Shown here in pieces: positions 1 to 64,000 of a stretch of DNA of 64,000 nucleotides. The stretch is from Lacinutrix neustonica (lineage in GTDB: Bacteria; Bacteroidota; Bacteroidia; Flavobacteriales; Flavobacteriaceae). Every line of letters begins with the position of its first letter. Positions within the stretch are counted from its first letter, which is position 1. A program made the translations under genes and the position numbers. Below the pieces are notes generated by a model. The model was not told the DNA's origin. It saw only the letters and a program-made list of their open reading frames with translations, and did no database searches. The stretch covers positions 124,001 through 188,000 of the forward strand of contig NZ_CP113088.1 in the NCBI RefSeq assembly GCF_026625145.1, in the 5' to 3' direction.

Positions 1-880
1 AAATAACTGGAATATTGTTTTTTGCAAAGTGATAGTGGTCACTTCTGTAGTAGTAATTATTGCGATCATTTTCATCATTATACTTATAATCTAATTCTAA
101 ATTAGAGAAAGTATTGTTTATTTTTTCTGATATAAAATGAAGTTCCTTACTTATTCTATCTGCTCCAATAATATAAATGTAGTTAGGTTTTTTTTTGTGT
201 GCTTTATCGACACGACCGATCATGTCTATATTTAAATTAGCCATGGTTTTATTTAATGGATATACAGGGTTTTGAACATAATAACGAGACCCTTGAAGCC
301 CGATTTCTTCAGCGGTGAGATGTAAGAATAAGAGACTGCGTTTTGGAGAATGCCCCGCTTTCTCGGCCGCTTTAAATGCTTGTGCAATTTCCAAAATAGC
401 CATGGAGCCGTAACCGTTGTCATCTGCTCCAAAATGTACTTTGTTGTTTTCTAGTCCCAAATGGTCTAAATGACCGTGAAATGATAAGGACTTCATCCGG
501 TTTTTCTTTTCCTTTAATATAGGCCAATACGTTTTCTGTTGCCTGGATGTCCTTCGGAAGAAAGCTCAAAGGAATGTTTTGAAAATATGTTGAGTCATTA
601 ATACCTGGTTGTATGTCTTCTTTGATGTAGAAGTCTTTTAAAAAAGCAGATGCTTTTTTCGGCCTTCTTCTCCAACACCGCGACCTTGAAAATTTTCTGA
701 TGCAAACGCATATAAATTTGTTTTTAGTTCTTCAGCAGTTATCGTTTTCGAATACTTCTCAATGAGTAAACTGTCTGTAATGAGGACACCATTCTGTAAA
801 TTTTCAATTTTTGTTGTGTATTTGGTTTCTGCACAAGAACCAATTAACGTTAAGATACTAAGTATGATTAAGGATTTCAT
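1..880 (-). CDS. M28-family zinc peptidase, lipoprotein (partial, frame-broken)
   Basis: Probable exported metallopeptidase of family M28, which removes N-terminal residues from peptides using two zinc ions. The protein starts with a lipoprotein signal (LTLIGSC, Cys16), so it is likely membrane-anchored. Across frames I read SGHLDHLG (zinc His/Asp), FGADDNGYGS (bridging Asp) and LTAEEIGLQGS (catalytic and ligand Glu), in the order expected for M28. The window edge cuts off the C-terminal end. Two breaks interrupt the frame, at 658-662 (TTCGG) and 474-478 (CCGTG); restoring CCGG at each rejoins the domain. A -7 box at 899-906 supports the start at 880. Family assignment is firm; the substrate is unknown. 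Confidence 0.85.
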
Positions 881-898
881 TCATGAAAATTTGAATGT

Positions 899-906
899 CA
901 AATATA
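899..906 (-). promoter_or_regulatory. -7 promoter box of the M28 peptidase gene
   Basis: Reading the minus strand, TATATTTG matches the Bacteroidota -7 consensus TANNTTTG exactly. It lies 18 bases upstream of the ATG at 880, leaving a short leader. I see no clear TTG -33 element. This is inference from sequence only. Confidence 0.5.
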
Positions 907-993
907 TATAATTTAACATAAAAGAGACGGGTTTCCTTATTCAGAAATAGCGCTATTATTAAGTTACGCTCTCGTCTTAAATACGGCTGTTAG

Positions 994-1410
994 TTAATAC
1001 CTGTTGATTTGAATAATAGATAGAATAAATACGGCAGTCCAAATAATAACACGAAGCCAATTATAAAGAACTAGTTTAAGTAATAATTGAGAGTTACTGT
1101 TGTGGTGAGATAGTTTTTTATGAAGTGGGATAAAAAAGACAACTGTTGAAATCCAAGCCGGAATGACCAACACCAAATGCCATCCAGCAAGAGGCATTAC
1201 CTTTAGATACCAACTATAAATCGAGATAACCAATTGTGATAACATAAGGGGAGCCACAATGAGGGCCATGCGCATCGTGTAGTGACTATGCCGGAGGTAC
1301 AACTCTGTTTTATTGAAGTATTTAAAGGCAGGATAGATTAATAATTGTACCATCCGGATTAACACGACTAAGCCAAAATCGATGATGAGTTGTATGATAT
1401 TCCAAGTCAT
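994..1410 (-). CDS. Small integral membrane protein, unknown function
   Basis: A 138-residue hydrophobic protein with about four membrane segments (roughly residues 8-28, 47-67, 75-96 and 114-135) separated by short basic loops, including one rich in His and Lys. I do not recognise the family. Its ATG overlaps the stop codon of the upstream exonuclease gene (ATGA, 1407-1410), so the two are translationally coupled. No catalytic motif is visible. It may be a small DUF-type membrane protein; no function is assigned. Confidence 0.75.
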   Translation of the reverse strand: MTWNIIQLIIDFGLVVLIRMVQLLIYPAFKYFNKTELYLRHSHYTMRMALIVAPLMLSQLVISIYSWYLKVMPLAGWHLVLVIPAWISTVVFFIPLHKKLSHHNSNSQLLLKLVLYNWLRVIIWTAVFILSIIQINRY

Positions 1411-2753
1411 AGCTTACCAAAATCTTGTAATACTGTTCGCAATATTTTTTGCACGTTGTTATTGTCTTTCTGTCTAATTAAAAACGGTTCTAGTGCTTCT
1501 TCATGAGAAATCTGTTCGCTTTTATCTACAAAGCCGTAACCTAAATAGGTGCCATTTTTAATGAGCACAAAGGCCTCTTCTTGTGCATGCCTTCCTTGTT
1601 CTTTTAAGACCACATCTTTATTTTGAGTCACAATCTCACAAATGGCATTGGTAACACGTGAGTTGTAATTTTCTACGGATTCTTCTCCCTTACAGACTCC
1701 TTTGCAATTCTTAATGATGTAATGAGAACACGTCGTTACACCTTCTTGCAAATGACAAAATTTAGGACATAAACCAAACCGTTCACAAACGCGTTCTAAA
1801 AACAATCTGGCGTCTCTCAGACTAAAAAAAGTCATGATAGGGTTTGGGGTTGTTTTCGCATTATTAATGGCGATATGCATCACGTCATTTCTATCTTGAT
1901 AACTGAATAAAGCGAATTCTTTTATTGTGTTTTTTGCTACGGTATTATACTGCGGAAAATGATGTTTAATAGCTGCATCTTCCATCAATAGTGCAATCAA
2001 TTCACTGCCCGATAACTCAAAATCAACATCGGCTGTTTCTCGAACCATATCTAAGGATTTTTGAGCCTTACTATAAAAGTGACTGAGTACTCGCTTTTTT
2101 ATGTCTTTGGCTTTGCCTATGTAAATAATTTGACGCTTTTTATTCTTAAAATAATAAATGCCAGCCGCATTGGGAAGCGTATTAAAGACCTGATTAGGAA
2201 GGTTAGGAGGTAACGTGGCTTGTTTATTGTTTTTGTTTAGAAAGTGCGTAAATACGTCATGCGCTTTTTCTTGTTCTTGTAGTTTTTGAAACAAAATAAC
2301 GGTCGCTTCGGCATCCCCTCTTGCGCGATGCCTATCCACCAAATTAATCTGTAACGCAGTGCATAATTTACCCAAACTGTAGGACCGATGTCCAGGTAAT
2401 AATTGCCGGCTCAACCGCACGGTACATAATTTCTTTCTGTCGAAATCTAAATCAAGTAATTTGAATTCGTTTTTAATCACATTGTAATCGAAATTCACAT
2501 TGTGTGCAACAAAAACGGTGTCTTTGGTAATATCTATAATCTGTTGCGCGATATCCTTAAATTCCGGAGCATCGACAACTAATGCATTATCAATACCCGT
2601 TAACGCAGTAATGTGATCTGGAATATAGCAGTTAGGATTTACCAGAGACGTAAATTCATCTATAATTTTTTTACCATCGTATTTAAACACCGAAATCTCG
2701 GTAATACGATTGGTTCTTCCAGTAGTTTCAACGTCGATAATGGTGTAGTGCAA
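1407..2753 (-). CDS. DEDDh 3'-5' exonuclease fused to GIY-YIG nuclease (PolIII epsilon/Cho-like)
   Basis: A two-nuclease fusion. Residues about 1-170 form a DEDDh exonuclease like DNA polymerase III epsilon: IIDVETTG (Asp7, Glu9), AHNVNFD (Asp89) and HRARGDA (His142, Asp147). Residues about 195-275 form a GIY-YIG domain like UvrC/Cho: GIYYF followed by IIYIGKAKDIKKR. A Cys-rich stretch follows (CERFGLCPKFC and further Cys residues). The likely role is nucleotide-excision-type repair. I chose TTG at 2753 as start because a -7 box at 2775-2782 lies inside the longer frame that begins at 2795, and the DEDDh fold begins right after this TTG. The gene is coupled to the downstream membrane protein. 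Confidence 0.85.
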   Translation of the reverse strand: MHYTIIDVETTGRTNRITEISVFKYDGKKIIDEFTSLVNPNCYIPDHITALTGIDNALVVDAPEFKDIAQQIIDITKDTVFVAHNVNFDYNVIKNEFKLLDLDFDRKKLCTVRLSRQLLPGHRSYSLGKLCTALQINLVDRHRARGDAEATVILFQKLQEQEKAHDVFTHFLNKNNKQATLPPNLPNQVFNTLPNAAGIYYFKNKKRQIIYIGKAKDIKKRVLSHFYSKAQKSLDMVRETADVDFELSGSELIALLMEDAAIKHHFPQYNTVAKNTIKEFALFSYQDRNDVMHIAINNAKTTPNPIMTFFSLRDARLFLERVCERFGLCPKFCHLQEGVTTCSHYIIKNCKGVCKGEESVENYNSRVTNAICEIVTQNKDVVLKEQGRHAQEEAFVLIKNGTYLGYGFVDKSEQISHEEALEPFLIRQKDNNNVQKILRTVLQDFGKL

Positions 2754-2774
2754 TTTTTTTGCTTTTAAAGAACA

Positions 2775-2782
2775 CAAAGATA
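2775..2782 (-). promoter_or_regulatory. -7 promoter box deciding the exonuclease start
   Basis: The minus strand reads TATCTTTG, an exact TANNTTTG match. Transcription would start near 2768, downstream of the ATG at 2795. This rules that ATG out and points to TTG at 2753. No strong -33 element was seen. Confidence 0.5.
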
Positions 2783-2795
2783 AGAAATAGCACAC

Positions 2796-3150
2796 ATTTT
2801 ATTGTGCTTTTAGTGGTCAACACGAAAGTTAATCGTCTTTTGCAGCACCTGCTTCTGTTTGCAGTATGAACACATTTTACAGTTCCATTTATTAATTTCA
2901 TTGCTTTTACTGCTTCTAAGTTTATATTTTTATTCATTCATAAGTGTAAAAAATATTTTAACTTTTCATTATTAAAAAGAGCCATGAAAACGGGTATAGG
3001 TCGAATTTATTTATTTTTGATTCACAAAATAAAAGGTTATATTTAATATTATTGTATTATGGACTGCGATAATTTAAATAACTAGCAAAAATGGTTATTG
3101 AGTATATGTGAAAACTGTATTATAAGTGCCCAGCTCAACCAAATCATAAT
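2796..3150. other. Intergenic stretch without a convincing gene
   Basis: These 355 bases separate the minus-strand nuclease gene from the plus-strand signalling operon. A minus-strand frame starting at 2937 could encode a short Cys- and Lys-rich peptide, and a shifted frame holds a CKMCSYC stretch ending near 2816. Neither has a promoter box or recognisable domain. The rest is AT-rich and shows no repeat. Confidence 0.4.
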
Positions 3151-5962
3151 ATGACTATATATACTACAGTACTTTTAGAGTTTTTATTTCTTGCCTTAAG
3201 TATTCTTTTTTTATTTAAACAGAGATCCAGATTGGGTTTAGCACCATTGTATATTATTTTAGGGACTATACAATGTGCTCAAGCATTTTCTCGGCACTAC
3301 AATAAGTTTTGAATTGTTAGGTATGTATACTATATACCCAGGCTCTGTCATTATCTTTTCTACAGTGTTGTTTGCTGTTTTATTAATTTTTATAAAAGAA
3401 GGTGTTAAAAGTGCAAGAGCACTAATTATAGGGGTTATTATTTCAAATGTTTTATTATCGGCCTTATTTGGTATTACCTCTCTTCAAGAAATTGTTTTAA
3501 GGTCGTCAACCAACGGCTACCTAGAAAAGCCGGTGTTTATTTTAGATTACAGCTATTTTATGGTAGGGACTATTATCTTATTAATAGATTTTATTTTAAT
3601 GGTTATTCTATACCAGTTTTTAATGTCTAAAATTAAGAGCAACTATTACTTCTTCATTCTTTTTATAGCCTTAGCCTCAGTATTAATTTTCGATGCTTTT
3701 GCTTTTAATATTTTACTTAAGTACCATGCTCCAGATTTTGAAACGTCATTAATAGGTCATATAATTGGAAAGCTGGTTGCTGCTTTTATTTTTTCTATAA
3801 TTCTCTACCTTTATATTAAATATATCGATACAGAAGATAAAACCACAGGACTTCTCTCCGATCACAATAGAGGTATTTATGCCATATTAAGGTATCGAAA
3901 AAAATATAAGGACCTTAAATTAGAAAAGGCACAAGTAGAGAAAAAATTAGTCTCCCAATTAGAGGCCACCTTAAACAAAATTTCTGATGGTTTTATGTCT
4001 TTCGATACGCATTGGTGCTTTACTTACATAAACATCAAAGCAGGCGAATTTTTAGGTAAAAAACCAAAAAATTTATTAGGAAAACACATTTGGACTGAAT
4101 TTCCTAAAAGTGTGGGATTACCGTTTTATGAAGCTTATCAAAAAGCGGATAAAACACAGACGACTCAGAATTTACAAGAGTATCATGAAGGAATCGATAA
4201 GTGGTATGAACACCGAATTTATCCTTCAAGCAATGGGCTAAGCATTTATTTTACAGATATTACAGAACAAAAAAAGCTGAATTAGCTCTAAAAGAAAGTG
4301 AGCATCATCTTAGAGCCATACTTGAAACAGAGCCGTAATGTATAAAACAACTCAATAGAAAAGGCGAATTTATTTATTTAAATACCGCGTGCTTAGAAAT
4401 GCTTGAAGTCGAAAGCATAGAAATGGTGAAAGGTAAATCTATTTTAAGTTTCATTGGGCCTAAACATCAAGAAGCTTTTAAAAAATTAATAGCAGATGTG
4501 CTTAACGGCAATGAAACACATCTTGTATTTCAGTTAAAGGGACTGAAAGGTACCGTTAGATGGTTAAAAATTCATGCGGTACCTTTTAAAGAGGTAGACG
4601 GAAACATTGTTTCGTTTCTAGGCGTGACAAGAGACATTACTAATCGCAAGGAAGTGGAAAATCAGGTCACTAAAAACGAAAAACTTTTCCGCCATCTATC
4701 ATCTAACGCTCCCGTAGCGATATTTCAGACAGATACAGAAGGCGTTTGTAATTATGTGAATGAAGAATGGATAAAATATGCCGGACTGTCCTTTAATGAG
4801 GCTATGGGTTATGGCTGGTCTAAAGCTATCCATCCGGAAGATAAAGAAAGAGTATTGCGTGAATGGAAAGGGTCTGTACGCGATGAAATTGAGTTTGTTT
4901 CAGAACATAGGTTTCTAACAGATAATAAAATCACTTGGTTGTCTGTTAAAGCGGTAGGGACATTCGATGCGCAAAATAACTTGTATGGTTATATTGGTAT
5001 GGCCTTAGATATTACGGAACAAAAAAAGGCAGAGAAACTGTTAAAAGAAAATAGAGAGTATCTAGATAATATTATCAATAATATTGGTGATCCCGTATTT
5101 GTTAAAGACGAACAAAGCCATTTTCTTTTAGCAAATAATGCATTTTACAAATTGTTTAAGCGTTCAAAAGAAGAAATTTTAGGTAAAACGTTTGCTGAAG
5201 ATGTTCCTCGAGAAGAAAGAGAGCGGTATTTAAATATTGATCAACAAGTCATCTCTAAAGGTGTTGAACATGTTCATGAAGATAGCTTTATAGATAAAGG
5301 AGGGGAAACCCGATTTATTTCCACAAAAAAAACGCGGTTTATAGATGAGAGTGGTAAAAAATACCTCATTGGAGTTATAAGAGATATCACCAACCAAAAG
5401 ACGGCAGAAAAGCTATTGTCAGACAGCAAAAATCATCTGGATAATATTATCAGTAATATTGGCGATCCTTTATTTGTTAAAGATAAAGACAGTCGTTTAG
5501 TTATTGTTAATGATGCTTTTTGCGAAATTTTTAATCTTGATCGCAAAGATGTGATTGGTAAAACCTTAGCAGAAAACGTATCTCCGTGAAGAAAAAGAAA
5601 TTTTTCTGCGCATTGATAAGCAAGTAATGACCACGGGTATTGAAAATATAAATGAAGAGACCTTAACATTAAAAGGAAAAGAAAAACAAATAATTTCGAC
5701 AAAAAAAACCCGATTTATTGATGCTAGCGGACATAAATATCTGATCGGCATTATTAGAGATATTACGACACGTAAAAAAGCAGAAATAGAGTTAGAGCAC
5801 TATAGAACTAAACTCGAAGACTTAATCAAAATTAGAACCGACGAGGTGAATTTGAAAAATGAAGAATTACAACGCATGAATAAATTGTTTGTTGGAAGGG
5901 AATTACGAATGAAAGAATTGAAGACTATTATTAAAGAAATGCAATCAAAAAATGAGAATTAA
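3151..5962 (+). CDS. Membrane sensor with VUT-like N-terminus and tandem PAS domains, no kinase domain
   Basis: A long sensory protein of about 935 residues. The first ~230 residues are membrane segments resembling the VUT/TIGR00697 transporter-like domain (YPGSVIIFSTVLFAVLL); this assignment is moderate. Five PAS domains follow, three ending in DITEQKK, DITNRKE and similar linkers. The two C-terminal PAS copies are near-duplicates (REYLDNIINNIGDPVFVKD versus NHLDNIISNIGDPLFVKD). The protein ends in a coiled coil (NKLFVGRELRMKELK) without HisKA or ATPase domain, so it probably signals through the kinase encoded 42 bases downstream. Breaks: 3289-3294 (TCTCGG), an A-run near 4277, an in-frame TAA at 4336 (CCGT for CCGG) and 5584-5588 (CCGTG). 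The start at 3151 precedes the first membrane helix. Confidence 0.75.
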
Positions 5963-6004
5963 ATCCCCGACTAAATTAAGGAACCTTTTTAATTTTTCTT
6001 TATC

Positions 6005-8156
6005 ATGAAAAACAGCATGGTATATCATTTCTTTAAAAAACCGCTGGTAGCTGGTTTTACCACTTTGATAATTTTAATTTTTATTACCCAATATATTGCT
6101 TATCAAAAGTATTTACTTAATGAAAATGAACAAAAAAAAGAGATAAGCAATCGTGTAGATTTAATTAAAGAAAAACTACAAGCATTGGTGATGTATAGCT
6201 ATTCAGCTACAAAAACGCTGGCCTATATTGTAGAAAGAAATGGAATCCCCGCAGATTTTGATGCGATAGCCATTGAATTATTAGATCGTTATAAATATTT
6301 TGATGTTGTAGAATTGGTAAATGGTAAGGGGGTCATTACGCACGTGTATCCATTAGAAGATAATGAAGTGATTGGCTTTAATATTTTAACAAGTGCAGAA
6401 GCGAGTAGTGGAGCACTGACTACGATAAAGCGGAAAGATTTTTTTATTGCTGGTCCCATTAACCTCAAACAAGGTGGTGTTGCCATTATAAGCAGACAGC
6501 CTATCTTTATAAATGAAACATTCTCAGGCTTTTCAGCAGTAGTTACTAAACTGTCTACTTTTTTTAATGATCTCAATATCGATACTTCCAGCGATAGCAA
6601 TTACATGTATCAATTATCAAGGGTTAATGAAGATACTGGTGAAGAAGAGTTTTTTCTTGAAAACGATATGACCTCTTTTAAGTCATTTGCAGTCCCTATA
6701 GAAATGTCGTTTGGTGAATGGAAACTTTATGTGGTACCCGTGCAAGACACATTAAATACCGCTTTCTGGTTTGGAATATTTGGTTGTATCATCTCCATTT
6801 TATTTAGTTGGGCGGTTTGGTTTTTTGCAGGTCAATCCCAACGATTCAATACCTTAATGCATACTAAACTGGCTAAACAAGAAGCGCAATTAAAGTTGAT
6901 GTATGACACCACGAGTCGGCAAATAGAAAAAAGTGAATCTAATTTAAACCAGGCACAACAGATTGCTAAGCTGGGAAGTTGGGAGCGGGATATAAAAACA
7001 AATACATTGTCTTGGTCGAGAGAAATGTTTAGGATATTTGAAAAAAACCCTGAAACCTTTGAGGTCACCCGCGAAACGTTCCTTGATGCGGTATCTCCCG
7101 AAAATAGAGATATGGTATTAAAAACATATACAGAATCTGTAAAAAACAGAACTCCTTATCAATTAGTTTACCGTTTAGATCTTGGTGACAAAAAAAACAA
7201 ATATGTCAATGAACAATGTGAAACATTTTATGATAAAAATCAGAATCCTATAAAATCGTTTGGTACCATACAAGATATCACAGAGCGTTTCAATAACGAA
7301 AAAGAATTATTGGTTTATAAAAACGATCTGGAGAGATTGGTGGAGATACGAACCGAAGAACTTAATGATAGTAAAGAGGCCTTATTAAATCTTCACGGAG
7401 GACCTAAATTTTCAATCTGTTGCCTTAGAAAAAGAAAAAGTAAAAGCACAATCGGCAGATTTAATGAAGTCTGCATTTTTAGCCACCATGTCACACGAGT
7501 TAAGAACGCCCATGAATTCCATTATTGGCTTTACCGGAATACTTTTAAAAGAATTAGCAGGACCCTTAAATGACGAGCAAAAAAAGCAAATAAAAATGGT
7601 TAAAACCAGTGGCGAACATTTGTTAGGCTTAATTAATGATGTGTTAGATATCTCTAAAATAGAAGCAGGTAAATTAAGAGTGTCCTATTACCCTTTTAAT
7701 TATTTAGAATCCTTAGAAAGGATCATAGATTTTTTATTGCCGCAAGCCTCTGCTAAGGGGTTGATTATCACTACGGAAATAACAGAAATGACCATTACAC
7801 TCGTAAGCGATGAAAGGCGTGTGGAGCAAATTTTATTAAACTTACTTTCTAATGCCATAAAATTTTCAACCGATGGAAAAATCTTAATAAAAGTGGACGT
7901 GAAAGAAGATTTTTTGATAACACAAGTAATAGACCAAGGTATTGGAATAAGTGAAGCTGATATTATTAAATTGTTCATGCCTTTTATTCAACTTCAAGGC
8001 GGGTTGAGCAGAGTTCATGAGGGGACGGGTCTTGGGCTAGCTATTTGTAAAAATTTAGTTGAAAAATTGGGGGGTACCATTCATGTACACAGTCAAATAG
8101 GAAAAGGTAGTAATTTTACATTTAACTTGCCATTAGAACCACCAGAAAATTTATAA
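6005..8156 (+). CDS. CHASE-PAS sensor histidine kinase
   Basis: A membrane-bound sensor kinase. A first membrane helix (about residues 13-31) and a second (about 248-271) flank an extracytoplasmic CHASE-type ligand domain. A coiled coil, a PAS domain (ending GTIQDITER) and a HisKA domain follow, with the phospho-accepting His in TMSHELRTPMNS (about residue 497). The ATPase domain shows LLNLLSNAIKFS (N box), DQGIGIS (G1) and GTGLGLAICKNL (G2). The frame breaks once at 7393-7398 (TCACGG); restoring CCGG gives continuous coding through the coiled coil. The ligand is unknown. It probably phosphorylates the regulators encoded next. Confidence 0.88.
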
Positions 8157-8239
8157 TAAACATGATAATTCATTTTTTATTTAAAAGTAATATATTTAAC
8201 AATTAAGGGATTACCATTAGAATTAAAGGTCAAAAAAAT

Positions 8240-8612
8240 ATGAAGCCAACTATTTTAATAATTGAAGATAACGAGCAAAACATGTATATGTTGTCCTATT
8301 TGCTTTCTAAAAGTGATTACAATGTTATTGAAGCGTATAATGGCATTGAGGGGTTAAAAATAGCACATGAAACACATCCTGAAATTATTTTGATAGATAT
8401 CCAACTGCCGAGATATGGATGGTTATGAAATATGTATAAAATTAAGACATAATGGGTTGCCTAAAAACACCACAATAATAGCAGTCACCTCCTATGCTAT
8501 GGGTGGAGATAAAGAAAAGGCCATTGAAGCGGGAGCAGACGGGTACATAGAGAAACCGATTAACCCCGATACGTTTGTAAAACAAATGGAACATATTTAT
8601 AATGCTAAATAA
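8240..8612 (+). CDS. Single-domain response regulator (CheY/DivK-like)
   Basis: A stand-alone receiver domain of about 123 residues. It shows LIIEDNEQN (acidic pocket), LIDIQLP-MDGYE around the phospho-accepting Asp (about residue 54), VTSYAM (switch Thr/Ser) and EKPINPD (conserved Lys). The sequence is closest to DivK-type regulators that follow hybrid kinases. An inserted A at 8408-8412 (CCGAG instead of CCGG) breaks the frame just after the Asp loop; with CCGG restored it reads QLPDMDGYEI. It lies between the kinase and the sigma54 activator and is likely a phosphorelay partner. Confidence 0.85.
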
Positions 8613-8626
8613 TTGAATTCAAAAAC

Positions 8627-11600
8627 ATGAAAACTATATTAATAGTTGATGATATATTTGAGAACATCTACTTTCTTAGAATAATACTCGAGAAGGCAGG
8701 TTATTCAGTTATTGAAGCTAAAGATGGCAAGGAGGGCTTAGACCTATTAGAAAAAAATAATATTGATTTAATTATTTCTGATATTTTAATGCCGGTTATG
8801 GATGGCTATATGTTTTGTCAGGCTTGCAAAAAAAACAAAGATTTTAAAAACATACCCTTTCTTTTTTACACCTCGACTTATACCGAAAAGCCCGATGAAG
8901 ATTTTGCTTTAAAACTAGGCGCGAATCATTTTTTAAGAAAACCAACAGATCCGGATGTTATACTGGATTTAGTTCAAAGGTTATTAACGGATGATGCCCC
9001 GTTACCTAAACCAGATAAAAAGGCACCTTTTACAGAACAAGAGGTTTTAAAACTTTATAGTAAACGCTTAATAAGTAAATTAGAGCAAAGGAATTTAGAT
9101 CTTGAAAATGAAATTTCAGAACGAAAAAAAGCAGAGCAAACCTTAATTAAGGAGAATGAAATTTTAGATTTAATCGCTAGTAATAGTGCCCTTAAAAAAA
9201 TTTTTGATCGTATTCTTTTAAACTATCAAGCGCTTAATACTGATAATTACGGTTCCATTAGTTTACTTCAGGAAGACGGTATTCACCTTGAACTTGTTTC
9301 AGCCCCCTCATTACCTAAGCCATTTATTTTGGCGATTGAATCTGTGGTAATAGGAGAAAACGTAGGGTCTTGTGGCCGATCAGCATTTATTAAAAAACCT
9401 GTTATTGTCTCAGATATTGGTTCAGATGCGCTTTGGGACGACTATAAAGAGATCGCATTAAAGAACCAGTTAAATTCGTGTTGGTCTATTCCTATACTTT
9501 CAGACAAAAATCAAGTTTTAGGGACATTTGCAATTTATAGTCATGAAATTAAATCTCCATCTTTGGGAGATATCCGCGAATTAAATTCTGCAGTACGATT
9601 AGCACGAATTGCCATTATAAAATTCAATATCATGGCAGAAGTTAAAAAGAAAGATGAATCTTATAAATCATTAATTGATCATGCCAGTGATGCCATAATA
9701 ACCTGCTCATTTGATGGCGAGATAAATAATTTTAATAAGGCGGCTTCGAGCTTTCCGGGCTATACAACACATGAATTTTCAAAATTGAAAATTCAAGATA
9801 TTATTATTGGAGAGGTGATTCGGTATCCTAAAAATAAAGAAAAATTGCTGGCAGGGAAATCCGTACTTACCAATAGACAATTCCGTTATAAAAATGGAAC
9901 CATTATAGAAGTGGAGATTTCTGCTAAATTACAAAAGGATGGTCTCATTCTTGGAATTATTCGGGACATTACCGAGCGTATAAAGGCTGAATTGGATTTA
10001 AAATTGGCTAAAGAATTTACAGATAATCTGGTCATGTCTATGCAAGAAGGATTATTGATTGTTAATCTCGAAGGTAAAATTATAATGGTTAATGATTCCT
10101 TTTGCGATATGCTTGGGTATACTAGAGAAGCCCTAATAGGACTCAACCTGCCTTATCCCTTTGCCAAAGCGGAAGACTTTGAAGACATGTCCAAAACTAA
10201 GGAAAAAGTAGCTGCAGGAGACATATCTTCTTTCCAATTTGAATTTATCAGGAAAAGTGGAGAAAAATTCTTGGCTTCCTTTTTATCAGGAAACATAAAA
10301 AATGATACCGGCGAGGTCATCGCTTTGTTTGGCACCGTAAAAGATGTTTCTGAAGAAGAAAGAGTGAAACGAATTTTAGAAGCGAACGTGGCTAGATCTA
10401 AGCAAAAGAAAGAAGTTATTCTAAAATTAGCGCGTCTTGTAGGTGAAGATTTTGATGTTGCCTTAAAAAGCATAACAAAATTAGCAGCGACCACACTTAA
10501 AGTGGAACGCGTGAGTATTTGGAGCTTCAATTCTAAAAAAACAGCCATTTATTGTGAAAAATTATTTATGTTAAGTGATGGCTCACATACCAGTGGTCCA
10601 GAATTAAAAATGGCAGATAATAAGACCTATTTTAATGCGCTAAATAAAGAGCAAGCCATCCTTGTTCCTGATGTTGTTGATGATAATATTACCAAAGGGC
10701 TTACACAAGATTACTTGATTCCTAATAATATAGCGTCCCTAATGGATGTTTTTATAAATAGTACAGAAGGCTATTATGGGATTCTTTGTTTTGAGCATGT
10801 TGGTAAACCTAGAAAGTGGACTGCCGATGAGCAGGAATTTGCCTCGTCTATTGCAAGTATAGTCTCTTTAATGGTGGAAGGACAGGAACGTAAACAGGCC
10901 GAAAAAAACCTGCTGTTAGCGAATTCAGAACTCTCTAATGCTAATTTAGAACTCAATGCCTTACGTGAGCAATTAGAACAAGAAAACGTGTATTTACGTA
11001 ATGAGCTAGACTTGGTTTTTAATTATGAGGAAATGGTTTACGGCAGTGAAGCATTTAGTAATGTCCTCACAGAGGTTGAAAAAGTAGCACCTACCTCGGC
11101 GACAGTATTACTATTAGGTGAATCTGGTACTGGAAAAGAATTATTAGCCAGGGCTGTCCACAATACCAGTTCACGTAATAATAAGCCATTAATAAAAGTC
11201 AATTGTTCTGCGATTCCTAGAGAATTAATGGAGAGTGAGTTGTTTGGCCACAAAAAGGGCTCTTTTACAGGTGCGATTGATGATAAAATTGGAAAATTTG
11301 AATTGGCAGATGGGGGCACTTTATTTTTAGACGAAATTGGTGAGTTACCATTAGATATGCAACCCAAAATATTACGTTTTTTACAGGAGGGTGAAATTGA
11401 AGTGGTGGGAGGGACTACCGGATTAAAAAAATTAGATGTTCGCGTTATAGCTGCAACCAATAGAAATCTTAAAGAAGAAATAGAGAAAAAACAATTTAGA
11501 GAAGATCTATATTTTCGTCTTAATGTCTTTCCTATCGTAGTACCGCCACTAAGAAATCGTGTGGAAGACATCCCATTTCACGGTGGAGCATTTTATAGAT

Positions 11601-11960
11601 AAGTTTAACAAATCTTACGGGAAAAACATCAAGTATATTGCAGATGAGGCTATGAGTAAACTAAAAGCATACGATTGGCCGGGTAATATTAGAGAACTGG
11701 AGAATTTAATTGAACGCGCTTCTATATTATCAAACAGCGACATGTTAGTAATACCAGGTTTTGAATCTTCGACACATACAGCAAAACCAATTAATAATAA
11801 AGACCTATCCTTCGAAGTCGCGCAACGCAACCATATTATTCAAGTATTAGAGCAATGTGACTGGAAAATAAGTGGCTCTAAAAGCGCTTCGACCTTACTT
11901 AAATTAAAGCCAAGTACCTTGCGTGATAAAATGACAAAACTGGGTATTGTAAAACCTTAA
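8627..11960 (+). CDS. Receiver-GAF-PAS-PAS-GAF-AAA+ sigma54-dependent regulator
   Basis: An enhancer-binding protein of about 1110 residues. Domains in order: receiver (phospho-Asp52 in SDILMPVMDG), coiled coil, GAF, two PAS, GAF, coiled coil, AAA+ domain, and a Fis-type helix-turn-helix at the C-terminus. The AAA+ part has Walker A GESGTGKE (about 831), the sigma54 contact loop as GSFTGA rather than GAFTGA, and Walker B GGTLFLDEIGELP. It should hydrolyse ATP to open sigma54 promoters. The frame breaks at 11578-11583 (TCACGG for TCCGG), after NRVEDIPF and before the sensor-2 region (WPGNIRELENL). Dyads and a possible -24/-12 promoter just downstream suggest a nearby target. Confidence 0.88.
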
Positions 11961-11967
11961 GCAGTCA

Positions 11968-12017
11968 CGGTATACCGTTTATATTGTATTTCATCTTTCA
12001 AAGTAAACGTTATACCG
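11968..12017. promoter_or_regulatory. Two dyads, possible enhancer sites (or a weak terminator)
   Basis: CGGTATACCG (11968-11977) is a perfect dyad and CGTTATACCG (12008-12017) a one-mismatch copy, exactly 40 bases apart. They lie about 105-150 bases upstream of a -24/-12-like sequence, where sigma54 enhancer sites normally sit. With flanking bases they also pair as a 14-base stem with a 22-base loop followed by five T, so a terminator for the upstream gene is possible too. Confidence 0.4.
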
Positions 12018-12107
12018 AGTTTTTCGAATGTGCTTATATTTATCTAAAAACACACAAAGTGTTAATTTGTAGGTGTTTAGACTTTTTTTTATCTCTAAAA
12101 TACATTT

Positions 12108-12124
12108 TTGGCATTGCTCTTGAC
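12108..12124 (+). promoter_or_regulatory. Possible sigma54 (-24/-12) promoter
   Basis: TTGGCATTGCTCTTGAC fits TTGGCAC-N5-TTGC with GG and TTG at correct spacing, but the -12 GC reads GA. Transcription would begin about 14 bases before the ATG at 12148. The adjacent sigma54 activator gene makes this plausible. Confidence 0.35.
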
Positions 12125-12147
12125 TCTTGTTTATCAAAGCAGGAACA

Positions 12148-12561
12148 ATGAAAGACAATAAACTAGTAAATGATATTAAATTTTGGGTAGACCAAAATGT
12201 AATCCATTGCAGCATACCTAGTGGTTTTGAAGCGAATAGTCTTGAAATGGATTTGGAAGCTGTGTTTTTTAACGCCATTTCAACATTATCAAACGGGAAA
12301 TATTTGCCACTTCTTATTGATATGGAAGCGATTGAGTTTTCGCTTTCTATTAAACTTTTTAAGTTTTTATCTAAGAACTCACTCATAAAAACGGTGGTAC
12401 TTTCTAAAACCTTTTTGGTCAATTCATTAATATTGAAGGCCTTTCTATCTTTACATAATTTCACATACGATCCTGTTGTTCCCAATACCATTTTTAATGA
12501 TTTTAGTTCAGCCATCAAATGTTGTAATAAAAACGTTATGGTATTTAATGCATTAAGTTAA
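12148..12561 (+). CDS. Small conserved cytoplasmic protein, twin copy 1
   Basis: A 137-residue protein without signal or membrane segment. It alternates short strands and helices (LPLLIDMEAIEFSLSIKLFKFLSKN), a STAS-like or DUF-type fold being conceivable, but I do not recognise a characterised family. It is paralogous to the next gene: both share an N-terminal strand, a NGK(Y/A)xPxxIDxR/E centre and a C-terminal helix ending near a Cys. I start it at ATG 12148 because the upstream TTG overlaps the possible -12 promoter element. Seven bases separate it from its twin. Confidence 0.7.
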   Translation: MKDNKLVNDIKFWVDQNVIHCSIPSGFEANSLEMDLEAVFFNAISTLSNGKYLPLLIDMEAIEFSLSIKLFKFLSKNSLIKTVVLSKTFLVNSLILKAFLSLHNFTYDPVVPNTIFNDFSSAIKCCNKNVMVFNALS

Positions 12562-12568
12562 AGTGTTT

Positions 12569-13008
12569 ATGGGAAATAGTATTGAGGTTGGACACGCAAA
12601 ATTCCGGACTGATAACAAAGACATTCTTTATTGTCAATTTAAAAATGATAATCCGAAACTTAAATTAAATCCGAAACAGTAAAATTATATATAGATGCTA
12701 TCATTACATTATGTAATGGTAAAGCCATGCCTTTTTTTATTGATGTTAGAAATTCTCGTGGGACGTATTCTTCTTCTGCTGCGAATTTATTGGCTAAGTC
12801 ACCAGCTTTAATGAAACTAAGAATTTCTGAAGCATTCATTCTCAATTCTATTGGAATAAAATTATTGATAACATCGTATAAAAGACTATACAATCCATCC
12901 ACACCATTTGCAGTTTTTTCTGATATAACAAAAGCAGAAGCGTATTGTTTAGAAACAAAAAACAACTATTACCGGATTAATGAAATAGAATTCTCCAAAC
13001 TCGTTTAG
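12569..13008 (+). CDS. Small conserved cytoplasmic protein, twin copy 2
   Basis: Paralogue of the preceding gene, about 146 residues, reading TLCNGKAMPFFIDVRNSRG in the centre and DITKAEAYCLETK near the end. The frame breaks at 12671-12675 (CCGAA); adding the missing G gives LNPETVKLYIDAIITL and a continuous protein. It follows copy 1 by seven bases, so they are surely co-transcribed. No catalytic motif is visible. Such twins might form a heterodimer, which is inference only. Confidence 0.65.
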
Positions 13009-13053
13009 CGGTACTTCTCAGATACCTCAAATTACAAAAATAATATATTAATC

Positions 13054-14511
13054 ATGAAGAGTATTAAATATCAACTCATTATATTAACAGTAATAGCCTC
13101 TATTTGCTGTAATTATGGGGCCTTTTCTCAAGTGGGTATTGGAACCATGTCTCCGGACGCGTCATCAGCGCTTGACATTAATTCCACAACTGGCGGGGTT
13201 CTAGCACCAAGAATGACAACTGCTCAAAGAATAGCTATTGCAAACCCAGCGAATGGGTTACTTGTTTTTGACATAACAGAGAATGCGTTTTATTTTTATA
13301 AGGCGACCGTGTGGACAAAAATGGATGCTGTAGTACGAGACAACTATAAACTTATAAAGTCTATCGCAGATTTAAGCGCAGAACTTACTGCGGGAGGAGG
13401 GTCTAAATATTTACTATCAACTAACACGCTCTATGAAATAAATGGAACCATATCGTTGGCTTACCCCATAGAACTTAATAATGCCTATGTAGTGGGACGA
13501 GATGCCAATGAAGATAAATTGGTTAAAACGGGAGGGACTATGTTCACGGGAACTACAGGTGGAACCATAAAAACCTTAACCCTTATTGCTTCGGGCGGTA
13601 CTGTTTTTGGTTTAATCGGTAGTACTACTCAAAATATAATTTTCAGGGATTCTATAGTTGCTAATTCGGCATCAGTGGGCTCTATAAGTGGTTATGGGAT
13701 GGTATTTTTTAGTGTTATTCAATATTCGGGAAATAATAATGGAATCACCTATACTAATATCACCGATTTATTATTGAGTAATACCGCTTGGGCATTAAAT
13801 AATTCGGGTACCTATGAGACGTTTACGGGGACTTTTGGGTTAATTAAAAAGCAAGGCGGCTATTTTAAAATAGATGGTGCCAATATAGGGATTGATGTGA
13901 GTAGTAATCCAACAGTTAATATTGGCATCATGGATGAGACTACTTTTAGTGGTACCAGTACGCAGTATGTAAAGAAATATACTACAGGATCTTATGCTGG
14001 TTTTAATTTTACTAATGCATGGACTGTAAATTGTCCTGGAATACCCGTAGAGTTTGACGGAGTGGCTACAGGAAATATCTATTTTAATGGCCCTATCACT
14101 TTTGGTTTTGTCCAAACCATCACCAATAATAATCCACTCAATTTAGCAGGTAATGGTAATACCAACACGACGACGGCTGTCAATTTATTAAGAATCGCCT
14201 CATCTCAAGATAATAGAATTACCTATTTAGGAAACAAAAAGAGAACCTTTCAAATTAATGCGACATTATCTATTAGAGGAAACCTCGGCGTGGGTGATTA
14301 TTATGCCTTTTTTATAAGAAAAAATGGGTCGACTACCTTGACCGAAACCAATTCATTAATGCGAATCAATAGTACCACTGACATATCAAGTAATGCTATT
14401 TCAGGGACTGTGGAGTTGGCACCAAATGAGTATATAGAAATTTGGGGACAGCGCTTAACAGGTTCTCGGTACGACCTCTATAACCGTATTTTCATTGAAT
14501 TTAAATATTAA
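13054..14511 (+). CDS. Secreted surface protein with tail-fibre-like N-terminal motif
   Basis: A 485-residue exported protein. A signal peptide (about residues 1-25, ending GAFSQ) is followed by VGIGTMSPDASSALDI and GVLAPRMTTAQR, a module common at the N-terminus of flavobacterial surface and adhesin-like proteins and related to phage tail-fibre collars. The rest is rich in Gly, Thr and Asn with strand-forming repeats, ending in a compact domain (IEIWGQRLTGS). No enzymatic motif is visible. It probably acts at the cell surface, with the binding partner unknown. It follows the twin genes by 45 bases and ends before a terminator at 14565. Confidence 0.75.
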   Translation: MKSIKYQLIILTVIASICCNYGAFSQVGIGTMSPDASSALDINSTTGGVLAPRMTTAQRIAIANPANGLLVFDITENAFYFYKATVWTKMDAVVRDNYKLIKSIADLSAELTAGGGSKYLLSTNTLYEINGTISLAYPIELNNAYVVGRDANEDKLVKTGGTMFTGTTGGTIKTLTLIASGGTVFGLIGSTTQNIIFRDSIVANSASVGSISGYGMVFFSVIQYSGNNNGITYTNITDLLLSNTAWALNNSGTYETFTGTFGLIKKQGGYFKIDGANIGIDVSSNPTVNIGIMDETTFSGTSTQYVKKYTTGSYAGFNFTNAWTVNCPGIPVEFDGVATGNIYFNGPITFGFVQTITNNNPLNLAGNGNTNTTTAVNLLRIASSQDNRITYLGNKKRTFQINATLSIRGNLGVGDYYAFFIRKNGSTTLTETNSLMRINSTTDISSNAISGTVELAPNEYIEIWGQRLTGSRYDLYNRIFIEFKY

Positions 14512-14564
14512 ATAATAGTATTATTAACGACAGGCTTATTGGGAGGTAAGTCTTGTTTAAAAGG

Positions 14565-14596
14565 CCTCTTTTTACGCTGTAAAGAGAGGTTTTTTT
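14565..14596 (+). terminator. Rho-independent terminator
   Basis: An 11-base stem (CCTCTTTTTAC pairing with GTAAAGAGAGG, one mismatch) with a three-base loop is followed by seven T. It closes the transcript of the surface protein gene. The ~160 bases up to 14760 show nothing further. Confidence 0.75.
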
Positions 14597-14760
14597 ATGT
14601 AAAGAGAAAACCTAAATACCACCATAGGCATAATAAGTATAAGAAGAAATTAAAAGTTATAGATTTTAAATGTTAAATCCGCTCTAGGGCTTCCTAATAA
14701 TTATGTCTTTAACTCACAAATGCTAAACATTGAAAAGTCTCGCAGTAACATCACAGGGAA

Positions 14761-15401
14761 TTAAAGCGTCGTTATTTTAGGAATCAACCGCTCTTTTTCT
14801 AAGGCTTTTACAACTGCCTTTACGTAGTCATCAACGGTTTTTTTTGTGTTTTCCGGGTCGATAATATCATAGTAGCCTACCCATATTAACGCTTTTTCAT
14901 TATCTTTTTTCAAATTATAAATAGACGTTTCTATATGGTAAACTTTATAGTTTTCATAATAATCCGTATCAAAATAAACGTTTTGACTTAATAAATAATA
15001 AGTTTTAAATTTTTGAAGATTATAATCTGTTTTTTTAGATTCACTAACAATAGCCATTTTATCATCTACTCCTTTAACAGTGGAGACTATAACCGTGTCA
15101 TACCCTTTACTTAATAATGTGTCTATTTGATTTTCTATTTCGGTTTCAGTCTGTTTTGAATCTATAAAAGAAGATTCAAAGACGACCGCACTTTGAAGCG
15201 CATTAATATCCCGGTGATATAATTCTGTTTTTAATTGTGATTCAAAAGCATTTCGGGCCTCTAGATCAGGAGTTACCCCTATAACCAAAACATTATTAGG
15301 ATTAAAGTCTTTATATTCGGATTCCTCCAACTGTCTTTTAATCTGGTTGTAGAACATCCAAAGACTAACAGAGAAACAAAAAAAAGGGCGCTATATTTCA
15401 T
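14761..15401 (-). CDS. Lipoprotein, paralogue of the adjacent upstream gene
   Basis: A lipoprotein of about 213 residues. The true start is ATG at 15401, giving a signal with lipobox VFGCST (Cys16). The frame breaks at 15316-15320 (TTCGG on the plus strand); restoring CCGG gives KDSWRNPEYKDFNPNNVLVIG, which matches the neighbour's VENWKNPDMDSYTANKILIVG. The pair share VxGVxxxxxxRxxFE and a long C-terminal helix ending LxxERLIP/LEEQQLINP. Function is unknown. It lies 12 bases after its paralogue. Confidence 0.72.
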
Positions 15402-15413
15402 AGTTGTTTTTAT

Positions 15414-16085
15414 CTAAAGAATTTCGTTTGAATCTTCTTTTGTTGTTGGTTCAATTTTAGGATTGATGAGTTGTTGCTCTTCTAAAACAACGGTAATAAG
15501 TCTGACATAATCTTTCACTATTTCCCGCATAGAATTAGGGTCTGTAATATCTATATACCCTTTCCGGATAAGCTCTCGATCTTTTGTTGGACAGATACAG
15601 TATAATGAAGAAACCGTATGGTATACTGAGTATTGATAATAATAATCCGGGTTGTAAAAAATATCCTGGTGCTTTAAATAATCTTCTTTAAAGGTCTTTA
15701 ATGACGTATGATAATCCACAAACGCTTCTCGGTATATCCTTTTATCTTCAACACCAATGACTTTGGTCAATAAGATGGTATCAAAACCATCACGGATAAG
15801 TTTGTTTTCTATTGTTTTTAATTCTTCTACCGATTTTTTTTTAGTTGTAAACGCAGCGTCAAATAGTTCTACACTCATAACCGCTTCTACACCTCTTGAA
15901 GCGTATTCCAACTTTAATAATTTTTCAAATTGCTTCCTTGCATGTGTATTTTGTGTCATGCCAACAATCAAAATTTTATTGGCTGTATAGCTATCCATAT
16001 CCGGGTTTTTCCAGTTTTCAACTAAATCTGTTGATGTGCAGCTTAACACTAAAAGAAAGCACATTAAAAGTGCGGTAGGTTTCAT
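15414..16085 (-). CDS. Lipoprotein of unknown function
   Basis: A 223-residue lipoprotein (signal LLVLSCTS, Cys16). It begins after the lipid anchor with ENWKNPDMDSYTANKILIVGMT and has an alpha/beta appearance with alternating strands (TILLTKVIGVED) and helices. It is a paralogue of the following gene. It follows the helical protein gene 16107-16556 by 21 bases and likely shares its transcript. No known domain is recognised; an envelope stress role is suggested only by context. Confidence 0.75.
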   Translation of the reverse strand: MKPTALLMCFLLVLSCTSTDLVENWKNPDMDSYTANKILIVGMTQNTHARKQFEKLLKLEYASRGVEAVMSVELFDAAFTTKKKSVEELKTIENKLIRDGFDTILLTKVIGVEDKRIYREAFVDYHTSLKTFKEDYLKHQDIFYNPDYYYQYSVYHTVSSLYCICPTKDRELIRKGYIDITDPNSMREIVKDYVRLITVVLEEQQLINPKIEPTTKEDSNEIL

Positions 16086-16106
16086 AAATTATTTATTTTA
16101 ATAGTA

Positions 16107-16556
16107 TTACCTATTATCTAGTAGACGCTGTTGTTTTACTTTTTTCATGACATCTTTTAAAATGTCGAAGAGCTGTGTTTTTACTTTTTTATAATCGTAT
16201 AAATATTCGCTAACACTTGTTAGAAGCTGTCTGTGCAGTTTTTTGTATTGTTTTTCTTTTTTTACATCGTCAATGCCATCGACCATGATTTCCAAGTCTT
16301 TTTCGTGAGTTAAAACGTCTTCAATAAGTTCATTGTTTTTCTTTTGTGACCTGTTTAAAGCGTCTATAATCTCTTTTGTGTCAGAGAAATCTTCAAAATC
16401 AATAATTTGTAGGGTATAGGACGTAATTAAATCTTGAAAAAATAAGTGTTCATCTTTCACAAACCGTAATTCTGAGAGCCATTTTTTGGAGTCTTTATGC
16501 ATTTCCTCGGCAGAGAGCCATTCGAAATATTTATTTTCTGTTTTTGTAGTAATCAT
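16107..16556 (-). CDS. Helical cytoplasmic protein, unknown function
   Basis: A 149-residue, almost fully helical, charged protein (LNRSQKKNNELIEDVLTHEKDLEIM; C-terminus rich in Lys). Its plan resembles the 140-residue protein encoded at 17169-17591, with an amphipathic four-helix arrangement; relatedness is inference. It sits between hsp20 and the lipoprotein pair in the stress island. No metal or catalytic motif is obvious. Confidence 0.7.
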   Translation of the reverse strand: MITTKTENKYFEWLSAEEMHKDSKKWLSELRFVKDEHLFFQDLITSYTLQIIDFEDFSDTKEIIDALNRSQKKNNELIEDVLTHEKDLEIMVDGIDDVKKEKQYKKLHRQLLTSVSEYLYDYKKVKTQLFDILKDVMKKVKQQRLLDNR

Positions 16557-16578
16557 TTTTTTTGTTTTTTAGTTTAAA

Positions 16579-16620
16579 TTAAGGCAGAAAGCGATTTATG
16601 GTTATCGCTTTCTGCCTTAA
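16579..16620 (-). terminator. Perfect 17-base stem hairpin after hsp20
   Basis: A perfect inverted repeat of 17 bases (16579-16595 and 16604-16620) with an eight-base loop lies six bases after the hsp20 stop. The minus-strand tail is not a pure T-run, so it may be a partial terminator or an mRNA-stabilising hairpin inside the operon. Confidence 0.6.
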
Positions 16621-16625
16621 AGGCA

Positions 16626-17077
16626 TTAAGCAATTTCAACAACCTTTTTTGTTGGTATTTTTTTAGCCTCCTCTTTTTTTAAGAGCTCTAAGTGAAGAAT
16701 ACCATCTTTATAAGTAGCCTTTACCTTTTGGTCTAAATCAACTGTTTTTGGTAATGTTAAAGACCTTTTAAAGGCATTATAACTAAACTCTTTCCGTGTA
16801 TAGTCCGCTTCTTTTTCTTCCTGATTGGTGCTTTTTTCTCCGAAACATTAAGGACATTATCTTCAATGGTTACTTCAAAATCTTTTTTGCTAAATCCAGG
16901 CGCTGCAAATTCAATTTGAAAGTCATCCGTATTTTCTTTTACATTCATTGCAGGCATTAAACTGTCTTCATCAAAAAAATCGGTGTTAAAGAAATCATCT
17001 GAACCCGTAAAGTTTGTTAATCCAGTATTACTCCATGGAAATAATCTGTTTTTGTTGTTAAATTTAATAAGTGACAT
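16626..17077 (-). CDS. Hsp20/alpha-crystallin small heat-shock protein
   Basis: A small heat-shock chaperone of about 150 residues that holds unfolding proteins in soluble complexes. The alpha-crystallin domain is clear: MNVKENTDDFQIEFAAPGF, KKDFEVTIEDNVLNVS, then KRSLTLPKTVD and a C-terminal strand (DGILHLELLKKEE) with IPTKKVVEIA at the end. A one-base slip in the A-run at 16832-16837 splits the frame after VSEKK; adding one A restores the domain. An FNR-type site with a -7 box (17116-17158) lies upstream, pointing to induction under low oxygen. Confidence 0.92.
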
Positions 17078-17115
17078 AGTGGTTGTGTTTTGAGATTAAA
17101 CATATAATGATATCT

Positions 17116-17158
17116 CTAAATTAGTCATGATAATTGTGAATTAAAATGATAAATATCA
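17116..17158 (-). promoter_or_regulatory. FNR-type site and -7 box of hsp20
   Basis: TGATAAATATCA (17147-17158) fits TGAT-N4-ATCA. On the minus strand TAATTTAG (17116-17123) is a 7/8 match to TANNTTTG. The palindrome centre lies 29.5 bases upstream of the box, placing it near -41 as in class II activation. Confidence 0.7.
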
Positions 17159-17168
17159 GTTTGTTACG

Positions 17169-17591
17169 TTAATTTTTCAAGGGGATTACACTTTCCAAAT
17201 ATTGTATGATGTCTGCTTTTAAATGAGTCGCGCTATTAAAATACTTGAGCAGTTCTTCTTCTAATAAATCATAATCTTTAATAAAAAAATCCTCACAGAT
17301 CACATCTTCACATTCTCTTTTTTGAAATAGTATTTTTGAGCTGTTGTCTATTTTATGCAATACTCCTTTTTGAGCAGTAAGCATGTCATGAATATCGTTT
17401 TTAAAGACAGAAAGTATTTCAAATAAGTTAATGACCTGAGGTTTAAAATGGGCCGTATCAATAATAAACACCATAAAGTCTAATTCATTTTTTAGAGACT
17501 TCATTCGTATTTTGTAATTTATTAAATTGAACGTGAGTTCATCAACAGTTTTACTACTATTAAAACTTTTATAGTGTATCGGATTTTCCAT
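17169..17591 (-). CDS. Helical cytoplasmic protein, unknown function
   Basis: A 140-residue charged helical protein (SLKNELDFMVFIIDTAHFKPQ; LLEEELLKYFN). Similar in size and helix layout to the product of 16107-16556. It directly follows the beta-CASP RNase gene by 12 bases, so it should be co-transcribed with it. A Cys pair (RECEDVICED) may be of interest. No domain is recognised. Confidence 0.7.
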   Translation of the reverse strand: MENPIHYKSFNSSKTVDELTFNLINYKIRMKSLKNELDFMVFIIDTAHFKPQVINLFEILSVFKNDIHDMLTAQKGVLHKIDNSSKILFQKRECEDVICEDFFIKDYDLLEEELLKYFNSATHLKADIIQYLESVIPLKN

Positions 17592-17603
17592 CCGGACTCA
17601 TTT

Positions 17604-18978
17604 TTATAGGGTTATTTTTTCAATTGCTCCAAGTTTTGGAATGGTTGCCGTCCAATCATAAACCGTCTTTATTTTAACTCTAAAGGCATCGAGTGCCGTG
17701 GGTTCTCCATGAACTAAAAACACCTTCTCCGGGGTGTTCTTTATACCACTCATCCAATTTAAAAGCTCTTTTTGATCGGCGTGAGCCGACAGACTTTCAA
17801 CATGGGCAATAGTCGCTTTAACAGGATAGTATTTTCCGAAGAGTTTGATTTCATGCGCGCCATCATATAATTGTCTGCCTCGAGTTCCTTCGGCTTGATA
17901 ACCAACCAATAGTACCGTTGTTGTAGGATTATCTATAAGTTGTTGTAAATAGGTGAGCACACGACCGCCTGTAACCATACCGCTGCCAGCAATGATTATT
18001 TTTGACCGATTATCGTCGATAGTCTCCCAGGTTTCTTTGTAAGATTGTACAAGGCTAACATGATTACACATGGCGTTATACTCTGTATCAGACAACTTGT
18101 GCCATTTAGGAAAGCGATTAAAAACGTCTAAAACATTATTGCCCATCGGGCTATCTATAAATATGGGAATATTTGGAATTTTATTTTTTTGATACAGTTT
18201 CCAAAGTATGTACATAAGTGTTTGCAAACGCTCTACCGCAAAACTGGGAATAATTAACTGTCCTCCTTTAGTAATGGTGTCTTTTACTAAGTTTGACAAC
18301 AGCATATCAAGAGGTTCTTCTGGATGTAATTTGTTGCCATAAGTGCTTTCAATAAACAGAACATCTGCCTGCTCGGGTTTTTTAGGTGAATCTAATAAAT
18401 AATCGCTTTCTCTTCCAATATCGCGGAAAAAACAAAACGCTTTCCTTTAATATCCAGTTCTATAAAAGTAGCCCCAATGATGTGTCCGTTGTATTGAAAA
18501 CGGTAGCTTATGTGTTCAGATAATGGAATCCATGTATTGATCGCTTCAGTCTCGGAAATATTTAATTGTCTTCTCAGCGTCTTTAACAGTATAAAATGCT
18601 AAAGCAGGATGGTGTTTTGTATACTGCTCAGCATTCGCTTTTTTAGCCTCTTCTTCCTGAATTTTACCACTATCTTTCAGGATGATTTCAGCTATAGCTA
18701 AGGTTGGAGCAGTACCAATAATTTTGCCTTTAAACCCTTGTTTTAAAAGTCGTGGTAAATAGCCCACGTGATCTAAATGACCGTGTGTGAGTAAAACAAC
18801 GTCTATTTCATTGACTTTTACAGGAAGATCATTCCAGTTTAATTCGCGTAATTCTTTTAAACCTTGAAATAAACCGAGAATCTATTAAAATGTTTTTTTC
18901 TGAAGTTTCAATTAGAAATTTTGAACCAGTTACCGTGCCTGAAGCACCCAAAAAATGAACTTTAACAAAGGATTCCAT
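17604..18978 (-). CDS. MBL-fold beta-CASP RNA-processing nuclease
   Basis: A metallo-beta-lactamase-fold nuclease of about 458 residues in the CPSF/YSH1-like group, which cleaves RNA using two zinc ions. It starts ESFVKVHFLGASGTVTGS, then LLTHGHLDHVGYLP (HxHxDH), SGDIGRES and FIESTYGN, the beta-CASP insert (IPSFAVERLQTLMYIL), GSGMVTGGR, SAHADQKELLNWM and VHGEP at the end. Three breaks, at 18874-18878, 18550-18555 and 18423-18426, are all repaired by CCGG. The start at 18978 gives the canonical N-terminus. It lies in the stress island between an ATP-cone nuclease and a helical protein. RNA turnover under low oxygen is a reasonable inference. Confidence 0.88.
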
Positions 18979-18989
18979 GGCATGTATTT

Positions 18990-19831
18990 TTATGACTGAC
19001 ACAATTGGTTAATTTCGTTTAGTATTTTTTCTTTTCTTAGTTCTGATACACCTAAATGATCTAAATAAAAGGCGTCACCAATAAGGTCACGACAAAGCAC
19101 AACATCCCGACTTAACAAAAATTGTTTTTCTCTGTTGGTTAATAGCGTAGATACCGTTATGGGGTAGAGTGCCAATCGGTCTATTCGGTCTTTTAAGCCA
19201 TTATTTTCTGGGTAATCCCAACTCAATAAATAGAGTCCACAGCACTTTCCGTACTGCAAGGCATCCTTTGTAAACCGGGTATTTGTCACTACCCAACCTT
19301 CAGTAAGATGACTGTGTTTTCGGGAACTTAATTCCCAATGGGTTTTGATATCATTATAACGAGAATGGATGTATAAAGGGATCTTAACATTACAATTGAG
19401 ACCTTGATCGCCATGAAATTTACATTCTATAATAGTACAGTCGTTATTTTTATTAGCAATAACATCCACTTCGTGCGAAACACACTTGCCTTGTACTGTT
19501 TTTCCAACTTCAATGCTGTATCCCGAATATTTTAAAATAGCTCCTATAAACCGTTCAAAAGGAAATCCTGTTGGACCTAATTCGTAAATAGCCTTTTTTA
19601 GTTTGTATTTAGAAGCAAAGAGCCGTTTCTTTTTTCTCAGTAAAGCAAACGCTCGATTGTATATCTCTTTTGTGGAAATACCTTGATACAACTCATCTCT
19701 AACGGTATCTAAAATTTGGTTCACCGTTTGTTTATCTGCTCCTGAATGTTTTAATGAATTACGGAGTTTGTCTAATGAGAATTTTACCTTCTCTCCGAGT
19801 ATTTAATAACGTCAATATGGTCTGTATTCAT
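18990..19831 (-). CDS. ATP-cone protein with PD-(D/E)XK restriction-endonuclease-like domain
   Basis: A fusion of about 280 residues. The N-terminus (KYSGEKVKFSLDKLRNSL, then the helix EIYNRAFALLRKK) resembles an ATP-cone, the nucleotide-sensing domain of ribonucleotide reductases and NrdR. The central domain fits a Mrr-like PD-(D/E)XK nuclease: FPFERFIGAILKYSGY, HEVDVIA (Asp) and IIECKFH (Glu-x-Lys). The C-terminal ~100 residues contain TEGWVVTNTRFT, as in Mrr-type proteins. The gene begins at 19831; a G is missing at 19795-19799 in CCGG. It lies 11 bases before the beta-CASP RNase gene. A nuclease gated by adenine nucleotides is inference. Confidence 0.8.
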
Positions 19832-19848
19832 TAAAATAGATTTAAAAA

Positions 19849-19876
19849 CTGCCAAAATCAAACATGATTTTGGCAG
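19849..19876 (-). terminator. Rho-independent terminator after the 135-residue protein gene
   Basis: A perfect 12-base stem (CTGCCAAAATCA and TGATTTTGGCAG) with a four-base loop is followed on the minus strand by five T. It separates the usp/19904 transcript from the ATP-cone gene. Confidence 0.75.
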
Positions 19877-19903
19877 TCACACTAACTAATAAAATGTCGA
19901 TTT

Positions 19904-20311
19904 TTACATCGACTGGAAAAAATCTTTAACTAAAGCTTTCACTTGGTTATCGGTCATGCTGTCAACCTTTTTTAAACCCACTATTTTACTGCCCAAATCT
20001 GCGTAGTTATCATGCAATTCTTTACTGAATTTTTCATTGGTTTGCGCTGGTCCAAAAAGGGCTAAGGCCTCTGTATCTTTAATTTTAGAAACTATATTTT
20101 TAAAATAGTCTTTTAGCTGCTGCTTTTCTTTATCTAAATACGTACTGTCTTGTACTACATCTTGTGGGCCACCTTTACCCTTGGAGCCTGAGCCTCCTTT
20201 TACATGAAAATGATCCATGTTTGATGCCACTGTAGTGACTGTTACCTTTTCGTTTTCAAGGGTTACAATCTTTGCGTTATCTTTATCTAACCAAATACCT
20301 GTTTTTTTCAT
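19904..20311 (-). CDS. Small protein resembling baeRF/host-attachment family
   Basis: A 135-residue cytoplasmic protein. It starts KKTGIWLDKDNAKIVTLENEK, has a Gly/Ser/Lys loop with His residues (DHFHVKGGSGSKGKGG), a helix and the strand ALALFGPAQTNEKF. This layout resembles the bacterial eRF1-like (baeRF) or host-attachment proteins, thought to act on ribosomes; the match is by eye only. It follows a universal stress gene by 12 bases and ends at a terminator, so they form a two-gene operon under the FNR-type site at 21235. Confidence in the family is moderate. Confidence 0.72.
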   Translation of the reverse strand: MKKTGIWLDKDNAKIVTLENEKVTVTTVASNMDHFHVKGGSGSKGKGGPQDVVQDSTYLDKEKQQLKDYFKNIVSKIKDTEALALFGPAQTNEKFSKELHDNYADLGSKIVGLKKVDSMTDNQVKALVKDFFQSM

Positions 20312-20323
20312 CTTTAATATATT

Positions 20324-21178
20324 TTAATTTCTTAAGTCGTGCATAACGAGTATGGGAACACTGGCGTGAAAATTTAATTCTTTTACCATAGGGTGCGTTA
20401 GTATGCTATCAAAAAAAGTATGTTTTTTATTAATAAAGGCGACCATGTCACTATTTCTACTTTCAACGAAAATATTCAAAGCGGTTTGAACAGCATAATT
20501 ATTTAAAGTATGAAAGGAGGTAGAAACGTCTTCAAAATAAGTCTCTAGCATTGTTTTGTGTTCCACCTGTATTTTATCTAATTTTTCATCGTTAGAAATA
20601 TGTAAAACCGCAATTGTCGCATGACATTTTTTTGCGATGTCCACTAAATAATTTAATTCACGTTGTTTAAAATGTGTTTTATAGCTTGTTGGGAACACAA
20701 TTTCTTTAGGAAGCCTATAGGTCGCTCTTTTCGGGACAACAATCACTGGACAATTACGCACTTTCTCCATAACATATAAGGAAACACTGCCAAAAGATGA
20801 TTTGTCTGAATTGGTTCTTCCTTTACACCCCATAACAACAAGTTCAATATCTTTTTCTTCAACGGTATTTTTAATCGCTTCTAAAGGATTATTAAAGGTT
20901 GAAATAGTACTGAAATGATGTTTCGGGTTATTAAAGGCCTGTAAAGTTATTTTGTCTAACACCTGAGCGAGACCCGTTTCAGATTTTTCTTTAGCTAATT
21001 CATAAAGTTCACTTCCAGGCTCCATATTTAAAAGGCTATCCATAATGTTACCAGTAGCACTAAAAACATTAAGTATAAAAAAATCGCAGGAATCCTCTTT
21101 ATATAATTCAATAGCATATAGCATGGCATGCCAGGCATTGTTGGAAAAATCTGTAGGGAGTAGTATCCTTCTTTTCAT
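20324..21178 (-). CDS. Tandem universal stress protein (UspA-like)
   Basis: A 284-residue protein with two Usp domains. The first starts KRRILLPTDFSNNAWHA and has the ATP-binding motif MGCKGRTNSDKSSFGS (Gly117, Gly120, Gly130, Ser131), so it likely binds ATP. The second domain (PKEIVFPTSYKTHF) lacks this motif. Universal stress proteins support survival under hypoxia and energy shortage. An FNR-type promoter (21204-21246) lies upstream. The gene is paralogous to the next upstream one and co-transcribed with the small 135-residue protein gene. Confidence 0.92.
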   Translation of the reverse strand: MKRRILLPTDFSNNAWHAMLYAIELYKEDSCDFFILNVFSATGNIMDSLLNMEPGSELYELAKEKSETGLAQVLDKITLQAFNNPKHHFSTISTFNNPLEAIKNTVEEKDIELVVMGCKGRTNSDKSSFGSVSLYVMEKVRNCPVIVVPKRATYRLPKEIVFPTSYKTHFKQRELNYLVDIAKKCHATIAVLHISNDEKLDKIQVEHKTMLETYFEDVSTSFHTLNNYAVQTALNIFVESRNSDMVAFINKKHTFFDSILTHPMVKELNFHASVPILVMHDLRN

Positions 21179-21203
21179 AATATAGTATATTTAGACAACG
21201 TAG

Positions 21204-21246
21204 TAAATTTAGCTGGAGTTCAAGTCTTTAGCAATGATATTTATCA
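21204..21246 (-). promoter_or_regulatory. FNR-type site and -7 box of usp (20324-21178)
   Basis: TGATATTTATCA (21235-21246) fits TGAT-N4-ATCA. TAAATTTA on the minus strand (21204-21211) is a 7/8 -7 box with its upstream edge 29.5 bases from the palindrome centre. The site starts 57 bases upstream of the ATG. Confidence 0.75.
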
Positions 21247-21248
21247 GC

Positions 21249-22079
21249 TTAGGCTGGAATCACTAAAAAAGGTACGATAGGTTGAAAACCAATGTTTTTT
21301 ACTACAGGTTCTTTTAATATTTTTTCTATAAAACTGTGTTTATAATTAACCATTACCAATAGGTTTATATTCAAATCTATAATGAATTCATTAATGGCAC
21401 TTGCTTTTTTAGTGTACTTAGGAAGCCAATGAAAACTATGCTCGTACTGTTTCAAATAGTCGTGTAACATCTCTTTGTTGTATTTTTGAACCGCTGTTAA
21501 ATGGTCCTCAGTATTGATATGTATAATTTTAATCTTAGAGTCATAAAGGGCGCTCACCGTTCTAAGAGGATCTAGTTCTATATGACTATAATAGCGATTA
21601 AAGCCAGTTGGGAAAGCTATTTCTTTAGGGATAGCAAAATCATACTCATCAGGAACTACTAATACAGGACAGTCTTTAATATTATTTATAATGTGTATGG
21701 TATTGCTGCCAAAAAATAGCTCTTTTGCTCCTGTAGCACCTTTTGTTCCCATGACCACGAGTTCAATATCATGTAAAAGGAGGGTGCTATTTATGGCTGT
21801 TTCCAGGTTTTTATCACTAGCAATTATTTCAAATTTATGGTTAGCATTGGCATTAGCAACTCTAGCCATTTTTTTTAAATCGGAAAGTTCTTGTAGGGCT
21901 TCGTCTCTCAAGGTCTCTATATATTTAGTGGTAATGTAAGACCTAGTCGCCGAAGCTTTAAATTTTGTAGAATTTAAAAAATAGAATGTACACGCTTCGT
22001 TGGCATAGAGTTTTAATGCATATACAGCGGCACTCCATGCATTGTCAGAAAAATCGGTTGGTAATAGTATGTTTGTCAT
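21249..22079 (-). CDS. Tandem universal stress protein (UspA-like)
   Basis: A 276-residue double-Usp protein. Domain 1 (TNILLPTDFSDNAWSA) carries MGTKGATGAKELFFGS (Gly111, Gly114, Gly124, Ser125), the ATP-binding pattern. Domain 2 begins PKEIAFPTGFNRYY and lacks it. It is a paralogue of the adjacent usp gene but has its own FNR-type promoter (22104-22146). It is divergent from the ccoI-like gene, with two FNR-type sites between them. Confidence 0.92.
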   Translation of the reverse strand: MTNILLPTDFSDNAWSAAVYALKLYANEACTFYFLNSTKFKASATRSYITTKYIETLRDEALQELSDLKKMARVANANANHKFEIIASDKNLETAINSTLLLHDIELVVMGTKGATGAKELFFGSNTIHIINNIKDCPVLVVPDEYDFAIPKEIAFPTGFNRYYSHIELDPLRTVSALYDSKIKIIHINTEDHLTAVQKYNKEMLHDYLKQYEHSFHWLPKYTKKASAINEFIIDLNINLLVMVNYKHSFIEKILKEPVVKNIGFQPIVPFLVIPA

Positions 22080-22103
22080 TACAGTTATTTTTAATTGATA
22101 GTA

Positions 22104-22146
22104 TAAAATTAACAGTGATTACCGCTTTTAACTATGATATTTATCA
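22104..22146 (-). promoter_or_regulatory. FNR-type site and -7 box of usp (21249-22079)
   Basis: TGATATTTATCA (22135-22146) fits TGAT-N4-ATCA. TAATTTTA on the minus strand (22104-22111) is a 7/8 -7 box, again 29.5 bases from the palindrome centre. The site starts 56 bases upstream of the ATG. Confidence 0.75.
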
Positions 22147-22174
22147 GTATTTAGAAATGGTAATGGTGCGAAAC

Positions 22175-22217
22175 TGATAAATATCATATTATAAAATTGG
22201 GCAATAGAATAGGTTTG
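22175..22217 (+). promoter_or_regulatory. FNR-type site and -7 box of the ccoI-like gene
   Basis: TGATAAATATCA (22175-22186) and the exact -7 box TAGGTTTG (22210-22217), with 29.5 bases from the palindrome centre to the box. This is class II geometry near -41. The gene starts at 22243. Confidence 0.8.
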
Positions 22218-22242
22218 TTCCAGGTATAAAAGAGCAAATTTT

Positions 22243-24616
22243 ATGAAGCAAACTAAATGCTTTCATTGTGGTGACCCGTGTAACCAAGAGACTATTGTAG
22301 TCGAGGATAAATCATTTTGTTGTAAGGGTTGTAAAACAGTTTTCGAGATTTTTTCTGAAAGTAATCTCACTTGTTATTACGATTTACAAGCAGCTCCTGG
22401 TGCGACTCCGAATGAAATAGAAGGGAAGTATGATTTTTTGGATCAGCAAAATATTATAGATAAACTGCTAGAGTTTAACGAAGATAATACTCAAATAGTA
22501 ACCCTTTACATCCCTCATATTCATTGTAGTTCTTGTATCCGGATTCTTGAAAACTTACATAAACTACAAGCTGAAATCTCATCCTCTCAAGTTAATTTTG
22601 GAAAGAAAACCGTTCATATTACCTTCAATTCAAAAAACTACTCCCTTAAAGAAGTCGTCCTTTTATTAAGTGCTATTGGTTATGAGCCCTATATCAGTTT
22701 AGACGATTTTTCGGCAGGTAAAAAACAGATCAATAGAAGTTTAATCTATAAATTAGGGATTGCTGGTTTCGCTTTTGGGAATGTGATGTTTCTCTCTTTT
22801 CCGGAGTATTTTCAAGTTAATGGATTTTGGATAGAACACTATAAACCGTTGTTCAGACTATTAATGTTAGCCTTTTCTTTACCCGTGGTTTTTTACGCGG
22901 CACAGGACTATTTTGTTTCTGCCTACAAAGGATTACGCTCAAAAGTGTTAAATATAGATGTCCCTATAGCATTAGGAATTAGTGTGTTGTTTTTAAGGAG
23001 TACTGTCGATGTTTTTTTTGATTTGGGTTCTGGTTTTTTTGATAGTCTAACAGGACTGGTTTTTTTTCTATTACTTGGCAAATTCTTTCAGCAGAAAACT
23101 TATGAATTCCTCTCTTTTGAACGGGATTACAGGTCTTATTTTCCAATGGCAGTCACCCAAATTTCAAGTGACGGGGTAGAAAAACCTATTCAAGTATATG
23201 ACATTAAAACAGGTGATCGTTTATTAATTAGAAATGGAGAACTGATTCCTGTTGATGGGGTTTTAATCCATGGCAAAGCAAGAATAGATTATAGTTTTGT
23301 AACAGGAGAATCTAAAAACATAAGTAGAAATTACGGTGATAAGCTCTATGCTGGAGGAAAACAAACGGCTGGAATCATTGAAATGGAGGTTTTAAAAACG
23401 GTGGAGCAGAGTTATTTAACGCAATTGTGGGGGCATCCTATTTTTAATAAAAACAGAACCACCGCATTTACCTCAATCACCAACGCGATTAGTAAACGGT
23501 TTACCATTTTTGTTTTATCTGTTGCTTTTATAGCCACTGTGTTTTGGTTGTGGTTTGATGCCTCAAAAGCGTTAAATGTCTTTACCGCAGTACTTATCAT
23601 CGCCTGTCCGTGTGCTATCGCATTAGCAGCACCCTTTACATTTGGGAATGTGTTGCGCCGCTTTGGAAAAACAAAATTCTATCTCAAAAACGCAACCGTT
23701 ATTGAGGAATTAGCCACCATAAATACCATTATTTTCGATAAAACAGGGACGATTACCTCTAATAAAAATAGTACAGCAACTTATGAAGGCCAACAACTAT
23801 CAAAAGAGGAAGAAGATCTTTTAACAAATACGCTAAGGGCTTCCAATCATCCTTTAAGTCGTACCCTTTATTCTATTCTAAAGCGAAACAATATTTTTAC
23901 GCTAGACCATTTTAGAGAGCATTTAGGTAAAGGAATAGAAGGTGAAATAAACCAAAAAACGATTAAAATTGGTTCTGCTAATTTTGTGGGTGCTACAGAA
24001 TCTGCTGTTTTAAATACTTCGGTACATGTTAGTACCAATAATACGTATAAAGGGAAATTTACTTTTTATAATAGTTACAGAAAAGGGGTGTCTAAACTGT
24101 TTAATCTGCTTAAAAGAGATTATGATTTAGTTATTCTATCAGGAGATAATGAAGGCGAGTTAGAAAATTTAAAGAAGTTGTTACCGGCAAAGACCAAATT
24201 ACTATTCAATCAAAAACCGAGAAGACAAACTAGAATACATTAAATACCATCAAACAGAAGGGGCGAAAATTTTAATGATAGGCGATGGGCTAAATGATGC
24301 AGGTGCGCTGGCTCAAAGTGATGTTGGGATTGCTGTATCAGAAAATATAAATGTTTTTTCGCCTGCTTGCGATGCTATTTTGGAGGCTTCAAAATTTAGA
24401 CAATTAGGGAATTACCTAAAGGCTTCAAAACAAGCCGTTACCATTGTTAAATGGAGTTTTGGACTCTCATTTGTTTATAACATTATTGGATTGTATTTCG
24501 CAGTAACAGGCCAGTTATCCCCAGTAATAGCGGCAATACTCATGCCATTGAGTTCAATAAGCGTTGTGAGTTTTACTACGGTAGCCACGAATGTAATAGG
24601 ACGAAAACTTAAGTGA
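22243..24616 (+). CDS. ccoI: Copper-type P1B ATPase for cbb3 oxidase assembly (CcoI/FixI)
   Basis: A metal-pumping ATPase of about 790 residues that exports copper towards cbb3 oxidase assembly. The N-terminus has a Cys-rich metal site (CFHCGDPC, FCCKGCKTVF) and an HMA-like domain (IHCSSCIRIL). Membrane helices follow, then TGES, the ion-binding ACPCAIALAAP (about residue 455), DKTGT (about 499), the SNHPLS motif and GDGLNDAGALAQSDVG. The frame breaks at 24227-24231 (CCGAG); CCGG gives NQKPEDKLEYIKY. The gene opens the cco gene set, and the FNR-type promoter at 22175 supports low-oxygen induction. Close to family length. Confidence 0.92.
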
Positions 24617-24632
24617 TAAAATAAGACAAGCA

Positions 24633-24675
24633 TGATATATATCATGTTTTAAAAAAGCGGGTAAAACTACTTTTG
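24633..24675 (+). promoter_or_regulatory. FNR-type site and -7 box of ccoS and the cco operon
   Basis: TGATATATATCA (24633-24644) and the exact -7 box TACTTTTG (24668-24675), with 29.5 bases from palindrome centre to box. It lies just after ccoI and 21 bases before ccoS, giving the oxidase genes their own promoter. Confidence 0.8.
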
Positions 24676-24695
24676 ACCCATAACTTCTAATAGGT

Positions 24696-24881
24696 ATGAG
24701 TGTTATATATATATTATTAACGATAAGTATTATTATCGCCATAGTGTTCTTTTTCGCCTTTATCATGGCCGTAAAAAATGGACAATATGATGATAGTTAC
24801 ACGCCTTCTGTTAGAATGCTTTTTGATGATGAACTTGTTAAAGAGACCCCTAAAAAAGCGGATTCAACTAAAAAAGACTAA
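24696..24881 (+). CDS. ccoS: cbb3 oxidase maturation protein CcoS
   Basis: A 61-residue protein with one membrane helix (residues about 2-24: VIYILLTISIIIAIVFFFAF) and a charged tail. Size, location between ccoI and ccoN, and the sequence after the helix fit CcoS, needed for cofactor insertion in cbb3 oxidase. It follows its own FNR-type promoter and precedes ccoNO by 11 bases. Confidence 0.88.
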   Translation: MSVIYILLTISIIIAIVFFFAFIMAVKNGQYDDSYTPSVRMLFDDELVKETPKKADSTKKD

Positions 24882-24892
24882 TTATAAATACA

Positions 24893-27086
24893 ATGGAAGT
24901 ACAACAGTTTTATTACGATAACAAAATCGTTAAAAAATTCATTTATGCTACAATGCTTTGGGGTGTAGTAGGTATGCTAGTAGGGTTACTATTGGCATTC
25001 TTATTTCTCTTTCCAAATCTAACAGATGGCATCTCATGGTTAAGCTTTGGTCGTTTAAGACCACTACATACCAACGCCGTTATTTTTGCCTTTGTAGGTA
25101 ATGCTATTTTTGCTGGGGTTTATTATTCTAGCCAAAGATTACTTAAGGCACGAATGTTTAGTGATGTTTTAAGTAAAATTAATTTTTGGGGCTGGCAATT
25201 AATCATCGTAGGTGCTGCGATTACTCTACCTTTAGGGTATACAAGTTCTAAAGAGTATGCAGAACTAGAATGGCCATTTGATATTGCTATTGCTGTAATG
25301 CGGGTAGTTTTTGGATGGAATTTAATTGGTACTATTTTTAAAAGAAGACAGCGTCACTTATATGTTGCGATCTGGTTCTATATTGCCACATTTGTTACGG
25401 TCGCCGTACTTCATATCTTTAACAGTTTAGAAGTGCCTGTTAGTGCTTTTAAAAGTTATTCTGTTTATGCAGGCGTGCAAGATGCTTTGGTGCAATGGTG
25501 GTATGGCCACAATGCGGTTGCTTTCTTTTTAACCACACCGTTTTTAGGGTTGATGTATTATTTTATCCCCAAAGCAGCGAACAGACCTATTTATTCATAT
25601 CGACTATCTATCGTTCACTTCGGTCCCTAATATTTATATATATCTGGGCTGGACCACACCACTTACTTTATACAGCACTCCCGAATGGGCGCAGAATTTA
25701 GGTGTTGCTTTTTCTATAATGCTATTAATGCCCTCTTGGGGGGAATGATAAACGGACTACTTACCCTTCGTGGCGCTTGGGATAAAGTAAGAGTAGACCC
25801 CGTTTTAAAATTTATGGTGGTCGCTATTACGGGTTATGGTATGGCAACGTTTGAAGGCCCAATGCTATCTTTAAAAAATGTGAATGCCATTGCACATTAT
25901 ACCGATTGGATTATTGCACATGTTCACGTGGGCGCCTTAGCTTGGAATGGGTTTTTAACCTTCGGAATGATCTATTGGTTAGTCCCAAGATTATTTAAAA
26001 CAAAATTATATTCTCTTGGATTAGCAAACCTCCACTTTTGGATTGGTACCTTAGGGATCATCATGTATGCGTTACCCATGTATGTGGCTGGTTTTACACA
26101 AGCAAGTATGTGGAAACAATTTAATCCGAGATGGCACTTTGGTCTATGGAAACTTTTTAGAAACGGTTTCTGAAATTATGCCAATGTATTGGATGCGAGC
26201 AATAGGAGGCACATTGTTTCTTATCGGGATGTTGGTTTTATGTTATAATATCATTATAACCATTATAAAATCTAATGTTAAAGTGAGTGATGAATTAGCT
26301 GAAGCTCCAGCACTTCAAAACGTATCTAAAAAGCGTGTAGCGGGTGAAGGCTGGCACACCTGGTTAGAACGTAAGCCTGTTAAATTAACCATTTTTGCTA
26401 CAATAGCTATTCTCATTGGGGGTGTCATTCAAATTATTCCTACCCTCATGATAGATTCTAATATTCCAACTATAAGTAGCGTTAAGCCTTATACGCCTTT
26501 AGAGTTAGAAGGTAGAGACATCTATATTAGAGAAAGTTGTGTAAGCTGTCACTCGCAAATGATACGACCGTTTAGAAGTGAGGTCGAACGTTATGGAGAA
26601 TATTCGAAAGCAGGAGAATATGTTTACGATCACCCTTTTCTATGGGGAAGTAAACGCACAGGACCAGATTTACATCGTATCGGTGGAAAGTATTCAGATA
26701 ACTGGCATTTAAATCACATGTACGATCCACAGAGTACATCCAGTGGTTCTATTATGCCTGCCTATCAATGGATAGTAAGAGATGCGTTAGACAAATCGCT
26801 CACAGAAACAAAAATGAAAGCGATGGTGTCTCTTGGAGTGCCTTATACCGAAGCGGAAATAGAAAATGCACAACAGCATATGTTAGAACAAGGCATTGAG
26901 ATAGAAAAAAATTTATATTCAGATCCCGATTTTGCTAAAACCTATGAAGCCGATAAAAAGAGTAGTGGCGACGAATTCGTCGAAATGCGAAACCGTGAAA
27001 TTGTAGCCCTTATTGCTTATTTACAGCGATTAGGAACAGACATTAAAGTCGATGATTTACAAGAACAAGTAGGAACTCAAAACTAA
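24893..27086 (+). CDS. ccoNO: Fused cbb3 oxidase subunits I and II (CcoN-CcoO)
   Basis: The catalytic haem-copper subunit joined to the cytochrome c subunit, about 730 residues, as is usual in Bacteroidota. The CcoN part has RPLHTNAVIFAF (haem His), WWYGHNAVAFF (CuB His), WAGPHHLLYTALP (CuB His pair) and IIAHVHVGALAW (two haem His). The CcoO part has CVSCHSQMIRPFRSEVERYG (haem c). It reduces O2 to water and pumps protons at low O2. Breaks at 25619-25623 (TTCGG), 25681-25685 (CCGAA) and 26126-26130 (CCGAG) all become in-frame with CCGG. It cannot be dead if the cluster is used, so sequencing error is likely. Confidence 0.92.
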
Positions 27087-27092
27087 AAAACG

Positions 27093-27278
27093 ATGTTAAA
27101 ATTTGTAAAAAACTATATGGATAGTATTCCTGGAATTGAAATTTATCCTTTAATCTCATTACTTATTTTCTTTACTTTTTTTGCTGGTCTGTTTTGGTGG
27201 GTTATCACTGCTAAAAAAGAGTATTTAAATAAAGTAAGTAACCTCCCATTAGATAACCAAAACGATACAGAGCTATGA
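27093..27278 (+). CDS. ccoQ: cbb3 oxidase subunit IV-like CcoQ
   Basis: A 61-residue protein with one membrane helix (about residues 19-41, LISLLIFFTFFAGLFWWVI) and a polar tail. Position between ccoNO and ccoP, size and topology fit CcoQ, which stabilises the oxidase. The spacing of six bases after ccoNO supports co-transcription. Confidence 0.8.
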   Translation: MLKFVKNYMDSIPGIEIYPLISLLIFFTFFAGLFWWVITAKKEYLNKVSNLPLDNQNDTEL

Positions 27279-27363
27279 AACCGATTTATAACAATTTAAA
27301 TGGCTGCACCATGAACAGTAGAGGTGTTCTTTGTTCGTTAAAAACCTTTTAAAATACCATCAA

Positions 27364-28317
27364 ATGAAAAATTTTATACCCTCTTGGTTAAGAGTCCTTG
27401 TCTTATTTTTTGCGGTCTTCGGACTTATTGAGTATTTCGTTGATTCCGGAAATGAACCCGCCTTTTTAAAGTACCCACTAATAATGTTGTATTTATTACT
27501 GGTATTATTGTTCCTTATAGGTGTTGAAGCCATAGTCGCTGCTCTTGAAAATATTTTGTTTAAAAGTTTGACTGAAACTCAGAAACAAAGTTATTTGGCA
27601 AAGCAAACCCAGCCATTGAAAATTGTGGTTTGGACACAAACGACTTATAAAAAATTATTAGGATCAAAACCATTAGAAGAAGAGCACGAAATTATTTTAG
27701 ATCATAATTACGATGGTATAAAAGAGCTAGATAACGATCTGCCGCCTTGGTGGTTGTATGGGTTTTATGCTTCTATTATTTTCGGGTTGGTCTATATGGT
27801 AAGGTACCATGTTTTTAATGGTGATGATCAATATACCGAATTAAAAACAGAATATGCAGAGGCAGAAATAGCCATTGAAGAATATAAGAAAACAGCTAAA
27901 AATTTAGTCGATTTTAAAACAGTAACCGTATTAACGGATGCATCCGATATCAATAGTGGTAAAGCGATTTTTACCGAGAACTGTATTCCATGTCATATGG
28001 CAGATGGGGGTGGAGGTATTGGACCTAATCTAACCGATAAGTATTGGATTCTTGGAGGCGGCATTAAAAATGTGTTTAAAACGATTTCTGAAGGTGGGCG
28101 TTACGGAAAAGGAATGATTGCCTGGAAACAAAATTTAAAACCAGCAGAGATGGCTCAGGTGGCGAGTTATGTACTCACTTTAGAAGGCACAACACCAGCC
28201 AATCCAAAAGAAGCCGAAGGCGCTGTTTGGACCAGTGAGAAAGCACCAATGGAAACGATTCCAACGGAAGCCATAGAAGTAAAAACAGATTCAGTAATAC
28301 TTATTGAAAGCGATTAA
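27364..28317 (+). CDS. ccoP: cbb3 oxidase subunit III, monohaem cytochrome c (CcoP)
   Basis: A 317-residue protein. Two membrane helices near residues 10-25 and 35-60 are followed by a third near 140-155 after the typical DHNYDGIKELDNDLPPWW motif. One cytochrome c domain carries CIPCH; only a single CxxCH is present, whereas proteobacterial CcoP has two. It passes electrons to CcoNO. I chose ATG 27364 (MKNFIPSWLRV) rather than an upstream start in a region that looks non-coding. An ~85-base gap separates it from ccoQ. Confidence 0.9.
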   Translation: MKNFIPSWLRVLVLFFAVFGLIEYFVDSGNEPAFLKYPLIMLYLLLVLLFLIGVEAIVAALENILFKSLTETQKQSYLAKQTQPLKIVVWTQTTYKKLLGSKPLEEEHEIILDHNYDGIKELDNDLPPWWLYGFYASIIFGLVYMVRYHVFNGDDQYTELKTEYAEAEIAIEEYKKTAKNLVDFKTVTVLTDASDINSGKAIFTENCIPCHMADGGGGIGPNLTDKYWILGGGIKNVFKTISEGGRYGKGMIAWKQNLKPAEMAQVASYVLTLEGTTPANPKEAEGAVWTSEKAPMETIPTEAIEVKTDSVILIESD

Positions 28318-28337
28318 GCCTTAGAAAAACAAACTTG

Positions 28338-29765
28338 ATGATGGAAACACCCGAAAACGAAGTGTTTAGAGACTCTATTGGAACAATAAATGAAGATGGA
28401 AAACGCGCCTGGGTATTCCCTAAAATTCCAAGTGGTAAATTCTACAAATATCGTAAAATAGTTAGTTATATTTTATTAGTGTTTTTAGTGGCCGCTCCCT
28501 TTGTAAAAATCAACGGGAATCAATTTTTAATGTTCAATGTTTTAGAAAGACGCTTTAATATTTTCGGATTTCCTTTTTGGCCTCAAGATTTCCATTTGTT
28601 TGTTATTTCAATGCTTATTGGCGTCATATTTGTCGCGTTGTTCACCGTCGCTTTTGGACGTATTTTTTGTGGATGGATCTGTCCACAAACTATTTTTATG
28701 GAAATGGTCTTCCGCAGAATAGAATTTTGGATTGATGGCGATAGAAACAAACAACGTAAGTTAGATAAACAAAAATGGGATGCCGAAAAGATTAGAAAAC
28801 GCCTGTTAAAATGGTCTATTTTCTTAATCATTTCATTTTTAATAGCGAATGTGTTTTTGGCCTATTTAATAGGTAGCGATACGTTAATTCGCTACATCAT
28901 AGAGGGCCCTTTTAAACATCTAAGTACGCTCTTTTCTCTCATTATATTTACGGCGGTTTTCTATTTTGTATTTGCATGGTTTAGAGAACAAGTCTGTATT
29001 ATTGCTTGTCCTTACGGGAGGTTACAAGGCGTGTTGTTGGATAACAAATCTATTGTTGTCGCGTATGACCATAAGCGGGGTGAAGCAGAAAATGGTAGAA
29101 AAACGTTTCGGAAAAATGAAGATAGGGAGGCATTAGGTTTTGGTGATTGTATTGATTGTTTTCAGTGTGTGCATGTGTGTCCAACAGGGATAGACATAAG
29201 AAACGGAACACAATTAGAGTGTGTTAATTGTACCGCGTGTATTGATGAATGTGATCACATTATGGAGAGCATTAATTTACCAAAGGGATTAATACGTTAC
29301 GCTAGCGAAGATAATATTGAAAAGAAAGAAAAGTTTAAACTTACGCCGAGACTTAAAGGCTATATCGCGGTATTAACAATTCTAACGGGTGTTTTTATTG
29401 GCATGTTAACCTTAAGAAATGATGTTGAAGCACGGGTATTAAGATTACCTGGGGAATTATATCAACATAAAGAAGGCAACATCATTAGTAATGTCTTTAC
29501 CTACAAGTTGGTTAATAAAACCAATGATGCTATTGACAATGTGAGTTTTAAGTTAAGAAAATACAAAGGGACTATAAAATTAGTTTCTACAAAAGATGAT
29601 TTTAGTGTGCCCAAGCAAGGCATTGCTGAAGGGACGCTATTTATAGAGATTGATAAAAGCGAACTAAAAGGAGATAAAAATAAATTAATGATTGAAGTAC
29701 ACAGTCATGATAAAATAATTGAAACAACTACCGTTCGCTTTTTAGGACCTAGAAGTTATAAATAA
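28338..29765 (+). CDS. ccoG: cbb3 oxidase accessory protein CcoG (FixG/RdxA)
   Basis: A 475-residue membrane iron-sulphur protein. It has membrane helices near residues 40-65, 85-110, 160-180 and 200-220, FCGWICPQTIFMEMV, a two-cluster ferredoxin motif (CIDCFQCVHVCPTG and CVNCTACIDECD) and a C-terminal Ig-like FixG domain after another helix. CcoG reduces copper for oxidase assembly. ATG 28338 was preferred over TTG 28335. It sits directly after ccoP. Confidence 0.92.
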   Translation: MMETPENEVFRDSIGTINEDGKRAWVFPKIPSGKFYKYRKIVSYILLVFLVAAPFVKINGNQFLMFNVLERRFNIFGFPFWPQDFHLFVISMLIGVIFVALFTVAFGRIFCGWICPQTIFMEMVFRRIEFWIDGDRNKQRKLDKQKWDAEKIRKRLLKWSIFLIISFLIANVFLAYLIGSDTLIRYIIEGPFKHLSTLFSLIIFTAVFYFVFAWFREQVCIIACPYGRLQGVLLDNKSIVVAYDHKRGEAENGRKTFRKNEDREALGFGDCIDCFQCVHVCPTGIDIRNGTQLECVNCTACIDECDHIMESINLPKGLIRYASEDNIEKKEKFKLTPRLKGYIAVLTILTGVFIGMLTLRNDVEARVLRLPGELYQHKEGNIISNVFTYKLVNKTNDAIDNVSFKLRKYKGTIKLVSTKDDFSVPKQGIAEGTLFIEIDKSELKGDKNKLMIEVHSHDKIIETTTVRFLGPRSYK

Positions 29766-29860
29766 GTTGAAAATAGTTAAGAATGTAGTTTTGAAACCTC
29801 GAGCGCCGTTGCTTATTGTAATACATATGAGGCTATATAAGAAGCCTTATAAAATTAATT

Positions 29861-29884
29861 TGTCAGGTTGAGCTTGTCGAAACC
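29861..29884. repeat. Dispersed intergenic motif (TTGAGCTTGTCGAAAC type)
   Basis: The stretch contains TTGAGCTTGTCGAAAC, a motif I recognise as often repeated between genes in flavobacterial and other genomes. It lies in the 254-base gap between ccoG and ccoH. Nearby, AGGCT/AGCCT (29829-29847) could form a weak hairpin ending the ccoG message. Confidence 0.45.
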
Positions 29885-29982
29885 AGTGTTGCCTGTTAGT
29901 AGATTAGAATGTTTCAGCAGGCTCAAAATAACAATGAACTCGTCTTTTTAGACAATTTTAATAGAAAATAATAGTAATAAGA

Positions 29983-30000
29983 TTTCCACTATTGTGGAAA
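29983..30000. repeat. Short palindromic repeat TTTCCAC-N4-GTGGAAA, copy 1
   Basis: A seven-base perfect inverted repeat around TATT, preceded by AATAAGA. The same layout occurs at 56739-56756 with loop CTTC. Both copies lie 16-19 bases before a start codon. Confidence 0.65.
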
Positions 30001-30019
30001 CTACAAAACAAATGTTGTG

Positions 30020-30466
30020 ATGAAAATTAATTGGGGAACAGGTATCGTTATAGCCTTCGTATTATTTATAAGTTTTATCATGTATTTTGTTATAAACATG
30101 AATATAAATAAAAAGTACGATCATGATTTAGTAGCAGAAGATTATTATGAACAAGAGTTGGACTATCAAAATGCTATTAATAAAGAGGAAAATGCTAAAA
30201 ATTTATTTAAAAATTTAAGCTTAGAACAAACAGAAAAAGGGGTGATCATCCACTTCCCTGAGGCCTTGGAATTATCAGAAATTTCCGGAAAAGTGTTCCT
30301 ATATAGACCATCTAATAAACAATTTGACTTTGAAATTCTTATTTCATTGTCAGACTACCATTTGCTCATACCTGACAAACGTTTATTAGATGGTCGTTGG
30401 AACATTAAAATCGATTGGAATCACAAAGGGCAAGACTATTTATATAAGAGCCAAATTAACTATTAA
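30020..30466 (+). CDS. ccoH: FixH/CcoH-family protein
   Basis: A 148-residue protein with one N-terminal membrane helix (residues about 6-28) and a periplasmic domain containing DLVAEDYYEQELDYQNAI, the conserved FixH signature. It assists cbb3 oxidase assembly. I start it at ATG 30020 rather than the GTG just upstream. It directly abuts the next gene (stop 30466, start 30467). Confidence 0.88.
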   Translation: MKINWGTGIVIAFVLFISFIMYFVINMNINKKYDHDLVAEDYYEQELDYQNAINKEENAKNLFKNLSLEQTEKGVIIHFPEALELSEISGKVFLYRPSNKQFDFEILISLSDYHLLIPDKRLLDGRWNIKIDWNHKGQDYLYKSQINY

Positions 30467-31168
30467 ATGCTATTATCTGCAATCATATTGGGTTTTTTGG
30501 GGAGTTTCCACTGTGTAGGTATGTGTGGTCCCATTGCCTTTATGTTACCAGTAGATCGCTCTAATTCCTTTCGAAAAGTCACCCAAATTGGCTTGTATCA
30601 TTTTGGACGCTTACTAGCCTATAGTAGTATAGGCTTCTTTTTTGGCTTAGTAGGAAAGAGTCTTTATATTTTTGGTTTGCAACAAAAACTGTCTATTATT
30701 ATTGGAGTTTTAATGATTGTAGTAGTGCTCATTCCCTATAAAACATTCAATAAATACAATCTCTCAAAACCTATTTATAAACTAATTTCCAAAGTAAAAT
30801 CTGCTTTAGGAAAGGCATTACAAAAGAAAACCAACGATACGTTTCTAACCATTGGGTTTTTAAATGGTTTCTTACCTTGTGGCTTGGTTTATATGGCTGT
30901 TTTTGGGGCCATTGCTACCGGGAAGGCTTTAAGTGGTAGTTTGTATATGTTCTTGTTTGGTTTAGGCACTATCCCTTTGATGACCACGGCTATTTATTTA
31001 GGCAAGTTTTTAAATGCCAACATAAAACAGCGTATTCAAAAGGCTATACCTATTTTTGTAGTTATTATTGGTGTCTTATTTATCCTTCGAGGCCTGGGCT
31101 TAGGCATTCCTTATATTTCTCCAGCGCCAGTTGTAGAAATGGCCGCCAGTGCTATAGATTGTCATTAA
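30467..31168 (+). CDS. SafE/TauE-like (DsbD-type) membrane protein of the cco cluster
   Basis: A 233-residue membrane protein with about six helices. It starts LSAIILGFLGSFHCVGMCGPIAFML (FHCxGMCGP) and has GFLNGFLPCGLVYMA, matching the DsbD_2/SafE-like group found beside cbb3 genes and suspected of copper transport to the oxidase. The paired Cys motifs in helices 1 and 4 could bind metal or thiols. It begins at the base after the ccoH stop, so the genes are coupled. Confidence 0.85.
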   Translation: MLLSAIILGFLGSFHCVGMCGPIAFMLPVDRSNSFRKVTQIGLYHFGRLLAYSSIGFFFGLVGKSLYIFGLQQKLSIIIGVLMIVVVLIPYKTFNKYNLSKPIYKLISKVKSALGKALQKKTNDTFLTIGFLNGFLPCGLVYMAVFGAIATGKALSGSLYMFLFGLGTIPLMTTAIYLGKFLNANIKQRIQKAIPIFVVIIGVLFILRGLGLGIPYISPAPVVEMAASAIDCH

Positions 31169-31179
31169 AAAAAACAAGA

Positions 31180-32421
31180 ATGAAATATTGGATTAAAAAA
31201 ACACAAGAAGCACTTAAAACGATAGTTTTTAATGCCCTAGATAACAATGCGAATTATACCACTCAAAACATTTTAGGCATTCCTGCTTCTCATTTAAATG
31301 AGGAGGTATTTCCTCTAGACGCCCCTTTTCTTAAAGAGGCACCATTCATGACGGCGTTGGTGAAAAATCCAAATCATATTGGTTGTCACACCTTAGATAA
31401 TTCTGAAGGCTATTTTTCCGGAACCCAAACCATCGAAAAAGAACTAATAGCATTATGCGCCGTTGATATTTTAAAAGGTAAGCCACTAGAGCATGATGGT
31501 TATGTGGCCTCCGGTGGAACTGAAGCCAATATTCAAGCCATTTGGACCTATCGTAATTATTTTATGAGAGAACACCATGCTACACTTGATGAGATTTCTA
31601 TTGTATGCAGTGAAGATAGCCATTATTCTATGGATAAATCGAGTAATTTACTTTCCATTTCTATCCTTAAAATTCCAAATGCAGAGGAGGATCGGTCGCT
31701 ATCTAGTGAAAACATTTTGGCACAGTTAATGGCTGCAAAAGCATCAGGCAAAAAATATTTTATAGTTGTTGTTAATATGATGACCACTATGTTTGGTACT
31801 GTGGATGATATTGATGTGTATGTAGATGCCTTGAAAACGGCAAACGTAGATTTCAAGTTACATGTTGATGGTGCTTTTGGTGGTTTTTATTATCCGTTTT
31901 CAAATGAAGAAAACAGCCTTAATTTTAGTAATAAGCACGTGACTTCTTTTACTTTAGATGCTCATAAAATGGCGCAAGCGCCTTATGGTACTGGTATATT
32001 TTTAATAAGAAAAGGATTTATGAAATATGTTAATACAGAACAGGCGAGTTATGTTGTTGGTCAAGATTCCACCTTAATTGGCAGTCGGTCCGGTGCTAAT
32101 GCCATTGCTGTTTGGATGATTTTGATGAAATTGGGTCCTTTTGGATGGTTTGAAAGAATTCACATCTTGCAACAACGGTCAAAGTGGCTATGTAAGCAAT
32201 TAGATGATTTAGCTATTGATTATTATCATTTTCCAACGTCTAATATAGTCACTATAAAAAGTGCGTTTGTCAACGAGGAACTCGCTCATAAGTTCGGACT
32301 GGTTCCGGACAATCATTTAAATCCAAAATGGTTTAAAATAGTAGTCATGCATCATGTAACCATAGAGAAATTGATGTTGTTAATTGATGCTTTTAAGACA
32401 ACAGTTATTCCTAAGGCTTAA
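31180..32421 (+). CDS. PLP-dependent group II amino-acid decarboxylase
   Basis: A 413-residue pyridoxal-phosphate enzyme. ASGGTEANIQAIW (phosphate binding), HVDGAFGGFYYP (Asp to the pyridine nitrogen) and SFTLDAHKMAQAPYGTG (lysine near residue 263) identify a group II decarboxylase, of the kind acting on aspartate, glutamate or tyrosine. The substrate cannot be read from sequence. It begins 11 bases after the cco cluster and could be co-transcribed; decarboxylation consumes protons and could support acid or redox balance, which is inference. I chose ATG 31180 since an earlier start would overlap the upstream gene. Confidence 0.88.
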   Translation: MKYWIKKTQEALKTIVFNALDNNANYTTQNILGIPASHLNEEVFPLDAPFLKEAPFMTALVKNPNHIGCHTLDNSEGYFSGTQTIEKELIALCAVDILKGKPLEHDGYVASGGTEANIQAIWTYRNYFMREHHATLDEISIVCSEDSHYSMDKSSNLLSISILKIPNAEEDRSLSSENILAQLMAAKASGKKYFIVVVNMMTTMFGTVDDIDVYVDALKTANVDFKLHVDGAFGGFYYPFSNEENSLNFSNKHVTSFTLDAHKMAQAPYGTGIFLIRKGFMKYVNTEQASYVVGQDSTLIGSRSGANAIAVWMILMKLGPFGWFERIHILQQRSKWLCKQLDDLAIDYYHFPTSNIVTIKSAFVNEELAHKFGLVPDNHLNPKWFKIVVMHHVTIEKLMLLIDAFKTTVIPKA

Positions 32422-32550
32422 CTTTCGTTTTGTACTAGTTATTCAAGAAGGTATAAAAAATTTGGATTCTATAGATGCCATCACTATTAGATTGAATAGT
32501 TGTAAAATACAATAAATGAATGAGCCGTTTGGTACAGTAGCTCTATTGGT

Positions 32551-33006
32551 TTATTCTGTTGTAAAGTGAGCGAAATAGGTGTTAATGAGAAGCTCCATTC
32601 GATCCAATGCCTTTGCTGCCTGGTCTTCTGTATTGGTTTCTTTTAAAGTTGAAATCGCGTCAAGCATGGGTATTAAAACGACATGCAGTTGCTCATGAGG
32701 CTTACCTTCCATAGAGCATTGCTTTATGATATCACTGCTTTGTTTTGAGAAATTTTCCCCTAATCGCTTATAGTTTTTAGTACTATCTATATGAAACGCT
32801 TTTACAAGAGAATCCATTTGTTTAACCCCAGTGTGCGTTTCTAGATTAGCAACCCATTTCTCCCCATTGTTTAATTCCATTGGTAATGAAAGCGACGTTG
32901 GTATGTTATCAAGTGCTTTGTCAACCTGACCTTTTTTAGTGCTCTCTCCTTTACAATTAAAAAGCAATAGACTTAGCAGTAGTACCATTTGTAGTATGTT
33001 TTTCAT
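32551..33006 (-). CDS. Lipoprotein at the end of the nos operon, unknown function
   Basis: A 151-residue lipoprotein (signal LLLFNCKG, Cys18). The mature part is helical and contains KQCSMEGKPHEQLHVVLIPML, with Cys, Met and two His that could bind a metal. It follows nosY by 18 bases, so it is probably the last gene of the nos operon. No family function is known to me; a link to copper handling is a guess. Confidence 0.72.
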   Translation of the reverse strand: MKNILQMVLLLSLLLFNCKGESTKKGQVDKALDNIPTSLSLPMELNNGEKWVANLETHTGVKQMDSLVKAFHIDSTKNYKRLGENFSKQSSDIIKQCSMEGKPHEQLHVVLIPMLDAISTLKETNTEDQAAKALDRMELLINTYFAHFTTE

Positions 33007-33024
33007 GATTAAAACAATTGGTGG

Positions 33025-33807
33025 TTAAAAATCCTTCTTATTAGATTTATATACGATGCGCAATACGGGTAGAGCAATCCAAATAATAAGCATTACAAAC
33101 GAAACAATGAGTCCAAAAATAGTACCAAAAAACTGCTTAAATACTGCTCCCGTATAACCTAATAAAGCTGAGATGTCTAACTTTAACAAAATGAGCGTGC
33201 GCGATAGGTCTATAGGATTAAGCATGGTGCCAAACAGAGATAATTTGTCTAGGGGATAATCTTCAAAGAGGATTAAGGTCATTAAAAATAGACCATCGTA
33301 TACAATCGCGAGAAATAACCACAACAGTATGGCATAGCCAAAACCTTTAATTTTATTTTCATTAGAGAGGGCGATATTAAAGGCTAAGGCTGTAAATATT
33401 AAGGTGAGACAGGTGCCAGTAATTAATAATAATGAAAAATCCCAAATGGCTGTAGATTTAAACAAACCATAAAACACAAACGGAATTCCCAATCCCAAAA
33501 TGAGACTCAGGGAAAGGGACAGCGCCACCCCTAGATATTGTCCTAAAAAGATAGAAGAACGTTTTAGGGGTTGGGCTAAGAGGAGTTCTGTAAACTCTCT
33601 AGAGTTATAATAATACATCACGCCAAAAATGGTTCCAATTAATGGCACTAGAACAATAATGACATTCATTAAAGTAATGACAGCTTTAGAGAGGTCATTA
33701 TTTAAAAACAGCAATACAATACCGAGAAGTAAGTAAAAAGCAAAATAGACGTAACTCCATCGACTGCGTATTAAATCGAAAAAACTATATTTTAATATTT
33801 TAAGCAT
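33025..33807 (-). CDS. nosY: NosY, ABC permease for nitrous oxide reductase maturation
   Basis: A 260-residue membrane protein with six helices. MLKILKYSFFDLIRSRW and FTELLLAQPLKRSSIFLGQ are typical of NosY, the membrane part of the NosDFY transporter that supplies sulphur or copper for NosZ. The ATG at 33807 overlaps the nosF stop by eight bases, indicating coupling, and is preferred over a TTG at 33816. Confidence 0.9.
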   Translation of the reverse strand: MLKILKYSFFDLIRSRWSYVYFAFYLLLGIVLLFLNNDLSKAVITLMNVIIVLVPLIGTIFGVMYYYNSREFTELLLAQPLKRSSIFLGQYLGVALSLSLSLILGLGIPFVFYGLFKSTAIWDFSLLLITGTCLTLIFTALAFNIALSNENKIKGFGYAILLWLFLAIVYDGLFLMTLILFEDYPLDKLSLFGTMLNPIDLSRTLILLKLDISALLGYTGAVFKQFFGTIFGLIVSFVMLIIWIALPVLRIVYKSNKKDF

Positions 33808-34506
33808 GATTTTCAATGAGTATTGAGGCTATTGCGCGTTCAAAATTTGGTTGCTTTGTTTTGGTTTTTAAAGCACTAACGGTGCCTTTAAAATAAATTT
33901 CACCTTCTAAAAGAAAAACAATTTCGTCTGATATTTCTTCAACGAAACTCATAATATGTGACGTGATTAGAATCGTTTTTCCTTTGTTTTTCTGCACTTG
34001 AATTAAATCTTTTAGTCTAATTAATGAAATGGGATCTAATCCACTTGTAGGTTCATCTAGAATAATTAAAGGGCTATCAAACATAAAGGTCAATAGAATA
34101 TTTACCTTCTGCTTGGTACCCCCGTAAAGCGTACCCAGTTTTTTGTCTAGAAACGGTTCTAATTTGAATAGTTCAATAAGGTGTTCAGACGCTGAGGGAC
34201 TTCCGCGTAAATCCTTTATCATTGTTATAAGCTCCTTCACTTTTAAATTACTCGGAAAATTGGCTATCTGAGGTAAATAATCAATGTGCCGTCTGTATTC
34301 AGAATTTTTATTAATATTTTTTCCAAGGACCGTGATGCTTCCTTTATTAGGAATAACCATACCCAAGATAGATTTTATAAGTGTTGTTTTTCCGAGCCAT
34401 TTGGTCCAAGTACGGCGAAGATTCCACCATTATCGATGTTTAAATCGACACCGCTTAATACTTGGTTTTTACCAAATTTTTTATGTAAACCTTGTAGTGT
34501 TACCAT
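33800..34506 (-). CDS. nosF: NosF, ABC ATPase for nitrous oxide reductase maturation
   Basis: An ATPase of about 235 residues. From ATG 34506: VTLQGLHKKFGKNQVLSGVDL, then Walker A GPNGSGKTTLIKSILG, YGGTKQKVNILL (signature region, with GGT in place of SGG), PLIILDEPTSGLD (Walker B) and an H-loop (LITSH). The frame breaks inside Walker A at 34392-34396, where CCGG has lost a G; restoring it gives the P-loop. It powers the NosDFY complex. Its start overlaps the re-read end of nosD. Confidence 0.9.
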
Positions 34507-35747
34507 GTTATTTTTTTTATTGCAGGATGATTATCAAATAGGTTGTGCGGTGTAAATACAGGAGATACTTTTTCTGAAAAATCAATGAGATCTATAAACA
34601 AACTACGCAGTAAAATAATGGTTTACGGCGTTCGGTTCACGATGTAAGAAAATAATTTTACGGGTCGGTATGGGATATCACCAATGCCATTTTTATTTAG
34701 ATCATAACCAGTATAATTACTCCAATAATTGCGATCAAAGACATTATCGTTCACTTTACTGTTATACGAAATGTCAAAAGAGTTGTACAGGAAGTTGTTT
34801 TCAGTAAAGCGATTCGTATAGCAGGCACCACGCACTTTAATGGCCCAACCGTTATTAATGAAGTTATTGTTTTTATAAACCATTCGATTGGTACCTTCAA
34901 TGTTAATACCAATGGTGTTTTCTTCAAAAGTATTTCCAGTAATTTCGGAATCATTTATTTCTTTTAGAAGCATACCGTAAGCGGCGGTTCCCCAGTTTTC
35001 TTTAAAGGTGTTGTTTAGCATTTTTATTCTTTTTGAAAACATGACAGCTACGCCAGCACCATTGTTTTCAAAGGTGTTGTCTCGATAAACATCATCATTA
35101 GAGAACATAAAATGTAAACCATAGCGTACATTTTTTGTACTCACATTATTCTTGATTAAACAGTGGTCTGCAAATTCTAAATAAATGCCGTCCCGAACGT
35201 GTTCGATATAATTATGCTCTATTTGGATATGGTGGCTATACCAAAGTTGAATACCATTACCGGAATTATATTCTTCAATAGCATTTCCAATTATTTTATT
35301 ATGAAACACTTTACCATAGCTTGACTTTTCAATATAAATTCCAAAAAACAGGTGTTCTAACACGACATTCTGAATGACAAAATGATTGCTTTTTCGTACT
35401 CTAATGGCTGCGTAATCTTCGGTATAACTAGTACCAACATTAATAATGAATAACCCATCAATAGTAACATGATCTGATACAATGGTAATTACTTCACCTT
35501 TTAACTCTCCATCAATTACAGGGTAGTTTTCACCAATAATGGTAAGGGGTTTATCTACAATAATATGATGTGCTTTATAGGTTCCTTTTTTTATAACGAT
35601 GGTATCAAAATCTTTAGCTGTACTTATGGCTTTTTTTAAGTTTGAAACCTCACAGTTGTCACATACAACAATGGTTTGAGCATATAAAGCGCTGGTTATA
35701 AGTGCTAAAAAGAAAAAAATAATACTATGGCGGTACGTGTGGTTCAC
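34500..35747 (-). CDS. nosD: NosD, periplasmic beta-helix protein for copper-site assembly
   Basis: A secreted protein of about 415 residues with a signal peptide (ending ALYAQ) and repeated right-handed beta-helix coils (about 22 residues each, e.g. NNTFKENWGTAAYGM). NosD works with NosFY on the CuZ site of NosZ. An in-frame TAA at 34623-34625 lies in CCGTAA where CCGGAA gives Glu; reading on adds LRSLFIDLIDFSEKVSPVFT, the known NosD tail, and ends at 34500, overlapping the nosF ATG. This context makes a sequence error far more likely than a true stop. Confidence 0.88.
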
Positions 35748-35782
35748 TATGACGTTGGCTGGGTTTTGTATAGGTGGAGTAA

Positions 35783-36075
35783 TTATCTTATAATTAAAAA
35801 TTTAGAATCTTCTAGTGAAGCCACCCAATGCTTATCATTTTTTGGAAAACTTAAGGTTTGATGCTTATCTAAATTGAATTCAGAATTATTGATATGGAAG
35901 GTTACCTTTCCTTCCAATAAGAGTAGAGTAGTATCTCTAGGGGAGGTGTGTTCGGAAAAATGGCGTTCCTTTTTAAATGTATTACAAGTACTTCTTTTGC
36001 ATTAATGTCTATTAATTTTGAAGCATTAAAGTCTTCTATTATTTCTGCATTAATATCATTATTAATTTTATACAT
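35783..36075 (-). CDS. Small cupin-like protein in the nos cluster
   Basis: A protein of about 97 residues. ILNADVNA-like start (YKINNDINAEIIEDF), then HTSPRDTTLLLLEGKVTFHINN and DKHQTLSFPKNDKHW, a single cupin barrel with possible His ligands. The frame breaks at 35951-35955 (TTCGG); CCGG restores FPEHTSPRDTT. It lies between nosL and nosD with three bases to nosL. Too short to be seen as one frame without the correction. Role unknown; metal or ligand sensing is a guess. Confidence 0.65.
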
Positions 36076-36078
36076 ATT

Positions 36079-36513
36079 CTATTTATTTAAATGAATGAGC
36101 AACTCGTTCCAAGTATATATTTCACCTCCTTTTTGGAGTTGAATGGCGATCGCTTCTTCCTGCGTCTTAAATGCAGACAAATAGGCACCCATTGGACTAG
36201 GAATATTTTTGCTGATTAAAAATGTAGATTGAGTGGCATCTATTAAGGATTCCGGCACATTGTAGTCATTAGATAAATATAATTTGATTGTTGCTGTATC
36301 GAACGTATTTAAAAAATGTACCATACATTCCGTAGCATCAAATGTGTATGTTTTTCCTTTTTTGGTAACCACTTCGGCAGCGTGAACTTTGTCTACAATA
36401 GTCATTTTACAAAAAAAACAACCCTCGTTACCATAATCTATAGCTTTTGGACCACTAGTACAGCTAAATGTCACTAGCAATAAAGTGATTACAACATGTT
36501 TTAGATTACGCAT
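36079..36513 (-). CDS. nosL: NosL, copper chaperone lipoprotein
   Basis: A 144-residue lipoprotein (VTFSCTSG, Cys18) with the NosL core GCFFCKM (Cys32, Cys35, Met37), then YTFDATECMVHF and SPMGAYLSAF. NosL delivers Cu(I) to NosZ in the periplasm. It lies between the cupin gene and the membrane protein gene, one base after the latter. Confidence 0.92.
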   Translation of the reverse strand: MRNLKHVVITLLLVTFSCTSGPKAIDYGNEGCFFCKMTIVDKVHAAEVVTKKGKTYTFDATECMVHFLNTFDTATIKLYLSNDYNVPESLIDATQSTFLISKNIPSPMGAYLSAFKTQEEAIAIQLQKGGEIYTWNELLIHLNK

Positions 36514-36514
36514 A

Positions 36515-37114
36515 CTATTTGTTTTTATGTTTTTTATTTAATTTATGTCCAACCCAAAAAGCTACAAAAGACATGACAATGCCCAAGGCTAAGAATAACG
36601 CCCCCAACTGTGGGTAAGAATGGGCCTTGAAATTCAAAATAGTTTTACTCCCAAATAAAGGCGGTTGAAAGCCCATTTGTGTGCCATCCGGATTCGTGAA
36701 CTTCATAATGGCTTTCGGGTCTAAACTATGTCCGTAGTCATGTTCCCAAATATAAAAGTCATACATACCAGCAGCACTTACAATAACCATCAAGACAAAC
36801 CAGCCTAAAAACCATTTATAATTACCAAAAAAAGCGATAATTAAACCTATTACGGAGGTTATGATTATACCTGCAGGGAAAATTTTAAACTCCGGTATGG
36901 CATCGGGAATGTATTTCATCCCAACATAATGATTCATTAAATTGATGTTTTTAATGTCGTGCGGATGCACATCAGAGAAATCATTAATATGAATATTCAT
37001 GGCTAAAGGTGTTGGATATTGAGGCGCTTCCAGAGTGATTCTCCATAAAGGAAAAAGGAATAATCCTAACGGAAGAATAGCAGCAAATAGCATGATGATG
37101 TTAGATTTTTTCAT
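36515..37114 (-). CDS. nos-cluster membrane protein, unknown function
   Basis: A 199-residue membrane protein with four predicted helices (about residues 7-25, 82-100, 104-120 and 168-190). A periplasmic segment contains NIHINDFSDVHPHDIKNINLMNHYVGMKYIP, rich in His. A similar gene accompanies nosZ of the Sec-dependent clade in Bacteroidota. Its His/Met-rich loop could bind copper, which is inference. One base separates it from nosL. Confidence 0.78.
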   Translation of the reverse strand: MKKSNIIMLFAAILPLGLFLFPLWRITLEAPQYPTPLAMNIHINDFSDVHPHDIKNINLMNHYVGMKYIPDAIPEFKIFPAGIIITSVIGLIIAFFGNYKWFLGWFVLMVIVSAAGMYDFYIWEHDYGHSLDPKAIMKFTNPDGTQMGFQPPLFGSKTILNFKAHSYPQLGALFLALGIVMSFVAFWVGHKLNKKHKNK

Positions 37115-37173
37115 GGTAATGATCTTAGTGGTTTAAAAGGATGTTTTCAAAAAATCTATGGCATGTTTTAAAT

Positions 37174-37208
37174 AAAGGCGAGAGAAAAAGATTCAAACGC
37201 TCGCCTTT
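37174..37208 (-). terminator. Hairpin after nosZ, possible attenuator
   Basis: AAAGGCGAG (37174-37182) pairs with CTCGCCTTT (37200-37208) around a 17-base loop, about 65 bases after the nosZ stop. It could reduce transcription into the accessory nos genes, giving more NosZ than maturation proteins. Confidence 0.45.
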
Positions 37209-37271
37209 GTTAGGGAAACAAACACCAATGAAAAATTCCCCCAGTATTATAATACCTGATAAAGCGTTACT

Positions 37272-39243
37272 TTATTCTATCTCATCTCCAAGAGACCATT
37301 TTATTGGTGTATTAGAACCTGCTGGAGAGACTCTTATATACCCTTGCATTTCTTGGTGTAATGCCGAGCAAAAATCGGTACAATAAAAGGGCCATACACC
37401 AATTTTTTTAGGTTCCCAAACGGAGGTTTTTGTTTGTCCAGGCATGACCAATAATTCAGAAGTATTTTGACCCAGTACAGCAAAGCCATGAGGAACATCA
37501 AAATCTTGTTCTAAGTTGGTTATGTGGAAGTAGACTTTATCACCCAACTTGATGCCTTCAATATTGTCTCGGTGAGAAGTGACTTCTAATAGTAGTCATA
37601 TAAACATGTACTGTGTTTCCGTCTCTTACCACTTTGGTGTCCTCATCAGATTTAGCCGCATATGGGTGCTGGTTGTCTTTTAAATCATAGATTTTTTGAG
37701 AACGTTCTTTAATAAGATCGGCACGCATAGCAGCGGCGTAATGCGGTTCTCCGTGCGTAGGAAAGTCAAGTAATAACTCCATTTTATCACCTGAAATGTC
37801 ATAAAGTTGAGCACTATGTTCTAATTCCGGACCAGTAGGCAAATAACGATCTTTTGTAATCTTGTTCATGGCAAACATATATTTGCCTTGTGGTTGTCTT
37901 GAGTTACCTCCTGGGATTGTTAAATGACCCACAGAGTAATAGGTAGGTTGCCTGTCTATAACTTCCCAAGTTCCTAATTTCCATTTTACAACTTCAGAAG
38001 AAATAAAGAATGACGTATAGGCATTACCTTTGTTATCAAATTCAGTATGTAAAGGCCCTAATCCTGCCTGATCTACTACACCAGCTAACACATCTTCAAA
38101 ATTCAAAATAGGAATACCATAGGCTTCACCTGCAAACTTTTTGTTCTCAATAGCCTCTAACATTTTTGTGAAGGAATGCACCGTTAAATTGGCAGATAAT
38201 TTTCCGTTACCCACAATATATTCTCCGGAAGGGTCTACATCACAACCATGAGGAGACTTTGGTGTTGGTAAGAAGTAAATAGCTCCGGGAACTTCTGATG
38301 GGTTAACGACGCGCACTTCTTTTTTCATGGTAGAAGTAGCGGTGTGTGTACTTTCATCATAGACATTATGAGCATAATTAGTTGGCATCATCGTGCCTCC
38401 ACCATTGTTTACGTAAGCTTCAATTTTTTTCCAGTTTATAGCAGCAATAAAATCTTTGTCGTTTTGAGAGGCATTAACCTCTAATAAAGTATTTGCCTCT
38501 TCGGTATTATAAGTCGTAAAGAAGAACCAGCCATGAGATTTTCCACGTCCAGGATGCGATAAATCGTAGTTAAATCCAGGCATAAGTATTTGGAATTTTA
38601 TAGACATATCTCCGGATTCGGAGCCACACTAATAAAAGACAAAGCGCCCTGAAAATTTCCTTTATACTCACTTATAGGCATGTCCCTTTGTGGAACAGGT
38701 ACCGAAAAACGCGTGCCTGCCACAACATATTCTGTGTTTTCTGTTACGAAAGACGAACTGTGGTTCCCTGCACTGTTTGGGACTTCAATAATTTCGGTGG
38801 TTTCAAAGGTTTTTAAATCAATTTTAGCAATTCTAGGCGTGTTGTTTTCATTAATAAAGATAAAGCGACCATCAATTTCCCCATGCGTTTGAGAGATGTC
38901 CGGATGGTGCGAATCTCCCCAAGGAATAAACCCGTGAGAGGTATTTAACATGGGTTTCGTTTCTTCAGAATAGCCATATCCGAGAGGTTGGAAATTGTGA
39001 AAAAACAGGAATCTCTTTAAACATTCTACCCGATGGCAATCCATAAACCGTCAAGTTACCACTATAACCGCCAGTAAATAAAGGCATAGAATTCATCATG
39101 CTCTCCGGGTGCTACATATACTTTTTCGGCAACGTTACTTGCCAAAGCTCCGATTTACGATTGGTGTTCGTGTTATTATTACAACTGGTAAATACTAGTA
39201 ACACACTTAAAAGTGTCATAGTAGATTGTATTATATTTTTCAT
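37272..39243 (-). CDS. nosZ: Nitrous oxide reductase, Sec-dependent (clade II)
   Basis: The copper enzyme reducing N2O to N2 in the periplasm, about 655 residues. From ATG 39243 there is a Sec/lipoprotein-type signal (LLVFTSCNN), not a twin-arginine one, placing it in clade II. Further parts are HHPDISQTHGEIDGRF, PHGCDVDPSGEYIV and GPLHTEFDNKGNAY from the beta-propeller (CuZ) and FYCTDFCSALHQEMQGY from the CuA cupredoxin domain. Five breaks (39150, 39066, 38980, 38617, 37567) are repaired by CCGG, the one at 39066 less certainly. The gene follows a fasciclin-domain lipoprotein and a cytochrome c under the FNR-type site at 40423. Confidence 0.93.
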
Positions 39244-39269
39244 TGTTTTAAACATTTATTTGGTATTTG

Positions 39270-39848
39270 TTAGTCTTCAGTAGGAGGTAATAAAACTTTA
39301 TCAATTACATGTACAATGCCATTGCCTGCGGGAATACTCGCGTGAATCTTCGCACCACCTATTATAGGTTCTCCATTTATAATTTCAATTTTTACATAGT
39401 CATTATTGGCTTGACCTAATTTTTTAAATTTCTTTAAAAAGTCTTTAGAGTAATTTCCAGGGGTCACATGATATTTTAATATGTTCGCCAACGTCGCTTT
39501 GTTTTCTGGTTTCAACAAATTTTCGACAGTGCCTTCCGGCAATGCCTCAAAAGCTTCATTGGTTGGAGCAAACATCATTAAAGGGCCAGCGTTTACTAAT
39601 ACATTTTCTAACTGAGCAGCCTGAACAGCCGCGACTAAAGTAGTGTGATCTTTTGAACCAATAGCGATGCTTAAAACGGTTGGTTTACCCAAATCGTCTT
39701 CAATAAACGCTTGGCCCGTTTTGGTTTTAGAGATGCTTTTCGCATTTGTGTCTTTAAAAGTCGTTGTACTTTCTTTAGTTTCATTTTTACAGGAGTACGT
39801 GATACTCCCAATAGCAAAAACAAAAAGCAGCATTTTGATTGGTTTCAT
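39270..39848 (-). CDS. Fasciclin-domain lipoprotein
   Basis: A 192-residue lipoprotein (ITYSCKN, Cys20) with one FAS1 domain: LVAAVQAAQLENVLVNAGPLMMFAPTNEAF, then LKYHVTPGNY and GNGIVHVIDKVLLP. FAS1 domains bind other proteins or glycans. It lies between the cytochrome c gene and nosZ, as often in Bacteroidota nos clusters, and may dock these proteins at the membrane. Confidence 0.88.
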   Translation of the reverse strand: MKPIKMLLFVFAIGSITYSCKNETKESTTTFKDTNAKSISKTKTGQAFIEDDLGKPTVLSIAIGSKDHTTLVAAVQAAQLENVLVNAGPLMMFAPTNEAFEALPEGTVENLLKPENKATLANILKYHVTPGNYSKDFLKKFKKLGQANNDYVKIEIINGEPIIGGAKIHASIPAGNGIVHVIDKVLLPPTED

Positions 39849-39854
39849 AATTAA

Positions 39855-40370
39855 TTATTTTAATGTTCTGAAGTATTCTAAAACAGCTCCGGCATCTTCT
39901 TCAGATAAATTTTGATTAGCCATGGGCGAACCGTTAAATTCAATTAATAATTCTTTTGCTAAAGGGTCTTCTTTAACCATACCTTCAGGGTTTAAGATCA
40001 TATTCATAACCCATTCCGGTGTACGTCGTTCTAAAACGCCTGTAGGTGGCGGGCCAATAAATTTTTTGTTTGGTCTGTGACAGGCGGTACACATGTTTTT
40101 AAACACTGTGGCACCATGAGTCACCATTTTTTGATCTATGGTTTCACTTAATGTTAACGATTGAATGGGACCAACACCTTTTGACGTTAAATCAATTCTT
40201 TTGGAAGCGGGTACATTTTCGTCTTGAGAAGTGGTTTTATCTGTTGTGGATTGTTCGGTAGTGGCTTTTTTTTGATACGTAAAGGTTTCTTTTTTCTTTT
40301 CTTCTTTACCTCCACAATTTATAACAAGTGTCGTTAATAAAAGAGCGAATAATTTTAGTGTTGTTTTCAT
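39855..40370 (-). CDS. Monohaem cytochrome c lipoprotein, first gene of nos operon
   Basis: A 171-residue lipoprotein (LVINCGG, Cys20) with a Lys/Thr/Gln-rich linker and a class I cytochrome c domain: ATVFKNMCTACHRPNKKFIGPP, then NPEGMVK (Met ligand region). It probably feeds electrons to NosZ. It is transcribed from the -7 box at 40392-40399 under the shared FNR-type site. Confidence 0.88.
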   Translation of the reverse strand: MKTTLKLFALLLTTLVINCGGKEEKKKETFTYQKKATTEQSTTDKTTSQDENVPASKRIDLTSKGVGPIQSLTLSETIDQKMVTHGATVFKNMCTACHRPNKKFIGPPPTGVLERRTPEWVMNMILNPEGMVKEDPLAKELLIEFNGSPMANQNLSEEDAGAVLEYFRTLK

Positions 40371-40391
40371 ATATAAGAAGTTTTAATAACA

Positions 40392-40466
40392 CAAATTTAC
40401 TGGCTCATGAGAAGAATAAATATGATATACATCATATTTAAGACAAAAATATCTTTTTTATATTTG
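40392..40466. promoter_or_regulatory. Bidirectional FNR-type promoter, nos operon and rrf2
   Basis: TGATATACATCA (40423-40434) sits between two exact -7 boxes: TAAATTTG on the minus strand (40392-40399, 29.5 bases from centre) for the nos operon, and TATATTTG on the plus strand (40459-40466, 30.5 bases) for rrf2. One activator could thus serve both directions. Confidence 0.82.
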
Positions 40467-40485
40467 CATTATAAATCGAGTAGTT

Positions 40486-40917
40486 ATGTTTTCAAAATCA
40501 GTGAAATATGCCTTAAAAGCGGTATTGTTCTTGGCAGTAAATTCTAATGATAAAAAAAAGGTTATGGTAAAGGATCTTGCGAAACCTATTAATGTGCCGC
40601 AAGCTTATATTGCCAAAGTATTACAGGAGCTTTCTAAGCAAAAAATAATCTCCTCAACTCGAGGGCCAAAAGGGGGGGTTTTCTTAGATGAAAAGAATAG
40701 AGAGCAATCTCTAGTATCTATTATTTACGCCATAGAAGGAGAAAAGAAAATGACCCATTGTTTATTGAATTTGAAAAAGTGTAATCTTGCAAAACCATGT
40801 CCTTTGCATCACTTAGCCAACCCTAGCCGAGAAGAATTAATTAAGACTTTAAAAAATAAAACGATAAACGATCTTGCAATGGATATTAAATCAGGCAGAT
40901 CCTTTTTACCCATCTAA
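40486..40917 (+). CDS. Rrf2-family iron-sulphur transcription factor (NsrR/IscR-like)
   Basis: A 143-residue Rrf2 regulator: winged helix (MFSKSVKYALKAVLFLA, VPQAYIAKVLQEL, STRGPKGGVFL) and three Cys (Cys92, Cys99, Cys105) that would bind a 2Fe-2S or 4Fe-4S cluster. Position opposite the nos operon and the Cys spacing suggest a nitric-oxide or redox sensor such as NsrR; the exact type is inference. It shares an FNR-type site with the nos operon. Confidence 0.9.
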   Translation: MFSKSVKYALKAVLFLAVNSNDKKKVMVKDLAKPINVPQAYIAKVLQELSKQKIISSTRGPKGGVFLDEKNREQSLVSIIYAIEGEKKMTHCLLNLKKCNLAKPCPLHHLANPSREELIKTLKNKTINDLAMDIKSGRSFLPI

Positions 40918-41136
40918 CCATAGGACTGTAATGGCACCTCTATAACCGTTTTCCGCTCTCGATGCGTTACTGCTTTTTTTTCAGCTTATAGCTTTAATTG
41001 TGATAAGTTCTAGATAAATATCTCGGCTCTTATTTTTTAAAATATATTATATAACAGTTAAAAACATAAAATTTAATCTAAAAATACTAATTTGGTATAC
41101 TCTTAGTTATACAATGAGTTATAAACTTACTTTATT

Positions 41137-41577
41137 ATGAAATTCAATTCAATTGTCACTGTCTTACTATTTTTGTTTTCACTAAGTATTCAAGCTCAAG
41201 ATTGGCAAACCGATGTTACTAAAGCTAAAGCGATAGCTACTACAAACAATCAGAACATTGTTTTAGTGTTTCAAGGCTCAGACTGGTGCGCCCCTTGTAT
41301 TAAATTAAATAAAGAGATTTGGAGTACGCCTAAGTTTCAAGAATTAGCAAACGACCATTTCGTGATGCTTCAAGCCGATTTTCCCAAGCGAAAAGCAAAT
41401 AGGTTACCTTCAGAATTACAAGCGCATAATAACAAATTAGCAGAAAAATACAATCCCAATGGTTATTTTCCATACGTTGTTGTTATGGACGCTAATGGAA
41501 AAATGCTAGGCAGTATGGGGTATGAAAAGACAACACCTGATGTGTATTATAAAAAATTAACAGCTTTTGAAAAGTAA
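41137..41577 (+). CDS. Thioredoxin-like exported protein
   Basis: A 146-residue protein with a signal peptide (ending SIQAQ) and a thioredoxin fold: NIVLVFQGSDWCAPCIKLNKEIW with the active-site WCAPC, then NGYFPYVVVMDANGK. It starts a conserved set with ApbE, DUF4266 and DUF3570 proteins and overlaps the apbE start by 11 bases. It probably reduces a periplasmic disulphide in this set. Confidence 0.88.
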   Translation: MKFNSIVTVLLFLFSLSIQAQDWQTDVTKAKAIATTNNQNIVLVFQGSDWCAPCIKLNKEIWSTPKFQELANDHFVMLQADFPKRKANRLPSELQAHNNKLAEKYNPNGYFPYVVVMDANGKMLGSMGYEKTTPDVYYKKLTAFEK

Positions 41578-42550
41578 ACTTTTTATAATAGCATTTATTC
41601 TGTCTCAGGTCACATTTAGTCAACAAGTTTATACAAAGACTTTGAAATTAATGGGAAGTCGTTTTGAGATAACTGTTGTCGCAGATTCCCAAAAAGAAGG
41701 AGAACATTACGTCACCCTTGCTGTTAATGAAATTTCAAGGATAGAAAAATTGATTTCTTCGTGGGATGCCAACTCGCAAACGTCTGCAATAAATGCGGCT
41801 GCAGGAATCAAGCCTGTTAAAATTGATAGCGAATTATTTAACTTAATAGCGCGGGCTTTAAAACTCTCAAAATTAACCAACGGCGCCTTCGATATTAGTT
41901 ATGCATCGATGGATAAAATATGGAAATTTGATGGAAGCATTACAGAAATGCCTGCAGAAGCAACGATTAAAAAATCTGTAGAAAAGGTAGGCTATCAAAA
42001 TATTGTTTTGAACAAAGACACGCAAACGGTTTTCTTAAAGAAGGCCGGTATGAAAATAGGTTTTGGAGCTATTGGTAAAGGCTACGCCGCAGATAAAGCG
42101 AAAGCTTTACTAATGGAAAAAGGGGTGACATCCGGAATTATAAATGCCAGTGGAGATATGAATACTTGGGGAAAACAAATCAATGGACAGGACTGGAATA
42201 TCGCCATTACAAATCCTTTAAATAAAAATAAAGTGTTTGCAACCTTTCCTATTGATAATAGTGCGGTAGTGACCTCCGGAAATTATGAGAAATTTGTCAT
42301 TTTAAATAATAAACGTTACTCACATATTATCGACCCTAGAACAGGTTATCCCAGTACAGGAGTCATGAGTGTTACGGTGTTTACAAAAACCGCTGAATTA
42401 GCGGATGCGCTGGCAACCTCCGTTTTTGTTATGGGAGTACCGGCAGGTTTAGATTTTATAAACCAGTTAAATGGGGTAGAATGTATCATTATTGATGACA
42501 ATAGTGCCATTCATAAATCAAAAAACATTGATACAAAAAACAAAATTTAA
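41567..42550 (+). CDS. apbE: ApbE-like FAD:protein FMN transferase
   Basis: A 327-residue exported protein with a signal peptide (IAFILSQVTFSQQ). It contains LMGSRFEITV, ISSWDANSQTSAIN, GFGAIGKGYAADKAKALL, GIINASGDMNTWG and RYSHIIDPRTGYPS, plus DALATSVFVMG (magnesium site), all typical of ApbE. It would attach FMN to Thr or Ser in a target protein outside the cytoplasm. The start codon is TTG at 41567, overlapping the thioredoxin-like gene. The target in this locus is not obvious. Confidence 0.92.
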   Translation: MKSKLFIIAFILSQVTFSQQVYTKTLKLMGSRFEITVVADSQKEGEHYVTLAVNEISRIEKLISSWDANSQTSAINAAAGIKPVKIDSELFNLIARALKLSKLTNGAFDISYASMDKIWKFDGSITEMPAEATIKKSVEKVGYQNIVLNKDTQTVFLKKAGMKIGFGAIGKGYAADKAKALLMEKGVTSGIINASGDMNTWGKQINGQDWNIAITNPLNKNKVFATFPIDNSAVVTSGNYEKFVILNNKRYSHIIDPRTGYPSTGVMSVTVFTKTAELADALATSVFVMGVPAGLDFINQLNGVECIIIDDNSAIHKSKNIDTKNKI

Positions 42551-42551
42551 T

Positions 42552-42761
42552 ATGAAAAGAATACTAGCCATACTTGTTTTAGTTTCTACAGCAAGTTCTT
42601 GTTTTGCCGTAAAAGAATTTGAAAAAATTAACATTAATGATCCGGACATGGTACTGTCGCAATTGAAAATAAACAAATCTGAAACGACGTTTCAATCCTA
42701 TCGAGAAGCAGCAGCAGGAGCTAATGGTGGAAAAACAGGCGGTGGTTGTGGATGTAATTAA
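42552..42761 (+). CDS. DUF4266 lipoprotein
   Basis: A 69-residue lipoprotein (signal STASSCFAV, Cys17) with the family core VKEFEKININDPDMVLS, SYREAAAGANGGKTGGGCGCN at the end. The small size and GGGCGCN tail match DUF4266. It starts one base after the apbE stop. A Cys pair at the C-terminus might be the thioredoxin-like protein's substrate. Function is unknown. Confidence 0.88.
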   Translation: MKRILAILVLVSTASSCFAVKEFEKININDPDMVLSQLKINKSETTFQSYREAAAGANGGKTGGGCGCN

Positions 42762-42835
42762 GTAAAACACAGTTTTACAATTTTTAGTTTATTTTATCCC
42801 ACGGAATAGCGGGATCTTATTATTTAATATGAAAT

Positions 42836-44148
42836 ATGAAAAAATTAACCCTCTTGATAATCGTTCTATTATCTGTAAGTCGCATCAATGCACAGGACTC
42901 AACATTAGTTTATAAAAAACGGGTTTTAGAGAAGGCAGAAGTCGATTTTCTGTCAAGTTATTATTCTCAAGATGGTAAAAATGCTGCGGTTTACGGAGGT
43001 ATTGGTACCGAAGAACTTACAGACATCGTCCCAAATATTATTGTAAGCATGCCCCTTAATGACGATGATATTTTAACGGTAGATATGGGAATTTCTGCCT
43101 ATACTTCGGCGTCATCAAGTAATGTAAATCCCTTTGATAGTAAGGAAACAGCCAATCCTTTTCAGGCCTCTTCAGGAGCTTCCGCCAGTGATTTATGGGT
43201 TAACCTAACCAGTACTTACAGTCATGCTTCAAACGATAGAAATACGCTATGGTCCGGAAAGCTTTCAGTATCTTCAGAATATGATTATTTTTCTGTAGGA
43301 GTTGGTGGTAGTATTACAAAATTGTTTAATCAAAAAAACACCGAATTATCGCTGAATGGAAATGTATATCTCGATACTTGGAATGCCTTGTATCCCTCAG
43401 AATTGAGACCTTTTCAGGATAATATGCAAGGTTTGGAAAACGCATTCTTTGATCCCTATACGATTACCGGAAATGCCAATTATAATCCACAGTTCACGGC
43501 ATTTAATGATGAAAAACGAAATTCGTACTCATTAGGTTTAAGTTTTTCACAAATTATAAATAAGAATTTACAAGGCGCTTTATTAGTTGATATTGTGCAA
43601 CAACAAGGGCTGCTATCCACACCATTCCAGCGGGTATATTTTATTGATGTTGCAGATTCTTATATTGAAGAATTTCAGTTGGCAGACGATATTGAGCGTT
43701 TGCCGAGATAATAGGATTAAAGTAGCCATAGGCGGTCGTTTAAATTACTATTTAAACGAAACGTTTATTCTACGCACATACTACCGTTATTATTTTGACG
43801 ATTGGGGCATTAGTTCTCAAACAGCAAGTCTTGAAATTCCTATAAAAATCTCAAATAAATTCACGCTATATCCTTCGTATCGTTACTACAATCAAACGGC
43901 AGCTGATTATTTTGCACCGTATGAAATGCACCTCTCTACAAATGAGTTTTACACTTCAGATTACGATTTATCTGAATATGTTGCAAACCAATTTGGGTTT
44001 GGCGTGTCTTACACCGATATTTTCACCAAATTTCATATCCGGAAATTAGGGTTAAAAAAAATAGATTTAAAGTATAGCAACTATCAACGCGATTACTGGT
44101 TTAACCGCAGACAACCTCGCACTGGGCTTCAATTTTGTAATGGATTAG
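42836..44148 (+). CDS. DUF3570 outer-membrane beta-barrel protein
   Basis: A protein of about 437 residues with a signal peptide (VSRINAQ) and alternating beta strands with aromatic girdle residues, ending in LALGFNFVMD as barrel proteins do. The family (DUF3570) is regularly found with DUF4266, ApbE and a thioredoxin-like protein. Two frame breaks occur at 43703-43707 (CCGAG) and 44096-44099 (CTGG for CTCCGG). With both corrected the gene ends at 44148 and gives a typical barrel C-terminus. The role of the set is unknown. Confidence 0.85.
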
Positions 44149-44280
44149 AGGGTTAGAAAAATTATTTACGCTTTTACTTATAAATCTATCACAAATGCTT
44201 TAAAAATAGTGAGGAAAATAATAACTTGGCATAGTTTTTAGTTGTTATATATAATAACACTTCACAAAAGAGAACCATAC

Positions 44281-47241
44281 ATGCGCAACACACTATACTT
44301 ATTCCTTTTTTCTATTATTTCTATATCGCTTCAAGCGCAAAACACAACGAATCCGTTATTGGCAGAAGATGTAGTCAGTCAAGAAAAATGGGTAGATAGT
44401 GTATACCAGTCGCTCACTTTAAATGAAAAAATTGCGCAACTCTATATGGTGCAGGTATTCTCTAACCAAACACCAGATGAAAAAGCCAAAGTCGTCGACT
44501 TAATTAATAATCACAAAATTGGAGGCATTATTTACTCTAAGGGAGGGCCAGTAAAACAAGCCAAATTAAATAATGAATTACAGGCGGCCTCAAAAACACC
44601 TTTGTTAATTGGTATGGATGCAGAGTGGGGGTTGAGCATGCGCTTAGATTCCACCTATTCTTTTCCTTGGAATATGACTGCGGGGGCCATTAAGGATAAT
44701 GCTTTAATCGAGCAAACAGGCAGACAACTTGGAGAGCATTGTAAACGATTAGGAGTGCACTTTAATTTTGCTCCTGTAGTAGATATTAATACGAATCCAA
44801 ACAATCCTATTATTGGTAACCGTTCTTTTGGTGAAGATCGCGATAACGTCACAGAGAAAGCTTCGGCATTTATGAAAGGGATGCAAAGCGCGGGTGTGTT
44901 AGCGAATGCTAAGCATTTTCCAGGTCATGGGGATACAGAAGACGATTCGCATTTAACATTACCTACCGTCGCTTTCGATGAAAAACGAATTGACTCCATA
45001 GAACTATACCCCTACAAAAAACTAATTAACGAAGGCTTATCTAGTGTCATGGTAGCCCATTTAAATATTCCTAGCCTAGAACCACGGCCAGGATATCCGT
45101 CATCTCTTTCCGAAAATGTGGTGACTACTATATTAAAAGAAAAACTGGGCTTTAAAGGACTAATTTTTACGGATGCTTTGACAATGAAAGGGGCTGCCAA
45201 TTTTAAATTTGAAGGTCTCGATGGTGCTACACATGGCCATGCCAATACAGCAGGAAATATTGATTTAGCTGCATTTTTGGCTGGAAATGATGTCATGCTC
45301 ATGTCTGAAAATGTTGAAGAGGGTATTAATAAATTATCTAAAGCTTATTCCAAAGGAATGATCAGCGAAGAACGTTTGTCACTTTCTGTTAAAAAAGTCT
45401 TACAGGCTAAATACAAAGTAGGATTAAACGACTATAGTCCAATAGGCACTTATAATGTGGTAGATGATTTAAACCGACTGCGTGATGATATCTTATATAA
45501 AAATTTAATGGAAGATGCCATAACCATAGCACATGACCCTTCTAGTATACTCCCAATAAGACATCTCGAAACAAAGAGAATCGCTTACGTTCAGTTAGGA
45601 GATGACGATGGCTCTCCCTTTTTTAACGCTCTTAAAAAGTATGCAAAAGTACATGAAGTTAAAGCCGATAACCTCACGAATTTAATTGAGAAACTTCAAA
45701 ATTATAATACGGTTATTGTTGGATTCCATAAGTCTAATGAAAGTCCATGGAAAAGCTACCAATTTTCGGATCAGGAATTAGAATGGCTCAATGAAATCGC
45801 GTGAACGAATACCGTAATTTTAGATGTATTTGCTAAACCTTATGCGCTTTTGGATTTAAAATCGATTTCAAATATTAATGCTATAGTGGTAAGTTATCAA
45901 AATAGTGCTATTGCTCAAGAAACTTCTGCAGAAGTACTTTTTGGTGCCTTGGCAGCCAAAGGCACTTTACCCGTATCTGCTGGGCCATATTTTAAAGTAG
46001 GCGATGGAATAAGAACCAATAGTTTAGAGCGCTTAGGATATTCGTATCCGGAAACAGTGGGTGTTTCTTCCGAGAAATTAAAGAAAATAGATTCTATTGC
46101 TAATTATGCTGTACAGGAAAAAATGACCCCTGGAATTCAATTATTAATCGCTAGGAGAGGCAAGGTGATTTACAGTAAAAATTTTGGAAAGCATACTTAT
46201 GATGGTGATGAACTTGTAAAAGATGACGATATTTATGACATCGCTTCGCTTACAAAAATTGTGGCAACATTGCCTTTGCTTATGGAACTGGAAGAGCAGG
46301 GAATAGTATCTCTTGATACAAAATTGTCAGCCATGCTTCCAGGTTATAAAAAATCGAATAAAAAAAATATTACAATAAAAAAAATGTTGTCGCATTACGC
46401 ACAATTAAAACCTTGGATTCCCTTTTATTATGCGACTTTAGATTCTCTAACAAAGCAACCATCGTCGCAGTACTACCGGCAGTCTCTAACCGGAAAGTTT
46501 ACGGTAAAGGTCGCCAATAACCTCTACATGCGTAGTGATTATATGGACTCTATTCCAAAGATTATTAAAGAAACAGAGCTTTTAAATCGATTAAGGTATC
46601 GTTATAGTGATTTACCGTATTATATTTTAAAAGAATATATAGAAAAGCATTACGATAAAACGCTTGATGAACTTGCACAGGATCATTTTTATAAGTCTTT
46701 AGGAGCCAATTATACGATTTATAACCCTTATAAATCGATTAGTAATAAAAATATAGTGCCAACAGAGGAAGACGATTATTACCGTTACCAAAAAGTTCAA
46801 GGCTATGTTCATGATATGGGGGCCGCCATGCAGGATGGTGTTGGTGGACACGCTGGCGTTTTTAGTAATGCCAATGATATTGCTAAAATTATGCAAATGT
46901 ATTTACAAAAAGGCTTTTATGGTGGTGTACGTTATTTAAAACCGGAAACAATAGACAAATTTAATACCTGTTATTTTTGTGAAAATAAAGTACGTCGTGG
47001 GATTGGTTTTGATAAGCCGCAATTGGGAGAGTCAGGACCTACCTGTGGGTGTGTGTCTATGACCAGTTTTGGGCATTCTGGATTTACTGGAACGTATGCC
47101 TGGGCCGATCCGGAAGAAGAGTTAGTCTATGTCTTTTTAGCCAATAGAACCTATCCAACATCACAGGGTAAAAACATGTTACTTCGTGAAGATATCAGGA
47201 CAAACATTCAAGAGGCTATTTATGAGGCTATTATGTGGTAG
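44281..47241 (+). CDS. GH3 glycosidase fused to serine beta-lactamase-like hydrolase
   Basis: A bifunctional exported enzyme of about 986 residues. After a signal peptide (ISISLQAQ) the GH3 domain resembles NagZ: LIGMDAEWG, GVHFNFAPVVD, KHFPGHGDTEDDSHLTLP and FTDALTMKGA. The second half is a class C beta-lactamase/DD-peptidase fold: SLTKI (SxxK), YSD and HSGFTGT. It is probably a murein or glycan recycling enzyme. An in-frame TGA at 45802-45804 interrupts the coding (NEIA-stop-TNTVILDVF) with no frame change, probably an error; it may be a CCGG site too, less clearly. I start at ATG 44281, before the signal peptide. Confidence 0.9.
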
Positions 47242-47392
47242 TTATTATTAATTATAGCTTTTTTAACTTATACTTTAAGTACTTTTTGTAAAGTATCCTT
47301 ATTTTTATAGACTTAATGATCAATCAAAACACAATGTGTTTAAAAAAGGCGAATAGGAGGTCTTTTTAATTTATAATCTTAAGGACTTAATT

Positions 47393-48537
47393 ATGACAAT
47401 AGGTATCGTATGTTATCCCACCTTTGGAGGAAGTGGCGTGGTAGCAACAGAGTTAGGTTTAGAGCTTTCTAAACGCGGTCACAATATTCATTTTATAACA
47501 TACAATCAACCCGTTCGTTTAGAACTGTTAGGGAACAATGTGCATTACCATGAAGTAAATGTACCGGAATATCCATTGTTTCATTACCAACCGTATGAAC
47601 TTGCTTTATCTAGTAAGTTGGTCGATATGGTGAAGCTTCATAAAATAGAGTTGTTGCATGTGCATTATGCCATTCCACATGCTTATGCTGCCTATATGGC
47701 ACAAAAAATGTTGCGAGAGGAAGATATATATGTTCCCATAGTAACGACCTTACACGGTACAGATATTACTTTGGTAGGTAATCACCCGTTTTACAAACCT
47801 GCTGTCACGTTTAGTATCAATAAATCAGATGCTGTTACAGCTGTTTCACAAAGTTTAAAAGATGACACCTTACGTCTTTTTGATATTAAAAATGAGATTC
47901 ACGTGATTACCAATTTTATAGATGTTAAGAAATTTAAACATGATTTTACGGATTGTCAACGTGATATGATGGCCACTTCAGAGGAGAAAATAATAACACA
48001 TATTAGTAACTTTAGAGAAGTAAAGCGCATTCCCGATGTCATAAAAACATTTTATAATATTCAAAAAGAAATACCAGCTAAACTCATGATGGTTGGAGAA
48101 GGGCCGGAGCGTGAACCTGCAGAACGTTTGTGTCGTAAATTGGGAATAACCGAAAAAGTGGTATTCTTTGGTAATAGTAACGAAATAGATCGTATTCTAT
48201 GTTTTAGTGATTTGTTTTTGTTGCCAAGTGAAACCGAGAGTTTTGGGTTGTCGGCCTTAGAAGCCATGGCGTCGAGCGTACCTGTTATTTCAAGTAATAC
48301 TGGAGGGATTCCGAAGTGAATGCAGATGGTTTTTCAGGTTTTTTAAGTAATGTGGGCAATGTGGATGAAATGAGTAAGAATGCGTTGATGATACTTAAAG
48401 ATGAAGTTCTCCTGAAGCAATTTAAAACCAATGCTAAAGTACAGGCTCATAAATTTACTATCGAAACTATTGTCCCTCAATACGAAGCACTTTATGAAGA
48501 AACACTCAAAACGTGTTTGTTTACACATAAGCTTTAA
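47393..48537 (+). CDS. bshA: N-acetylglucosaminyl malate synthase BshA (bacillithiol)
   Basis: A GT4 glycosyltransferase of about 381 residues. It opens TIGIVCYPTFGGSGVVATELG and has THHGTDITLVG-like LHGTDITLVGNHPFY, SFGLSALEAMASSVPVISS and TGGIPEVN, matching BshA, which makes GlcNAc-malate for bacillithiol. The frame breaks at 48311-48315 (CCGAA); CCGG gives TGGIPEVNADGFSGFL. Whether bshB and bshC lie elsewhere cannot be seen. Confidence 0.9.
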
Positions 48538-48590
48538 CTAAATATGTTGTTTTTTTGCTGGTTAGAGCAGTAGGGTTCCATCAGGAAATA

Positions 48591-48644
48591 ATATAAGGTA
48601 TAAAAAAACCAACTCCATGGAGTTGGTTTTTTTATACCTTATAT
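48591..48644. terminator. 54-base perfect palindrome, bidirectional terminator
   Basis: Two 27-base halves are exact reverse complements with no spacer (centre CCATGG). The inner arm has seven A leading in and seven T leading out, so it can terminate both the plus-strand bshA message and the minus-strand barrel gene. Confidence 0.85.
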
Positions 48645-48654
48645 TTTAAAAATC

Positions 48655-49137
48655 TTAGAATTGGTATCTAATCCCCAATGCAATATCAAAAGCGGTATCA
48701 TCATTAAATTTACCAAAACCAAATTCCGGTCTAAAATCTAAAGATACAAGTAAGGGAATATCAAAATTATATTCCACTCCAATATCTCCCGCAGCAAATA
48801 CGTACGTCTCGTCAAAACTGTCTCCAAATCTATTGTCTCCACTATAGCTGCCAACACCACCACCTATTCCGGCGTACCAGTTAAAACCGCCCTCAATATT
48901 CCAAACCCATTGGTAAAGTCCTGCCAATTTAAAAGCATCAAAATTATTGTTTGAGCGAAAACCCAAATCCAACTCCAATCGGTTGTTGTCACCTAATCCG
49001 CTTTGGTAAGATACTTCTGCGCCTAAACCGTCGTTATCTCCAATTCTTAAACCAATAGCATTTTTTGATATGTTCTGTGCCATTGAAGTAGCTGAGAATC
49101 CTATAACAGCTAGTGCTAATAAAAATAATTTTTTCAT
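48655..49137 (-). CDS. Small outer-membrane beta-barrel protein
   Basis: A 160-residue protein with a signal peptide (FSATSMAQ) and alternating amphipathic strands (LGAEVSYQSGLGDNNRLELDLGFR, WNWYAGIGGGVGSY) ending GIRYQF, the C-terminal Phe typical of barrels. Likely an eight-stranded OmpX/OmpA-like porin. It ends beside the palindrome at 48591-48644. Confidence 0.85.
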   Translation of the reverse strand: MKKLFLLALAVIGFSATSMAQNISKNAIGLRIGDNDGLGAEVSYQSGLGDNNRLELDLGFRSNNNFDAFKLAGLYQWVWNIEGGFNWYAGIGGGVGSYSGDNRFGDSFDETYVFAAGDIGVEYNFDIPLLVSLDFRPEFGFGKFNDDTAFDIALGIRYQF

Positions 49138-49251
49138 AAATTTTAAGTTTTTTAGTTGAATAAAAATACAATTTAGATTGAGTTATGTCTGAATTATAAC
49201 GCTAATTTTTAGTTAATATTTGCGAGGATGTATTAAATTTACAATTGGTAA

Positions 49252-52182
49252 ATGACTTCAACAATTAACACGTCTCAACTTTTACAACTTCAAAAAACAC
49301 TTGAAGGCACATTGCATTTTGATGATTTAATGCGGACCGTGTATGCGACTGATGCTTCTGTATATAGTATGTTGCCTTTGGCAGTCGCCTATCCTAAGTC
49401 AAAGTTAGATATTAAGAAGTTAATTGCGTTTGCAAAAGAAAACAACACGTCCTTAATTCCTAGAACAGCAGGGACTTCTTTGGCTGGGCAATGTGTTGGA
49501 AGGGGTATTATTGTTGATGTATCTAAACATTTTACTAAAATCTTAAACATCAACGAAACACAAAAAACAGTGACGGTACAACCTGGTGTGGTGCGTGATG
49601 AACTCAATAATTATCTAAAACCTTTTGGGTTGTTTTTTGGCCCCAACACCTCAACTTCAAATCGATGCATGATTGGAGGTATGGTGGGTAATAATTCGTC
49701 CGGAACAACGTCCATAAAATATGGAGTGACTCGGGACAAAGTTAATGCGTTACAAACGCTTTTAAGTGATGGGAGTGACGTGCTGTTTTCTGCTCTAACT
49801 TTAGAGGAACTTCAAAAAAAAATAGAATTAAACACTTTAGAAGGAGCTATTTATAAAACCATTATTGATGAATTATCTTCGACAACCATTCAAAATAATA
49901 TAAAAAATGAGTTTCCTAGATCTGAAATACATAGAAGAAATACTGGGTATGCGGTAGATGCGCTTTTAAGCACTGCTGTTTTTTCAACATCAACTGAAGC
50001 TTTTAACCTTTGTAAATTGCTCACGGGAAGCGAAGGAACGCTAGCGTTTACTACAGAAATCACACTTCAATTAGACGACTTGCCACGAGAAAAAAGACTG
50101 ATGATTGCTGCTCATTTTGAAAGTATTGAACAGTGTTTAAAAGCAGTAGCACCGGTAATGGTGCATGATTTGTATAATTGTGAAATGATGGATAAAACCA
50201 TCTTAGACTGTACGAAGCAGAACATACAGCAACATAATAACCGTCAGTTTATTTCCGGGGATCCACAAGCCATTTTAATGCTAGAGATAAAATCGCATAC
50301 CATAGACGGTTTAAAAGAGCAAACCCAAGCTTTGTTAAGCACTTTAGAAGCTTTAGATTTAAGTTATGCGAATGTCGTATTAGAAGGAGATCACATAGAC
50401 AGCGCTAATGAATTGCGTAAAGCGGGTTTGGGTCTATTAGGTAATATTATAGGTGATAAAAAAGCTGTCGCTTGTATTGAAGATACCGCCGTGGCTTTAC
50501 CCGATTTAGCAAATTACATTTCTGAATTTACCGCATTAATGAAAGCGTATAAACAGGAGGCTGTTTATTATGCACATGCGGGTGCTGGTGAATTGCATTT
50601 AAGACCCATCTTAGATTTAAAGCAAAAAGGTGACGTGGTTTTGTTTAGAAAAATAACGGAAGACGTCGCGGCCCTAGTGAAAAAATATAAAGGCTCTTTT
50701 AGTGGTGAGCATGGCGATGGTATAGTAAGGGGAGAATTTATTCCTTTTATGATTGGTGAAGAAAATTACCAACTCTTAAAACGAATAAAATCAAGTTTTG
50801 ATCCTCAAAACCTCTTGAATCCAGGAAAAATTGTAGATGCGTTTCCTATGGATCAGAATCTCCGTTATGAAGCAGACAGAGCAGAACCCGAGATAAAAAC
50901 AATACTAGATTTTTCTGCCTCTCAAGGCATATTGCGGGAAGCAGAAAAATGTAATGGTTCCGGCGATTGTAGAAAGTTGCCGGAATTTGGTGGTACTATG
51001 TGTCCAAGTTATCGCGCGACTCGTAACGAAAAGGATTCGACGCGAGCCGGAGCAAATGCGCTTAGGGCATTTTTAACAACGTCCACCAAAACCAATAAAT
51101 TTGATCATAAAGAACTTAAAACGGTTTTCGATTTATGTTTAAGTTGTAAAGCTTGTGCTACAGAATGTCCTAGTAGTGTTGATGTCGCGGCATTAAAAGC
51201 TGAATTTCAATACCAGTATCAAAAAGCCAATGGGACGACATTAAGAACAAAACTCTTTGCCCATAATAATAAATGGAATGCATTAGGAAGTCAATTTTAT
51301 AGCTTTTCAAATTTTATGTTTTCTAATGGGGTTACATCTTCAATAATTAAAACAATATTCGGAATTGCTAAACAGAGACGTTTACCATTAATTTCAAATC
51401 AAAGTTTAAGTAAGGCATTTAAAAACCTAGAAAAAAAGACTAATACAAAACGCTTTATAAAAACGGTATATTTGTTTAATGATGAATTCACAAATTATTT
51501 AGACACCTCCATTGGGATGGATGCTATTGCCTTACTACACGCATTAAATTACGATGTAAAACTGATTGATAATTTTGAATCTGGTCGTGCCTTTCTGTCT
51601 AAAGGCTTCTTGGAACAAGCCAAAAAAGTGGCCAATGGTAATGTTAAACTATTTAAGGATGTGATCTCTAAGGAGACCCCTTTAATAGGGATTGAGCCTT
51701 CAGCAATATTAACCTTCAAAGATGAGTATCTCAAATTAGCCCAGGATCAAGTCGCTGCAAAGTCGATTGCTGAACATACCTTTTTAATAGAGGAATTCCT
51801 AAGCGGTGAAATAGCTATTGGGAATATCACACCCTCTCAATTTACTGGAGACACTAAAACTATAAAATTCCATGGCCATTGCCATCAAAAAGCATTAGGC
51901 AATCAAATACACAGCTTTCATTTATTAAATCTCCCTAAGAATTTCAAAGTCACGATAATACCTAGCGGTTGCTGTGGTATGGCAGGAAGTTTTGGTTACG
52001 AAAAAGAGCATTATAAAGTGAGTATGCAAGTGGGGGAGCAAACGCTTTTTCCTGCAGTGAGAAAAGCGTCAAAAACCACTATTATTGCTGCTAATGGGAC
52101 GAGTTGTAGACATCAGATTAGAGATGGAACATCTCGTGAGGCATTACATCCTGTTAGTGTCCTTCGTCAAGCACTTATATAA
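49252..52182 (+). CDS. FAD/iron-sulphur oxidoreductase, YdiJ-like (D-2-hydroxyacid dehydrogenase)
   Basis: A 976-residue fusion. The first half is an FAD-binding D-lactate/D-2-hydroxyglutarate-type dehydrogenase: LIPRTAGTSLAGQ, TIQPGV-like VTVQPGVVRDELN, FGPNTSTSNRCMIGGMVGNNSSG and GEHGDGIVRGEF. A ferredoxin motif (FDLCLSCKACATECPSSVD) and a CCG-type Cys-rich domain (GHCHQKALG, SGCCGMAGSFGYEKEHY) follow. It oxidises a D-2-hydroxyacid and passes electrons onward; the exact substrate is unknown. Frame intact, ATG at 49252. No close operon partner. Confidence 0.9.
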   Translation: MTSTINTSQLLQLQKTLEGTLHFDDLMRTVYATDASVYSMLPLAVAYPKSKLDIKKLIAFAKENNTSLIPRTAGTSLAGQCVGRGIIVDVSKHFTKILNINETQKTVTVQPGVVRDELNNYLKPFGLFFGPNTSTSNRCMIGGMVGNNSSGTTSIKYGVTRDKVNALQTLLSDGSDVLFSALTLEELQKKIELNTLEGAIYKTIIDELSSTTIQNNIKNEFPRSEIHRRNTGYAVDALLSTAVFSTSTEAFNLCKLLTGSEGTLAFTTEITLQLDDLPREKRLMIAAHFESIEQCLKAVAPVMVHDLYNCEMMDKTILDCTKQNIQQHNNRQFISGDPQAILMLEIKSHTIDGLKEQTQALLSTLEALDLSYANVVLEGDHIDSANELRKAGLGLLGNIIGDKKAVACIEDTAVALPDLANYISEFTALMKAYKQEAVYYAHAGAGELHLRPILDLKQKGDVVLFRKITEDVAALVKKYKGSFSGEHGDGIVRGEFIPFMIGEENYQLLKRIKSSFDPQNLLNPGKIVDAFPMDQNLRYEADRAEPEIKTILDFSASQGILREAEKCNGSGDCRKLPEFGGTMCPSYRATRNEKDSTRAGANALRAFLTTSTKTNKFDHKELKTVFDLCLSCKACATECPSSVDVAALKAEFQYQYQKANGTTLRTKLFAHNNKWNALGSQFYSFSNFMFSNGVTSSIIKTIFGIAKQRRLPLISNQSLSKAFKNLEKKTNTKRFIKTVYLFNDEFTNYLDTSIGMDAIALLHALNYDVKLIDNFESGRAFLSKGFLEQAKKVANGNVKLFKDVISKETPLIGIEPSAILTFKDEYLKLAQDQVAAKSIAEHTFLIEEFLSGEIAIGNITPSQFTGDTKTIKFHGHCHQKALGNQIHSFHLLNLPKNFKVTIIPSGCCGMAGSFGYEKEHYKVSMQVGEQTLFPAVRKASKTTIIAANGTSCRHQIRDGTSREALHPVSVLRQALI

Positions 52183-52261
52183 ATAAGTTATAAAAGTCTT
52201 TTTCTCACTCGGTGCTATAGCATGTTTCAGTTGTTTTTTTTTATCTTTAGTAAAAAAACAG

Positions 52262-52639
52262 ATGATGCTCTATTTAAATATTTTAATTAAAATAATCATA
52301 GCACTTAGTATTCTTAATGTATGGTTATTGCGCTATAAACAATCATCGCCTTATCGAGGAGGAAGTGCAGAAACTATGAAAGAAGAATTTACAGCCTATG
52401 GTTTACCTGAATGGGTATTGAAAGTTGTAGGTACTTTAAAGGTTTTACTATCTCTAGTATTATTAATTTCAATATTTTATAGGAGTATTGAAGACTTTGC
52501 TGCAGGAGGTATTGCTATTTTAATGCTAGGTGCTATAGGGATGCATTTAAAAATAGGAGATTCCCTAAAAAAAACTATGCCTGCGTTTATCTTTCTAGTC
52601 TTATCTCTTGTTATCATCTCGGATTTAAATAAGTCGTAA
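52262..52639 (+). CDS. DoxX-like four-helix membrane protein
   Basis: A 125-residue protein with four membrane helices. The pattern (YRGGSAETMKEEFTAYGLPEWVLKVVGTLKVLLSLVLL) fits DoxX-like proteins (YGLP...VG.LK). It is convergent with, and overlaps, a related gene on the opposite strand. Two ATG codons begin it (52262, 52265). Role unknown. Confidence 0.78.
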   Translation: MMLYLNILIKIIIALSILNVWLLRYKQSSPYRGGSAETMKEEFTAYGLPEWVLKVVGTLKVLLSLVLLISIFYRSIEDFAAGGIAILMLGAIGMHLKIGDSLKKTMPAFIFLVLSLVIISDLNKS

Positions 52640-52972
52640 AAAAACATAAAATAAATATCCATTAATAAGTATAAATACGAATGAGGGTATGGCCTGTAAA
52701 AAGCTGTCTTTTATTTTTAGTCTTACACCAAAACCTAAAACCATTAATACGGCTAGTCCTCCCGAAGCAAAAAGACCAATCCATGAATGAAATAAGCCTA
52801 GTACTAATCCTGTAGCGCCAATAATTTGTAGCATACCAGTAAGTTGTCTTTGTTTTTTTGTAAGCCCAAAACGTTTGAATTCACTAATCATGAGATTGGT
52901 TCGCAAGCAATTGTACCCATAATAGGCAAATGCAAAACTGGTAAATAGTAAGATGATTTTAAAGACTATCAA
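52625..52972 (-). CDS. DoxX-like four-helix membrane protein
   Basis: A 115-residue protein with four membrane helices: EFKRFGLTKKQRQLTGMLQIIGATGLVLGL is the typical DoxX-like region. It is paralogous to the convergent neighbour and its stop region overlaps it by 15 bases. Role unknown. Confidence 0.8.
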   Translation of the reverse strand: MIVFKIILLFTSFAFAYYGYNCLRTNLMISEFKRFGLTKKQRQLTGMLQIIGATGLVLGLFHSWIGLFASGGLAVLMVLGFGVRLKIKDSFLQAIPSFVFILINGYLFYVFLRLI

Positions 52973-53035
52973 ATAGTAGTGTGTTTGATATAAATATACG
53001 CTATTGTTGGGGTTTTAGTGACTAAATACTAAAGA

Positions 53036-53884
53036 TTATTGCCGTTTAACCGCTTTAGGATTAAAAATAGTGATTGCCGAAATTAAATCCTGGATGTCCA
53101 TCGTTTTAATATCTTCATCTGCAAAAAAAGCGGAACGTTTATCGGTATTGTAATTGTATATTTTCCAACGCTTAAATTGGTATTCCAATGCGGTAAAATT
53201 TTCTACCCAGTCACCAGAGTTTAAATAGATCGTTTCGCCTTTTTTGTTCTTTTTTACAATCATTTTTGGTTGATGGATGTGACCACAAACCACATAATCA
53301 TATCCCTTTTCAATAGCCAAGTCTGTTGCAACCTCCTCAAAATCACTAATGTATTTTATGGCTCTTTTGACACTGTTCTTTATTTTTTTAGAAAGTGAAT
53401 ACCGTTCTTTTCCCATCTTAACTAAGATCCAGTTTATAAGGCGATTGAAAAGAATTAGTAGGTCGTAGCCATAACCCCCTAATTTGGCTAACCATTTTGC
53501 ATTTTGAATAGAAGCATCAAAAACATCCCCATGGAAAAACCAGGCTCTTTTACCATCTAAATGCATAATCTTTTTATCGACAATAGAAATATTACCAATT
53601 TTGGTACCGCTAAATTTCCGCAGCATTTCGTCGTGATTTCCAGTAATATATATAACGTCTACACCATCTGCAGCAAAATCCATTATTTTCTTGATGACCT
53701 GTAAATGCGATTTTGGAAAGTAACGTTTACTAAACTGCGAGATATCTATAATATCGCCATTAAGAATGAGCGTCTTAGGATTAATACTATTCAAATAAGT
53801 AAGCAATTGCTTAGCATGACAGCCGTAGGTTCCAAGATGAACATCTGAGATTACTGCTACTTCTACTTTTCGTTTTAGGTTCAA
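53036..53884 (-). CDS. LpxH-like calcineurin-family phosphatase
   Basis: A 282-residue metallophosphoesterase: VISDVHLGTYG (Asp, His), LNGDIIDI (Asp), ITGNHDE (Asn, His), FFHGDVFD and CGHIHQP, the motif order of LpxH/UDP-2,3-diacylglucosamine pyrophosphatase relatives. It would cleave UDP-diacylglucosamine in lipid A synthesis, but the longer form in Bacteroidota may act on other substrates. Confidence 0.85.
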   Translation of the reverse strand: MNLKRKVEVAVISDVHLGTYGCHAKQLLTYLNSINPKTLILNGDIIDISQFSKRYFPKSHLQVIKKIMDFAADGVDVIYITGNHDEMLRKFSGTKIGNISIVDKKIMHLDGKRAWFFHGDVFDASIQNAKWLAKLGGYGYDLLILFNRLINWILVKMGKERYSLSKKIKNSVKRAIKYISDFEEVATDLAIEKGYDYVVCGHIHQPKMIVKKNKKGETIYLNSGDWVENFTALEYQFKRWKIYNYNTDKRSAFFADEDIKTMDIQDLISAITIFNPKAVKRQ

Positions 53885-54012
53885 AAAAGGATGTATTTAA
53901 TTCTATACAAATTAAATGATGTGGTATTAACTAAAGGTGAAGCTAAAATTATTAAAGTAATAGGTTTAAGTTAACTAACTATTATTAGAATGATTACAAT
54001 GTTAACAGCGTA

Positions 54013-54870
54013 TTATTCAGTCACCGAAAATGTAGTTAAATTCTGAATGTTTGTTGAAGATCCTGAAGCAGGAATGGTCAAGGTTTGACCTGCAGCCTCT
54101 AATGCGGCAATGGCGGTGGCACTTATTTGATACTTTATTTCTGAGGAAGCCTGAACCAACCCAATGGTGTCAGCAAAATAATTGGTAGATATGAGTATGT
54201 CCTGAGGCTCTAAAAGAGTAATGGTTATAGGAAAACCTCCAACGGAAATAGTAGTTGATACAGAAAGGTTAAGTGCTAATTGAGATGCAGTCACCGTATT
54301 ATATATCGCGTCATTAAGCATGAGGTTGTCAAAGTTACCCCGCGCTGTGGTCGATAATAAATAGGTAATTGTAACCGGTAACCCATTAAAATCTTGAGAA
54401 ATGGTATTGGTAGTTGTTGATAACACGGTATTATTTTCGGCGGAGGCATCAAAGAGAACGAGATTATTTAATGCAATTTCAAAGTTGAAAAGAGAGGCGA
54501 TTTCTTCGGGTAATGAAAAGCTGCCATTTAATGCTAAACTACTATTTGATCGTGTCAAAGTTCCGGAAGACAAGATGCCACACAGTATACCATTGGCGGG
54601 CATACCTTCATTCACCTCCAGCATAAAAGTAGTTCCATTTTGAGACACCACATACAAACTATCACTACTTATAGTGGTTTCCATATTTAAAGTCGTAGTA
54701 TTTGATACCTCATAATTCCGGAAATCGTTTACAGTGCTGGGAAAATAATTACCTTCAACGCTAGATTCACTAGAGGTGTTATTACCGACATCCACGCCTT
54801 CGTTTGAACAAGATAGCATTAAAGCCGTTGAAATACAAAGGAATATAATTTTTATGTTGTATGTCATCAT
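54013..54870 (-). CDS. Secreted lipoprotein, unknown function
   Basis: A 285-residue lipoprotein (ALMLSCSNEG, Cys21). The mature part is Ser/Thr/Asn-rich with strands and no known motif, starting with a GNYFPSTVNDFRNYEV segment (a polypeptide-binding or DUF-like start). The start is one of two adjacent ATG. It may be a surface-exposed protein; function unknown. Divergent from chorismate synthase. Confidence 0.75.
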   Translation of the reverse strand: MMTYNIKIIFLCISTALMLSCSNEGVDVGNNTSSESSVEGNYFPSTVNDFRNYEVSNTTTLNMETTISSDSLYVVSQNGTTFMLEVNEGMPANGILCGILSSGTLTRSNSSLALNGSFSLPEEIASLFNFEIALNNLVLFDASAENNTVLSTTTNTISQDFNGLPVTITYLLSTTARGNFDNLMLNDAIYNTVTASQLALNLSVSTTISVGGFPITITLLEPQDILISTNYFADTIGLVQASSEIKYQISATAIAALEAAGQTLTIPASGSSTNIQNLTTFSVTE

Positions 54871-54981
54871 TTTGAATTTAAAGACGTTAAATTAAAGATT
54901 TTAAACTTAAAATTAGAAAATGGAAGTACAATTTTTCTTTTTCTGCAATAACGTTTACATTAGCATACTAAATACAGGTAT

Positions 54982-56043
54982 ATGGCTGGAAATTCATTTG
55001 GAAAATTTTTTAATCTCACAACATTTGGAGAATCTCATGGTGTTGCCATTGGTGGTGTGATTGATGGATGCCCACCCAATATTTCACTTGATTTTGAGGC
55101 CATTCAACAAGAAATGAACAGGCGTAAGCCTGGGCAGTCTGCCATTGTTACACAACGAAAAGAACCGAGACGAAGTTAAATTTTTATCTGGTATTTTTGA
55201 AGGTAAAACGACAGGAACGCCTATTGGTTTTATTATTGAAAATGCCAATCAGAAATCACAGGATTATTCGCATATAAAGGATTCGTATCGACCAAGTCAC
55301 GCCGATTATGTTTACGATAAAAAATATGGACATCGTGACTATCGAGGCGGCGGCCGAAGTTCGGCTCGTGAAACAGCAAGTCGGGTCGTGGCAGGTGCAA
55401 TAGCAAAGCAAGTTTTAAAAGGCATAAAAATAAATGCCTTTACCTCTTCGGTAGGTGATATTTTTATTGACAAACCCTATCAGGACTTAGATTTTTCAAA
55501 AATAGAATCAAATGATATTCGTTGTCCGAGATACAGCGACTGCAGAAAAGATGATTGCAAAGGTTAAAGACATTCGAAAAGCAGGTGATACTATAGGCGG
55601 AACAATTACCTGTGTTATTCAAAACGTACCTGTTGGTTTAGGTGAACCTGTTTTTGATAAATTGCATGCTGATTTGGGTAAAGCCATGTTGTCAATAAAT
55701 GCGGTTAAAGGATTTGAATATGGTAGCGGATTTTGTGGAGCAAAAATGAAAGGAAGTGAACATAACGATGCTTTTAATTCTGATGGAACTACAAAAACGA
55801 ACTTTTCTCGGAGGGATACAAGGCGGTATAAGTAATGGCATGGACATTTACTTCCGAGTCGCCTTTAAACCAGTAGCGACATTGATTCAAAAATACGAAA
55901 CCATAGACAAAGCGGGAAAAACCGTTGAAATGCAAGGAAAAGGTCGTCATGATCCTTGCGTATTACCAAGAGCTGTGCCTATCGTTGAAGCCATGGCAGC
56001 CTTAGTGATTGCCGATTTTTGGTTACTGAATAAACTATATTAA
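54982..56043 (+). CDS. aroC: Chorismate synthase
   Basis: An enzyme of about 354 residues converting EPSP to chorismate in aromatic amino-acid synthesis with FMN. It begins [19 protein letters not shown]; further parts are [49 protein letters not shown] and [18 protein letters not shown]. Breaks at 55165-55169, 55526-55530 and 55806-55811 are all repaired by CCGG. An essential biosynthetic gene with three breaks is strong evidence that the breaks are not real. Confidence 0.95.
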
Positions 56044-56127
56044 GCATTAGAGTACGAGTAGATTTCTAAGTGAATGGACTGATTTAGAACTGTTTATGTT
56101 GTGATTTAAATGCTTATTTAATAATAC

Positions 56128-56682
56128 ATGACCAAAATTAAAATATTAACTACAAGAACATCATTAAGATTGATTGAGGTATATGATTTAGAGGCAATCC
56201 ATAATTTACATGTTTTTCCTGAAACGGATAAATATAATGCATTAGGGATTCCGCAAAATATTAAAGAAACCAAATCAATCATTGAACCGTGGATTGAAGC
56301 GCACCGAGTAAATGAAATAAAAAATTTCACTTTTAAAATTAAAACCCACGTGAACGAGGAGTTTATTGGATTATTTGGTCTAAAAGTTGGAAATAAAAAA
56401 TATAACAGAGCTGAAGTTTGGTATAAAATCCATCCTGATTATTGGAGTCAAGGCTATGCAACAGAAGCCCTAAAAGCAGTGATCAATTTCGGATTCGATA
56501 CCCTTAAATTACATAGAATAGAAGCTGGATGTGCCGTAGATAACGTCGGGTCGTTTAAAGTTATGGAAAAAGCAGGCATGATTAGGGAGGGTCGCGGTAG
56601 GCAGGTACTACCTTTAAAATCAGGTTGGTCGGATAATTACGAATATGCCATGCTGGAAACTGACAAAAGAGAAAGAGACTAA
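56128..56682 (+). CDS. GNAT acetyltransferase, RimJ/RimL-like
   Basis: A 184-residue N-acetyltransferase: LTTRTSLRLIEVYDLEAIHNL, AEVWYKIHPDYWSQGYATEAL (acetyl-CoA loop, Q/RxxGxA/G-like) and VDNVGSFKVMEKAGM, typical of RimJ/RimL-type acetylases that modify protein N-termini or small amines. The substrate is unknown. Unrelated to its neighbours. Confidence 0.88.
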   Translation: MTKIKILTTRTSLRLIEVYDLEAIHNLHVFPETDKYNALGIPQNIKETKSIIEPWIEAHRVNEIKNFTFKIKTHVNEEFIGLFGLKVGNKKYNRAEVWYKIHPDYWSQGYATEALKAVINFGFDTLKLHRIEAGCAVDNVGSFKVMEKAGMIREGRGRQVLPLKSGWSDNYEYAMLETDKRERD

Positions 56683-56738
56683 GTGTAAAACTTTGAATAA
56701 TAGGTTTATATAAAAAAAATAATTAACAAACAATAAGA

Positions 56739-56756
56739 TTTCCACCTTCGTGGAAA
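56739..56756. repeat. Short palindromic repeat TTTCCAC-N4-GTGGAAA, copy 2
   Basis: Same layout as at 29983-30000 (AATAAGA before it, loop CTTC). It ends 16 bases upstream of the symporter ATG, where a leader or binding site may be. Confidence 0.65.
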
Positions 56757-56772
56757 AGACAAAAGAGACTAC

Positions 56773-58099
56773 ATGAAAAAACTAGCACTACATTGGAAAA
56801 TTATTATAGGCATGGTCTTAGGTATCCTTTTCGGGTTCTTAATGAATTCTGTAAGTGGCGGAAAAGGTTTTGTTACCGACTGGATTGCTCCCTTCGGAAC
56901 GATCTTTATCAACCTTCTAAAACTCATAGCTGTACCATTAATTTTAGCCTCTTTAATTAAAGGGATCTCCGATTTAAAAGACATTTCCAAAATAAAAAAA
57001 ATGGGGCTACGCACCATCCTGATATATGTGGGAACAACTTTGATAGCTATTATTATAGGGCTTTCAATTGTTAATGTAGTTAAGCCTGGAGCGGGAATGC
57101 CACAGGATACTATAGAAAAAATAAAATTAAAATATGAGAATGATGCAGGAGTTAGCGATAAGCTAATGAAAGCTTCTGAACAAAAAGACGCTGGACCTTT
57201 GCAGGCTTTGGTCGATATTTTCCCTAGTAATATTTTTCAATCGTTAGGTGATGCTAGCATGCTTCAGGTTATATTCTTTGCTTTATTTGTTGGTATTTGT
57301 TTGTTGTTAATCCCGGAGAAGAAAGCAAAACCATTAATCGATTTTTTCGATTCACTCAATGAGGTGGTCATGAAGATGGTAGATCTCATTATGCTTTTTG
57401 CTCCTTATGCCGTATTTGCATTAATGGCTAATGTTATAATTGCTTTCGATGACACCGAAATTCTATTAAAGTTATTAAACTATGCGTTCTGTGTAGTAGC
57501 AGGTTTAGCCTTAATGATTGGTTTTTATCTTATATTAATAAAAGTATATACCAAAAAATCACCACTTTGGTTTTTAAAGGAAATAAGTCCAGCACAATTA
57601 TTAGCGTTTTCAACAAGTTCGAGTGCCGCTACTTTACCAGTTACCATGGAACGTGTAGAAGAGCATTTAGGTGTTGACAAGGAAGTCTCCTGGTTTTGTT
57701 TTACCTGTAGGAGCAACCGTGAATATGGATGGAACGAGTTTGTATCAAGGTATTGCAGCCGTATTTATCATGCAAGTGATTTGGCCGGAAGGGTTAACTT
57801 TTACGAATCAATTGGTAATTATAGCCACGGCCTTATTAGCATCCATAGGAAGTGCTGCAGTGCCAAGTGCGGGGATGGTTATGCTGGTTATTGTATTAGA
57901 ATCTATTGGTTTTCCGGCCGAATTACTTCCAATTGGATTGGCCTTGATTTTTGCCGTAGATAGACCATTAGACATGTGTAGAACAGTAGTTAACGTTACT
58001 GGTGATGCTACCGTATCTATGATGGTGGCAAAATCATTAGATAAATTGCATGATCCAAAACCAAAAGAATGGGATGATAATTATGAAGCAGTAAAATAA
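56773..58099 (+). CDS. Dicarboxylate/amino-acid:cation symporter (SDF family)
   Basis: A carrier of about 442 residues with eight membrane helices and two re-entrant loops: AFSTSSSAATLP, PVGATVNMDGTSLYQ, GSAAVPSAGMVML and DRPLDMCRTVVNVTGDA, the substrate- and sodium-binding motifs of GltP/DctA. It imports a dicarboxylate or acidic amino acid with cations. The frame breaks at 57689-57693 (CCTGG); CCGG gives VSGFVLPVGATVNM. The C-terminus ends YEAVK. Confidence 0.9.
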
Positions 58100-58301
58100 T
58101 TTCAGAAAACAGAATATTCTTTTTAAATTTATAAAAAGGAATCCAAACCATAACTATAAATGTTCCTTAAGGAAAATTCAAATGGCTTGTCCGGGCAGGC
58201 AGCGTTTTCTAATTCGTTTTACATAATGGCCAATGGCTATATGGGAATCGAATTCTAGGCATGTGTCGGTAAGTAATCGTATTTTTTTAGACCACAGTAC
58301 T

Positions 58302-59129
58302 ATGTCAAGAATCATGTGTAACAGTAACTCGGTTTCAGCTCAATGGTTACACGACCATTTAGAAGCAGAAAACATTCTAGTTTTCGATGCCAGTATGCCT
58401 AAAGTTACGGCGGACAAGAGTGATGGAAGGGACGTGCAAATTCCTTACACACAATTTTTCGATATTAAAAATAAATTTAGTGATACAGAAGCTCCGTTTC
58501 CCAATACCATTCCATCTGAAAAACAATTTCAAGAGGAAGCAAGAAAATTGGGTGTTAATAAGGACAGTTTTATTATCGCTTACGACGATTTAGGCCTGTA
58601 TTCAAGTGCGCGCGTCTCGGTGGCTATTTAAAACATTTGGGCACGATAATGTCGCCATTTTAGATGGTGGTTTACCGAATGGATTAATCAAGGCTATAAA
58701 ACAGAATCGAAACAAGCAAATAACAAACCCACTGGAAATTTTGAAGCCCAATATAAGGCAAAACATGTGGTGTATATTGACGATTTAGAGTCCATTGGTA
58801 AGGACCCACAATTTAAAATCATCGATGCACGCTCAATGGAACGGTTTAATGGTGTGGTTGCAGAGCCAAGAGCCGGATTACGAAGTGGAAAGATACCAAA
58901 TTCAATAAATTTACCCTATACTCAGGTCCTTTACTGGTGGAATGTTAAAAACTGAAGCAGCATTGAAATTAATTTTTAAAGAGGTAGTAAAAGACAATCA
59001 ACACTTGGTGTTTTCTTGTGGCTCGGAATAACAGCTTCTGTATTAAGTTTAGCAGCAACGATTGCGGGGTACAAGAACAGCGTTTACGATGGCTCATGGT
59101 CAGAATATGGCACCTTAAAAATAACCTAA
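58302..59129 (+). CDS. 3-mercaptopyruvate-type sulfurtransferase (two rhodanese domains)
   Basis: A sulfurtransferase of about 278 residues. The inactive N-terminal rhodanese reads NILVFDASMPKV, YDDLGLYSSARV and VAILDGGLPEW; the active C-terminal one reads KIIDARSMERFNGVVAEPR, SGKIPNSINLPY and FSCGSGITASVLSLAA, where CGSGIT matches the mercaptopyruvate-type loop. Four breaks (58615, 58675, 58934, 59023) are all repaired by CCGG; with them fixed the gene ends at 59129. Sulfur trafficking fits the thiol theme of the region. Confidence 0.9.
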
Positions 59130-59131
59130 TT

Positions 59132-59467
59132 ATGGAAACACCTAAAGAATGGACTAAAGAGGAACTACTGGCTTACATTTTGCTTTATGTAGCCAATTCA
59201 GATCTTCAAGAAAGTAATGGTGAAAAGGATTTCATCATGTCTAAAGTCAATAGAGAAATCTTTGCAGATGTTCATGCAGAATTTGATAATGATAATGATT
59301 ATCAATGTCTTCAAAAAATAATTCAAGGGGTTGAATCTCATGATTATTTTAAAAATGATTATGCCGAGTTATTTACAGATATTAAATTAATGTTATACGC
59401 CGATGGGGAAGCCGATGAGATGGAAGAAACGACTTTTATGTATTTGCGTAAAATTTTAAAGAAATAA
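59132..59467 (+). CDS. Small TerB-like helical protein
   Basis: A 111-residue helical protein: KEELLAYILLYVANSDLQESNGEKDFIMSKV and IKLMLYADGEADEMEETTFMYL resemble TerB-type acidic helical domains that can bind calcium. ATG 59132 lies two bases after the sulfurtransferase stop, so they are probably one transcript. Role unknown. Confidence 0.75.
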   Translation: METPKEWTKEELLAYILLYVANSDLQESNGEKDFIMSKVNREIFADVHAEFDNDNDYQCLQKIIQGVESHDYFKNDYAELFTDIKLMLYADGEADEMEETTFMYLRKILKK

Positions 59468-59969
59468 GAGTTATAAAACGGTATCTGTTTCTAGATGATG
59501 TAAGTCGTGTGCTTATAGCTTCAAGTAAAGGCCTGTTAATTTTTTAAAGCATATACTATTTCACCCTTTATTCATAAAAGAGTCTCAAAGCCATAAGTCA
59601 TCCAATCAGTATCTAAAACTGAAGCTTTTAAAGCGTAGACTATAAACCTTAAAAGAGCTTATTCGTTCCTAAGTCACTGTGATTTAGGCTAAACTAATTA
59701 TTATGAGCTTTGAGACTCTAACCCCTCTCAACCTATATAAAACTAACAGAAACCTACGGCATATAAAAGCCATAATGAGTAAAGCGATGGTTTCAGTGAG
59801 TGAATGCTACTTTTAAATTAGTGTGCTCAACCGTGAATGTCATTCGTCGGTGTTATTTACAGAAATAAGTTGTAAATCAAATAGTTTGGTCGTTTATCGG
59901 TTTTTTTAATGAAGTATAACTTAACCAGCATATATTCGCTGTGCTATTATTAATTAAATGCCCTAACCT
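59468..59969. other. 502-base region without a gene
   Basis: No convincing coding frame was seen. It contains the inverted-repeat element at 59580-59718 and otherwise only AT-rich sequence. No tRNA-like fold was recognised. Confidence 0.5.
59580..59718. repeat. 139-base element with terminal inverted repeats (MITE or structured RNA)
   Basis: GAGTCTCAAAGC (59580-59591) is exactly complementary to GCTTTGAGACTC (59707-59718); with a one-base bulge the pairing extends to 17 bases. Inside lie further self-complementary stretches, for example CCTAA with TTAGG around 59669-59688. There is no target-site duplication, so a structured RNA is as likely as a small mobile element. Confidence 0.5.
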
Positions 59970-60209
59970 ATGAAATTGTTGTTAACAGTACTTCTACTAC
60001 TTTCTGTATCTATGGCTTCTGCTAAAGATCATAATAAAGAAACACATGCCATAATTGCATTTGAATCCATTACGATGGATAGTACCCCTGTTTTAGTAAT
60101 TAATGTAAAAGGAATTAAAACAATGGAAGAAATTGACATTGAAAATTATAATAAATCAAACTATCTAAGCCTAATTGTTTTTAAAAAACAAGAACCACAA
60201 ATGTGCTAA
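59970..60209 (+). CDS. Small exported protein, unknown function
   Basis: A 79-residue protein with a clear signal peptide (LLTVLLLLSVSMASA) and a short polar mature part ending QMC. No family is recognised. It is followed by a good terminator at 60255, which supports it being a real transcription unit. Confidence 0.6.
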   Translation: MKLLLTVLLLLSVSMASAKDHNKETHAIIAFESITMDSTPVLVINVKGIKTMEEIDIENYNKSNYLSLIVFKKQEPQMC

Positions 60210-60500
60210 TAGCATATTAATTAAATCAATCCTACATTACACATGTATTAGTTAAAGTCTGAAAGTCGCTATTCAGACTTTTTTATTTTAAGGCCTTTAT
60301 TTTTTAATCCAATCACATTCTTAATACTTCTTATTAAACAAGAATGTTATATAAATCTTAAATCCGTTGGCTTTCTATGCAAATGTTTTTGATAATCCTT
60401 AAATTAGAACGTCAATTCTAAGATGCTTTCATCATTAATGGGTTGATCCCAGTTTTGTAATAAAGCAGGATTTGGGTTTTTATTGGAATTAAAAATAGTA
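60210..60500. other. Gap between small exported protein and egtB
   Basis: Holds the terminator at 60255. On the minus strand a short frame ending at 60404 reads like a protein C-terminus (PALLQNWDQPINDESILELTF) but runs into egtB. No -7 box was found for egtB. Otherwise nothing. Confidence 0.4.
60255..60285 (+). terminator. Rho-independent terminator
   Basis: AAGTCTGAA (60255-60263) pairs perfectly with TTCAGACTT (60272-60280), followed by a T-rich run. It ends the message of the small exported protein. Confidence 0.75.
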
Positions 60501-61672
60501 ATGGAAAACCAAAACGACCTATTTAAGAAGTACATTGAAACCCGAATTCAAACGGTTAAGCTTTGCGAATTGTTGGAACCGAGAAGACTTTTCATTGCAA
60601 GCAGCACCTTTCGTAAGCCCTCCTAAATGGCACTTGGCACACACCACATGGTTTTTTGAAGAAATGGTATTAAAGCCATTTCTTAAAGCATATAAAACCT
60701 ATGATGATACTTATGCCTTTCTCTTTAATAGTTATTACAATAGTCTAGGTGAGCGTATCTCACGTCATGAAAGAGGTTTAATTACTAGACCTGCCAGTGC
60801 TGTTATTTTGAAGTATAGAAGTCATGTAGATAAGTTCATGGAACGATTATTAGAGTCTCCTGCTAGTCCGGAATTAGAAACACTCCTCATTTTAGGAATA
60901 AACCATGAGCAACAACATCAAGAATTATTAATTACCGATCTTAAATATTCTTTATCACACAACCCGACGTATCCGAAACTGTCTGATTTGAATTTGATTT
61001 CAGATAGGGATGCTGAAAACACCCAAGGAGATGATTGGATATCTATTTCAGAAGGGGTTTATACCATAGGCCATCAAGGGGATGGTTTTGCTTTTGACAA
61101 TGAATTTGGCGTGCATCGTACGTTTTTAGAATCATTTGAAATTTCTAAAGCTTTGGTCACAAATGGTGAGTATTTAAAATTTATAGAGGCTGCCGCTTAC
61201 CACGATCCAAAATACTGGTTAGATGATGGTTGGTCTTGGATCAATAACAATACCATGACAAAACCCTTGTACTGGAAAAAAATAAATGGTGACTGGTTTC
61301 AGTATACAATTTCCGGACTTATGCCATTAGATGAAAAGGCCATATTGAGTCACGTTTCATTTTATGAAGCACAAGCCTTTGCTTTTTGGTCGCGGACACC
61401 GACTACCTACAGAATTTGAGTGGGAAATAGCTTCAAAACACTTTAACTGGGGCACCCGATGGGAATGGACCAACTCTGCATACTTACCCTATCCAAAATT
61501 TAAAATTTCAAAAGGCGCAGTGGGCGAGTATAATGGCAAATTCATGATCAGTTTAATGGTGCTTCGTGGCGCATCGACAGCTACCGCACCAAACCATAGC
61601 CGCCAAACGTATAGAAACTTTTTTAGCCCAGATATGCAATGGCAACTCTCCGGCATTCGCTTAGTAAAATAG
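60501..61672 (+). CDS. egtB: Ergothioneine sulfoxide synthase EgtB
   Basis: An iron enzyme of about 391 residues, joining hercynine with a thiol in ergothioneine synthesis. DinB-like iron-binding region: PPKWHLAHTTWFFEEMVL and NHEQQHQELLITDL (His cluster). A formylglycine-enzyme-like domain follows (EGVYTIGHQGDGFAFDNE, YEAQAFAFWSGHRLPTEFEW, TYRNFFSPDMQWQ). Breaks at 60579-60583 (CCGAG) and 61390-61395 (TCGCGG) become in-frame with CCGG, giving LLEPEDFSLQ and WSGHRLPTEFEW. The start at 60501 is supported by the family-like N-terminus. Ten bases separate it from egtD. Confidence 0.92.
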
Positions 61673-61682
61673 ATTTAAAAAA

Positions 61683-62635
61683 ATGAACAACACCTTTATG
61701 AAAGATGTGGATAACGGTCTCAGTGCCTATCCTAAAACCTTATCTTCAAAATATTTCTATGATGCCATTGGTGATGCATTATTTATAAAGATAATGCACA
61801 TGCCGGAATATTATTTAACCGATTCTGAATTTGAAATTTTAAGCCAACAAACCGAAACCATAGTTAAGAGTTTAGCCTTGACTAAAGATAGGGCGTTTGA
61901 TTTAGTAGAGTTAGGTGCTGGAGATGGCAAAAAAACCAAAGAGTTATTAGGCTACCTGCTAAAGCATGACTATAATTTTAACTATGTTCCAATAGATATT
62001 TCAAGTAATGTTTTAAATCTTTTAGAGAACCATTTAAAAACCGCATTTAAAACCTTAAACATCGCTACAAGGCAAGGTGACTATTTTGAGGTTTTAGAAA
62101 CTATTAAAGCCAACAAAAACCCAAAAGTGGTTTTGTTTCGGGGTCTAACATAGGTAATATGGAAGATGCGCAAGCGGAGTTATTTATGCAAGCCTTAAGT
62201 GATGCACTAGCGGTAAATGATAAATTATTAATGGGATTAGATTTAATTAAGTCTGAGACTATCGTTTTACCAGCTTATAATGATGCCGCGGGCATTACAA
62301 AAGCGTTTAATCTTAATTTACTTTCACGTATTAATAAAGAATTGCTGGCCAATTTTAATATTGACACTTTCGATCATAAAGCGTGTTATTCCGAAGATAC
62401 AGGTATTGCTAGGAGTTATATTGTAAGCAAAGCAGACCAAACGGTAAGGATAGGGCATTTGGATAAAGTGTTCCATTTTAAAAAAGGCGAAGCCATTAAT
62501 GTTGAAATTTCTCGTAAATACAACGATGCTATTGTTAATACCTTGATAGGAGATTCAGATTTTGAAATCGTAGAAAAACTCACCGATTCAAAAAATTACT
62601 TTGCCAATTATATTTTTAATAAATCGGCTGTATGA
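61683..62635 (+). CDS. egtD: Histidine N-alpha-methyltransferase EgtD
   Basis: A SAM-dependent enzyme of about 317 residues that trimethylates histidine to hercynine. It starts NNTFMKDVDNGLSAYPKTLSSKYFYDAIG, has DLVELGAGDGKKTKELL (SAM site), then LFPGSNIGNM and LMGLDLIKSETIVL, typical of EgtD. The frame breaks at 62137-62141 (TTCGG); CCGG gives VVLFPGSNIGN. It lies between egtB and a racemase-like gene, which overlaps its stop by four bases (ATGA). Confidence 0.92.
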
Positions 62636-63303
62636 CCCGTAAAATTACTGTTGGTCTTTTAGGGTTAGGGAGTAGGAGCACCACATTTTATTTACACACC
62701 CTAAATGCTTATTATCAGAAGATAAAGAAAGGCTACAGTACCTTTCCCTGTGTGTTATACAATATCAATTTTAACACGATTAATCCTTATCTACCTGATA
62801 ACACAGCTGAGCTCATTACCAATTTAAAACCAGTAATGAACAGCTTGGAACGGTTTTCTATAGACTATTTAGTAGTTCCAAACATAACACTTCATGAGAC
62901 GTTAGAAGTAATGAAAGTAACAGGTTCACTCATTCATCCGCGAACTTTGGCCATTGAAAAATTACAGGATTACGGTCAATCGACAATCACACTTATAGGG
63001 TCTCATTATACGATGAATGCCAATTATTTGGTGAAAGGCTTTGAGAAGGCTGGTATTAAAGTTGAAACACCAACACCTAAAGATCAAAAAAGTATTGATA
63101 CGCTGAGGAAAAAAGTGTATGATAGCGAAGAAACGGAAGCAGATGTGTTAGCGTTTAGAACTCTATTAGAAGTCTACAAGGCCCAATCCACTGTTATGAT
63201 TTGTTGTACTGAATTGTCTGTTATTAATGTCGAGCCTAATGGAAAACGGTGTATTGATATGGCCATATTACAAATAGAAAAAACCATTAGTCTAAAAACT
63301 TAG
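62632..63303 (+). CDS. Aspartate/glutamate racemase-superfamily protein, altered active site
   Basis: A 223-residue protein of the Asp/Glu/hydantoin racemase fold: KITVGLLGLGSRST at the start, YLVVPNITLHETLEV where racemases have VxPCNTxH, and MICCTELSVI with the second catalytic Cys. The first catalytic Cys is absent (PNIT). It overlaps egtD (ATGA), so it is translated with the ergothioneine genes. Because of the missing Cys, a plain racemase is doubtful; another carbon-carbon or carbon-sulphur activity or binding is possible, which is inference. The frame is intact. Confidence 0.78.
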   Translation: MTRKITVGLLGLGSRSTTFYLHTLNAYYQKIKKGYSTFPCVLYNINFNTINPYLPDNTAELITNLKPVMNSLERFSIDYLVVPNITLHETLEVMKVTGSLIHPRTLAIEKLQDYGQSTITLIGSHYTMNANYLVKGFEKAGIKVETPTPKDQKSIDTLRKKVYDSEETEADVLAFRTLLEVYKAQSTVMICCTELSVINVEPNGKRCIDMAILQIEKTISLKT

Positions 63304-63709
63304 ACTTTAATTACGGCGTAGGTACCCAACAGGAAGCTTGTTTGCCATACCACTTGTAGCGATTTTTAGCAACATAATCATAGACCCAGTTTCTAATAAA
63401 TATAGGGACTATGAAGAAGACAGACATTAGATTTCTAGGAAAACCAAGAGCTTTAGCAACATGTAGTGCCGCTGAAGATTTAACTTTTAAACCATTTTCT
63501 TTAGAATAAAGCAGAATGGAATCGGTTTCTAAAGGATCGATTTTATAATGAGTAATAATTTGTTGTCCCACGTCACTTTGTAGCGCCGCAAACATAAATT
63601 GATTTTTGCGGTCATGTTCAATAACGTACTGCACCGATGCATTGCAGAGGTTGCATACACCATCAAATAGGATTAATTTTTTATGTTTTGGAAGTCCTTT
63701 TATCACCAT
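63287..63709 (-). CDS. DCC-family thiol-disulfide oxidoreductase (DUF393)
   Basis: A protein of about 140 residues with LILFDGVCNLCNASVQYV (DxxCxxC), RNQFMFAALQSDVG and SAALHVAKALG, the DCC family thought to be thioredoxin-like. An in-frame TAA at 63311-63313 lies in CCGTAA; read as CCGGAA the protein continues PTPELKSKFLD to a stop at 63287, the usual DCC tail. It would overlap the end of the racemase-like gene on the other strand. The start is taken at 63709 (VIKGLPKHKK). Confidence 0.82.
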
Positions 63710-63853
63710 ATAAAAATACAAATTTTGTTACTAATATTGGTACCGTCTCGGTCATCTGTTCGAGCAGAGTTATTTCGTCATTTTTACCCAGGCAAGAACC
63801 TCCCGGATTTATACTTTATTATGAATTATAGCCTTCTAAAAAATGATAGAATT

Positions 63854-64000
63854 TTACTTCTTAACCGCTTCAACCAATTCTAATAAGTCGGCATTTACAT
63901 TCGTAGTAAACATCCCGTAATTCACAATGGCCTTGCCTTTTTCAAGCGTGTCAATACTTCCAATCGCTTTACCATCATGCATTCTCACGCGATCTCCTAC
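63854..64000 (-). CDS. C-terminal end of a probable MutS2/Smr-related or similar protein (partial)
   Basis: Only the last 48 residues are inside the window: VGDRVRMHDGKAIGSIDTLEK, then AIVNYGMFTTNVNADLLELVEAVKK. This reads like a small SH3-like beta domain near the end of MutS2-type DNA-mismatch-repair proteins of flavobacteria. The N-terminal part lies outside the window, so this is a tentative name. The gap 63710-63853 shows no gene. Confidence 0.55.
   Translation of the reverse strand, partial: VGDRVRMHDGKAIGSIDTLEKGKAIVNYGMFTTNVNADLLELVEAVKK

What the first reader, a model, noticed from the sequence alone, without database searches (positions are those of the whole stretch)
1..64000. Frame breaks cluster at CCGG: a possible DNA-modification footprint
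I located 44 frame breaks or internal stops in genes with recognisable families. At 41 the reading frame and the conserved family motif are restored by writing CCGG at the damaged spot; examples are 8408, 12671, 18550, 24227, 25681, 34392 (NosF Walker A), 37567, 48311, 55165, 59023 and 62137. The changes lie within the four bases: an extra A or T giving CCGAG or CTCGG (about 14), loss of one G or C (about 15), CCGTG or CACGG (4), G to T making CCGTAA stops (4333, 34623, 63311) and a few others. Two remaining breaks are A-run slips and one stop (45802) is unclear. Many CCGG sites are intact (e.g. 497, 1291, 1354, 2564, 4834). Essential genes such as aroC and the cbb3 oxidase are hit, so these are almost certainly systematic read errors at a modified motif, which would reveal CCGG methylation or a rarer base change in this strain. 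A mutational process targeting CCGG is a less likely alternative.
Basis: partly seen in the sequence, partly recalled or inferred. Interest (0 to 1): 0.85.

Follow-up and report, generated by a model that had tools for sequence, protein, structure and literature searches.

The report
Modified CCAGA misread as CCGG

Summary
The frame breaks are real features of the assembly and nearly all share one cause, but the motif is CCAGA/TCTGG, not CCGG. Against a syntenic relative (G005), CCAGA/TCTGG is the most depleted 5-mer (110 seen, 531 expected) and CCGGA/TCCGG the most enriched (335 against 81). CCAGA is read mostly as CCGGA (silent to the frame), also as CCGAGA, CCGA or CCGTA (breaks, stops). 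CCGG outside TCCGG/CCGGA contexts is as frequent as in G005 (78 vs 78.4). In 23S rRNA conserved CCGG sites are intact and conserved CCAGA sites altered. rpoC has seven breaks, all at CCAGA/TCTGG; conserved Trp reads as Arg after TC. So these are assembly errors. The likely cause is the genome's one detected C5 cytosine methyltransferase, beside an HNH endonuclease. Of 79 other carriers counted, Maribacter litopenaei shows the same depletion and broken rpoB/rpoC; two carriers with 89% identical enzymes have both unbroken. Two distant carriers are also low, perhaps by true avoidance. Cytosine-methylated CCAGA is reported in meningococcus. The mechanism is known; motif in this host and enzyme link are new here.

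The parts
475..480 (-). frame break, extra base, misread word TCACGG
656..666 (-). frame break, missing base, CCGA word beside an A-run (could be a homopolymer slip)
7395..7400 (+). frame break, extra base, TCACGG
8408..8413 (+). frame break, extra base, CCGAGA where G005 has CCAGA
11577..11582 (+). frame break, extra base, TCACGG
12671..12678 (+). frame break, missing base, CCGA
14463..14468 (+). frame break, extra base, TCTCGG where G005 has TCTGG
15313..15319 (-). frame break, missing base, CCGA
16839..16846 (-). frame break, missing base, TCGG
18550..18555 (-). frame break, extra base, CCGAGA on the gene strand
18873..18879 (-). frame break, extra base, TCTCGG
19794..19800 (-). frame break, missing base, TCGG where G005 has TCTGG
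24216..24222 (+). frame break in the cation-transport ATPase gene, CCGAGA where G005 has CCAGA
26125..26131 (+). third CCAGA-type break in the same gene, CCGAGA
34623..34627 (-). internal stop in the NosD gene, CCGTA where G005 has CCAGA
37564..39154 (-). five breaks in one gene (G005 orthologue 656 aa, 94% identical): 37568, 38618, 38981, 39075, 39153
48310..48315 (+). frame break, CCGA
57690..57696 (+). frame break in the dicarboxylate symporter gene, extra base, TCCTGG
58613..59024 (+). four breaks in one gene: 58618, 58678, 58933, 59023
60579..61395 (+). two breaks in one gene: 60583, 61394
62135..62140 (+). frame break, TCGG
63311..63315 (-). internal stop, CCGTA where G005 has CCAGA
1354..1357 (.). 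example of a so-called intact CCGG that is CCAG within TCCAGA in G005 (a silent misread)
61670..61680 (+). A-run deletion, an ordinary homopolymer slip, not part of the motif effect

Best explanation
The strain modifies the asymmetric site CCAGA/TCTGG over its whole chromosome, most likely as 5-methylcytosine laid down by its one detected C5 cytosine methyltransferase (493 aa, G000:2245252-2246346, next to an HNH endonuclease gene). The genome was very probably assembled from long native-DNA reads by a basecaller that did not know this modified context. It read CCAGA mostly as CCGGA (no frame effect) and less often as CCGAGA, CCGA, CCGTA or CCGTGA, which break frames or make stops. Shown: the motif, the error forms, their genome-wide reach, their impossibility as real DNA in essential genes and rRNA, and a second carrier genome with the same pattern. 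Inferred: that the platform is nanopore, that the modification is m5C, which cytosine carries it (I favour the one next to the central A:T on both strands, as recalled for Dcm), and that this enzyme makes it.
For: Depletion of CCAGA and gain of CCGGA. At 427 anchored CCAGA sites of G005: indels 19.4%, A to G 19.2%, kept 13.3%. Of the 12 words one base away that keep the central A, 11 have indels 0.3-1.4% and CGAGA 4.5%; A to G 2.2-6.0%. Trp read as CGG after TC at 9 of 19 against 1 of 604 elsewhere; Arg read as Gly after CC at 17 of 66, Gly not among the eight commonest outcomes of 2333 elsewhere. 23S rRNA: three CCAGA/TCTGG sites identical in three relatives, 7 of 8 covered copies altered in our strain. 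Whole genome: GCCAGA 105 in 3.9 Mb, the lowest density of 397 family genomes (densities by my reading of the table). rpoC broken 7 times, all at CCAGA/TCTGG of G005. Second genome G415 (Maribacter litopenaei, enzyme 81% identical): GCCAGA 123 in 3.9 Mb, CCAGA rank 1 of 512 in under-representation over 160 kb, 5 breaks in rpoB/rpoC, 3 of them on CCAGA of G005. Carriers G409 and G430 (89%): rpoB/rpoC unbroken. Enzyme: TIGR00675 314.5 bits, the only PF00145 match found. Literature, passages read: CCAGA m5C in meningococcus, activity seen with MspJI (PMC7973814, PMC7046676; the second paper saw an apparent CCAGR that it puts down to two enzymes); about 70% of Klebsiella consensus errors in Dcm sites with then-current default models (PMC6591954).
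Against: No reads, raw signal or sequencing record are available here. The enzyme's specificity was not tested; the meningococcal enzyme could not be fetched for comparison. A type IIG-like adenine methyltransferase (G000:851486) and a 228-aa N6/N4 enzyme (G000:3107579) are also present and not excluded, and A to G misreads could also come from N6-methyladenine. G415 was found through the C5 enzyme; I could not check its whole genome for the other two (no match in 169 kb of it). In G415 only 3 of 10 kept breaks fall on CCAGA/TCTGG of G005, which is another genus, though by my reading 8 of 10 carry CCGAGA, TCTCGG or CCGA; its one Trp after TC reads TAC, not CGG. CCTGA, CCGGA, CCCGA and CGAGA of G005 also have raised indels (4.5-8.5%); I read these as sites where our strain has CCAGA. 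Two further carriers, G471 and G476, are as poor in GCCAGA yet show no shortened reading frames (median ORF 305 and 297 aa, against 230 in G000 and 240 in G415), so low CCAGA alone is not proof of misreading.
Confidence: 0.85

Rival explanations
1. CCGG is the modified and misread site.
For: One CCGG-making edit is possible at 34 of 41 window breaks; CCGG is the top tetramer for one-base insertions, 79 of 90.
Against: CCGG is enriched, not damaged: 335 against 149 expected from G005, the excess lying in TCCGG/CCGGA contexts. Other CCGG contexts equal G005 (78 vs 78.4). 23S CCGG sites intact. Under 160 indel breaks G005 has CCAGA/TCTGG 79 times, CCGG-containing 5-mers 6 times counted by word.
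Confidence: 0.02
2. CCAGA is modified, but by an adenine methyltransferase (N6-methyladenine at the central A), for example the 1014-aa type IIG-like protein at G000:851486.
For: The gene exists; misreads centre on the A; Lohde et al. report purine and pyrimidine ambiguity with RA/TY as the minimal shared motif (PMC11610573, passages).
Against: N6-methyladenine at the central position can sit only on the CCAGA strand, yet about 79% of expected sites are lost (110 of 531 seen); the published CCAGA modification is m5C; the second affected flavobacterium shares the C5 enzyme (by the way it was found).
Confidence: 0.15
3. A real mutational process turns CCAGA into CCGGA and indels.
For: None beyond the pattern itself; two distant carriers (G471, G476) have few CCAGA with full-length reading frames, which could be true avoidance.
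Against: rpoC with seven breaks, conserved Trp to Arg, altered conserved 23S sites, CCAGA O/E of 0.87 over 77 other carrier loci and unbroken rpoB/rpoC in the two carriers tested besides G415.
Confidence: 0.02
4. A sequence-dependent error of the platform at CCAGA, unrelated to modification.
For: Cannot be excluded without reads.
Against: None of the other 396 family genomes has a comparably low GCCAGA density; the next affected flavobacterium was found among carriers of this enzyme. How many of the 396 are long-read-only assemblies is unknown.
Confidence: 0.05

Closest known systems
Dcm-site consensus errors of nanopore basecallers in Klebsiella (CCAGG/CCTGG; PMC6591954, passages read)
   Same: Errors pile up in one cytosine-methylated motif because the model was not trained on it; the first four bases CCAG are shared.
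   Different: Motif CCAGA is asymmetric, host is a flavobacterium, enzyme is not Dcm; here inferred from an assembly alone. In this genome CCAGG is not affected (indels 0.7%).
Methylation-linked nanopore ambiguities at R/Y positions (PMC11610573, passages read)
   Same: Purine (A/G) confusion near native modified sites; the authors remove it by PCR-based sequencing.
   Different: There base ambiguity at RACG/CGTY in Klebsiella; here one motif with many indels.
Meningococcal CCAGA m5C system NEIS0771 (M.Nme15193ORF2725P; PMC7973814 and PMC7046676, passages read)
   Same: Same recognition word, cytosine C5 methyltransferase.
   Different: Sequence not compared here; the meningococcal locus is flanked by hldA/hldD.
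HpaII/MspI-type CCGG methyltransferases (recalled)
   Different: CCGG itself is not damaged here.

Membership tests
Methylation-induced long-read consensus error | errors confined to one motif, sharply against one-base neighbours | tested here: met
   indels 19.4% at CCAGA; 0.3-1.4% at 11 of 12 neighbours that keep the central A, CGAGA 4.5%; CCTGA, CCGGA, CCCGA 4.8-8.5%, read as diverged CCAGA
Methylation-induced long-read consensus error | same form genome-wide and in RNA genes, not only in reading frames | tested here: met
Methylation-induced long-read consensus error | carriers of the enzyme sequenced by other means do not show it | tested here: inconclusive
   G409 and G430 read normally, but the platforms of these records are not known from the tools
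Methylation-induced long-read consensus error | absent from amplified DNA, visible in raw signal | not testable with these tools
   no reads held
C5 cytosine methyltransferase | family profile over curated cut-off, catalytic PCQ motif | tested here: met
   TIGR00675 314.5 bits, cut-off 100.65; PCQSF seen in the translation (motif name recalled)
CCAGA-specific m5C methyltransferase | methylates CCAGA | tested here: inconclusive
   indirect only:
CCAGA-specific m5C methyltransferase | sequence kinship with NEIS0771 | not tested
Type II restriction-modification system | endonuclease gene next to the methyltransferase | tested here: met
   PF13391 HNH_2 42.2 bits in our neighbour gene; 5 of 8 neighbour proteins scanned match HNH_2
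Type II restriction-modification system | cleavage of the unmodified site | not testable with these tools
   needs an assay
CCGG (HpaII-like) modification | CCGG is the damaged word | tested here: not met

The most novel reading that the evidence does not exclude
One C5 enzyme, with an HNH partner, methylates both strands of an asymmetric site (CmCAGA / TmCTGG, the cytosines flanking the central A:T as recalled for Dcm), is spread by transfer through Bacteroidota and Campylobacterota, and leaves a CCAGA-to-CCGGA footprint in finished public genomes. That footprint alone can then assign motifs to methyltransferases without raw signal.
Probability: 0.45. Interest if true: 0.6.

Novelty: new member of a known kind. 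Interest (0 to 1): 0.45.

Why it matters
By the count against G005 about 1.6 CCAGA sites per kb are lost (421 in 264 kb), many of them invisible because CCGGA keeps the frame, though it can change Trp to Arg or Arg to Gly. Protein families, pseudogene counts and trees drawn from such records are affected; Maribacter litopenaei HL-LV01 looks the same. It also gives a cheap test: 5-mer depletion against a relative names the modified motif and warns that the word that mends the frame can be the error product, not the site. It makes a concrete prediction for a methyltransferase family whose target I found no record of (searches: only).

Tried and rejected
CCGG as motif: rejected. Reverse control (G000 ORFs on G005): it gave 151 'breaks' and is useless, since ORFs of G000 run out of frame past each break and so also break on G005. 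Replaced by G007 with the same G005 proteins: 5 breaks in 10,103 aa (25 genes) against 41 in 20,194 aa (57 genes) for G000. Tetramer ranking for one-base deletions and stops is weak (CCGG rank 6 and 37) because a free inserted or changed base makes many words. Low GCCAGA alone as proof of misreading: rejected after G471/G476. The 292-aa match of PF02384: its ORF looks like a PrmC-type protein methyltransferase, recalled. The 542-aa PF02384 match set aside as type I-like, because such enzymes read two-part sites (both recalled). In one search the words CCAA/TTGG were in my list and took 3 of 170 breaks that I count as not explained; so 146 of 170 overall and 37 of 41 in the window. In some searches the 76-aa and 107-aa ORFs are doubtful and dropped: breaks go from 12, 11, 4, 2 to 11, 10, 0, 0 (G000, G415, G409, G430).

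Paper searches on the motif: CCAGA with methyltransferase and SMRT, 2 papers; CCAGA with TCTGG and methylation, 0; CCAGA with m5C and restriction-modification, the same 2.
Full report
WHAT THE WINDOW IS. The window is G000:C1:124001-188000, a single 3,905,328-base contig with completeness of only 84.46%. Its family is Flavobacteriaceae by inference: the genome of a Tamlana locus (L074, G412) has the same four pattern counts as G358 in its family list. G005, a two-contig, 100% complete genome of the same genus, is syntenic in long blocks, mostly at 80-86% DNA identity, one block at 74%, and served as reference.

THE BREAKS ARE REAL AND MANY. I aligned G005 proteins to 264 kb of G000 (the window with 20 kb on each side, and four other 40-kb regions) with a frameshift-tolerant aligner: 186 breaks in 219 genes (genes whose best segment was under 55% identical were left out). 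In the window there are 49, or 41 in genes of at least 100 aa and 75% identity. A control species, G007, has 4.9 breaks per 10,000 aa against 20.3 for G000 with the same G005 proteins (25 and 57 genes matched).

THE MOTIF IS CCAGA, NOT CCGG. 5-mer counts against G005 put CCAGA/TCTGG first among depleted words (110 vs 531 scaled) and CCGGA/TCCGG first among enriched ones (335 vs 80.7); GCCAGA falls from 81.5 to 2. In the nucleotide alignment CCAGA is kept at 13.3% of 427 anchored sites, with indels at 19.4% and A to G at 19.2%. Of the 12 neighbours that keep the central A, 11 have indels at 0.3-1.4% and CGAGA 4.5%; A to G is 2.2-6.0%. CCTGA, CCGGA and CCCGA have 4.8-8.5% indels; I read these, and CGAGA, as places where our strain has CCAGA and G005 has changed. 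The commonest outcomes at CCAGA are CCGGA 82, CCAGA 57, CCGAGA 43, CCTGA 34, CCGA 29, CCAAA 28, CCGTA 21 and CCCGA 18; CCTGA, CCAAA and CCCGA I take for ordinary divergence. Under 160 indel breaks G005 has CCAGA/TCTGG 79 times, 33-fold over background. Writing CCGG works because the commonest misreads are one edit from CCGG.

CCGG ITSELF IS FINE. CCGG without a T before or an A after: 78 in G000, 78.4 expected; with T or A: 257 against 70.9. In the readable part of 23S rRNA, three CCGG sites shared by G005, G007 and G004 are intact in every copy that covers them. The three CCAGA/TCTGG sites shared by the same species are altered in 7 of 8 covered copies of our strain, and not always the same way; one copy keeps one site.

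THIS CANNOT BE LIVING DNA. rpoC has seven breaks and rpoB one, all at CCAGA/TCTGG in G005. Conserved Trp is read as CGG at 9 of 19 positions after TC and at 1 of 604 otherwise; Arg is read as Gly at 17 of 66 after CC. A few breaks are homopolymer slips (9 of 170 by the script), as recalled for nanopore assemblies.

GENOME-WIDE AND COMPARATIVE. GCCAGA occurs 105 times in 3.9 Mb, 26.9 per Mb, the lowest of 397 family genomes (next G328, 68 per Mb; densities of selected genomes, the rest by my reading of the table). The loss depends on flanks: GCCAGA followed by A, C or G keeps 0 of about 61 expected, ACCAGAT about half, as a context-dependent misread would.

THE ENZYME. G000 has one PF00145 match: a 493-aa C5 methyltransferase with an N-terminal helix-turn-helix (my reading of the sequence), beside a 374-aa HNH endonuclease. 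The other C5 enzymes of the genus compared with it are at most about 40% identical. Its best 80 relatives in genome contigs (159 found) lie mostly in Bacteroidota and Campylobacterota by record title. I counted GCCAGA in 79 of these 80 genomes (one not held). Three are as low as ours: G415 (Maribacter litopenaei HL-LV01, 31.5 per Mb), G471 and G476 (Gastranaerophilales bins, 34.1 and 26.5); the other 76 are above 60 per Mb. In G415, CCAGA is the most under-represented of 512 5-mers over 160 kb, rpoC is found in two pieces, and rpoB and rpoC have 2 and 3 breaks, 3 of these 5 on CCAGA of G005. Two carriers with 89% identical enzymes, G409 and G430, have both genes unbroken. G471 and G476 have full-length reading frames and CCAGA as the second most avoided 5-mer (O/E 0.30 and 0.41): this could be true avoidance of a restriction site, which would also point to CCAGA, but lineage composition is not excluded. 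Over the other 77 carrier loci CCAGA O/E is 0.87 (rank 33 of 512) against 1.19 in G005 and 1.23 in G007: mild. CCAGA as an m5C target is on record in Neisseria meningitidis, activity seen with MspJI (PMC7973814, PMC7046676; passages).

LIMITS. Platform, modification chemistry and enzyme specificity are inferred. Adenine methyltransferases in the genome keep the m6A rival alive.

VERDICT. Observation partly confirmed; interpretation right in kind, wrong in motif. Known phenomenon, new motif for this host.

Noticed in passing
L077, L166 and L169-L175 (Maribacter litopenaei HL-LV01, NZ_CP104205.1): A finished public genome with the same CCAGA depletion and broken rpoB and rpoC; its annotation is probably affected throughout.
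   Followed up: partly
L176-L186 (G471, G476): GAGAC/GTCTC is the most avoided 5-mer in both Gastranaerophilales bins (O/E 0.23 and 0.36), with CCAGA second; possibly a second restriction system.
   Followed up: no
L069-L148 (77 loci pooled): GGACC/GGTCC is the most under-represented 5-mer among the carriers (O/E 0.54).
   Followed up: no
L069 5483-7708, L070 2504-4734, L071 5479-7715: Some carriers have two related genes in a row after the methyltransferase (both HNH_2 in L069); our strain has one.
   Followed up: no
L120 6387-6806 and seven similar ORFs in L101, L122, L129, L134, L141, L143, L147: A cluster of 8 neighbours near the methyltransferase; the one scanned matches Vsr mismatch endonuclease, which fits a cytosine-5 enzyme.
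   Followed up: partly
paper PMC10942906 (passages): Maribacter halichondriae Hal144, assembled from MinION reads, has 173 pseudogenes, most with frameshifts, read as host adaptation; a misread motif may deserve a check there.
   Followed up: no
G000:3107579-3108133: A 228-aa N6/N4 DNA methyltransferase without an obvious endonuclease beside it; target unknown.
   Followed up: no
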